A stretch of 41,725 nucleotides of DNA, from NCBI GenBank assembly GCA_020628615.1, contig JAHDEV010000007.1, positions 1 to 41,725 of the forward strand, given 5' to 3'. This stretch comes from Dokdonia sp. (GTDB lineage: Bacteria; Bacteroidota; Bacteroidia; Flavobacteriales; Flavobacteriaceae). The notes under the pieces were generated by a model. The model was not told the origin of the DNA and ran no database searches. It saw only the letters and a program-made list of their open reading frames with translations. The number at the start of each line of letters is the position of its first letter. Positions within the stretch are counted from its first letter, which is position 1. The position numbers and the translations under genes are program-made. Shown here piece by piece: positions 1 through 41,725 of the stretch.

Positions 1-1037
1 TTTGCAAAGGTATAGACCTTCTTATTTTTAAATGCATCAAACTGTCCGTAGGCAGGGTTGTCACTTAGTAATTTTGAATATGATGTATACTGTCCAGGTG
101 CAATCCAGAAGTCTGCTTGCTGCCCTTTTTCTAGCACAGATTCTATACTTAAGGCAATACTTCCCGTACCCTCGGTATCTGCCCATAGGTATGAGCCTCC
201 GGCATCTTCTAGAACTTTAGCCTGCCAGCTATCACCCTTAGGTAAATACCATACATCCTTATACATCGCGCCACTTAAAATAGTAGGGCTTGATGTTACA
301 GCTGCAAGTTGCTTTTTGGTAGCTAGATATTGATTTTTTATAGTGGTAAAAATGCTGTCTGCTTCTTTTTCTTTTCCGTACAGTGCTCCAAAAAATTTGA
401 TCCACTCTGCTTTGCCTAGCGGTTCTTTTTCTACCCAGTCGCCGTTGTATAGCACAGGGATTCCTGCACGTTGTAGGGTATTTACAGATTTGTTTTCTCC
501 TTCTACACCAAAGGTGATAACCGCATCTGGATTGAGATTTATTGCAAGTTCTGTATTAAGGGATTCGTTTTGACCTAGCTCTGTAATGAGATTGTTTTCA
601 ATACGCTTTCGCGAAAGCGGACTCGACACATAATCAAGATTAGGAAAACCTTTAAGTGTTTCTATAACACCTAGCATCTCCAGAGAGGGGATGTGCGTCG
701 TAGAAGTAACTATCACATTATTTATAGGCGTTTTTATGATGGCATCTACACCTTGATCATTAAGTAGCTCTGTAAGAGATTTACTGTTTTCTTCTTCTAT
801 AGACGCTTGCAAACCTTCTTCTGGCACAAGGGCGTAGGTAAAGGTTTTATCTGCATTTGGAAATGCTTCTGTAACCTCTAGCAATGTGTAGTTTGCATAT
901 TTTGTAATGGTAAAACCATCTGCATAGGTTACTGTTTGTGAGGCACTCATTGTGGGAGTAACGGTCGTGACTGCTGGTTCATTTTTACAAGCTGTTACCA
1001 GAAGTATAAGAAAGGCTAAAAGGTGTAAGTGCTTCAT
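1..1037 (-). CDS. BtuF-like ABC transporter periplasmic substrate-binding lipoprotein (cobalamin/iron-siderophore type), 3' end truncated by window edge
   Basis: Open minus frame starting MKHLHLLAFLILLVTACKNEP (lipobox VTAC), continuing ...DAIIKTPINNVIVTSTTHIPSLEMLGV...LNPDAVITFG...GIPVLYNGDWVEKEPLGKAEWIKFFGALYGKE..., typical of the BtuF/FhuD periplasmic-binding fold. Absent from the supplied ORF track because it has no stop inside the window. Adjacent to a cobalamin riboswitch. Confidence 0.85.
   Translation of the reverse strand, partial: MKHLHLLAFLILLVTACKNEPAVTTVTPTMSASQTVTYADGFTITKYANYTLLEVTEAFPNADKTFTYALVPEEGLQASIEEENSKSLTELLNDQGVDAIIKTPINNVIVTSTTHIPSLEMLGVIETLKGFPNLDYVSSPLSRKRIENNLITELGQNESLNTELAINLNPDAVITFGVEGENKSVNTLQRAGIPVLYNGDWVEKEPLGKAEWIKFFGALYGKEKEADSIFTTIKNQYLATKKQLAAVTSSPTILSGAMYKDVWYLPKGDSWQAKVLEDAGGSYLWADTEGTGSIALSIESVLEKGQQADFWIAPGQYTSYSKLLSDNPAYGQFDAFKNKKVYTFA
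604..619. repeat. CGCTTTCGCGAAAGCG palindrome, copy 1 (coding, LSRKR frame)
   Basis: Exact 16/16, in the btuF-like gene (SSPLSRKRIEN). Confidence 0.97.
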
Positions 1038-1140
1038 TTGCCAAAAGTAGTATTAAAATCCTCAATGCCGCAAGAGGGCTTTCTTCTTTTTGATTTACTG
1101 CTAGGTATGGAGTAATGTTATGTATATTTGCGACGAATTT

Positions 1141-1316
1141 TGGTTTTGATGCATCACACAGATGCAGAAGATTAAAAGGGAATTCCGTATAAATCGGAAG
1201 CTGTTCCCGCAACTGTAAGCTAAGCCCGTATAGGGTTTGTTACTACTACAAAGCCACTGTCATAAGGTGTTATGATGGGAAGGTGTAACAAAAGCAAGCC
1301 AGGAGACCTGCCACAA
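1141..1316 (+). ncRNA. Cobalamin (B12) riboswitch
   Basis: Canonical conserved blocks in order: AAAAGGGAAttccg, GCTGTTCCCGCAACTGTAA, AAGCCACTGTC, GGGAAGGTGT, AAGCCAGGAGACCTGCC. Lies immediately upstream of the TonB-dependent receptor ORF. Confidence 0.95.
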
Positions 1317-1363
1317 TTCTTAATTAAAATCAAGCAACTTTCGGGTAAAAAGTTGGTAGATAG

Positions 1364-3220
1364 ATGAAACATAGATTCCTTTTTATTGTTGTCGTGCTAT
1401 GTGCACTTACAACTGTCGCACAAATAGATACACTTCAAGTTTTACCTGAGGTGATCCTTAGTGATGTTAAGTTACAAAACCACAGTGTAGGTATAGCTCT
1501 TAATAAGATAAGTGATAGCACCATACAGCGCTCTCGCACGGCTCTTACCGAGGTGTTGCGAGCAAATAGCACCATATACTTTAGAGAAAATGGGCCAGGT
1601 GGCGTAGCCTCTGCCTCTTTTAGAGGGACTAACGCGGCACAGACAGCCGTCGTGTGGAACGGTATAAACATAAATAGCCAGCTTACGGGACAGTCTGATT
1701 TTAATACCTTATTGTCAAAAAATTATGATCAGCTCGATGTGAGAGCGGGCGGTGGGAGCATTATATATGGCTCTGGAGCAGTAGGTGGTAGTGTTCATCT
1801 AGGTAATGATATTAGATTTAATAAAGGACTGAACACGACAGTAACCGCAGGTTACGGAAGTTTTGATACTCAAATCGCAACGGCCAAAACGCAATTTTCA
1901 AACACTAATTTTTACATAGATGCCGGGCTAGATTATCAACGCTCTGAAAACGATTTTGACTATCTAGATACAGAAAACCAGTTTAATGAAAATGGTCAAT
2001 ACGACAATCTCAACGCTATTTTTAATATGGGTTACCTTCTTAAAAATAAGGGTAATCGCACACATTTATTAAAACTGCACCACAATACCTACGTAGGTAA
2101 TCGCAACTTTTCTGGCACACTCACAGCACCGTCTAATGATGGGTATGAAGACAGAAATACGAGGACACTTGCTGTATGGGAAAACCTGGGTACAAGATTT
2201 AATGGCAAGTTACGTGCGGCGCATATTTTTGAACAGTTTAGATATTTTGCAAATAACCAAACTGACGATAATGACCTAGGTAAATCTATACGCTATCTAG
2301 CAAACTATGAGGCAACTTATAAGCTAGATCGTAAAAAGGAACTTACCGTAATAGGTGAGGTAAACCATATTTCGGCAGCTGGTGCGTCTATCGTTGCAAC
2401 TACTAGAAATCAAGGGTCACTCGTTGCCCTTTGGAAACAGCAACTTACTCATAAATTTACCTATGAGTTTCAGGCGAGACAAGAGTTGGTAGAAGGTTTT
2501 GATAGTCCATTTCTTTTGGGAGCTGGTTTTGATTACGCTTTCGCGAAAGCGTATACACTCACATTTAACGGGTCAAAAAATTATAGAATCCCCACATTTA
2601 ACGATGCCTACTGGTCTGGGCCAGGTGCTGTAGGTAACCCAGACCTAAAACCCGAAACAAGCTTACAAGCCGAAATAGGTTTAAAAAGAACACATAAAAA
2701 TCTCACTTTAGGACTGAGAGGGTTTTATATAAACACAGATGATTTGATACAATGGCAGCCTAATCTAAGCGGTATCTGGTCACCTATAAACATTGCAGAT
2801 ACTGAGCATTATGGTATAGAGTGGGAGCTCGATTATACGGCTAGTATAGGTAATCATAAAGTTACAACCACGGCTCAATATGCCTACACAAAAGCCGAAG
2901 ATGTAGCCAGAGGTAAACAACTTATCTATGTGCCAGCTCATAAAGCGATACTCAGTATCGCGCATAACTATGGCAGGCTGAGTAGTTATGTGCAAACCAG
3001 CTTTGTAGATCGTGTTTTTACAACTACAGATAATACGGCGCAGGTAGACGGCTATGCGATTGCAAACCTTGGGACGAGCTATGACATCTTACACAAGCAA
3101 GGGACTAAGCTTCAAGTAATGGCGAGAGTCAATAACTTATTTAATACAAACTACCAGACGGTTGCTTTTAGACCTAACCCTGGAAGAAACTTTTTATTAC
3201 AAACAACAATTACTTTTTAA
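1364..3220 (+). CDS. btuB: TonB-dependent outer membrane receptor, BtuB-like (vitamin B12)
   Basis: 618 aa with signal peptide, plug domain (FRENGPGGVASASFRGTNAAQTAVVWNGININSQLTGQSDFN), beta-barrel and C-terminal TITF; downstream of B12 riboswitch. Confidence 0.9.
   Translation: MKHRFLFIVVVLCALTTVAQIDTLQVLPEVILSDVKLQNHSVGIALNKISDSTIQRSRTALTEVLRANSTIYFRENGPGGVASASFRGTNAAQTAVVWNGININSQLTGQSDFNTLLSKNYDQLDVRAGGGSIIYGSGAVGGSVHLGNDIRFNKGLNTTVTAGYGSFDTQIATAKTQFSNTNFYIDAGLDYQRSENDFDYLDTENQFNENGQYDNLNAIFNMGYLLKNKGNRTHLLKLHHNTYVGNRNFSGTLTAPSNDGYEDRNTRTLAVWENLGTRFNGKLRAAHIFEQFRYFANNQTDDNDLGKSIRYLANYEATYKLDRKKELTVIGEVNHISAAGASIVATTRNQGSLVALWKQQLTHKFTYEFQARQELVEGFDSPFLLGAGFDYAFAKAYTLTFNGSKNYRIPTFNDAYWSGPGAVGNPDLKPETSLQAEIGLKRTHKNLTLGLRGFYINTDDLIQWQPNLSGIWSPINIADTEHYGIEWELDYTASIGNHKVTTTAQYAYTKAEDVARGKQLIYVPAHKAILSIAHNYGRLSSYVQTSFVDRVFTTTDNTAQVDGYAIANLGTSYDILHKQGTKLQVMARVNNLFNTNYQTVAFRPNPGRNFLLQTTITF
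2536..2551. repeat. Palindrome copy 2 (coding, AFAKA frame)
   Basis: Exact 16/16 in btuB-like gene (DYAFAKAYTL); palindrome extends to 20 bp (TACGC...GCGTA). Confidence 0.97.
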
Positions 3221-3228
3221 ACACACTT

Positions 3229-4299
3229 ATGAAACATTCTTTTTACACACTCTGCATTGCAGTACTCTTATTATTTTCTTGTAATACAGATGACGATTTA
3301 TTTATTCCTGCGACCCCAGAGGTAGAAGGGCCGTATGCTACTGGATTTTTAGTAACAAATGAAGGACCTTTTTCAAATGGTTTTGGAACAGTAGATCATA
3401 TAGATGAAAACCTTACTACAGTAACATCATCTATCTATCAAGCTGTAAATAATGATAATCTAGGTAACATTGTGCAATCACTCACAATGACAGACGATAC
3501 TGTTTATGTAATTACAAACGTGAGCTCACGTATTACGGTAGTAGAAAAAGATACCTTTGAAGAAATAATCCAGATTACAGAAGGACTTAATAACCCACGT
3601 AATATGGTAATAATAGGGGATAACGGTTATGTGACTAACTGGGGCGATCCAGCTATAGCGACAGATGACTATGTGGCTGTTTTAGATCTTAATACAAATG
3701 AGATAGTAAGCACAATTGCTGTGGCAGAAGGACCAGAAGAAATCGTAGCCAAAGATGGAGTTATTTACGTAGCACATCAAGGAGGTTTTGGAGTAAATAA
3801 TATTGTATCTGTAATCTCTAGTGAGCAAGAAAATGTTGTTACTACAATAGAGGTAGGTGATGTGCCTAACTCACTACAGTTTGACACGGCGGGACGTCTT
3901 GTAGTTTTAGCTAGTGGTGCTCCAGCATTTACAGGTAATGAGACAGGAGGACAGTTTACTATTATAGATACAGATACAAATACTGCTGTAGAGACCGTTT
4001 TGTTTACAAACACTGAGCATCCTAACTTCTTAAATGTAGTAGGTGATGATGTGTTTTATTATCTAGGTGGAGCTGTTTATAAAACAACAGTAGCAGATTT
4101 TACAACGACTAGTACTGCAATTATATCTGGATCGTTTTTCTATAATATGACCATACTCAGCGACGGTACACTAGCTGGATGTAACGCTGCAGATTTTGCT
4201 AGTAATGGTACTGTAGAGCTTTATGATACTACTACGGGAACTTTATTAAATACACTCAATGTAGGTATTGTACCAGGTAACGTTTACGAGATAAACTAA
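3229..4299 (+). CDS. Surface lipoprotein with YncE/DUF5074-type beta-propeller, candidate BtuG-like cobalamin-binding protein
   Basis: Lipobox LLLFSCN; repeated propeller-like strands (VYVITNVSSRITVVEKDTFE, GYVTNWGD...VLDLNTNEIVSTI, IYVAHQGGFGVNNIVSVISSE); 8 bp downstream of btuB under the same riboswitch. Confidence 0.75.
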   Translation: MKHSFYTLCIAVLLLFSCNTDDDLFIPATPEVEGPYATGFLVTNEGPFSNGFGTVDHIDENLTTVTSSIYQAVNNDNLGNIVQSLTMTDDTVYVITNVSSRITVVEKDTFEEIIQITEGLNNPRNMVIIGDNGYVTNWGDPAIATDDYVAVLDLNTNEIVSTIAVAEGPEEIVAKDGVIYVAHQGGFGVNNIVSVISSEQENVVTTIEVGDVPNSLQFDTAGRLVVLASGAPAFTGNETGGQFTIIDTDTNTAVETVLFTNTEHPNFLNVVGDDVFYYLGGAVYKTTVADFTTTSTAIISGSFFYNMTILSDGTLAGCNAADFASNGTVELYDTTTGTLLNTLNVGIVPGNVYEIN

Positions 4300-4318
4300 G
4301 TTTATTTACTATATAATT

Positions 4319-4353
4319 AAAAAGGGGTGACATAATCTGTTACCCCTTTTTTT
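4319..4353. terminator. Bidirectional intrinsic terminator
   Basis: AAAAGGGGTGACA-taatc-TGTTACCCCTTTTTTT hairpin between convergent genes. Confidence 0.85.
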
Positions 4354-4356
4354 GTA

Positions 4357-5799
4357 CTAGTCTATATCAAGTTGATCAACTATCATACGCTGGTAGAGCG
4401 GGTCTTGTTGCTCTGTGTCAAAATAAGAGTGTTGTACCGTGGTATTATATTGTGCGCTGCTTCTTCCGTTTATAATCACATCTATGGCTGCGTCTAGTAG
4501 CGGCTCACCTTGCTCACCTAGCTGGCCATAATTTGTAAAATCTTCTGCTATTTCAATATCTGGTGTAAAACCGTCAAAATAGTCTGTAAGACCATTTGCA
4601 TTTACAGATTTAAGTACAAGTGGTAGCATTACATATCTGTGATTTGGGTTTGCTTCAGATCTTCTAAAACCTGGCGCTGGGGCATCATATAATAAAAAAG
4701 ACCCTTCAAATTTTCCTACGGTGTTTGTACCTATCTGTATAATCTCAATATATGGATCTAGACCACTTAGTATGAGTTCGCTAGCACTTGCGGTTCTTCC
4801 CGTAGTGAGTATGAACACTCTAGAAAGACCTAAGCTGTTTATAGTTGCTCCATCATTCCCACTTCCTAGATTACTATTAAAAGTGCGTGTAAATTGATTT
4901 TCTGGGTTACGATCTGAGTTGTACTCTTGTGTGATAAATGTTTGCCCCTCAAACTGCCCAGTAATCATAGACGAGAGGTCGTTTGCCGTCTCTATAGAAC
5001 CACCGCCATTGTAGCGTAAATCGAGTACGAGATCTGTGATCCCTGCCGCTTGAAACTCTGCAAACGCATCATTGAGGTCACTATCAAACTCATTTGTAAA
5101 GCCTGTATAATGTAAATAGCCTATCTCATTACCACCTACACTTAAAACATTTACAGTATGTACAGGGTTTATAATGAGCTGTATTTTATTTATTACAATT
5201 TCTTCTCCCGTAAGGTCAAAGTCTGTACCGTTAAAGGTTGCTGTACTTATGGTATAACTTTCTGGGCTAAAAAAACTAGAAAAGCTAGTGTTACCATCTA
5301 TAGGTTGGCCAGTAGCGCCTTGCAAGGGTTGCCCGTCTACAAGGGTAAATATCATACCTCTCTCAACACCCGCAACAGCTGCCGGACTATCATTTACCAC
5401 ATATCTCACAATACCAAAGGCTCTAGTAGGGTCATTAGGCATAATAAGCAGGGATATATTCATACCAGAGGCAGTGCGAATTCCCGCTAGTGAGTTTTCT
5501 AATTCTGTATAATCATCTCGTAATATGCTAAAACGGTCTACAGGCGCCGTAAGTGCATCAAAAGCATCTTCTACTGAGGCAAATTGTGATAGGTAATCAA
5601 ATTTTTCTCCATCATTACTAAAAAAATCATTTGCTAGCTCTGGCACTTGGTCTTTATATAATGACCAGTAATTGAGACCCCTGTAAACAAAGTCAGACAG
5701 CTCTACTGTAGTTGCTGGTCTTATAGTATCATCAAGATCATCATTACAAGAAAAAAAGAGCATTGTAAAGACGAGTAGGAGTAGGGTAATCTTTTTCAT
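4357..5799 (-). CDS. S41-family (C-terminal processing) peptidase lipoprotein
   Basis: Lipobox MLFFSCN; PDZ-like region; LVLDLRYNGGGSIETANDLSSMI and LTTGRTASASELIL, matching the S41 catalytic region. Confidence 0.85.
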   Translation of the reverse strand: MKKITLLLLVFTMLFFSCNDDLDDTIRPATTVELSDFVYRGLNYWSLYKDQVPELANDFFSNDGEKFDYLSQFASVEDAFDALTAPVDRFSILRDDYTELENSLAGIRTASGMNISLLIMPNDPTRAFGIVRYVVNDSPAAVAGVERGMIFTLVDGQPLQGATGQPIDGNTSFSSFFSPESYTISTATFNGTDFDLTGEEIVINKIQLIINPVHTVNVLSVGGNEIGYLHYTGFTNEFDSDLNDAFAEFQAAGITDLVLDLRYNGGGSIETANDLSSMITGQFEGQTFITQEYNSDRNPENQFTRTFNSNLGSGNDGATINSLGLSRVFILTTGRTASASELILSGLDPYIEIIQIGTNTVGKFEGSFLLYDAPAPGFRRSEANPNHRYVMLPLVLKSVNANGLTDYFDGFTPDIEIAEDFTNYGQLGEQGEPLLDAAIDVIINGRSSAQYNTTVQHSYFDTEQQDPLYQRMIVDQLDID

Positions 5800-5897
5800 A
5801 GGATTAATATTAAGGGAGTATATCGTAATCTAGTATCAAATATAGTTAAACGTAAAAAAGTCACTACAATTACATTGTCTGCTTTAAAGTTTTGAGA

Positions 5898-6548
5898 TTA
5901 ATTAACAAGCTTTGCTAACAGCGGCAAATCGTGATCTAGTTGCTCAAACGCTGTTTTTGGTGTTCTATAGCCTAGAAAGGGGGCAAAGTAAATATAAGAT
6001 TCAAGCTTGTGGCTATAAGCAAGTTTATTATGTGTAGACAGTTTTTTATCTAGATCTAGACTTATATCCATCCACTCCGAAGAAAAAAACTGAGCGCCTT
6101 GTCTATTAAAAAGTAAGATAAGCTTAGGAGCAATATAGGTGATGACCTCTTTAGTAATCTCAAGTTGATCTCTGAGAAACTGTTTACCCACCTCGTCGTT
6201 AAGAAAGTGTGCTATTTGTTTTTGCTCCGTATGTCGTTGATAGAATAAATCGCAATAAGTAATTCCTTGAGATTGAAAAGCTGATAGTAAGTTGTAAAAT
6301 TTTTTAAAGTAGCGATCATTCTGCAATTTGCTATAATCATAGCTACACATATCGTCACTTATAAAATCTGTGCGTAACGATGGATTTATACCCATAACCA
6401 GCACGTTTGCCGTAGGATCTATCTTAGAGAATACAAAGCCATCATGTATAATGTCTTGCTGTTCTTGGGTATGAAGAAGCTTTGTGTAGGTGGTAAATAG
6501 GGTTTCAATTTTCGCTTTAAGCGAAAGCAAAAATGCATCCCTACTCAT
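5898..6548 (-). CDS. Uracil-DNA glycosylase-superfamily-like protein
   Basis: 216 aa with VLVMGINPSLRTDF near the N-terminus and LILLFNRQGAQFF mid-protein, resembling UDG-superfamily motifs. Overlaps the DUF1343 gene by 8 nt. Assignment by motif impression only. Confidence 0.5.
   Translation of the reverse strand: MSRDAFLLSLKAKIETLFTTYTKLLHTQEQQDIIHDGFVFSKIDPTANVLVMGINPSLRTDFISDDMCSYDYSKLQNDRYFKKFYNLLSAFQSQGITYCDLFYQRHTEQKQIAHFLNDEVGKQFLRDQLEITKEVITYIAPKLILLFNRQGAQFFSSEWMDISLDLDKKLSTHNKLAYSHKLESYIYFAPFLGYRTPKTAFEQLDHDLPLLAKLVN
6510..6526. repeat. Degenerate relative of the palindrome (TTTCGCTttaAGCGAAA)
   Basis: CGCTTTAAGCGAAAGC versus consensus CGCTTTCGCGAAAGCG; inverted arms of 7 bp, 3-nt loop. 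Confidence 0.45.
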
Positions 6549-7803
6549 ACATTAGATATTTTGAGCGTATCTTTTTAAATCGTTCTATACCTGGCAACCA
6601 TTTTCTTTTAATCTCCTTAAAAGTATAGCCCGCCTCAATGTCTTGCTGTAATTGTGTTGAACCCGCGTGTAGTGTAAAGCTAGCCGTTTTAAAGAAAGTA
6701 TCCTTATTACTACTAGCAGCATAGGCTTCTATGAGCCATTCAAGATTTACCGTGTTCATATAGGCCTCACCACGTAGGTCTTTACCGTTACAGGTTACAC
6801 CCTTATGTTTTGGTGATTTTGAACCAAAATTAGGTTGTGGCGTGTATAAGAATGAAAAGTACTCTTTAGGAAAATCTGGTGCGCCAAAGATTTGAAACTG
6901 CATTTCTGTCCCGCGTCCCGCGTTTACCGTAGTCCCTTCAAAAAAGCCTAAGCTAGGATATAAATTGATACTCTTATCATTAGGCAAGTTAGGCGAGGGT
7001 CTTGTAGGGAGTGCATATTTTTTCTGGTATGACCAGTTTTTAAGAGGTATCACCGTAAGATCTACTGTGATCTTATCTTTGAGCCAGCCTTCTCCATTTA
7101 CCATTCTTGCATATTCGCCTATCGTCATACCATACACAAGTGGTATCTCGTGCATACCTAAAAAGCTACTGTGTTCTTTTTCTAGTGTAGGGCCGTCTAT
7201 GTAATGAGCATTAGGATTAGGTCTGTCTAGCACTATGACGGAAATCCCACTTTCTGCAGCGGCTTCCATAACATAGGTGAGGGTAGATATGTAGGTGTAA
7301 AAACGCACGCCCACATCTTGTATGTCAAAGAGTAAGACATCAAGCCCTTCTAGCTGTTGTGCCGTGGGTTTTTTATTTTTTCCGTAAAGGGAGATGATGT
7401 TGAGACCCGTTTTTGGGTCTTTGCCATCCTTTACTTTTTCGCCGGCATCTACATTTCCTCTAAAACCGTGCTCTGGCGAGAAGACCTTCTTTATCGTAAC
7501 TCCCATACTGAGTAAGGAGTCTACCAGATGAGTGCTTTGCGCTTCTGTATGCGATGTCTCGGTAAAGATGAGTCCGCTTTTATTTGTAACTACTCCTACG
7601 TTTTTATTTGCTAGTAATGGGAGGTATACATCTGTTCTATTTGCACCCACAGTAATGCTAGAATCTATGACTACTAGGTTACTTGTCGTGGGTTGTTTGG
7701 ATTCCGCTTTCGCGAAAGCGGTCTTATCTCCACCTGTATTTGCACAAGAAATTAAGAGTGTGAGCGTTAAAAAAAGGGTATTTTTGAATAAAATGAGACG
7801 CAT
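6541..7803 (-). CDS. namZ: DUF1343 / NamZ-type exo-beta-N-acetylmuramidase lipoprotein
   Basis: Lipobox LLISCAN; NVGVVTNKSGL, FSPEHGFRGNVDAGEKV, GLDVLLFDIQDVGVRFYTYISTLTYVMEAA, VLDRPNPN characteristic of DUF1343. Confidence 0.85.
   Translation of the reverse strand: MRLILFKNTLFLTLTLLISCANTGGDKTAFAKAESKQPTTSNLVVIDSSITVGANRTDVYLPLLANKNVGVVTNKSGLIFTETSHTEAQSTHLVDSLLSMGVTIKKVFSPEHGFRGNVDAGEKVKDGKDPKTGLNIISLYGKNKKPTAQQLEGLDVLLFDIQDVGVRFYTYISTLTYVMEAAAESGISVIVLDRPNPNAHYIDGPTLEKEHSSFLGMHEIPLVYGMTIGEYARMVNGEGWLKDKITVDLTVIPLKNWSYQKKYALPTRPSPNLPNDKSINLYPSLGFFEGTTVNAGRGTEMQFQIFGAPDFPKEYFSFLYTPQPNFGSKSPKHKGVTCNGKDLRGEAYMNTVNLEWLIEAYAASSNKDTFFKTASFTLHAGSTQLQQDIEAGYTFKEIKRKWLPGIERFKKIRSKYLMYE
7705..7720. 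repeat. Palindrome copy 3 (coding, AFAKA frame)
   Basis: Exact 16/16 in namZ (DKTAFAKAESK); extends to CCGC...GCGG. Confidence 0.97.
7779..7786 (+). promoter_or_regulatory. Possible Bacteroidetes -7 box (TATTTTTG) for the downstream permease gene
   Basis: Matches TAnnTTTG 17 nt before the TTG start at 7804, inside the namZ coding sequence; no convincing -33 TTG at standard spacing. Confidence 0.3.
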
Positions 7804-9036
7804 TTGAATCTAGAGTATTTTATAGCCAAACGCCTAAATGGCGGGACATCGTATAAAAGTAGTGCTTCCAGTACGATAATTAAAATTGCGATTGCAGCAA
7901 TCGCTATAGGTATGGTAATGATGCTTATCTCTATAGCTACGGGTGTAGGGCTGCAACGTGAGATTAGACAGAAGGTGTCTGCCTTTTCTGGTGATATACT
8001 CGTATCAAACTTTGATGGAAATAATAGTGAGGAGACCGTAAACCCTATTACTATTAATCAAGACTTTTACCCAAACTTTGATGCTGTACCAGAAGTAACA
8101 CACGTGCAAGCAATCACGACTAAGGCAGGAATGATACGCACTGCAGAGACCTTTGAAGGTGTGGTTTACAAAGGTGTGGGTGATGATTATGACTGGTCTC
8201 GCATAGAAGATTATATCATAGAAGGCCGCAAGCCAGAGCTCACGGGTGACCTCAATAATGAAATCTTAATAAGTACCTATCTTGCAAAACGTTTAGGTTT
8301 TACTGTAGGGGATAAAGCGGTAATACACTTTGTAAATAAAGAAAACACACGCTTTAGATCACGATCACTTGATATTGTAGGACTTTATGAAAGTGCTTAT
8401 CAAGAGTTTGATAAGATTTACATTATAGGAGACCGCCGCCATCTTACTTTTATAAATAAATGGAAAAAAGACGAGGTAGGGGCGTTTGAGGTTTTTGTAG
8501 ATGATTTTGATAATATAGAGCGAGTTAATAATGAAGTGTATGAAAACTCTGGCTCTATGCTTAGATCCATATCTATCATACAGCGCAACTATAATATCTT
8601 TGAGTGGATCAAGTTATTTGACTTTAATATAATGCTCATTATCATTGTAATGATTCTCATAGCAGGTATAAATATTGCTGTGGCACTTCTTGTACTTGTA
8701 CTTGAGCGCACACGTATGATAGGTATTCTTAAAGCACTGGGCAGCACAGACTGGAATGTGCGTAAGATATTTATCTACAATGCAATGTATCTTATAGGTC
8801 TGGGACTCTTCTGGGGTAACCTTATAGGTCTAGGAATTTTATTTGCTCAGAAGTATTTTGGGTTTATAAAACTAGATCCATCTACTTATTATGTAAGTGA
8901 GGCGCCTGTACTCATAAACGTGTGGCATATTGTATCTCTTAACTTGGGAGTCTTTACAATTTGTGTACTTGTACTCCTTATACCATCTTATATCATCACA
9001 AAAATTAGCCCCGTGAGAGCTATAAGATTTGAGTAG
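7804..9036 (+). CDS. LolC/LolE-type ABC transporter permease (FtsX-like/MacB-like)
   Basis: MNLEYFIAKRL...IIKIAIAAIAIGMVMMLISIATGVGLQREIRQKV N-terminus; C-terminal IAVALLVLVLERTRMIGILKALGSTDWNVRKIF. TTG start codon. Confidence 0.85.
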   Translation: MNLEYFIAKRLNGGTSYKSSASSTIIKIAIAAIAIGMVMMLISIATGVGLQREIRQKVSAFSGDILVSNFDGNNSEETVNPITINQDFYPNFDAVPEVTHVQAITTKAGMIRTAETFEGVVYKGVGDDYDWSRIEDYIIEGRKPELTGDLNNEILISTYLAKRLGFTVGDKAVIHFVNKENTRFRSRSLDIVGLYESAYQEFDKIYIIGDRRHLTFINKWKKDEVGAFEVFVDDFDNIERVNNEVYENSGSMLRSISIIQRNYNIFEWIKLFDFNIMLIIIVMILIAGINIAVALLVLVLERTRMIGILKALGSTDWNVRKIFIYNAMYLIGLGLFWGNLIGLGILFAQKYFGFIKLDPSTYYVSEAPVLINVWHIVSLNLGVFTICVLVLLIPSYIITKISPVRAIRFE

Positions 9037-9043
9037 GTATTAC

Positions 9044-10663
9044 CTACATCTTTCTTATATCTACATACATATTACGATCTATTTGTACGGTGCTAGTTCC
9101 TTTAGGTATATCTATGCACTGCCATATATCTGTAGGTTCAAGCCATATGTACTCCTCATTAATCTTAATACGTAAGGGCATTGTAAAACCTTGTATGGTA
9201 TTATTAAATCTATAGTGCATTTCTTTTTTATCGATTTTATACTCAAATGTTGGGATATCTTTTTCTCTGAGATATTGATTAAAGAAGGGTGTTAAGTCAA
9301 GATTTAGCGCATTTGCAATATAATTTTCTACAGCAGTGGTGGTTGTTGTTTGGTGATAAAATTCTTTGCTTAAGCCTCGCAGTGTTGCTCGCCATAAATC
9401 ATCATCTTGTGCTATGGTACGTAAGGTGAGGAGTATGTTTGCACCTTTGTAGTACATATCACCGCTTCCTTCCTTATCCACATTATAGGTGCCTATTATA
9501 GGTCTATCATTACGTATTTTATCACGAGTACCTATAGTATAAGTTGCTGCAGTTTCTTTCCCAAAGTGGTAATCGAGATATAGATTTTCAGAATATGAGG
9601 TAAAGCCTTCGTGTATCCACATATCTGCCACGTCTTTATTTGTAATATTATTTGCAAACCACTCGTGACCAGCCTCGTGAATGATGATAAAATCAAATTT
9701 TAATCCCTCACCTGTACCAGAGAGATCTCTACCTAGGTATCCATTTTTAAATCTATTACCATAGGTTACAGAACTTTGATGTTCCATCCCAAGGTAAGGT
9801 GCTTGCACGAGTTTAAAACTATCCTCATAAAACGGGTAAGGACCAAACCAGTGTTCAAAAGCCTCCATCATCATAGGGGCTTGTTTAAACTGCTCTCGAG
9901 CCTTCTCTTCATCCTCCTTGAGAACCCAGTAGCTCATATCTAGAGGGCCTTTCTCCCCTTTATAAACCTCAGAGAAGTTTACATAATCGCCAATGTTTAA
10001 GTTTACACCGTAGTTATTTATTGGGTTTTTTACTGTCCAGTGGTATGTTTTTGTAGTCGCGTCTGTATCTATGTGTACAAGTCTTCCGTTTGAGACGTCT
10101 ATGAGATCTTTAGGCACGGTAACGTGCATATCAAGACTGTCTACCTCGTCTGCCGGGTGGTCTCTGTTAGGCCACCATACACTTGAGCCTATGCCTTGAT
10201 TTGAACTAGCGATAAAATGTTTTCCGTTGCTATCTTTTTTCCAGGTGATACCACCATCCCACGGCGGATTTTTTGCAATTCTAGGTTTGCCTTCAAAACT
10301 TAGCGAGATCTTCTTAAGCTCACCCTCACGCTGTGTATCTTCTAGTTGTATAAAATGCGCATTACCTTCTGATCGTACATCTAGCGAGTGTCCATCTTGC
10401 ATTACTGCAGTAAGCTCCATAGGTGCTTGTAGATCTATTTGTAACTCATTTGTGCCTTCATTAAGCACTTTGTAAGTCATAATATTAGTCCCTATAATTG
10501 TCTTTGACTCTGGCATCACCTCTACAGAAAGGTCGTAATGCACGAGGTCCCACCACGCTCTTTGTGGTGTGATACTACCACGTAAGCTGTCTTGACGAGT
10601 TATTTTTTGAGAGTATGAAGATAGGCTCGTGAGTATAAAGCCCAGTAAAAATAGGTAACGCAT
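9044..10663 (-). CDS. M1-family metallopeptidase (aminopeptidase)
   Basis: GMEHQSSVTYG and HEAGHEWFANNITNKDVADMWIHEGFTSYSE (HExxH-18-E), signal peptide. Confidence 0.9.
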   Translation of the reverse strand: MRYLFLLGFILTSLSSYSQKITRQDSLRGSITPQRAWWDLVHYDLSVEVMPESKTIIGTNIMTYKVLNEGTNELQIDLQAPMELTAVMQDGHSLDVRSEGNAHFIQLEDTQREGELKKISLSFEGKPRIAKNPPWDGGITWKKDSNGKHFIASSNQGIGSSVWWPNRDHPADEVDSLDMHVTVPKDLIDVSNGRLVHIDTDATTKTYHWTVKNPINNYGVNLNIGDYVNFSEVYKGEKGPLDMSYWVLKEDEEKAREQFKQAPMMMEAFEHWFGPYPFYEDSFKLVQAPYLGMEHQSSVTYGNRFKNGYLGRDLSGTGEGLKFDFIIIHEAGHEWFANNITNKDVADMWIHEGFTSYSENLYLDYHFGKETAATYTIGTRDKIRNDRPIIGTYNVDKEGSGDMYYKGANILLTLRTIAQDDDLWRATLRGLSKEFYHQTTTTTAVENYIANALNLDLTPFFNQYLREKDIPTFEYKIDKKEMHYRFNNTIQGFTMPLRIKINEEYIWLEPTDIWQCIDIPKGTSTVQIDRNMYVDIRKM

Positions 10664-10708
10664 TAATCTGGTTTAATTTATTGTGTAAGGTATGCTAGTA
10701 GAGGTTTC

Positions 10709-11248
10709 TTAAAATGCAATAAGCGAGTATCCATTCATTTGTGACTGGCTTAAAACGGTCATTGCAGAGAGGGCTACATCTACTATTTCCAATCTTCGTG
10801 CCGAAGTAATGTTGCGTGATCCCGCCGTTTGCCCGCAGAGTATAAGTTCTACTCCTGCATCGCTTAGTGCCTCTAGAAGTGCAATATTGGGATTATCTAC
10901 CCCATATTTTTCTTTATAAAGTTTATTTGTAAGTACGCCATATGCCGCCTTACCGTGTATTGCTGCACGTATGTGCATATTCTCCTTAGGGACACCTGCT
11001 TTATCGTGCATATTTAAAAAGCGAGCCATCGTCTCTATGTATGGATTTCTTACGCTAGGGTCTTCTGGGGCTTTTACCACATCAAAAACAATATAAAATT
11101 GTGCTTCAGTATCGGTTTTAAAATCTGGCTCTGGTACGGCAAAAGTTTTTCCAAAATCTTTGATGAGGTTACCAGGTTGTGATGAGGGTTGTTGTGAGTA
11201 CGCTTTCGCGAAAGCGAAACATAAAGCAATAAGAAGCAAATTTTTCAT
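10709..11248 (-). CDS. Secreted DsrE-family-like protein
   Basis: Start refined from the ORF-track 11320 to the internal ATG at 11248, giving signal peptide MKNLLLIALCFAFAKAYSQ. MHIRAAIHGKAAYGVL...LLEALSDAGVELILCGQT is typical of DsrE-like proteins. Confidence 0.7.
   Translation of the reverse strand: MKNLLLIALCFAFAKAYSQQPSSQPGNLIKDFGKTFAVPEPDFKTDTEAQFYIVFDVVKAPEDPSVRNPYIETMARFLNMHDKAGVPKENMHIRAAIHGKAAYGVLTNKLYKEKYGVDNPNIALLEALSDAGVELILCGQTAGSRNITSARRLEIVDVALSAMTVLSQSQMNGYSLIAF
11201..11216. repeat. Palindrome copy 4 (coding, AFAKA frame, signal peptide)
   Basis: Exact 16/16 in the DsrE-like gene (LCFAFAKAYSQQ). Confidence 0.97.
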
Positions 11249-11349
11249 AAAAGTAAAAGTAGTTTTAAGTAATGTAGTGCGCATTATGTAATGTGCATAA
11301 AGAAAAAGAAAACCAGTCAAAAAACCTTATCTGGAGGTAATAATATCAT

Positions 11350-12645
11350 CTAGCTTGCTTGCACTTCACTTGCCACCTTATTTAAAATAGCAAGATCTGA
11401 CTCGTTTTTAATAAATTGGTTTGCATCATCTATGATGAGTTGTACTTGGTTGATAATAGCCTCTGTATACTCATCCTTTAACGCATCAGATGTACTTAGG
11501 TATCTCAAGCTTTGCAACATTTTGTGTAGCATAATAAAGTCTTCTTTGCAATACTGCCTTAGGGATGCAAAAATAAAATAGAGGACTTCTTCAAAGTTTA
11601 TGGTGCGTAGTGATACAAGGGCATTACCATCTTTATCTGTCACAAAGCTGTTATCTCTCTTTTGCATACGTAATACAAATAGCTCGGTAAGGTAGTCTAA
11701 ACAAGTAATTGCCGTGCCGGGGTCATTTATACCCGGGCTCATTGCTTTTACAGCAATCTCTGTAAGTTGTTTAAATCCTAGGATATAATTATTTTTTACA
11801 ATCTCAGATCTAGAAAATCCAAAACAAGAGCGTAGCGCCTCAATAGCCTCCTCATCAAGATCCTTATTTACACGTACAATTTTTGTACTATCTAGTACAA
11901 AAGAACCTTTAGGAACTAAAAGTGAAACTTTACAAGAGTGCTCATTGCAAAAATCTACAAGGGAATCTAATGCAATATCATTAAGATGTCCCGAGAATTT
12001 AGTAGTATAACCTTGCCAAGAGTCACTGTCGTTAAAAACGGCTACTCCTTTTGGGTCACTCTCTGTGTCTATAAGTTGCTGGATGCGATGCCGTGATACA
12101 TTGTAAATACGATCTATAATATTGTTAATCTGTATAGCTTGAGATATAGAGTGTATAAAGTATATAAAAGCTGCAAGCACGTGTATGCTCAATACAATCC
12201 CTATAAGTACTGCAAAGCCTGGTAGTTGCGTTTTAGACTGTTCTGGCTCAATACTAAGTAAGATAATGATACAATAAATAATGACAGCAATATAAAAGCC
12301 TAGTACCACCTGGTGACGTTTATTTGCAATAAGTCCTGGTAGTATGCGTGGTGAATAATTACTAGACGCCTGGTTGAGTATGAGCATAACCATAGAAAAA
12401 CTAAAAACCATCAGGCTAAAAATACCTCCTATAAAGGTACTAAGAAGCGTGCGAGCCGTATCTGCATCATTAATCACAAGAGCCGGTACAGTGTCTATAA
12501 GATACTTTGAGATGCCTTGTTGCTCTGCATAAGACATTAAGAATCCTAAGGCTAGCCCCATAAAGGCAATAAGGCTAGGGTAGAAAGCTACATTGCCGGT
12601 GATCCGGCTATATAAAAGCTCTAGTTTTGTGTACAGTTTATTCAT
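11350..12645 (-). CDS. DUF2254 family membrane protein
   Basis: N-terminal TM helices with LLSTFIGGIFSLMVFSFSMVMLILNQASSNYSPRILPGLI and C-terminal KAMSPGINDPGTAITCLDYL. Confidence 0.85.
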   Translation of the reverse strand: MNKLYTKLELLYSRITGNVAFYPSLIAFMGLALGFLMSYAEQQGISKYLIDTVPALVINDADTARTLLSTFIGGIFSLMVFSFSMVMLILNQASSNYSPRILPGLIANKRHQVVLGFYIAVIIYCIIILLSIEPEQSKTQLPGFAVLIGIVLSIHVLAAFIYFIHSISQAIQINNIIDRIYNVSRHRIQQLIDTESDPKGVAVFNDSDSWQGYTTKFSGHLNDIALDSLVDFCNEHSCKVSLLVPKGSFVLDSTKIVRVNKDLDEEAIEALRSCFGFSRSEIVKNNYILGFKQLTEIAVKAMSPGINDPGTAITCLDYLTELFVLRMQKRDNSFVTDKDGNALVSLRTINFEEVLYFIFASLRQYCKEDFIMLHKMLQSLRYLSTSDALKDEYTEAIINQVQLIIDDANQFIKNESDLAILNKVASEVQAS

Positions 12646-12723
12646 AAGCTACAATTTCCGTAAAAAACTTTGGGATAGCACTGCTTTTAGAATTACGTTA
12701 ACAACGAGGAAGGGTTGTTTTTA

Positions 12724-12739
12724 CGCTTTCGCGAAAGCG
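12724..12739. repeat. Palindrome copy 5 (intergenic)
   Basis: Exact 16/16; 78 nt upstream of the DUF2254 start. Confidence 0.97.
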
Positions 12740-13017
12740 GACTCATATCAATTACCTTATAAGTTTATGAACTAATTTATAGAAGGATTTAAATCAGAAC
12801 TACGTTAACCTCCTTCCTACGGTGCTTTATGTATTTGTACATCAATAAGTTTGCTACGTGATTAACTTGTAGATGGATTACGTGTATTTGTTATTTTAAC
12901 AATTTTTAATATCGGGCGTTAATTGTATGGTAAAAAGAATATTTTAGCAGAAGCAATTAAAATAAAATCCAATTCTTTGCATTAGACGTATAACCAATAA
13001 AAATTAAACTAAATATT

Positions 13018-13899
13018 ATGGACAACGAAAAAAGTGGAAACGGTATTAAGATCATTGCAGGGATTCTTGCAGTACTTTTAGTCGTTGCTGGTGCCTTTGC
13101 AGTAAAACTGTATAACCAAGAAAAAGATACAAAGAGCCAACTTACAAAAGAGAAAAACGTTGTGCTTGCAGATCTTAAAGAGATGGTAAGTAAGTATGAT
13201 GTGGTTATAGAAGAAAATAATCTGAAGGACACAGAGCTTAACGATGCTCGTGACAGAATACAAGGACTCATTGCAGACATAAATGCAAAAGATGCGACCA
13301 TTGCTAGCCTTGGTAAGTACAGAGCAGAGGTTTTTAAACTACGTAACGAGCGCGATTTCTTATTTGCTCAAAACGACTCACTACGCGGTAGTAACCAGAT
13401 GCTAGCTATGCGCATAGATAGTACCACTTACGAGCTAGAAGTACAGCGCGGTGTAGGAGATTCTTTATCACTAGAAAATCAAGCACTAGCAGAGCGTGTA
13501 ACTCTAGGATCTGCACTAGCGGCAAACAAGCTGCGTGCTACAGGTGTCATAGAGCGCTCTTCTGGAAAGCTTATAGAAAACTCAAATAATAGACGTGTAG
13601 ATAAACTACGTGCGTGTTATACAGTACCACAAAATCGTCTAGCCGAAGCTGGTGACCGTATGCTTTATGTACAGGTTGTAGACCCAGAAGGAAACACGCT
13701 AGGTGATAACAAGCAAGTAGCCTTTGATGGGACAGTTGTTACATACAGTACAATCTCTAAGTTTTATTATGAGAATACAGCGCTAGATATTTGTGAGAAT
13801 ATAGGGAAGACCACAAAGTTTTTTCCAGAGGGAACTTATAAGGTCTTTGTGTATGATAAAGGGTCACTTCTTGCACAGACATCTTTTAGTCTAAAGTAA
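13018..13899 (+). CDS. Hypothetical membrane-anchored coiled-coil protein
   Basis: N-terminal TM (IKIIAGILAVLLVVAGAFAVKLY), then a coiled-coil-like region, then a C-terminal beta-rich domain. Confidence 0.75.
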   Translation: MDNEKSGNGIKIIAGILAVLLVVAGAFAVKLYNQEKDTKSQLTKEKNVVLADLKEMVSKYDVVIEENNLKDTELNDARDRIQGLIADINAKDATIASLGKYRAEVFKLRNERDFLFAQNDSLRGSNQMLAMRIDSTTYELEVQRGVGDSLSLENQALAERVTLGSALAANKLRATGVIERSSGKLIENSNNRRVDKLRACYTVPQNRLAEAGDRMLYVQVVDPEGNTLGDNKQVAFDGTVVTYSTISKFYYENTALDICENIGKTTKFFPEGTYKVFVYDKGSLLAQTSFSLK

Positions 13900-13926
13900 A
13901 AGAGATTATAGTTAAAATAACATTAC

Positions 13927-13964
13927 ACCGCTCTAAGATACCCATCTTAGAGCGGTATTTTTTT
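13927..13964. terminator. Intrinsic terminator
   Basis: ACCGCTCTAAGAT-accc-ATCTTAGAGCGGT followed by ATTTTTTT between convergent genes. Confidence 0.9.
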
Positions 13965-14754
13965 ATTCTACAGTAGGGTACCAGTCTAGCTGGGCTACAT
14001 TTATATTACTGTCACCTTTATTTACTAGTTCTTTAAATTTTGAAACGTCGCTTAAGCCTTCTGTACCTCTATAATGATAAGGAAATACGGTCTCTGGTTT
14101 AAAATCTAATACAGCGCTCGCAGCACTCTCTACCGTCATTGTGTATGGCAAGTTCATACATACAAAAGCGATATCTATATCTGCTAGATTGCGCATTTCT
14201 GGTATGTCTTCTGTATCTCCAGAGATGTAAACTCGCTTATCATCTTTTTCAATTACATAGCCATTTCCTCTGCCTTTTGAGTGAAATTTAAGTGCCTCCT
14301 CTCTAAGGTTGTACATAGGGATTGCAGTGATGTCAAAACCATTTTTCATTAATGAATTGTCATTACTAAGTACGGTTGTGATTTTTTGTAAATCTTCTGG
14401 GAGTTTATCTACAACTGCTTGTGGTGCAATAATCTTTGTAGATTCTGTTAGAATACCCTGTACAGTATTTACGTTTAAGTGATCACCGTGTATATCTGTA
14501 ATCAAGATAAGATCTGGCGCATCATAAAGATCAAAATTTTCTGGACCTCCTACGGGGTCAATATAAATAGCAGTATCATCCCATTTTAAAACCATAGTAG
14601 CGTGCGATACTGGGTAAATCTCAAAGTTACTTTTCTTTGTTATCTCCTCTTTTACAACCTCTGTAGCTATTTTGGTTTCGTTTGATGTGTTCTCTTTACA
14701 GCTTGTTATACATATGGTAAGGGCGGCTAAGAGTACAATGTTGTGTAATTTCAT
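13963..14754 (-). CDS. Metallo-beta-lactamase-fold hydrolase lipoprotein (UPF0173-like)
   Basis: ICITSC lipobox; SHATMVLKWDDTAIYIDPVGG, LILITDIHGDHLN, YISGDTEDIPEM. Confidence 0.8.
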   Translation of the reverse strand: MKLHNIVLLAALTICITSCKENTSNETKIATEVVKEEITKKSNFEIYPVSHATMVLKWDDTAIYIDPVGGPENFDLYDAPDLILITDIHGDHLNVNTVQGILTESTKIIAPQAVVDKLPEDLQKITTVLSNDNSLMKNGFDITAIPMYNLREEALKFHSKGRGNGYVIEKDDKRVYISGDTEDIPEMRNLADIDIAFVCMNLPYTMTVESAASAVLDFKPETVFPYHYRGTEGLSDVSKFKELVNKGDSNINVAQLDWYPTVE

Positions 14755-14760
14755 TTTCTG

Positions 14761-15228
14761 TTATTTATGGTTAATTATTTTTTCCATTTTTATGTTTGCG
14801 CGCTCGTATGACGCATTTTCTTCGACGGGAATCTCAATAAAGCCCCATTTTTTATAAATATGAATAGCGTTTTCTAAAATGGTGTTTGAGTAGAGTATGA
14901 GTTTTGATAGGTTTTCCGCTTTCGCGAAAGCGAGACAATGCTCCATTAATTTTTGACCTATTCCCAGACCTCTAGCTTGTGGAGATACTGCCATTTTTGT
15001 AAGTTCTAATACACCGTTTATTTGTGTGGGCATAAGCGCTACAGTGCCTACAATCTCATCATTGTGCTGGGCAAAAAATATGTATCCTCCTTTATTTATA
15101 ATGTAAGTTTCTGGCTTACTTAATACTTCTAAGTCATAAGGTTCTACATAAAAATAGGTCTCTAGCCATTCTATATTAAGATGCTTGAAGGCATCTTTAT
15201 GTTTTGTGTTATAGGGTATAATATTCAC
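14761..15228 (-). CDS. GNAT-family N-acetyltransferase
   Basis: ELTKMAVSPQARGLGIGQKLMEHCLAFAKAENLSKLILYSN...AIHIYKKWGF. Confidence 0.9.
   Translation of the reverse strand: MNIIPYNTKHKDAFKHLNIEWLETYFYVEPYDLEVLSKPETYIINKGGYIFFAQHNDEIVGTVALMPTQINGVLELTKMAVSPQARGLGIGQKLMEHCLAFAKAENLSKLILYSNTILENAIHIYKKWGFIEIPVEENASYERANIKMEKIINHK
14917..14932. repeat. Palindrome copy 6 (coding, AFAKA frame)
   Basis: Exact 16/16 in the GNAT gene (HCLAFAKAENL). Confidence 0.97.
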
Positions 15229-16210
15229 GATGATTTCTTATAAAGTCTGTAACGAGGTAAGATAATGCTTTACCTACCTGTTGATAATTTTTCTTTGTTG
15301 GAGCGGCCTCACAAATGTGTAGGTAGCCACATTTATTATTTTTTGCAAGTTGTCCTAAAAAATACCGCATCATCTCTAAATTAAATCCAGAAGGCGTTTG
15401 TGCACTACTTGAGAAATTTGCAATACTATCTACATCTATCTCAATACCGAGTGTGTTGTCACTTAACTGGGAGATAGCAGTTTTAAAATTTTCTACCTGT
15501 TTACTTTCGAGTAGCATATCCTCCATATCAAAAGTGGTGATATGATTGCTAGTAGCTATCATATTATAAATATACTGTGGTGTGTAATTTTTATGTAACC
15601 CGAAGATACAATAGGTGTTAAGATATGAGTTCTCACTTTCTAGCGCATATGTAAAGCCATTACCACTATGTCTATACTCTGTTTTTCTTAAATCTGTATG
15701 CGCATCAAAATTGATAACATTTATAGCTTTTTGCAAAGCCGTTGCAGTACCTTTTATATTTCCGTAGGCATTATTATGACCGCCTCCTATCACTATGGGT
15801 ATTTTGCCCGCACTTACTATGCGGTTTACCACCGTTGCTACTTTACTATCTATTCTCGCTACAATATTACCTAGTGTTTCTGGATTCTCCTTATCTATAT
15901 CGTCTATATCTGGAGATACAGCAATATGACCTAATAGTAAGATATCGTTACCATTATTAAACTGATTGTCTTGAACGTTTACAAAAGCTTTTACAAAACT
16001 TCCCCAAGCTTTTGTCGCTCCAGGTTTACCGTAGTTTGCACGAACACCTATATCCTCACAAATTCCAAAAAGAACATAGGCGCAATTGTTATTTACAACG
16101 TCATCTAGGCTATCACATAGTTGCAAGGTTTCTCCTAGCTTGGTTTCACCAGCTCGAAGATGTGTGAATGGTTTAATATCACTTTCTGTTGCAATGTGTA
16201 GCTGTATCAT
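15209..16210 (-). CDS. hutG: Formimidoylglutamase (arginase/agmatinase superfamily)
   Basis: PIVIGGGHNNAYGN, NVINFDAHTDLRK, LGIEIDVDSIANFSSSAQTPSGF metal-binding motifs; co-directional with hutI. Confidence 0.85.
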   Translation of the reverse strand: MIQLHIATESDIKPFTHLRAGETKLGETLQLCDSLDDVVNNNCAYVLFGICEDIGVRANYGKPGATKAWGSFVKAFVNVQDNQFNNGNDILLLGHIAVSPDIDDIDKENPETLGNIVARIDSKVATVVNRIVSAGKIPIVIGGGHNNAYGNIKGTATALQKAINVINFDAHTDLRKTEYRHSGNGFTYALESENSYLNTYCIFGLHKNYTPQYIYNMIATSNHITTFDMEDMLLESKQVENFKTAISQLSDNTLGIEIDVDSIANFSSSAQTPSGFNLEMMRYFLGQLAKNNKCGYLHICEAAPTKKNYQQVGKALSYLVTDFIRNHREYYTL

Positions 16211-16211
16211 A

Positions 16212-16790
16212 TCAATGCGTTATCGCCTCTGAGAGCGCTTCAATGCACTCTTCTCTTATAGTATAGAGTTCGTCTAGCGTGTATGGTAGGTGATCTCTTT
16301 TTATCCAGTCTGCAAGTACAGATTTGTGATAGTTCTTTTTATACTCACCTATCTGATCTGTATCTATTGTGGTTTGCATTAGTATTGCATCTTTCCACTT
16401 AAGGTTTTTAGACTGTGCAAATGTGTAATCATATACTTCATCATCATAGCATAAAAATGTATGAGCTTCTAGCATATATGGCAGGTTGTATTTATCAAGA
16501 GTCGCTCCCACACCTGGGGTGTTCTCTTCACTCATAGCATAAATAGCAAGTTCTAGTTGTAAGCCATAAATTGCGTGCTCATCTGTGAGCGTTTTTAAAG
16601 TGGCGTGTTTTGTACTGCAAGTTCCTTTTCCTTCTGTTATTATATTTCCAAATTCTAACGGATTTTCTACTCTACCATAAGGTAAATTATGCACTTTGCG
16701 TATCGCGTCATAAAATGTTTTAACTCCGTGTTCAATAAAAGTATCACTTACCGGGCTTCCCGGTACGATAAAAAAATTAGGTATAATCAT
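16212..16790 (-). CDS. Transglutaminase-like (Cys-His-Asp) protein encoded in the hut operon
   Basis: GKGTCSTKHATLKTL, then YMLEAHTFLCYDDEVYDYTFA, resembling the Cys/His/Asp layout of the transglutaminase-like fold. Start overlaps the hutI stop (ATGA). Confidence 0.6.
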   Translation of the reverse strand: MIIPNFFIVPGSPVSDTFIEHGVKTFYDAIRKVHNLPYGRVENPLEFGNIITEGKGTCSTKHATLKTLTDEHAIYGLQLELAIYAMSEENTPGVGATLDKYNLPYMLEAHTFLCYDDEVYDYTFAQSKNLKWKDAILMQTTIDTDQIGEYKKNYHKSVLADWIKRDHLPYTLDELYTIREECIEALSEAITH

Positions 16791-18016
16791 AAGACTTCTC
16801 CATTTACAATAACCTTATCAATCTGGTGTTGTCCAAAGTGATATGGAATTGCATTGTAAGAGGGTAGGGGTTTAGTAATTATTAAATTTGCTTTTTTTCC
16901 TTTTGTAATGCTGCCAGTTTCTTTTGCAACATCCATTGCAAATGCACCGTTTATAGTAGCTGCAACAATTGCCTCTGCAGGAGTCATTTTAAGATTGATG
17001 CACGCCTGTGAGACTATAAAATTCATAGAGCTGCTAGGTGATGAGCCTGGATTATAGTCTGTTGCCACAGCAAGAGATAGGCCTGCGTCTATAATCTTGC
17101 GTGCAGGTGTATATGGTATATTTAAGAAGAAAGAACAGCCTGGCAAGGCTACCGGTATCGTATTTGATGTTTTTAATGCATCTATATCTTTTTCGGTAAG
17201 TTCTTCTAGATGATCTACAGTGAGTGCTTCAAGCTCTATAGCCTTCTGTATACCACCTATGCTTGTAAACTGGTTTACGTGTAGCTTAGGTTTTAAGCCG
17301 TGCGCCTTTCCTGCGTTGACAATGGTATCCATTTCTGCCACCGTAAAATATCCTGTCTCACAAAAGATGTCTATAAAATCTACTAATGCATCTTTTGTAA
17401 ATGCTGGTATCATATCATTTACAATCTCATCTATATAAGTAGCTCTATTTTCTTTATGTCGTTCTGGTATAGCGTGTGCGGCTAGAAGCGTTGCTTTTAC
17501 TGGTATATCTACGGCAGTACGAAGTCTTTTAATAACGCGCAGCATCTTAAGTTCTGACGCTACTGTAAGACCATAACCTGTTTTAATCTCTATAGCTCCC
17601 GTACCAGTTTGTATACATTGTGATAAGCGATCTAATGCATCTTCATAAAGTTCATCTTCGCTCATAGCCTGTAACTTACGAGCGCTGTTCAAAATTCCAC
17701 CACCTTTGGTAGCAATCTCTTGGTAACTCAAGCCTTTTATGCGGTCTACAAACTCATCTTCACGAGTAGCTGCAAATACTAAGTGCGTGTGCGAGTCACA
17801 CCACATAGGTAAGACTATTTGACCAGTTGCATCTATAACTTCATCTACAGCGATGGGATGTAAATCATCCATACTGCCATACTCATAAATGCGATCTTCA
17901 TCTATTACGAGATACGCATTTTCAATATATGGCATAGCACCCATCTCCTTACCACAAAGAGGTTTATCATATTCTCCGGTTACTAAAAGCTGATATATGT
18001 TAGTAATCAATTTCAT
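16787..18016 (-). CDS. hutI: Imidazolonepropionase
   Basis: MWCDSHTHLVFAATREDEFVDRIKGLSYQEIATKGGGILNSARKLQ, GTGAIEIKTGYGLT, DYNPGSSPSSSM. Confidence 0.95.
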   Translation of the reverse strand: MKLITNIYQLLVTGEYDKPLCGKEMGAMPYIENAYLVIDEDRIYEYGSMDDLHPIAVDEVIDATGQIVLPMWCDSHTHLVFAATREDEFVDRIKGLSYQEIATKGGGILNSARKLQAMSEDELYEDALDRLSQCIQTGTGAIEIKTGYGLTVASELKMLRVIKRLRTAVDIPVKATLLAAHAIPERHKENRATYIDEIVNDMIPAFTKDALVDFIDIFCETGYFTVAEMDTIVNAGKAHGLKPKLHVNQFTSIGGIQKAIELEALTVDHLEELTEKDIDALKTSNTIPVALPGCSFFLNIPYTPARKIIDAGLSLAVATDYNPGSSPSSSMNFIVSQACINLKMTPAEAIVAATINGAFAMDVAKETGSITKGKKANLIITKPLPSYNAIPYHFGQHQIDKVIVNGEVL

Positions 18017-18182
18017 CCTTTTAAAGGTAGCAACTTTATACGACTATTGCATTAACATTTTTAAGAGAATGTATAAAACTGTGCTAAGCCATTGGCCCAG
18101 AGTGCACTATTTTATTATTTAATAATGAGAGACGTGCTCTAGGTGTTTTTTGTATTTTTAGAACATTATAAAAAGTAAAGTT

Positions 18183-19358
18183 ATGTCAAAGTCAAACCAG
18201 GGTCTCAATACCATTTGTACGCACACGGGAGAAGTAAAAGACGAGCAGTTTCAAGGGGCTGTATCTCCCATCTATATGTCATCTTCATATGCCTTTATGG
18301 ATGTAGATGTAAAGCGCTACCCACGTTATTTTAATACACCTAACCAAGAAGGACTGAGCAAGAAAATTGCAGCTTTAGAAAAAACGGAAGCTGGGATGAT
18401 TTTTGGCAGTGGTATGGCCGCAGTGAGCACAACCTTACTTGCCTTTTTGAGAAGTGGCGATCACATTGTATTACAAGAAACTTTATACGGAGGGACCTAT
18501 AATCTTGTGGTAGAGGAGTTTGAAAAGTACGGTATAGATTATACGTTTACAGAAGATCTTAGTGAGGCCGCTTTCGCGAAAGCGATAACCCCACAAACCA
18601 AAGTTATCTACATAGAGACACCGTCTAACCCGCTTATGAAAGTAACAGATATGGAAATGGTCTCTGCACTAGCCAAAAAGCACGGCATTGTAACGATGAT
18701 AGATAACACCTTTGCATCACCTGTAAATCAAAATCCAAAAGATTTTGGGATAGATATAATGATACACTCGGCTACAAAATATATGGGTGGTCATAGCGAT
18801 ATCTGTGCAGGAGCCGTTGCAGCAAGTCAAGAGCATATAGACCGTATCTGGAACCTAGGTAAAAATCTAGGAGGAAGTTTAAGTGATCTTATGGTCTGGA
18901 TGCTTGAGCGTAGTATCAAGACAATGGCGCTGCGCGTAAAAGCTCAGAATAGAAATGCAAAGAAACTTGCTAAATGGCTCGATAAAAAGGAGGAAATAGA
19001 TAAGGTGTATTATCCAGGTCTCAAGTCGCATCCTGACTATGCTCTTGCAAAAAAGCAAATGAGCGGTTTTGGCGGTATGATGTCCTTCGAGTTAGCACCA
19101 CACATTGATGCAGAGGAGTTTCAAAAAGCGCTTAAACTCATAAAACCTTCTATGAGTCTTGCAGGTGTAGAGAGTACAATGCTTTGCCCAGCCCAAACCT
19201 CTCACTTTTTACTAGGAGAAGAAGAGCGTGCAAAACAAGGTATTGCAGATGGCTTGATACGCTTTTCTGTAGGTATAGAAGAGAAAAAAGATCTTATGGC
19301 AGATATTGACCAAGCGCTTGAAGTTGTACTTAAAAAAGCAACAATAGTAGCAGACTAG
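18183..19358 (+). CDS. Cys/Met metabolism PLP-dependent enzyme (cystathionine gamma-lyase/synthase or methionine gamma-lyase type)
   Basis: AGMIFGSGMAAVSTTLLAFLRSGDHIVLQETLYGGTYNLV, YIETPSNPLMKVTD, DIMIHSATKYMGGHSDICAGAV. Confidence 0.92.
   Translation: MSKSNQGLNTICTHTGEVKDEQFQGAVSPIYMSSSYAFMDVDVKRYPRYFNTPNQEGLSKKIAALEKTEAGMIFGSGMAAVSTTLLAFLRSGDHIVLQETLYGGTYNLVVEEFEKYGIDYTFTEDLSEAAFAKAITPQTKVIYIETPSNPLMKVTDMEMVSALAKKHGIVTMIDNTFASPVNQNPKDFGIDIMIHSATKYMGGHSDICAGAVAASQEHIDRIWNLGKNLGGSLSDLMVWMLERSIKTMALRVKAQNRNAKKLAKWLDKKEEIDKVYYPGLKSHPDYALAKKQMSGFGGMMSFELAPHIDAEEFQKALKLIKPSMSLAGVESTMLCPAQTSHFLLGEEERAKQGIADGLIRFSVGIEEKKDLMADIDQALEVVLKKATIVAD
18569..18584. repeat. Palindrome copy 7 (coding, AFAKA frame)
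   Basis: Exact 16/16 in the PLP-enzyme gene (SEAAFAKAITPQ). Confidence 0.97.
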
Positions 19359-19407
19359 AATTGTACGACTTATAAAATGTCATTACGGCATTACAACAAT
19401 ATATTTT

Positions 19408-20124
19408 ATGAAATTAGACATACTAGCTATAGGAGCACATCCAGACGACGTAGAGTTGGGCTGTGGAGCAACGATAGCAAAGGAAATAGCAAACGGAAAG
19501 AAAGTAGGTATTCTTGATCTTACAAGGGGAGAGTTAGGGACAAGAGGATCTGCAGAGATACGTGATGTAGAGGCAGCAAATGCGGCAAAGATATTAGGCG
19601 TGAGCGTACGAGAAAATATCGCACTTGCAGATGGATTCTTTGTAAATGATAGAGAGAGCCAGCTCAAGATCATAGAAATCATACGTAAATATCAACCAGA
19701 AATGGTACTCTGTAATGCTATTACAGATAGGCATATAGATCACGGTAAAGGGAGTAAACTAGCCAGTGATGCTTGTTTTTTAAGCGGTCTTAAAAAAATA
19801 GAAACTATAGCAGATGGAAAGCCTCAAGAAAAATGGCGTCCCAAAACTGTGTATCACTATATACAATGGCAAAATATAGAACCAGATGTGGTAGTAGATG
19901 TTACAGGCTTTATAGAGAGAAAATGTGAGGCTGTATTTGCTTACACATCGCAGTTTCACGATCCAAATAATAAGGAAGGTGACACGCCTATATCTAGTAA
20001 GACTTTTAAAGATAGCATAAACTATAGAGCAAGAGACCTAGGTAGACTTATAGGTACAGAGTATGGTGAAGGATTTACTGTAGAGAGATATGCAGCTGTA
20101 GGTAGTCTATTTGACTTAATATAA
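19408..20124 (+). CDS. bshB1: Bacillithiol biosynthesis deacetylase BshB1
   Basis: MKLDILAIGAHPDDVELGCGATIAKEIANGKKVGILDLTRGELGTRGSAEIRDVEA. Confidence 0.93.
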   Translation: MKLDILAIGAHPDDVELGCGATIAKEIANGKKVGILDLTRGELGTRGSAEIRDVEAANAAKILGVSVRENIALADGFFVNDRESQLKIIEIIRKYQPEMVLCNAITDRHIDHGKGSKLASDACFLSGLKKIETIADGKPQEKWRPKTVYHYIQWQNIEPDVVVDVTGFIERKCEAVFAYTSQFHDPNNKEGDTPISSKTFKDSINYRARDLGRLIGTEYGEGFTVERYAAVGSLFDLI

Positions 20125-20155
20125 GAGCTCACAACACACTAAAGCATATAAAAAC

Positions 20156-20187
20156 AAAAAAGCTATCCATAAGGATAGCTTTTTTTT
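20156..20187. terminator. Intrinsic terminator
   Basis: AAAAAAGCTATCC-ataa-GGATAGCTTTTTTTT between bshB1 (+) and tRNA-His (-). Confidence 0.9.
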
Positions 20188-20190
20188 AAG

Positions 20191-20264
20191 GGTGGAAGAC
20201 CGGTTTCGAACCGGCGACCTCTGGTACCACAAACCAGCGCTCTAACCAGCTGAGCTACAACCAC
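20191..20264 (-). tRNA. tRNA-His(GUG)
   Basis: Minus strand GTGGTTGTAGCTCAGCTGGTTAGAGCGCTGGTTTGTGGTACCAG...CCGGTTCGAAACCGGTCTTCCACC; anticodon GTG, preceded by an encoded G at -1 with C73 discriminator. Confidence 0.95.
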
Positions 20265-20321
20265 CATTTTAATTGCGAGTGCAAAGATAATTAATATTAA
20301 TAGATGTACAACCTTTTATCA

Positions 20322-20355
20322 AAAAAAATGGAGCATTTTTTTGCTCCATTTTTTA
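20322..20355. terminator. Intrinsic terminator
   Basis: AAAAAATGGAGCA-ttttt-TGCTCCATTTTTT, downstream of the M28 gene. Confidence 0.8.
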
Positions 20356-20382
20356 TAATTCTGATAATGAGTTGTTTCTGTT

Positions 20383-21453
20383 TTACTCTTTTTCGGCTTT
20401 ATCTACTACCGGTTTGTCTTTTCTGTTTGCTAGTTCCCAAGCGGTTGCAAAAACTAACTTTGTGCGTTTCTCAAGAAGTGGGTAATTAATCTTGTCTGGA
20501 GTATCACTTATTCTATGGTAATCTTCGTGTGTTCCATTAAAGTAGAAGATTACTGGCACATTGTGTTTTGCAAAGTTGTAGTGGTCTGAGCGGTAGTAAA
20601 ACCTGTTAGGCTCATTTTCTACATTATAACGGTAGTCTAGGTTGATGTCAAAATACTTTGCATTTACTGCAGATGAGATATTATGTAAATCTGTACTAAG
20701 CTTATCAGAGCCTATGAGGTATACATAGTTGTTATCTTCTTTGTGCGCATCATCATTACGACCTATCATATCAATGTTAAGATCTGCAATGGTATTTGCA
20801 AGAGGGTATACTGGATTTTCTGAATAATATCTTGATCCATAAAGACCTTTTTCTTCACCTGTAACGTGTAAAAATAGGATAGAGCGTTTAGGTCCCTTAC
20901 CATCTTTAACAGCTTGTTTAAAAGCCTCTGCAATCTCAAGTAAAGCTACTGTTCCAGAGCCATCATCATCTGCACCGTTATACACATTTCCTTTTGCGTC
21001 CATACCTACGTGATCTAGGTGTGCAGAGAGTACAAGAACCTCTTCTGGCTTTTCTGACCCTTTTATAAAAGCAAGAACATTTTCAGAATCATTAAGTCCG
21101 CTTCCTTTTCTGAAAAAAGTATTTGGTACAATTTGATAGTAGTCACCATTATTACCTGGTTGTACGTCTAGCTCTTTGTAATAGTTTACAAGGTATGCTG
21201 CAGCCTTTTTTTGACCTGGGTCTCCTGTGTTACGCCCTTCAAATTCATCACTGGCATACACGTAGAGCATTTCTTTGAGTTCTCCCTCGGTGATTGTATT
21301 TGTGTACTTACGTACGTCTGTCTCGTCACTTTCTAAAGCGGTAACATCTATTATTACAGGGTCTGCTGCTTGAGTAGGAGCAACTGCTTTTTTTGATTCA
21401 TTACAAGATAGTGCTACAAGGCTTAAACCTAAAAGCGCAATATATTTTTTCAT
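20383..21453 (-). CDS. M28-family peptidase lipoprotein
   Basis: LVALSCNES lipobox; VLVLSAHLDHVGMDAKGNVYNGADDDGSGTVALLEIA, LHVTGEEKGLYGSRYY, NLDIDMIGRND-like DLNIDMIGRND. Confidence 0.92.
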   Translation of the reverse strand: MKKYIALLGLSLVALSCNESKKAVAPTQAADPVIIDVTALESDETDVRKYTNTITEGELKEMLYVYASDEFEGRNTGDPGQKKAAAYLVNYYKELDVQPGNNGDYYQIVPNTFFRKGSGLNDSENVLAFIKGSEKPEEVLVLSAHLDHVGMDAKGNVYNGADDDGSGTVALLEIAEAFKQAVKDGKGPKRSILFLHVTGEEKGLYGSRYYSENPVYPLANTIADLNIDMIGRNDDAHKEDNNYVYLIGSDKLSTDLHNISSAVNAKYFDINLDYRYNVENEPNRFYYRSDHYNFAKHNVPVIFYFNGTHEDYHRISDTPDKINYPLLEKRTKLVFATAWELANRKDKPVVDKAEKE

Positions 21454-21530
21454 TCAAATTTATTTTAAGATTGCTAAAAGTACAGAATTCAACCGAATAA
21501 AATAGGAGAGTGCTGTAATGGGTGTTAGTA

Positions 21531-21546
21531 CGCTTTCGCGAAAGCG
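21531..21546. repeat. Palindrome copy 8 (intergenic)
   Basis: Exact 16/16 (GTACGC...GCGTAA), 77 nt upstream of the M28 start and just past the dnaN terminator. Confidence 0.97.
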
Positions 21547-21562
21547 TAAAGAAACTACATAA

Positions 21563-21593
21563 AAAATGCCACCCTAGTTAAGAGTGGCATTAA
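21563..21593 (-). terminator. Intrinsic terminator of dnaN
   Basis: Minus-strand AATGCCAC...GTGGCATT hairpin followed by T-run, 29 nt past the dnaN stop. Confidence 0.75.
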
Positions 21594-21621
21594 GGTATTA
21601 CTTTATGAGATGTAAAATCTC

Positions 21622-22740
21622 TTAGTTATTAAGCATTACTGGCATTACAAGCATTGTTACTTGCTCACCTTCATCAAGACCATCTACTGGAGTTAAGATA
21701 CCTGCTCTATTAGGAAGTGACATCTCTAGAGAGACATCATTTGCATTCATATTATTAAGCATCTCTGTTAAGAATCTTGAGTTAAAACCTATTTGCATAT
21801 CATCACCTTGATAATCACAAGTAAGTCTCTCTTCTGCCTTGTTGCTGTAGTCTATATCTTCGGCAGAGATGTTAAGTTCTGCTCCAGCAATTTTAAGACG
21901 TATCTGGTGTGTAGTTTTATTTGAGAAAATAGATACACGACGCACAGAGTTTAAAAACTGGTTGCGGTCTATAGTAAGTCTATTTGGGTTCTCCTTAGGT
22001 ATTACAGCCTCATAGTTAGGGTATTTACCATCTATAAGTCTACATACAAGCTCTACATTATCAAAAGTAAATTTTGCATTACTCTCATTATACTCTACAG
22101 AGATCTCATCGTCAGACGTTGCGAGAATACCTTTAAGTAAATTAAGTGGCTTTTTAGGCATAATAAACTCTGCTGCTTGTGATGCTACAACATCTGTACG
22201 TCCATACTTTACAAGCTTGTGGGCATCTGTGGCTACAAAGGTTAAACCATCTGTTGCAAACTGAAAGAAAACGCCGCTCATCACTGGGCGTAAATCATCA
22301 TTACCTGTTGCAAATATGGTGTTGCTTATTGCTGTAGACAGTACACTACCTGGTATTTTTACCACACTAGGATCTTCTAGTGATACGGCATTAGGAAACT
22401 CTGCACCATCTGCATATGCTAGTGCATATTTACCGTGGTTTGAACTTATCTCTACAGTGTTATTTTCGTGCTGAGTAAAAGTTAGGGGTTGCTCAGGAAA
22501 TGTTTTAAGCGTGTCTAGTAGTAAACGTGCTGGTAAGGCAATGGCTCCATTGTCACTAGACTCTACATCGAGTTTTGAAGTCATTGTAGTTTCTAAATCT
22601 GATGCAGAAACGGTAAGAGCATTACCGTCAAGCTCAAAAAGAAAGTTATCTAGTATAGGTAACGTGTTGCTATTATTAATCACCCCTCCCAGAACTTGTA
22701 GTTGTTTGAGTAGGTAAGAGCTAGAGACTATAAATTTCAT
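21622..22740 (-). CDS. dnaN: DNA polymerase III beta subunit (sliding clamp)
   Basis: MKFIVSSSYLLKQLQVLGGVINNSNTLPILDNFLFEL and C-terminal QVTMLVMPVMLNN. Confidence 0.97.
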   Translation of the reverse strand: MKFIVSSSYLLKQLQVLGGVINNSNTLPILDNFLFELDGNALTVSASDLETTMTSKLDVESSDNGAIALPARLLLDTLKTFPEQPLTFTQHENNTVEISSNHGKYALAYADGAEFPNAVSLEDPSVVKIPGSVLSTAISNTIFATGNDDLRPVMSGVFFQFATDGLTFVATDAHKLVKYGRTDVVASQAAEFIMPKKPLNLLKGILATSDDEISVEYNESNAKFTFDNVELVCRLIDGKYPNYEAVIPKENPNRLTIDRNQFLNSVRRVSIFSNKTTHQIRLKIAGAELNISAEDIDYSNKAEERLTCDYQGDDMQIGFNSRFLTEMLNNMNANDVSLEMSLPNRAGILTPVDGLDEGEQVTMLVMPVMLNN

Positions 22741-22859
22741 AGTATTATTAGGTTTTGCTATGCAAGAAAATTGAATATAAAGTGATGCAATAAATTACCT
22801 GCACACTACTTACAAATATATTTGAAATGCGACGGCTTTAGAAATTAACTTATCAACAT

Positions 22860-25289
22860 CTAGCGGGCGTAACGACGCTTTCTTATTGCCGTATATATGA
22901 TGCCAAAAATAAGTAGTATCACAAGCGGAAGCCCAATGGTCAAGACTTGCCACGTGGTGATCTCTTTTGAAACCTTCTGGGTGTCTATAAATGGGAGGGC
23001 AATTTCTTTACTTCTTATGTTAATAAGACCATTATCATCGAGCAGGTAATTAACCGTGTTAAGCAAAAACTCTTTGTTGCCATAGCTGGTTCTCGTGTAA
23101 TAGTCAAAGCCTAATTCTAGTGGTTGCCCGCGGCTATCTAGTTCGTTTGCTATAATGTCACCGTCTGAGATGAGTATAAGTTTTGAGGGGTTTGTTGCGC
23201 TTTCGCGAAAGCGTTCTTTATCACTTCCATCTGGCAACACACGATTTGTAAATGCCGAAGAAAATGCACCTTCTACTAGCACTGCTAAAGGCTGTTGTCC
23301 GGCTTGAAAATCTGCCTCCTGAGGTTCTATATCTACTTGTGCAAGTGCAATTTCTCTTGGAGTTGCTTCTACCTTTGTATAGATGCTAGATTGTAATAAT
23401 ACTGTTTTTGAGAGTTCATTACTAGACTCAAGAAGTTCTATAGGGTTTGCGTAGTTAAAGCGCACCGGTTTTTCAATATTAGTATTTATAGGGTGGGTGT
23501 TAAGGCTAGGTACCTGTGGTCTGTATAACCACGGTAGTTGTATGTACTGCGACTCACTTCCTTCTCCAGATGCTACACTTAGCGGGGAAGAGTAGAGGTC
23601 TACCACTAGTGAGGGATTAATGCGTACACCATACTTAAAGAGTTGATCGTCCAGATTGAGATCTCTAGGAAATGCAACTGTTTTACCTGCATCATTACGC
23701 AGACTGTCATCTTCTATTGCCACAGCATCGAGCATCCAGAGGCTATTGCCGCCGTTTATAATATATTGATCTATCACATATTTTTGTTGCTCTGTAAATG
23801 CCTTAGTAGGTTTTGCGATAACTACGAGGTCAAAGGTGTTTTGTAAGGCTTTGAGTGCTTTTTCTGGGTCTTGGTTTGCCACCTCCATTGGGAAAGGTGC
23901 AATATTATAAGTATCACCCAGCTTACGGAACATATCTGCAATTTTTGCATCTGGTAACTCACCATTATCTCGTAGTACTGCTATGCGCTTAGTCTTTGCA
24001 TTTAAAGAGATGTTAAGCCCCTCTGCAAAGGCATATTCAAGATTTTGAATAGACGCATAAACTAGTTGTTCTGGTGACGATCCTACCACATTTTTTACCA
24101 AAGAAACAGGAACGGCTTTACCATTAAAATTAATAGTAGCCCACGGGAAAATAGTTTGGGTAGTCTCTTTACCATCTTGTTTTACTTTGAGCGGGATAGT
24201 GGTCATTCCAAACTCGTTAAACTGTCCTGCTACTTGAGCGGTTGTTTCTCCTGGCTCTACAGGGTTTGAAAACTCAAAGTAAATATTAGGATTGTGAGCC
24301 TGCATTTCTTCAAGTAGGTAGCGCGTCTCGTTCTGAAGCTTTTTAAATTCTGCAGGAAAGTCTCCTTCAAGAAAAACATCTATGATAAGTGGACTATTAA
24401 TTTGATCTAATAATTCCTTTGTAGGCGGGCTTATGGTATACCTATTATCTTGAGTTAAGTCATAACGTTTATGTGCAAGTGAACCTGCATAATTTATAAA
24501 TAGTACCCCTATAAACAAGAGCATCGGTTGCGCTATGTTAGAGATTTTTTTCACGTAAGTGTACTGGTTTTTTTGCAATCTCCATATCGTGAGTATGATA
24601 AAAAATGCAGTTACACTTATAAAATAGATTAGGTCTCTCGTGTCTATGACTCCTCTACTTATACTTTCATAATGTGATTTAATACTTAAGCTTGATAAAA
24701 AGGTTGTAGTACCCTCTAGGCTACTGTAGGCTGCGATACCTTCAATTCCAAAATAGAGAAAAAAGCAAAGCGCTACTGATGCAATAAAGGCAACAATTTG
24801 ATTACTAGTACAGGCAGATATAAATATTCCTAATGCCGTATAAATACTGGCAAGTAGTATAAGTCCAGCATATGACCCTATGGTTACACCTACGTCCAGA
24901 TTACCTACGGGATTACCTAGCATATATATAGCGAGCACATACATTAACGTAGGTATAATAGCAATAAGTATGAGGCTGTAAGCACCTAGATATTTACCTA
25001 GCGTAAGTTGTAATGTAGTAATGGGTTTTGTGAGTAATAATTCTAAGGTTCCTGTTTTTTTTTCTTCACTAAAACTGCGCATTGTTACCGCAGGAATAAG
25101 GAAAGTAAACATCCACGGGGCAATAAGAAAAAATGGAGCAAGGTCTGCAAAGCCTGAGTTAGGAATATTAAATTCTCCTTCAAAAACCCATAAAAATAAT
25201 CCTGTGACCACTAGAAACAACCCTACGACTAAGTAGCCTATAGGTGATGAGAAAAATGTGGTGATTTCCTTTTTTAATATTGCGTACAA
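22860..25289 (-). CDS. Fused GldF-GldG gliding-motility ABC transporter protein (ABC-2 permease + GldG substrate-binding-like domain)
   Basis: N-terminal ABC-2 permease MYAILKKEITTFFSSPIGYLVVGLFLVVTGLFLWVFEGEFNI...; in-frame continuation through YTYVKKISNIAQPMLLFIGVLFINYAGSLAHKRYDLTQDNRYTISPPTKELLDQINSPLIIDVFLEGDFPAEFKKL (GldG N-terminus-like) to a C-terminal TM helix. Confidence 0.88.
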   Translation of the reverse strand: MYAILKKEITTFFSSPIGYLVVGLFLVVTGLFLWVFEGEFNIPNSGFADLAPFFLIAPWMFTFLIPAVTMRSFSEEKKTGTLELLLTKPITTLQLTLGKYLGAYSLILIAIIPTLMYVLAIYMLGNPVGNLDVGVTIGSYAGLILLASIYTALGIFISACTSNQIVAFIASVALCFFLYFGIEGIAAYSSLEGTTTFLSSLSIKSHYESISRGVIDTRDLIYFISVTAFFIILTIWRLQKNQYTYVKKISNIAQPMLLFIGVLFINYAGSLAHKRYDLTQDNRYTISPPTKELLDQINSPLIIDVFLEGDFPAEFKKLQNETRYLLEEMQAHNPNIYFEFSNPVEPGETTAQVAGQFNEFGMTTIPLKVKQDGKETTQTIFPWATINFNGKAVPVSLVKNVVGSSPEQLVYASIQNLEYAFAEGLNISLNAKTKRIAVLRDNGELPDAKIADMFRKLGDTYNIAPFPMEVANQDPEKALKALQNTFDLVVIAKPTKAFTEQQKYVIDQYIINGGNSLWMLDAVAIEDDSLRNDAGKTVAFPRDLNLDDQLFKYGVRINPSLVVDLYSSPLSVASGEGSESQYIQLPWLYRPQVPSLNTHPINTNIEKPVRFNYANPIELLESSNELSKTVLLQSSIYTKVEATPREIALAQVDIEPQEADFQAGQQPLAVLVEGAFSSAFTNRVLPDGSDKERFRESATNPSKLILISDGDIIANELDSRGQPLELGFDYYTRTSYGNKEFLLNTVNYLLDDNGLINIRSKEIALPFIDTQKVSKEITTWQVLTIGLPLVILLIFGIIYTAIRKRRYAR
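23198..23213. repeat. Palindrome copy 9 (coding, RFRES frame)
   Basis: Exact 16/16 in the gldFG fusion (KERFRESATNPS). Confidence 0.97.
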
Positions 25290-25345
25290 TGGGTTACTTT
25301 TTTTGAGTAAAACTACAGTAGATTTTTTAATTTTTGAAATACATT

Positions 25346-26014
25346 TTAATCTGAGTATGTAGATTGTGGAGGCCCATCTATTGGGATTTTTGCCCCTAGA
25401 TAGGTAGGCTCTTTACTTATGCCTAACTCTAAGTATGCTTTTACATTTGCCAGAAGTTCTCTGCGCTTATTAGCATTCTCACGCTGGTAGATATGTTTAT
25501 CTCCTATAAAGCCGTAATAGTCAAGACCTAATCTATTTGCGATAAAAAGTGCGCGAGGTAGGTGAAATTTTTGAGTTACTACGATAGCTTCCTTTACATT
25601 AAAAACAGAGCTTGCTCGATACATACTATCATAGGTGTCAAAACCTGCATAATCTAAAAAGATATCTTCTTCTGGCACACCTTGATTAATAAGGTACTGC
25701 TGCATAGCCTTAGGCTCATTATAAGATTTTGTGCCATTATCTCCAGAGAGTAAAAATCTAGACACTTTACCCGCGCGATAAAGCGAGAGCGCGCTCGACA
25801 CCCTATCTTCTAGCATAGTAGATAGATCACCGTTAGATCGCACACTAGCACCTAGTACAATAACTGTATAAGCTTGAGGTACCTCATTAATATTATGATA
25901 AGTTTGATCTTTAGTGCTAGATTTAACGTGGCCAGAGAGTATAAATATCCCACAAGCGAGGAGTGCCAAAAAAGCAAAAAGTAGGATGATTATTTTCTTA
26001 ATAATTTTTCTCAC
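25346..26014 (-). CDS. SanA/YdcF-like DUF218 protein
   Basis: YTVIVLGASVRSNGDLSTMLEDRVSSALSLYRAGKVSRFLLSGDNG...VVTQKFHLPRALFIANRLGLD. Confidence 0.9.
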   Translation of the reverse strand: MRKIIKKIIILLFAFLALLACGIFILSGHVKSSTKDQTYHNINEVPQAYTVIVLGASVRSNGDLSTMLEDRVSSALSLYRAGKVSRFLLSGDNGTKSYNEPKAMQQYLINQGVPEEDIFLDYAGFDTYDSMYRASSVFNVKEAIVVTQKFHLPRALFIANRLGLDYYGFIGDKHIYQRENANKRRELLANVKAYLELGISKEPTYLGAKIPIDGPPQSTYSD

Positions 26015-26409
26015 TAGGCTTTATCAATAATATTAATAGGTTTCTTGTCATCATTTATAGCGACAAAGGTAAATTTACCCGCAACGGCTAGCTCGCGATC
26101 ATAGCTATACATATCTTCTTTGTAAATCTCAACGCGTACCACACAGCTTGTATTGCCCACAGTTTCCACCCGCGCGATAAGTTCTACAATGGTACCTTCT
26201 GGAATGGCCTTTGTAAAATCTATTTTATCTGTAGATATAGTTACTACTTTCTTGCGGCTGAAACGTGTTGCACATATAAAAGCAGCCTCATCCATCATAT
26301 GTAATGCGGTACCCCCAAAAAGGGTGTCATAATGGTTAGTCGTATTAGGAAAAACCGCTTTAAAAATGCGTGTTTCACTTTCATTAATACGTTGTTGTAC
26401 TGTAAGCAT
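26014..26409 (-). CDS. Acyl-CoA thioesterase (hotdog fold)
   Basis: Start refined to 26409 (MLTVQQRINESETRIFKAVFPNTTNHYDTLFGGTALHMMDEAAFICATRFS). Confidence 0.88.
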   Translation of the reverse strand: MLTVQQRINESETRIFKAVFPNTTNHYDTLFGGTALHMMDEAAFICATRFSRKKVVTISTDKIDFTKAIPEGTIVELIARVETVGNTSCVVRVEIYKEDMYSYDRELAVAGKFTFVAINDDKKPINIIDKA

Positions 26410-26499
26410 AGGTAGATGTGACTTAGTAATTCTTACTGCATAACATACTAGATATGCAGCCTTGTGTCTGTATCTTTGCAAGGTCTAAAAACAGAACAA

Positions 26500-27132
26500 A
26501 TGCTACAAGTAATAGAAGCTTTAAAATGGAGATATGCGACTAAAAAGTTTGATAACAAGCGTATGCTCTCTATCGCTCAAATAGATATTTTAAAAAATGC
26601 CTTTAATCTTACGGCCACAAGTTTTGGCCTGCAGCCAGTGCGACTTGTGATAATAAGTGATAAACAGCAGCAAGAGGCTTTAGTACCTGTAACAATGAAC
26701 CAGCAACAGGTGGCAGATGCATCTCACGTACTTGTATTTTGTATAGAAAAAAACGTAGATGGCACCTATGTAGAAGATTACTTTAACAATGTCAAGGCTA
26801 CACGCAACACGCCAGACGAGGTTCTAAAACCTTTTAAAAATTATCTATTAGACCATTTTAAAAACGTAAGCGTTGCAGATAATCATCTCTGGGCGACAAA
26901 GCAAGCATATCTTGCTATGGGTAATTTACTTACCGTTTGTGCGCTTGAAGAGATAGACGCCTGCCCTATGGAAGGTTTTTCTCCAGAAGGTTACAGCGAG
27001 GCACTTGACCTTGATAAACACGGTATACAACCAGTACTTGTAATGCCAGTAGGGTATAGGGCAGAAGATGATATGTTTTCTTCTTTAAAGAAGGTGAGAA
27101 AACCTATTTCAAATGCAGTTTTAGAATTATAG
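26500..27132 (+). CDS. Nitroreductase-family NAD(P)H-dependent oxidoreductase
   Basis: Start refined to the ATG at 26500 (MLQVIEALKWRYATKKFDNKRMLS...); ATSFGLQPVRLVIISD; DACPMEGFSPEGY. Confidence 0.9.
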   Translation: MLQVIEALKWRYATKKFDNKRMLSIAQIDILKNAFNLTATSFGLQPVRLVIISDKQQQEALVPVTMNQQQVADASHVLVFCIEKNVDGTYVEDYFNNVKATRNTPDEVLKPFKNYLLDHFKNVSVADNHLWATKQAYLAMGNLLTVCALEEIDACPMEGFSPEGYSEALDLDKHGIQPVLVMPVGYRAEDDMFSSLKKVRKPISNAVLEL

Positions 27133-27177
27133 TAAGTTTTGTAAATTGTGAGCAATTACAATTTTGTGGCAAGATTG

Positions 27178-27206
27178 TTGTTTATTTCTAGAAGTTTTTA
27201 AATTTG
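27178..27206 (+). promoter_or_regulatory. Putative Bacteroidetes-type promoter (TTG ... TAAATTTG)
   Basis: TTG at 27178-27180 and TAAATTTG at 27199-27206, 18 nt apart, upstream of the ATG at 27229; fits the TTG/TAnnTTTG consensus. Confidence 0.5.
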
Positions 27207-27228
27207 CAACAGCCCTAAAACAACTATA

Positions 27229-27672
27229 ATGAAAAAATTCATCGTCTTTTTACTACTCATTTCGGCAGCGACTATGCAAGCGCAGCAGGCAAAATGGTAC
27301 ACAGATTTTGATAAAGCAAAGAAAGTAGCACAGCGTCAAGGTAAGCCTATCTTAATGTATTTTACAGGTAGTGACTGGTGTGGCCCGTGCAAAATGCTTA
27401 AAAAAGATTTATGGGAAACAGATAAATTTATCCAGCAGGCAGACGACTTTGTGCTACTTGAGATAGATATCCCTTTTAGAGAAGACATAATTACACCAGA
27501 GCAGAAAAAGAAAAATATGAAGCTGCAGGACAAGTATAATAGAGACAAGTCTTTCCCTACCGTACTATTGCTAGATGCAAATGGAAGAAGAAAAGACGAG
27601 GTGTCTGGATACAGTATGCTACGAGACACGGCACCGTACTACGCGTTTTTTGATAAAGCGCGTCGCTTATAG
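27229..27672 (+). CDS. Secreted thioredoxin-family protein
   Basis: Signal peptide ending MQAQQA; YFTGSDWCGPCKMLKKDLW active site. Confidence 0.92.
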   Translation: MKKFIVFLLLISAATMQAQQAKWYTDFDKAKKVAQRQGKPILMYFTGSDWCGPCKMLKKDLWETDKFIQQADDFVLLEIDIPFREDIITPEQKKKNMKLQDKYNRDKSFPTVLLLDANGRRKDEVSGYSMLRDTAPYYAFFDKARRL

Positions 27673-27696
27673 TAGCGTTACAAAAGAAATTATTTT

Positions 27697-27729
27697 AAAA
27701 GCGTTCAAGTAATTGGACGCTTTTTTTTA
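27697..27729 (+). terminator. Intrinsic terminator
   Basis: AAAAGCGTTCAA-gtaa-TTGGACGCTTTTTTTT directly followed by a CGCTTTCGCGAAAGCG copy. Confidence 0.8.
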
Positions 27730-27745
27730 CGCTTTCGCGAAAGCG
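27730..27745. repeat. Palindrome copy 10 (intergenic)
   Basis: Exact 16/16 immediately after a terminator T-run, 94 nt upstream of the SDR start. Confidence 0.97.
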
Positions 27746-27839
27746 TAATAACACCCCATAAACGCTTCCTTAGTAATTTGAGATGATGGTATCTGTAAAG
27801 GTGATATCTTCTTATCTTTGACCCACTCTAAAATAACAT

Positions 27840-28643
27840 ATGTCAAAAGTAGTTTTAATCACCGGTGCCTCTTCTGGTATAGGGCAAGCCATCGCACAGT
27901 TTTTAGTAAATCATTCATACACAGTTTATGGTACAAGCCGTAATCCTAAAAATAGTGTAGAAAACGGTGTGCATATGCTCGCACTTGATGTAACAAAGCC
28001 AGAGACCATAACAGCAGCAGTATCTATACTCCTCAAAGCCGAAGGTAAAATAGATTACCTTATAAATAATGCAGGTATGGGTATAACGGGACCTCTTGAA
28101 GAAACACCGGATACTGAGACGAGACGTGTTTTTGAAACAAATTACTTTGGCGCACTAGAAGTGATTAAAGCAGTATTACCTACTATGCGAGCACAACGCT
28201 CTGGTATGGTTATAAATATTACATCTATAGCTGGATATATGGGGTTGCCATATCGTGGTATTTACTCAGCTACAAAAGGGGCTCTAGGTATCACTACAGA
28301 GGCATACCGTATGGAGCTTAAAGAGTTTGATGTGAAGATGACTACCGTTGCGCCAGGAGATTTTGCAACTAATATTGCTGCAGGTAGATATCACGCTCCC
28401 GTACTAGATAACTCACCTTATAAAGATAATTACAAGAACACGCTAGCTCTTATGGATGAGCACGTAGATAAAGGAATGGACACCGCTATTATGGCAAAAG
28501 TCATAAAACGCGTTATGGAATCAAAAAATCCAAAAGTGCATTATCGAGTTGGGTTCTTTATGCAACGTTTTAGTATAGCACTTAAGCGTATGCTGCCAGA
28601 TACTTGGTATGAAAAACTGTTGCTCAACCATTATGGCTTGTAG
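27840..28643 (+). CDS. Short-chain dehydrogenase/reductase
   Basis: VLITGASSGIGQAIAQFL, NNAGMG, YSATKGAL. Confidence 0.93.
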   Translation: MSKVVLITGASSGIGQAIAQFLVNHSYTVYGTSRNPKNSVENGVHMLALDVTKPETITAAVSILLKAEGKIDYLINNAGMGITGPLEETPDTETRRVFETNYFGALEVIKAVLPTMRAQRSGMVINITSIAGYMGLPYRGIYSATKGALGITTEAYRMELKEFDVKMTTVAPGDFATNIAAGRYHAPVLDNSPYKDNYKNTLALMDEHVDKGMDTAIMAKVIKRVMESKNPKVHYRVGFFMQRFSIALKRMLPDTWYEKLLLNHYGL

Positions 28644-28724
28644 TTAACAAACAATTAATCCTTGTAAGGGAAACGACTTATCACTTTTAGCTACATTTGT
28701 GTATAATCAACAAAAGAAAAACCT

Positions 28725-29381
28725 ATGAAATTTTTTATAGACACCGCAAACTTAGACCAGATTAGAGAAGCGCAAGACCTTGGTGTTCTTGACGGGGTAA
28801 CTACAAACCCATCACTTATGGCAAAAGAGGGTATCACAGGTCGTGAGAATATCTTACAACATTATAAGGATATCTGTGCTATTGCTACAGGAGATGTGAG
28901 TGCAGAGGTAATCTCTACTACTTATGATGAGATGATTAAAGAAGGGGAGGAGCTCGCTGCATTACACGAGCAAATCGTAGTAAAGGTACCTATGATCAAG
29001 GATGGTATTAAGGCTATAAAATATTTTTCTGATAAAGGTATACGTACTAACTGTACACTTGTATTTTCTTGCGGGCAAGCATTACTTGCAGCAAAGGCTG
29101 GTGCCACATATGTATCACCATTTATAGGGAGACTTGATGATATCTCTACAGATGGACTTAATCTTATAGCAGAGATACGTCACATATATGATAACTATAT
29201 GTTTGATACACAAATTCTAGCTGCTTCAGTAAGACATACAATGCACGTAATAGATTGTGCAAAAATAGGTGCAGATGTGATGACAGGTCCTTTATCTTCT
29301 ATAGAGGGATTATTAAGACACCCACTTACAGATAGTGGTCTTGCTAAGTTTCTAGCAGACTATGAGAAGGGTAATAAGTAA
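28725..29381 (+). CDS. Fructose-6-phosphate aldolase / transaldolase (TalC/FSA type)
   Basis: [70 protein letters not shown]. Confidence 0.93.
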
Positions 29382-29403
29382 ATCTTATTAAATACTTAAG
29401 AAT

Positions 29404-29437
29404 AAAAAAGCCTCCTTTACTAAGGAGGCTTTTTTTA
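29404..29437. terminator. Intrinsic bidirectional terminator
   Basis: AAAAAAGCCTCCTT-tact-AAGGAGGCTTTTTTT. Confidence 0.92.
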
Positions 29438-29453
29438 TGTGATTATATATGGC

Positions 29454-30866
29454 TTATTGATTTAAATATGCAAGAAGCTCATTCTCAAATTTTGAGCTGT
29501 GTATGTTTGCGTGGCTATTAAGAATCACCCCTTTTCTATCTAGCACTATTGTCTTATTAATATCATTGAGTACTAGTTGCTTTCTTCCCAAGTCTGGTTT
29601 TGCAAGTTGGTATTCCATAAGTGAGTTGTAATTTTTATTATCTAGGTGACGTATCCACTTATCTTGTTCTTTATTTACATTAATAGCTATGAAGTTAAAC
29701 TCGGGATATTTTCGTTGTAAATCTTTAGCTTTTTGGTGCGAGTTGTTCATATGTGACTTTCTCGAGTAAGACCAAAAGTATAGTACAGTAGGCTTTGTTA
29801 TACGACTTGACAGTGTGCTCATTGCAAGGTTAGTATCTACGATAAGAACATCTGGTATCGTGTTTCCAGCCTGCATACTCTCATTGTTAGCATATAATGC
29901 ATCTATATTATCAATGGTTTCTTGAGATGAAGAAACGGCCTTAATCTCATCAAACAAGGTTGCAACCTCTTGAGAGTTGTTGCTGTTTGCTATAAAAATA
30001 CGCGCCATCTGGTTGAGAAGTCTTTCTTTGAGCGGCTCATTTGTAATAATACTATCTATAACAGCAATCTGGTGGTGATTGTGCACGTAAGACATACGGT
30101 CATACTTAGACTGGTCACCATATCTTAAAAAGCTCAGATGGTTTATGTATGATCCCAGATATCTTCTAAAACCGTATAACTCATCTAGATTAGGATTGTT
30201 TATATCTACGCTTTCGCGAAAGCGGTAAAAGTCACCCGGTAATGTTTTAATGAAGTTAAGTTTGTCTTTTCCATAATGGGCAAATGGGTAAAGCTCTTTG
30301 CGCTGGTAGTTATCTAGTTTTGAAACTGCTCTGGCGATGTCTATAAAATCATCAGAGTATGAAGCTTCTGGGTGATTTAAGAAACTACTAAGTTCCTCTT
30401 GATGAATTATGGACATTGAGTCCAAGGTCTTCTGAAAATTTTCAGGATTTTTTTGATATTTTCTTTTAATATTTTTGTTTTCAGATTCCCAGTGTAAGTA
30501 CATATCTATAAGAAATGTACTTTTATCAGAACCGTAGCCGGAGAAGCTTAAAGACTCATCAAACTCCTTAGTATTAACGCGCAGTAGAATGCTGTCTCCT
30601 TCTTCTATATGAACTATTTGATGCTCTCCGTGCTCAAAGCGGTAAAGACCACTTTCAAAATTTTCCAGTTTATGTAAAAATCTATTACGTCTATCTAGAG
30701 GTATGCTGTCTGTAACTTTCTCTCCCTTACGTAGTAAGACGTAGCTCTGTACAGGATTTATTATTTCTCCACCTATATAAGTTCCTTCTGCCTTGTTCTT
30801 ATCTTCTGAGATACAACTGCTTGTAAATACTACAAGTAACGAGAGAAGAGCGATTTGATATTTCAT
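29454..30866 (-). CDS. TlpA-like thioredoxin-fold lipoprotein with degenerate active site (SRKS in place of CxxC)
   Basis: TSSC lipobox; DUF4369-like N-terminal part; KPTVLYFWSYSRKSHMNNSHQKAKDLQRKYPEFNFIAINVNKEQDKW, the TlpA fold region. Confidence 0.8.
   Translation of the reverse strand: MKYQIALLSLLVVFTSSCISEDKNKAEGTYIGGEIINPVQSYVLLRKGEKVTDSIPLDRRNRFLHKLENFESGLYRFEHGEHQIVHIEEGDSILLRVNTKEFDESLSFSGYGSDKSTFLIDMYLHWESENKNIKRKYQKNPENFQKTLDSMSIIHQEELSSFLNHPEASYSDDFIDIARAVSKLDNYQRKELYPFAHYGKDKLNFIKTLPGDFYRFRESVDINNPNLDELYGFRRYLGSYINHLSFLRYGDQSKYDRMSYVHNHHQIAVIDSIITNEPLKERLLNQMARIFIANSNNSQEVATLFDEIKAVSSSQETIDNIDALYANNESMQAGNTIPDVLIVDTNLAMSTLSSRITKPTVLYFWSYSRKSHMNNSHQKAKDLQRKYPEFNFIAINVNKEQDKWIRHLDNKNYNSLMEYQLAKPDLGRKQLVLNDINKTIVLDRKGVILNSHANIHSSKFENELLAYLNQ
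30209..30224. repeat. Palindrome copy 11 (coding, RFRES frame)
   Basis: Exact 16/16 in the TlpA-like gene (DFYRFRESVDIN). Confidence 0.97.
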
Positions 30867-31021
30867 ATAGGGTATTGATTTATGCTTTAAAAGTAAGCAT
30901 AGCGCATTGTTCTCAAAAATAACTTTAAAGGTGTATTTAAGTTGTTAAAGCCACGTTAAAAGCATTTAACTATCCTTATGTTTAAAATTTCTTTAATAAT
31001 AGGTATTTTTGCAGGCTCTAA

Positions 31022-32653
<1,632 letters not shown>

Positions 32654-32662
32654 GCTACTCGC

Positions 32663-33181
32663 TTACTTTTTATTAGTGAAGTAAGAGATGAGCATATAAA
32701 TACAGAATATACTTAACGCACCGCTTATTATAATACGAAGTATAGGTAACTCTTCACCTCTTAATAAAGGTGATAAGCGCCATAAGGAGTATAATAAGAA
32801 GAGCACATAAAAGATAAGACGGCCAGGAGATACTCCTGGCTTTTTCTTTTCTGTAGTATTTCTAGTAATCGTTTTTATAGGCGTGCTTTGTGGCTCTTCT
32901 TGTGATAGAGCGGTGAGCTCATCATCTGTGAGTGCATTTGCTTCAAAATCTTCTAGTGCCGCCGTAACAATGTGCTTTGCTTTAACAAGATGTTCCTTAT
33001 CTACCAGTAATCTAGATTGATCTGGCGTGGCAAGCGCATAGCCAGCTAGCTTTGCACTCTCATTATCATCTCTCAGTATACTAGGGATTCCTTGTTCTTC
33101 TAGAATGATCTGTAAACGCTTAGTCTCAATGGCAGACCCAGTGTGGATCTTCTCATAACGGGAATCTGGTAGTATACTCAT
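32663..33181 (-). CDS. DUF2007-like protein with C-terminal transmembrane helices
   Basis: YEKIHTGSAIETKRLQIILEEQGIPSILRDDN...LLVDKEHLVKAKHIV. Confidence 0.65.
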   Translation of the reverse strand: MSILPDSRYEKIHTGSAIETKRLQIILEEQGIPSILRDDNESAKLAGYALATPDQSRLLVDKEHLVKAKHIVTAALEDFEANALTDDELTALSQEEPQSTPIKTITRNTTEKKKPGVSPGRLIFYVLFLLYSLWRLSPLLRGEELPILRIIISGALSIFCIYMLISYFTNKK

Positions 33182-33185
33182 ATAG

Positions 33186-33908
33186 TTATCTTGTTTTATC
33201 GTAAGTGCTATTCCATATCGCTTTGTTGAAATTTTTACCTAGTGCAAAGGCATAAAATAACACAATCGCTCCGATGGACTTAAACATAAAGAAAAAGACC
33301 ATAACATCTTGACTAAAATCTTGATTCTTTGTAAAAAGACCGTCTGGTATAAGCATAGTAGCGACTAGACTTATCAAAAGTGTAGTTACAATGAGGTTTT
33401 CAAAAGATTTAAATGACCAAGCCCACTGCTTTCTAAAGGGATTAAGATCATTTCCCCATTTATGTATAAGGTAGTAATACCCATTACCCATAGGGGCAAA
33501 AAGTAAAGGGTCGTCTGCTTTTTCTAGCACAAACATTTTTGACGGCGCTATGATTTTAAAACCATCTAGCTCTGTATTGTGCGTGTTTTCAAGATATTTA
33601 ATATTGTCAAGTGCTTGCTGTGGGTATTTACCTTTAAAATATTTTGTGTCTAGAAAACGAAGTCTGTAATCTATACAAATCTTTTCTATTTGTTTAATGT
33701 GGAATATATTTTCGGCATCCAGTAGGTCTATGTTAAACTCATTGTAACCTGAGCCAGAAGGACTATTAAGGGTTTTTAAGATTCCGCTTTCGCGAAAGCG
33801 GTCTTGCGTAAAAATAGCTTCTACTTGAGCCAGAATATCTTGCTCTTGCTCACTCTTGCTGCGCTCACGTAATAATTTATCGTGAATGTTTGTTCTGGTT
33901 AATAGCAT
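33186..33908 (-). CDS. Hypothetical membrane protein
   Basis: 240 aa ORF with two C-terminal TM segments, ending 5 nt upstream of the DUF2007-like ORF start. Confidence 0.7.
   Translation of the reverse strand: MLLTRTNIHDKLLRERSKSEQEQDILAQVEAIFTQDRFRESGILKTLNSPSGSGYNEFNIDLLDAENIFHIKQIEKICIDYRLRFLDTKYFKGKYPQQALDNIKYLENTHNTELDGFKIIAPSKMFVLEKADDPLLFAPMGNGYYYLIHKWGNDLNPFRKQWAWSFKSFENLIVTTLLISLVATMLIPDGLFTKNQDFSQDVMVFFFMFKSIGAIVLFYAFALGKNFNKAIWNSTYDKTR
33785..33800. repeat. Palindrome copy 12 (coding, RFRES frame)
   Basis: Exact 16/16 in the hypothetical membrane-protein gene (TQDRFRESGILK). Confidence 0.97.
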
Positions 33909-34066
33909 CTTTTTTTTCTACTAAATATACAATACAAAAGCCGCAATGTCAATGTACTGGTCGTACTGCACAAAATTATTGAAACTATTAAACAAATATG
34001 TTAAGGTCTTAATTGCAGGAAGTTGTGTTTGTTTAATCGTAAGATGTTTGAATCATATCAAATAAA

Positions 34067-34100
34067 AAGTCCCAAATTCTTTTAAAAGAATTTGGGACTT
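34067..34100 (-). terminator. pheT terminator, perfect 34-bp palindrome
   Basis: AAGTCCCAAATTCTTTT|AAAAGAATTTGGGACTT, followed on the minus strand by TTTTTATTT; 20 nt past the pheT stop. Confidence 0.85.
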
Positions 34101-34120
34101 AAAGTAATTTATTAAAGTGA

Positions 34121-36547
34121 TTATCTAAGTGTTGCGCCTAGTTCTTTTTCAAATCGCTGTTGCAATTTGCTCATCACTTTGTCAATATTCTTATCTGTGA
34201 GTGTTTTGTTTTCGTCTTGTAGTAAGAAGCTCACAGCATAACTTTTCTTTCCTTCTGGCAAGTTTTTACCCTCATATACGTCAAAAAGGTTTACTTCTTT
34301 GAGTAGTTGCTTTTCTGTTTGTTTTGCAAGCGTTGCAACCTCCTCAAACTGAACCTTTGTGTCAAGTAATAAGGCAAAGTCTCTACGCACAGATGGATAC
34401 TTTGGGATATCTTTAAAGCGTACTTTATTACGAGCAGCAATTTCTAAAATCGCGTCCCAGTTAAAATCTGCAAAGTATACGTCTTGAGAAATGTCAAATT
34501 TCTTTAAAACACTTTTCTTTACAATACCGTAGGTTACCACTTCTTGTTTTCCGAGAGATAAACCTACAGCTTCAGAAAATAAATCATTTTTTACACTTGA
34601 AGGGCGTACTCTGGTAATATTAAGTTTTTCTAGTACTGATGTCACAACACCTTTTAAGTAAAAGAAGTTAGTAGGGGCGCTAGCTCCTGTCCACGACTCA
34701 CTGTTGCGATTACCTGTTACAAATAATGCTAGGTGCTTATCTTCCTTGCGCTCACCTGGGTAATTGTGATATGTTTTTCCAAACTCAAAGAGCTTTATAT
34801 CACTACGACGGCGGTTTACATTATACGAGATTGCCTCAAGTCCAGAAAACAGCATAGACTGTCTCATTACACTAAGCTCTTTACCTAGCGGGTTAAGCAT
34901 CTCTACATTGTATGCATCTTTAAGATTTTCAGAAAGTGTTGTGTAGGCTGGAGTGGTAAGGCTGTTTGCCATCATCTCATAAAAGCCTTGTGCCGCGAGT
35001 TGATTACCCACTACATCACTTACTCTGTGATCATCAAATTTTGAGGTAGATGATACGGTAGCATTAAGCTTGTTGCCAAAAGAGATGTTGTTATAACCAT
35101 ATACACGTAGTATTTCCTCTATAACGTCTGCCTCTCTAGTTACGTCGTTTCTAAAAGCTGGTATGGTCATACCTATACCACTTTCTGTCACGTTATTAAT
35201 TTTAATATCTAGTGACATTAAAATTTCTTTAATCACCTCACGAGGTAATTCTTGACCTATAAGTTTTGTAGTATTATCAAAGTTTAAGAACACCTGCTGG
35301 TCTTCTATCTTTTTAGGGTAGATATCTACTATCTCGCTTGTAATCTCTCCACCGGCTATCTCCATAATGAGAATAGCAGCTCTCGTAAGCGCATACTCAG
35401 TAATATTAGGATCGATACCTCTCTCAAAACGGAAAGATGCGTCTGTATTAAGTCCGTGGCGCTTTGCTGTTTTACGCACAGCCACAGGGTTAAAGTAAGC
35501 GCTTTCTAAAAAGATGGCATTTGTATTTTCTGAAACGCCACTATGTAAACCGCCAAAAACTCCGGCAATACACATAGGCTTCTCTGCATCACAGATCATA
35601 AGATCATCTTCGTGCAGTTCACGTTCTACACCGTCTAGTGTTGTAAACTTTGTTCCAGCTTCAAGTGTGCGCACCTCAATCTTTTCTCCAGTGATTTTAC
35701 TAAGGTCAAAGGCGTGTAGCGGTTGCCCTAGCTCGTGAAGTACATAATTAGTCGCATCTACAATATTATTAATAGGCGAGAGGCCTATAGCTTTGAGTCT
35801 GTGCTGTAACCACTCTGGAGAGTCTTGTACCTTTAGACCGCTTATTACAACTCCCGCGTAGCGTGGTGCTTTTTCTGAGTCTAGTACATCTACATCTATT
35901 TTATGTACACGCTTTTCTATTTTAAAAGAAGAGGTAGATGGAGTGATAAGTCCTTTGTTTATCTCTTTCTGTAACAATCCAGCTTTTAGATCACGGGCAA
36001 CACCCCAGTGGCTCATAGCATCTGCACGGTTAGGCGTAAGACCTATTTCAAAAACTTGATCATTTTCTATTTCAAAGACTTGAGCAGCTGGTGTACCTGG
36101 TACAAGTGCCTCGTCTAGTATCATAATACCATCGTGACTCTTACCTAGACCTAGCTCATCTTCGGCACAGATCATACCGTGAGATTCCTCACCACGTATT
36201 TTTCCTTTCTTAATTTTCCACGCTTCACCTTCTTCTGTGTATAAGGTAGTGCCTATAGTTGCAACGGGTACTTTTTGGCCTGCGGCTACATTTGGCGCAC
36301 CACAAACTATCTGTACAGGAGCCTCGCCACCTATGTCTACCGTAGTTACTTTAAGCTTATCTGCATTGCTGTGTTGCTCGCAGGTAAGCACGTGACCTAT
36401 TACAATCCCTTCTAGACCGCCTTTTACACTTTGGTATGTATCTATACCTTCTATCTCTAGACCTAGGTCTGTTAGGAGTTCGCCAGTTTTTTCGGCATCC
36501 CAATCTATATCAATAAACTGCTTTAACCAGTTGTAAGAAATTTTCAT
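34121..36547 (-). CDS. pheT: Phenylalanyl-tRNA synthetase beta subunit
   Basis: Start refined to MKISYNWLKQFIDIDWDAEKTGELLTDLGLEIEGI at 36547 (the ORF track extends to 36667). VCGAPNVAAGQKVPVATIG, B3/B4 domains and C-terminal FDX-ACB. Confidence 0.96.
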   Translation of the reverse strand: MKISYNWLKQFIDIDWDAEKTGELLTDLGLEIEGIDTYQSVKGGLEGIVIGHVLTCEQHSNADKLKVTTVDIGGEAPVQIVCGAPNVAAGQKVPVATIGTTLYTEEGEAWKIKKGKIRGEESHGMICAEDELGLGKSHDGIMILDEALVPGTPAAQVFEIENDQVFEIGLTPNRADAMSHWGVARDLKAGLLQKEINKGLITPSTSSFKIEKRVHKIDVDVLDSEKAPRYAGVVISGLKVQDSPEWLQHRLKAIGLSPINNIVDATNYVLHELGQPLHAFDLSKITGEKIEVRTLEAGTKFTTLDGVERELHEDDLMICDAEKPMCIAGVFGGLHSGVSENTNAIFLESAYFNPVAVRKTAKRHGLNTDASFRFERGIDPNITEYALTRAAILIMEIAGGEITSEIVDIYPKKIEDQQVFLNFDNTTKLIGQELPREVIKEILMSLDIKINNVTESGIGMTIPAFRNDVTREADVIEEILRVYGYNNISFGNKLNATVSSTSKFDDHRVSDVVGNQLAAQGFYEMMANSLTTPAYTTLSENLKDAYNVEMLNPLGKELSVMRQSMLFSGLEAISYNVNRRRSDIKLFEFGKTYHNYPGERKEDKHLALFVTGNRNSESWTGASAPTNFFYLKGVVTSVLEKLNITRVRPSSVKNDLFSEAVGLSLGKQEVVTYGIVKKSVLKKFDISQDVYFADFNWDAILEIAARNKVRFKDIPKYPSVRRDFALLLDTKVQFEEVATLAKQTEKQLLKEVNLFDVYEGKNLPEGKKSYAVSFLLQDENKTLTDKNIDKVMSKLQQRFEKELGATLR

Positions 36548-36633
36548 AAAAATGGAGCTTTTTGAAGTAGGCAAATATAGGATAAGTAAGCAAGTAGGCA
36601 AAGGAGAAGCGAGAGTATCTGTGTAGTTTTTTA

Positions 36634-36649
36634 CGCTTTCGCGAAAGCG
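36634..36649. repeat. Palindrome copy 13 (intergenic)
   Basis: Exact 16/16, 86 nt upstream of the refined pheT start. Confidence 0.97.
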
Positions 36650-36751
36650 TATATATCCCCATTTCATTACTTATAACCGTATATTTTGCACTTGTATAAT
36701 AAAGTGATTGTCACATCTTTTTTAAAGTTGCGGTTACTATAACTTTGTTTT

Positions 36752-38002
36752 ATGAATAAAATATTGATCATTTTAGTTTTGGCTAGTTTGTTTTCTTGTA
36801 AAAAAGACGTGCATTCGCCAGTAAATAAAGGTATTAAAGAAGGTGTGTGGCGTGCTACACTAGCAGTTCAAGATAATGAGGAGTTGCCTTTTGTCTTTGA
36901 GTCTTTTGAAGACGGGACACTTGCTATACATAATGCCGAAGAGCGCATTCTGGTAGATGAGATAACGATTACGGGTGATAGTGTACGTATTCAAACTCCA
37001 GTTTTTGAGGGATATTTTTCTGGACGCTTTCGCGAAAGCGGAAACCTAATAACGGGTAATTTTATAAAGCCCAGTCTTGATCGCATAGTCCCTTTTAAGA
37101 TGGTGTATGGAGACTCAGTACGTTTTATTACTGAGTATACTCAAGAAGATGATAAGCCGCCGTATGTGAATGTCACAGGTAGTTGGGAAACAGTTTTTAG
37201 CCCAGAGAGTGAAGAAGATCGTTACATTGCAAAGGGTATGTTTAAGCGTGCGGGAGCTGTTGTAACAGGTACTTTTAGAACAACCACCGGAGATTATAGG
37301 TATCTTGAGGGTAGGATTAATGGTGATGAGATGCGTCTCTCTACCTTTGACGGGGCACACGCTTTTCTATTTGTGGCTACCGTAACAGATAGTACGATGC
37401 AAGGTGATTTTTATAGCGGTAATCATTGGAAAGAGCCTTTTGTAGCAAAACGTAACGACACTTATGAGTTGCCAGATGCAAAGAATCTTACATATCTCAA
37501 AGAAGGCTATGATCGTGTTGACTTTGCCTTTCCAGATGAAAGCGGGAATATCATTTCTCTGCAAGATGAGCGGTTTATAAATAAAGTCGTGCTTGTGCAG
37601 ATATTGGGCTCTTGGTGTCCTAACTGTATAGAGGAGTCTAAGTTTTATAGGGATTATCTAAAAACGAATCCATCAAAAGATCTTGCAGTCATAGGTCTGG
37701 CTTATGAATATGCAAAAACAGAAGAGGCTGCGCGCAAGAGTATAAAACGCCTTAAAGATAGGTTAGAGCTTCCTTATCCGGTGCTCTTGGCACAGTATGG
37801 GCAAGGAGCAGACAAGGCTGCTGCTGCAAAAACATTGCCTATGCTTAATCACGTTCTTTCATACCCAACCACAATTTATATAGATAAAAAAGGAGCTGTG
37901 AGGCGCATACATACTGGGTATAACGGTAAAGCGACAGGGGGGAAGTATCTTGAGTTTGAAAAAGATTTTAAGGATTTTGTAACGGGGTTGCTTTTAGAGT
38001 AA
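36752..38002 (+). CDS. TlpA-like thioredoxin-family lipoprotein
   Basis: LFSCKKD lipobox; VVLVQILGSWCPNCIEESKFYRDYLKTNP. Confidence 0.9.
   Translation: MNKILIILVLASLFSCKKDVHSPVNKGIKEGVWRATLAVQDNEELPFVFESFEDGTLAIHNAEERILVDEITITGDSVRIQTPVFEGYFSGRFRESGNLITGNFIKPSLDRIVPFKMVYGDSVRFITEYTQEDDKPPYVNVTGSWETVFSPESEEDRYIAKGMFKRAGAVVTGTFRTTTGDYRYLEGRINGDEMRLSTFDGAHAFLFVATVTDSTMQGDFYSGNHWKEPFVAKRNDTYELPDAKNLTYLKEGYDRVDFAFPDESGNIISLQDERFINKVVLVQILGSWCPNCIEESKFYRDYLKTNPSKDLAVIGLAYEYAKTEEAARKSIKRLKDRLELPYPVLLAQYGQGADKAAAAKTLPMLNHVLSYPTTIYIDKKGAVRRIHTGYNGKATGGKYLEFEKDFKDFVTGLLLE
37025..37040. repeat. Palindrome copy 14 (coding, RFRES frame)
   Basis: Exact 16/16 in the TlpA-like gene (FSGRFRESGNLI). Confidence 0.97.
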
Positions 38003-40105
38003 TCAAGAGATATAACTCCAGATATTCTTAAACTTCATCATCTGGGCATACATAAAACGTATGATTTGGTTTTCTTCTTTTTGAAACTTAGGGTCGTCTT
38101 TTACCAGTTGCCAGGCGTAGCTTCTGGCTACCTTTAGAATGTCATTGTCACGTATAATATCTGCTATTTTAAGGTTAAGAGCGCCACTTTGCTGTGTTCC
38201 TGTAATGTCTCCTGGGCCTCGTAGTTTGAGATCTACCTCTGCTATTTCAAAGCCATCATTAGTACGTGTCATTGTCTCTAGGCGCACTTTACTATCGCTA
38301 GAGAGTTTGTGACTGGTCATAAGGATACAATAGCTCTGCTCTGCACCGCGGCCTACACGACCACGCAGCTGGTGTAACTGGCTTAACCCAAAACGCTCTG
38401 CACTCTCAATAATCATAACTGATGCATTAGGAACATTTACACCCACTTCTATTACGGTTGTGGCGACCATAATTTGAGTTTCACCTTTTATAAAGCGATT
38501 CATTTCAATCTCTTTATCGTCTGGTTTCATCTTTCCGTGCACGATAGAAATTTGATATTCTGGCATCGGAAATTCACGAGAAATACTCTCGTAGCCATCC
38601 ATCAAATCTTTGTAATCCATCGCCTCAGATTCTTGTATTAATGGGTACACAATATAGACCTGTCTTCCTAGGGCAATTTCGTCCCTTATAAACTTAAAAA
38701 CTTTGAGTCTATTTGCGTCATATCTATGTACCGTTTTTATGGCTTTTCTGCCTGGTGGTAACTCATCAATTACACTCACATCTAGATCACCATAAACGGT
38801 CATCGCCAGGGTGCGGGGGATAGGGGTGGCGGTCATCACAAGTACGTGTGGTGGGTACTCATTTTTGTGCCATAACTTGCTGCGTTGCTTTACCCCAAAA
38901 CGGTGTTGCTCATCTATAACTGCGAGGCCAAGATTCTTAAATTTTACCTTGTCTTCTAGTAGCGCGTGTGTGCCTATAAGGATGTCTAACTCACCATTTT
39001 CGAGCTGCTCGTGTATAATTTTACGTTCTGAAGCTTTGGTTGAACCTTGAAGTAATGAAATACTGGTATTCAGTTCTTTACATAGTTCCAATAATCCTTG
39101 ATAGTGTTGCACTGCCAGTATGGCAGTAGGCGCCATTAAACAAGCCTGAAAACCGTTGTCAAGTGCCATTAACATTGACATAAGCGCTACTATGGTCTTC
39201 CCAGAACCTACATCTCCTTGTAAAAGCCTGTTCATTTGTGCATTTGTACCTAGGTCGTGACGTATTTCTTTAAGAACACGTTTTTGTGCACCGGTCAACT
39301 CAAAGGGTAAATGGTCGTTATAAAACTCTGTAAAAATGGGGCCAACTTTCTCAAAAGGATACCCTTTTATTTTGGTCTTATGGTTTACATTTTTAAAGGC
39401 AAGTTGCAACTGGATATAAAAAAATTCTTCAAATTTTAATCGGTATTGAGCACGTGCAAGATGCTCTTGAGATTGCGGAAAATGAACGTTAAAAAGTGCC
39501 TCTCTTTTTGGCATTAATTTGAGCTCTGTAACAAGGGGTTTTGAGAGGCTCTCAAAGAGGTGATTTTTCGCCTCCATAAAGAGGGTTTGCATCACTCCGT
39601 TTACCACCTTATTTGTGATGCCACGATTAGATAATTTTTCGGTAGATGGGTACACAGGTTGCATAGCAGATCTTATGCTTTTTTCGTGCTCAGAAAGTAG
39701 TTCCATCTCTGGATGTGGCATCGAGAATTTACCGTTGTAATAATTGCATTTTCCAAAAATTACATAAGGCGTATTCATTTTAATAGCCTCCTTAATCCAT
39801 TTATGACCTCTAAACCATACTAGCTCCATTTGCCCACCATCATCTCTAAAGGTTGCCACAAGCCTGCGACCTTTACCCTCTACCATTTTCATACTGGTAA
39901 ACTTTCCTATAATTTGCACCTCTGCATTACTGCGCTCAAGCTCGCTTATTTTATAATAGCGCGTTTTATCTATATACCTGTGCGGGAAAAGATGCATCAA
40001 GTCCTGAAAGGTGTGTATACCCAGCTCAGAGCGCAACAAGTCTGCTCTGTTAGGTCCTACGCCTTTAAGATAGTCTATGGGAGTTTGTAAAAATGTGGGA
40101 TTCAT
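38003..40105 (-). CDS. recG: ATP-dependent DNA helicase RecG
   Basis: RLLQGDVGSGKTIVALMSML, VIDEQHRFGVKQR, VMTATPIPRTLAMTVYGDLDVSVIDELPPGRK, RGRVGRG, RGPGDITGTQQSG. Confidence 0.97.
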   Translation of the reverse strand: MNPTFLQTPIDYLKGVGPNRADLLRSELGIHTFQDLMHLFPHRYIDKTRYYKISELERSNAEVQIIGKFTSMKMVEGKGRRLVATFRDDGGQMELVWFRGHKWIKEAIKMNTPYVIFGKCNYYNGKFSMPHPEMELLSEHEKSIRSAMQPVYPSTEKLSNRGITNKVVNGVMQTLFMEAKNHLFESLSKPLVTELKLMPKREALFNVHFPQSQEHLARAQYRLKFEEFFYIQLQLAFKNVNHKTKIKGYPFEKVGPIFTEFYNDHLPFELTGAQKRVLKEIRHDLGTNAQMNRLLQGDVGSGKTIVALMSMLMALDNGFQACLMAPTAILAVQHYQGLLELCKELNTSISLLQGSTKASERKIIHEQLENGELDILIGTHALLEDKVKFKNLGLAVIDEQHRFGVKQRSKLWHKNEYPPHVLVMTATPIPRTLAMTVYGDLDVSVIDELPPGRKAIKTVHRYDANRLKVFKFIRDEIALGRQVYIVYPLIQESEAMDYKDLMDGYESISREFPMPEYQISIVHGKMKPDDKEIEMNRFIKGETQIMVATTVIEVGVNVPNASVMIIESAERFGLSQLHQLRGRVGRGAEQSYCILMTSHKLSSDSKVRLETMTRTNDGFEIAEVDLKLRGPGDITGTQQSGALNLKIADIIRDNDILKVARSYAWQLVKDDPKFQKEENQIIRFMYAQMMKFKNIWSYIS

Positions 40106-40187
40106 TAAAAGTAAAAATAAGCCTTTAACTCAAATTTTTGAATGCCTGTATAAAAGATACTGGCTCAAAAGTTGTTATTTTGAGTAT

Positions 40188-41725
40188 ATGAAATACCTGT
40201 TGTTCTTTATTGTTGCTGTTTCCGCTTTCGCGAAAGCGTATACCCAAGAAATATCTGCTCAAACCAAAACCATAGATTTTAAGGAGGTTACCGCTTCCTT
40301 ATCACTTGATTTTGATACCAAATCTGTTCTAGGAAAAGTAACTACAACCTTTACCGCTTTACAAGATGTAAATCAAGTTGTGATGGATGGAAAGAAAATG
40401 CAACTCGTAGATAAAACACCCACATTTGCCATAAGCGCAACAGATACTACTATAATTTTTGACGGAAGTTTTAAAGCTGGTGCTACCTACAAAGCAGTTT
40501 TTGACTACTCGGTGCAGCCTTCTCAAGCCGCTTATTTTGTAAATAATAATGGGAGTGAGCAGTTCTGGACGCAAGGTCAAGGCAAGTACACCTCACACTG
40601 GTTGCCTAGTATAGATGATATGAATGACAAAATCATATTTGATCTCAAAGTGACGGGACACAATAGACATACAGTCATTGCAAATGGGGTAGCTGCAAAA
40701 ACGTTAAAAGATTATAACATTTTAATTTCAGAATTTGATATGCAAAAGCCCATAGCAAGCTATCTCGTGGCGCTTGTGGTGGGAAATTATGATGTAAAAA
40801 CAGCTACGGCCGCATCTGGTGTACCTTTAGAATATTACTATTATCCAGAAGACTCGTTGCAGGTAGAGGCTACTTATAGATACTCCAAAGAGGTTTTTGA
40901 CTTTTTAGAACGTAAGATAGGTGTGCCATTTCCTTTTAAGGTATATAAACAAGTACCCGTAAAAGATTTCTTGTATGCTGGTATGGAGAATGCGAGTTGC
41001 ACCATCTTTTCTGACGATTTTATGGTAGATGCGATAGGCTTTACAGATCGTAATTATGTAAACGTAAATGCACACGAGCTTGCACACCAGTGGTTTGGAG
41101 ATCTAGTTACAGAGACTAAGAGTGAGCACCACTGGCTACAAGAGGGATTTGCCACGTACTACGCACTTCTCGCCGAACGCGAGATCTTTGGTGATGACTA
41201 TTTTTATTTTAAACTCTTTGAAACTGCAGAGCAGTTACGAGCTTTAAGCGATCAAGGCAAGGGGCAAAAGCTTGTTGCTTCTGGAGGAAGTAGTCTTACC
41301 TATTATCAAAAAGGTGCTTGGGCAATACACATATTACGAGAGCGAGTAGGGGCAAACACCTTTGATCTCGCTGTGCAGAATTACCTCAAAAAGTATGCAT
41401 ATAAAAATGTAACTACCGAAGATTTTATGACAGAGGTGGAGGCGCTAGCTACCGTAGATCTCACAGACTTTAAGAAAAACTGGCTATACCAGTCTGCTTT
41501 TCAAGCAGAAGATGCCTTACAGTCGCTTAAAAAGAGCGAATTTATGCAACAGTACTTTAGATTACAGTCGGGTAGAGAAGCTCCGTTATCAAATAAGTTT
41601 ACACAACTTATGGATGCCATAGCCTCAGGTAACGACTACCTAGGGCAAGAAGCGGTGTATCAAGCGGCTCAAGAATCTATTAATGCGACACTGCCAGTTT
41701 TTAAACAAGCTATAAGTTCTGATAA
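40188..41725 (+). CDS. M1-family aminopeptidase, 3' truncated by window edge
   Basis: Open frame from the ATG at 40188: MKYLLFFIVAVSAFAKAYTQEISAQTK...; GMENASCTIF; NVNAHELAHQWFGDLVTETKSEHHWLQEGFATYYA. Not listed in the ORF track because its stop is outside the window. Confidence 0.93.
   Translation, partial: MKYLLFFIVAVSAFAKAYTQEISAQTKTIDFKEVTASLSLDFDTKSVLGKVTTTFTALQDVNQVVMDGKKMQLVDKTPTFAISATDTTIIFDGSFKAGATYKAVFDYSVQPSQAAYFVNNNGSEQFWTQGQGKYTSHWLPSIDDMNDKIIFDLKVTGHNRHTVIANGVAAKTLKDYNILISEFDMQKPIASYLVALVVGNYDVKTATAASGVPLEYYYYPEDSLQVEATYRYSKEVFDFLERKIGVPFPFKVYKQVPVKDFLYAGMENASCTIFSDDFMVDAIGFTDRNYVNVNAHELAHQWFGDLVTETKSEHHWLQEGFATYYALLAEREIFGDDYFYFKLFETAEQLRALSDQGKGQKLVASGGSSLTYYQKGAWAIHILRERVGANTFDLAVQNYLKKYAYKNVTTEDFMTEVEALATVDLTDFKKNWLYQSAFQAEDALQSLKKSEFMQQYFRLQSGREAPLSNKFTQLMDAIASGNDYLGQEAVYQAAQESINATLPVFKQAISSD
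40223..40238. repeat. Palindrome copy 15 (coding, AFAKA frame, signal peptide)
   Basis: Exact 16/16 in the M1 aminopeptidase gene (VAVSAFAKAYTQE). Confidence 0.97.

Follow-up and report, generated by a model that had tools for sequence, protein, structure and literature searches.

In the 41,725 nucleotides of Dokdonia sp. DNA analysed here (hereafter the window), a perfect 16-bp palindrome, CGCTTTCGCGAAAGCG, recurs from one end to the other. The question raised by this locus is how far the repetition extends, how the copies arise and are kept, and which process reads them. In the open-access literature searched, neither the 16-mer nor its 10-mer core is described, and no account was found of palindromes in Dokdonia or of matching methyltransferase motifs in Nonlabens.

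Copy number, core and flanks of the palindrome

Each of the 15 copies reported in a preliminary description of the window was verified as an exact 16/16 match (Table 1). Dinucleotide shuffles gave an expectation of 0.03, in line with the claim that such a 16-mer should occur there far less than once. No match with one to three mismatches was present in the window. In the host genome (G000, 2.72 Mb, 77% complete), 590 exact copies were counted and 805 with up to two mismatches, when the reversed control pattern gave 0 and 3, respectively. The palindrome is thus neither at chance level elsewhere nor confined to a single mobile region, and its initial portrayal as a dispersed, genome-wide HIP-like palindrome, distinct from CRISPR and REP/BIME, is supported. 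Genome-wide, about 27% of the copies within two mismatches are imperfect, the absence of degenerate forms being local to the window. The window is also denser than the host genome (1 copy per 2.8 kb versus about 1 per 4.6 kb), and the earlier extrapolation to more than 1000 copies per genome was too high: a complete 3.3-Mb relative carries about 700.

Table 1. Palindrome copies in the window and one example of the extended signal; genes are those called within this analysis and do not come from a published annotation.
Feature	Position	Strand	Context
Copy 1	604..619	.	no complete ORF at site (contig edge)
Copy 2	2536..2551	.	within ORF 1364-3220(+), AFAKA frame
Copy 3	7705..7720	.	within ORF 6541-7803(-), <100 bp from its start
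Copy 4	11201..11216	.	within ORF 10709-11320(-), near start
Copy 5	12724..12739	.	intergenic
Copy 6	14917..14932	.	within ORF 14761-15228(-)
Copy 7	18569..18584	.	within ORF 18183-19358(+), AFAKA frame
Copy 8	21531..21546	.	intergenic
Copy 9	23198..23213	.	within ORF 22860-25289(-)
Copy 10	27730..27745	.	intergenic
Copy 11	30209..30224	.	within ORF 29454-30866(-)
Copy 12	33785..33800	.	within ORF 33186-33908(-), near start
Copy 13	36634..36649	.	within ORF 34121-36667(-), at start
Copy 14	37025..37040	.	within ORF 36752-38002(+)
Copy 15	40223..40238	.	outside called genes, after ORF 38003-40105(-)
Extended-signal example	18549..18604	.	palindrome plus 20 bp of G/T-rich DNA 5' on each strand, about 56 bp

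The closed relative G001 was read over about 1.2 Mb, most other genomes being counted only. In this 1.2 Mb, the 12-mer CTTTCGCGAAAG was found 326 times and the 14-mer GCTTTCGCGAAAGC 321 times, and no further 12-mer palindrome occurred more than six times. Single-mismatch forms were over-represented and mostly altered at the outermost C/G; at this outer CpG, the commonest loss was C to T. Since the changes in imperfect copies were almost confined to these outermost positions, the invariant core is the 14-mer GCTTTCGCGAAAGC. The motif is short and over-represented genome-wide by orders of magnitude, as are the DNA-uptake signals of Pasteurellaceae (USS) and Neisseriaceae (DUS).

When averaged over copies, the 20 bp located 5' of the palindrome on both strands were G/T-rich and C-poor, most strongly at positions -2 to -12. 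For purely intergenic copies, C amounted to 5% at positions -10 to -1, against a background of 17%. A 3-bp ripple in the flank signal fits the codon third positions of the Ala-Phe-Ala-Lys-Ala (AFAKA) frame. The flanks have a composition in common rather than a fixed sequence, and their arms showed no covariation beyond composition, except at a single palindrome-adjacent base in Dokdonia. Because the arms do not covary, an extended hairpin or cruciform was ruled out, and the unit is better described as a symmetric double-stranded recognition sequence of about 55 bp. Judging from the sequence, a candidate protein probably reads these 55 bp or so symmetrically, as double-stranded DNA.

Spacing, placement and turnover of the copies

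The fairly regular spacing noticed earlier in the window was confirmed by simulation (gap CV 0.43 versus 0.94 simulated, P 0.0005). Two blocks of 400 kb from a relative each contained only 2 gaps shorter than 1 kb, when 20-22 were expected with the same genic/intergenic mix; the gap CV was 0.65-0.73 against about 1.07 expected, and long gaps were also too few. Similarly, G016 contained 6 gaps below 1 kb versus 34 expected.

Exact copies were found preferentially between genes. In G001 and G016, 47-66% of them were intergenic, compared with 11-13% of the DNA, which corresponds to a 4-5 times enrichment; in the window, the share was 5 of 15 (33%). Among genic copies, 45 of 70 were in the AFAKA frame, and 24 were located in the first 150 bp of genes, where signal peptides lie, versus 10.4 expected. 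Intergenic copies were distributed over the four gap orientations (++, --, -+ and +-) roughly by gap length, with 15 copies in convergent gaps for 9 expected. As tandem, divergent and convergent gaps are used roughly according to their amount, operators and terminators are disfavoured. No bias towards the ori or ter region was detected in 60 sampled 20-kb stretches, and the density was similar round the chromosome.

A copy-free 38 kb in G001 covers two giant adhesin-like genes. Together with the placement of the other copies, this shows a depletion in constrained coding sequence of the kind described for USS and DUS. This gap was considered as an acquired island, an explanation that was dropped in view of its gene content, namely these two giant repetitive genes. 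At G001:C1:285378-320307, an OmpA-like/PorP-like pair is tandemly duplicated, each beside one of the giant repetitive adhesin-like genes (4431 and 5060 codons). Variable segments, in which a USS- or DUS-type signal would be scarce if they were recently acquired, gave a mixed picture and were not clearly poor in copies: a 24-kb segment of G016 that is absent from G001 carried 11, and several small segments of G001 carried none. In two Dokdonia genomes (G001:C1:104329 and G000:C18:13691), a copy precedes the ComEC-domain stretch by 75 bp, falling within comEC or immediately next to it.

Orthologous sites were compared between G016 and G001, which are about 96% identical. Of 76 sites, 68 were exact in both and 8 differed by one or two substitutions, the changes being split evenly, four and four, between the two directions; indels were absent, and an empty site was never seen. 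Motif divergence was 0.4% of positions versus 5-8% in the surroundings, likewise in intergenic DNA, and 94% of the motif copies were identical between close relatives, against about 52% of neighbouring 16-mers. In the window, 14 of the 15 copies were kept in G001 (96% identical); the sole altered one is copy 2, in which TCGC became TAGC, with two more changes just upstream. Across the genus, among genomes that could be aligned at 70-96% identity, the exact 14-mer core was found in 13 of 14 genomes for copy 7, in 13 of 17 for copy 9 and in 6 of 8 for copy 8. Since the AFAKA peptide at copy 7 can be encoded in 256 ways, conservation there operates at the DNA level; the G017 version of this site is GCTTTTGCAAAAGC, the amino acids being unchanged. 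Stringent conservation, with degenerate forms arising from point mutation, is again what is seen for USS and DUS.

Carrier genera, probably transferred clusters and phages

The palindrome was present in all 18 of the Dokdonia genomes, with 138-711 exact copies in each. The genus assignment follows from G016, whose sequence agreed with NZ_CANMDS010000001.1 ("uncultured Dokdonia sp.") at every point sampled along an 8-kb stretch. In a survey of the Flavobacteriaceae (400 genomes, 237 genera), only two other genera, g11 and g193, had hundreds; g11 contained 448-579 copies and the remaining surveyed genera 0-13. As named exact matches belonged overwhelmingly to Nonlabens and Dokdonia, g11 is probably Nonlabens. 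The g193 genome G209, which is GC-richer (46%), shared the 14-mer core but was less strict at the outer bases (153 exact copies, 541 within two mismatches) and possibly represents a dialect or a decaying set. Outside the Flavobacteriaceae, exact matches were apparently single copies, at about chance level in 257 Gb.

No other dialect was found in 20 further genera, for each of which 20 kb were inspected. A repeated near-palindrome, ACTTTGSCAAAGT, was observed at G040:C1:1000001-1020000, some of its copies occurring in pairs spaced by 37 bp with common flanks. These CTTTGSCAAAG repeats were rejected as a dialect, as such pairs with shared flanks look REP/BIME-like.

In few-copy genera, the copies were often clustered at the same spacing (2446, 933 and 3460 bp). 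Clusters with this conserved spacing were found in the unrelated flavobacteria G096, G105, G120, G355, G119 and G163, and the one that was read is a metal-resistance locus encoding a CzcA/CusA-like RND pump, P-type ATPases and a multicopper oxidase. Because the spacing is common to different genera, the simplest explanation is transfer from a carrier genus, which these clusters suggest as their origin.

Phage DNA was also considered. P12024S and P12024L, two lytic phages of a Nonlabens host, contained no copy in 35 kb each, when 7-8 were expected. A Mu-like temperate phage contig (IMGVR_UViG_3300040781_000495) carried about six copies in 37 kb, near the host density. In this small sample, the contrast fits a situation in which resident DNA gains the signal and strictly lytic DNA does not.

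Candidate functions of the palindrome

Published accounts of USS and DUS describe copies that are evenly distributed, scarce in coding sequence and gained by point mutation, together with molecular drive and a contribution of the flanks, and biased uptake followed by recombination (molecular drive) is sufficient to produce DNA-uptake signals (PMC7811141, PMC1939737, PMC2397512). The Dokdonia palindrome resembles them in its hundreds of evenly spaced copies, its preference for non-coding or tolerant coding DNA, its point-mutation turnover, its excess of single-mismatch forms, its strict conservation and its weaker, contributing flanks. Because of this resemblance, an uptake-type reading fits best. 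By analogy, we tentatively propose, with a confidence somewhat short of even, that the palindrome may mark "self" DNA throughout the genome, in the way of DNA-uptake sequences.

We infer a reading protein, and uptake or exchange as the step at which the site would be read. A dimeric or otherwise symmetric protein would recognize, in double-stranded form, the palindrome of 14-16 bp together with 20 bp of G/T-biased DNA to either side of it, and fragments bearing a site would be preferred for uptake, or for recombination, during natural transformation. New copies would appear by point mutation at tolerant places, such as intergenic DNA and AFAKA stretches like those of signal peptides, and would be kept or restored as DNA is exchanged within the group. 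A fragment would need no more than one site, which would lead to even spacing. In Riemerella columbina, a competent species that its authors place in the same family, the organism's own DNA is preferred (PMC7965970).

Several observations count against the uptake reading. The density of the palindrome (about 1 per 4.6 kb) is 4-5 times below that of known USS and DUS. In Neisseria, many new DUS come via recombination and not point mutation (PMC2397512), a pattern from which that of the Dokdonia palindrome differs. The competence proteins ComEC (inner membrane) and DprA were found in all carriers tested, in favour of uptake, but both were equally present in non-carriers. In a ComEC tree, the carriers formed two sets, one joining Dokdonia and G209 and the other made up of g11, with weak deep support, a pattern compatible with a single origin or with more than one. 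The type-IV-pilus secretin (PF00263) was absent from 6 of the 9 carriers tested and present in the other 3, compared with 3 of 19 other genomes, so that the distribution of the motif does not follow that of a type-IV-pilus uptake machine. Since most carriers are devoid of this secretin, uptake would call for a novel kind of receptor in the outer membrane. Unlike the known USS and DUS, which are oriented 9-12-mers and not palindromes, the Dokdonia motif is a perfect palindrome with flanks on both sides, hosted by Bacteroidota.

The main rival to the uptake reading is a binding site for a chromosome-organising or nucleoid-occlusion protein acting in the manner of ParB, Noc, MatP or SlmA, with about 700 even sites throughout the chromosome, an explanation that we hold possible but on the unlikely side. 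The sites of such proteins are 12-16-bp palindromes bound by dimers, and those of Noc and ParB (parS) have a TTTC...GAAA layout, which the Dokdonia palindrome shares at a similar length. A long perfect palindrome with symmetric flanks is what such dimers prefer; furthermore, the regular spacing and conserved position agree with this role, and restriction to a few genera would be expected for a single reading protein. However, known sites of this type number tens, not hundreds, per genome and occupy defined regions, whereas the palindrome occurs everywhere and lacks the ori/ter bias. The carriers tested possess a single ParB-family protein, as do most non-carriers, and no Noc-like paralogue. 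No close match to canonical parS was found in 1.2 Mb of G001.

It is less probable, and in our view rather doubtful, that the palindrome acts within the cell as a recombination or repair signal, similar to Chi or to a strand-exchange hotspot, and is kept for repair or RecA-dependent exchange. G/T-rich DNA favours RecA pairing, and the G/T-rich flanks, the conservation and the even occurrence of one site per few kb would suit such a function. Known Chi sites, however, are short, non-palindromic and strand-oriented, whereas the present motif is symmetric, comprises 14-16 bp plus flanks and has no orientation.

A mutational origin, in which methylation of TCGCGA or CGCG would generate a HIP1-like palindrome through methylation-dependent mismatch repair or mutational bias, appears very improbable. 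HIP1 (GCGATCGC, cyanobacteria) is likewise a highly iterated perfect palindrome found genome-wide in genic and intergenic DNA and offers an analogy through its resident methyltransferases (PMC4390886), and the outer CpG of the Dokdonia motif is most often lost as C to T. The Dokdonia unit is nevertheless twice as long, of another sequence and from another phylum, and it is evenly spaced and prefers intergenic DNA. A purely mutational process would give random spacing and would have no need of 20-bp flanks. Two methyltransferase families were covered: C5-methyltransferases (PF00145) were not found in G008, G016, G017, G260 and G209, nor were N6/N4 methyltransferases (PF01555) in the first four, although these four genomes have 230-711 copies. 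The methylation role initially considered is weakened by these dense carriers, and restriction avoidance is without support.

A transcription terminator, an operator or an RNA hairpin would be self-complementary and enriched between genes, as the palindrome is, but such a role is most unlikely, given the use of all gap types roughly by length, the one to two thirds of copies that are intragenic, the lack of a T-run and the non-covarying flank arms, which indicate no selection for a longer stem. Finally, spreading by insertion of a mobile mini-palindrome (MITE- or REP-like) is scarcely credible: the copies are many, nearly identical, short and often intergenic, as in REP/BIME, but each of the 8 sites that differ between close relatives does so by point substitution within an alignment, the flanks are alike in composition only, and the single fixed sequence is evenly spaced, without clustering, paired units or insertion. 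Thus, among the four roles listed in the preliminary description, the uptake or recombination signal and the nucleoid site were rightly included, and self-propagation is opposed by the gains and losses observed.

In the literature examined, uptake signals are described for Pasteurellaceae and Neisseriaceae, and the question of what genome-wide palindromes such as HIP1 do has yet to be settled. The marine-flavobacterial palindrome is an independent case with a long, exact sequence, which makes the questions of uptake and palindrome function directly testable. The chances are about even that it represents either the first palindromic, and first Bacteroidota, DNA-uptake signal, with a new secretin-independent surface or periplasmic receptor, or the site of the first nucleoid protein to cover an entire bacterial chromosome through some 700 evenly spaced, specific sites. 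If it serves to organise the chromosome, no specific site known to us comes close to it in density. The motif probably also marks DNA that has moved from carrier genera, such as the metal-resistance clusters found elsewhere among the flavobacteria. An uptake role would imply a novel DNA receptor in the outer membrane, and the motif could then be used to help transform model marine flavobacteria.
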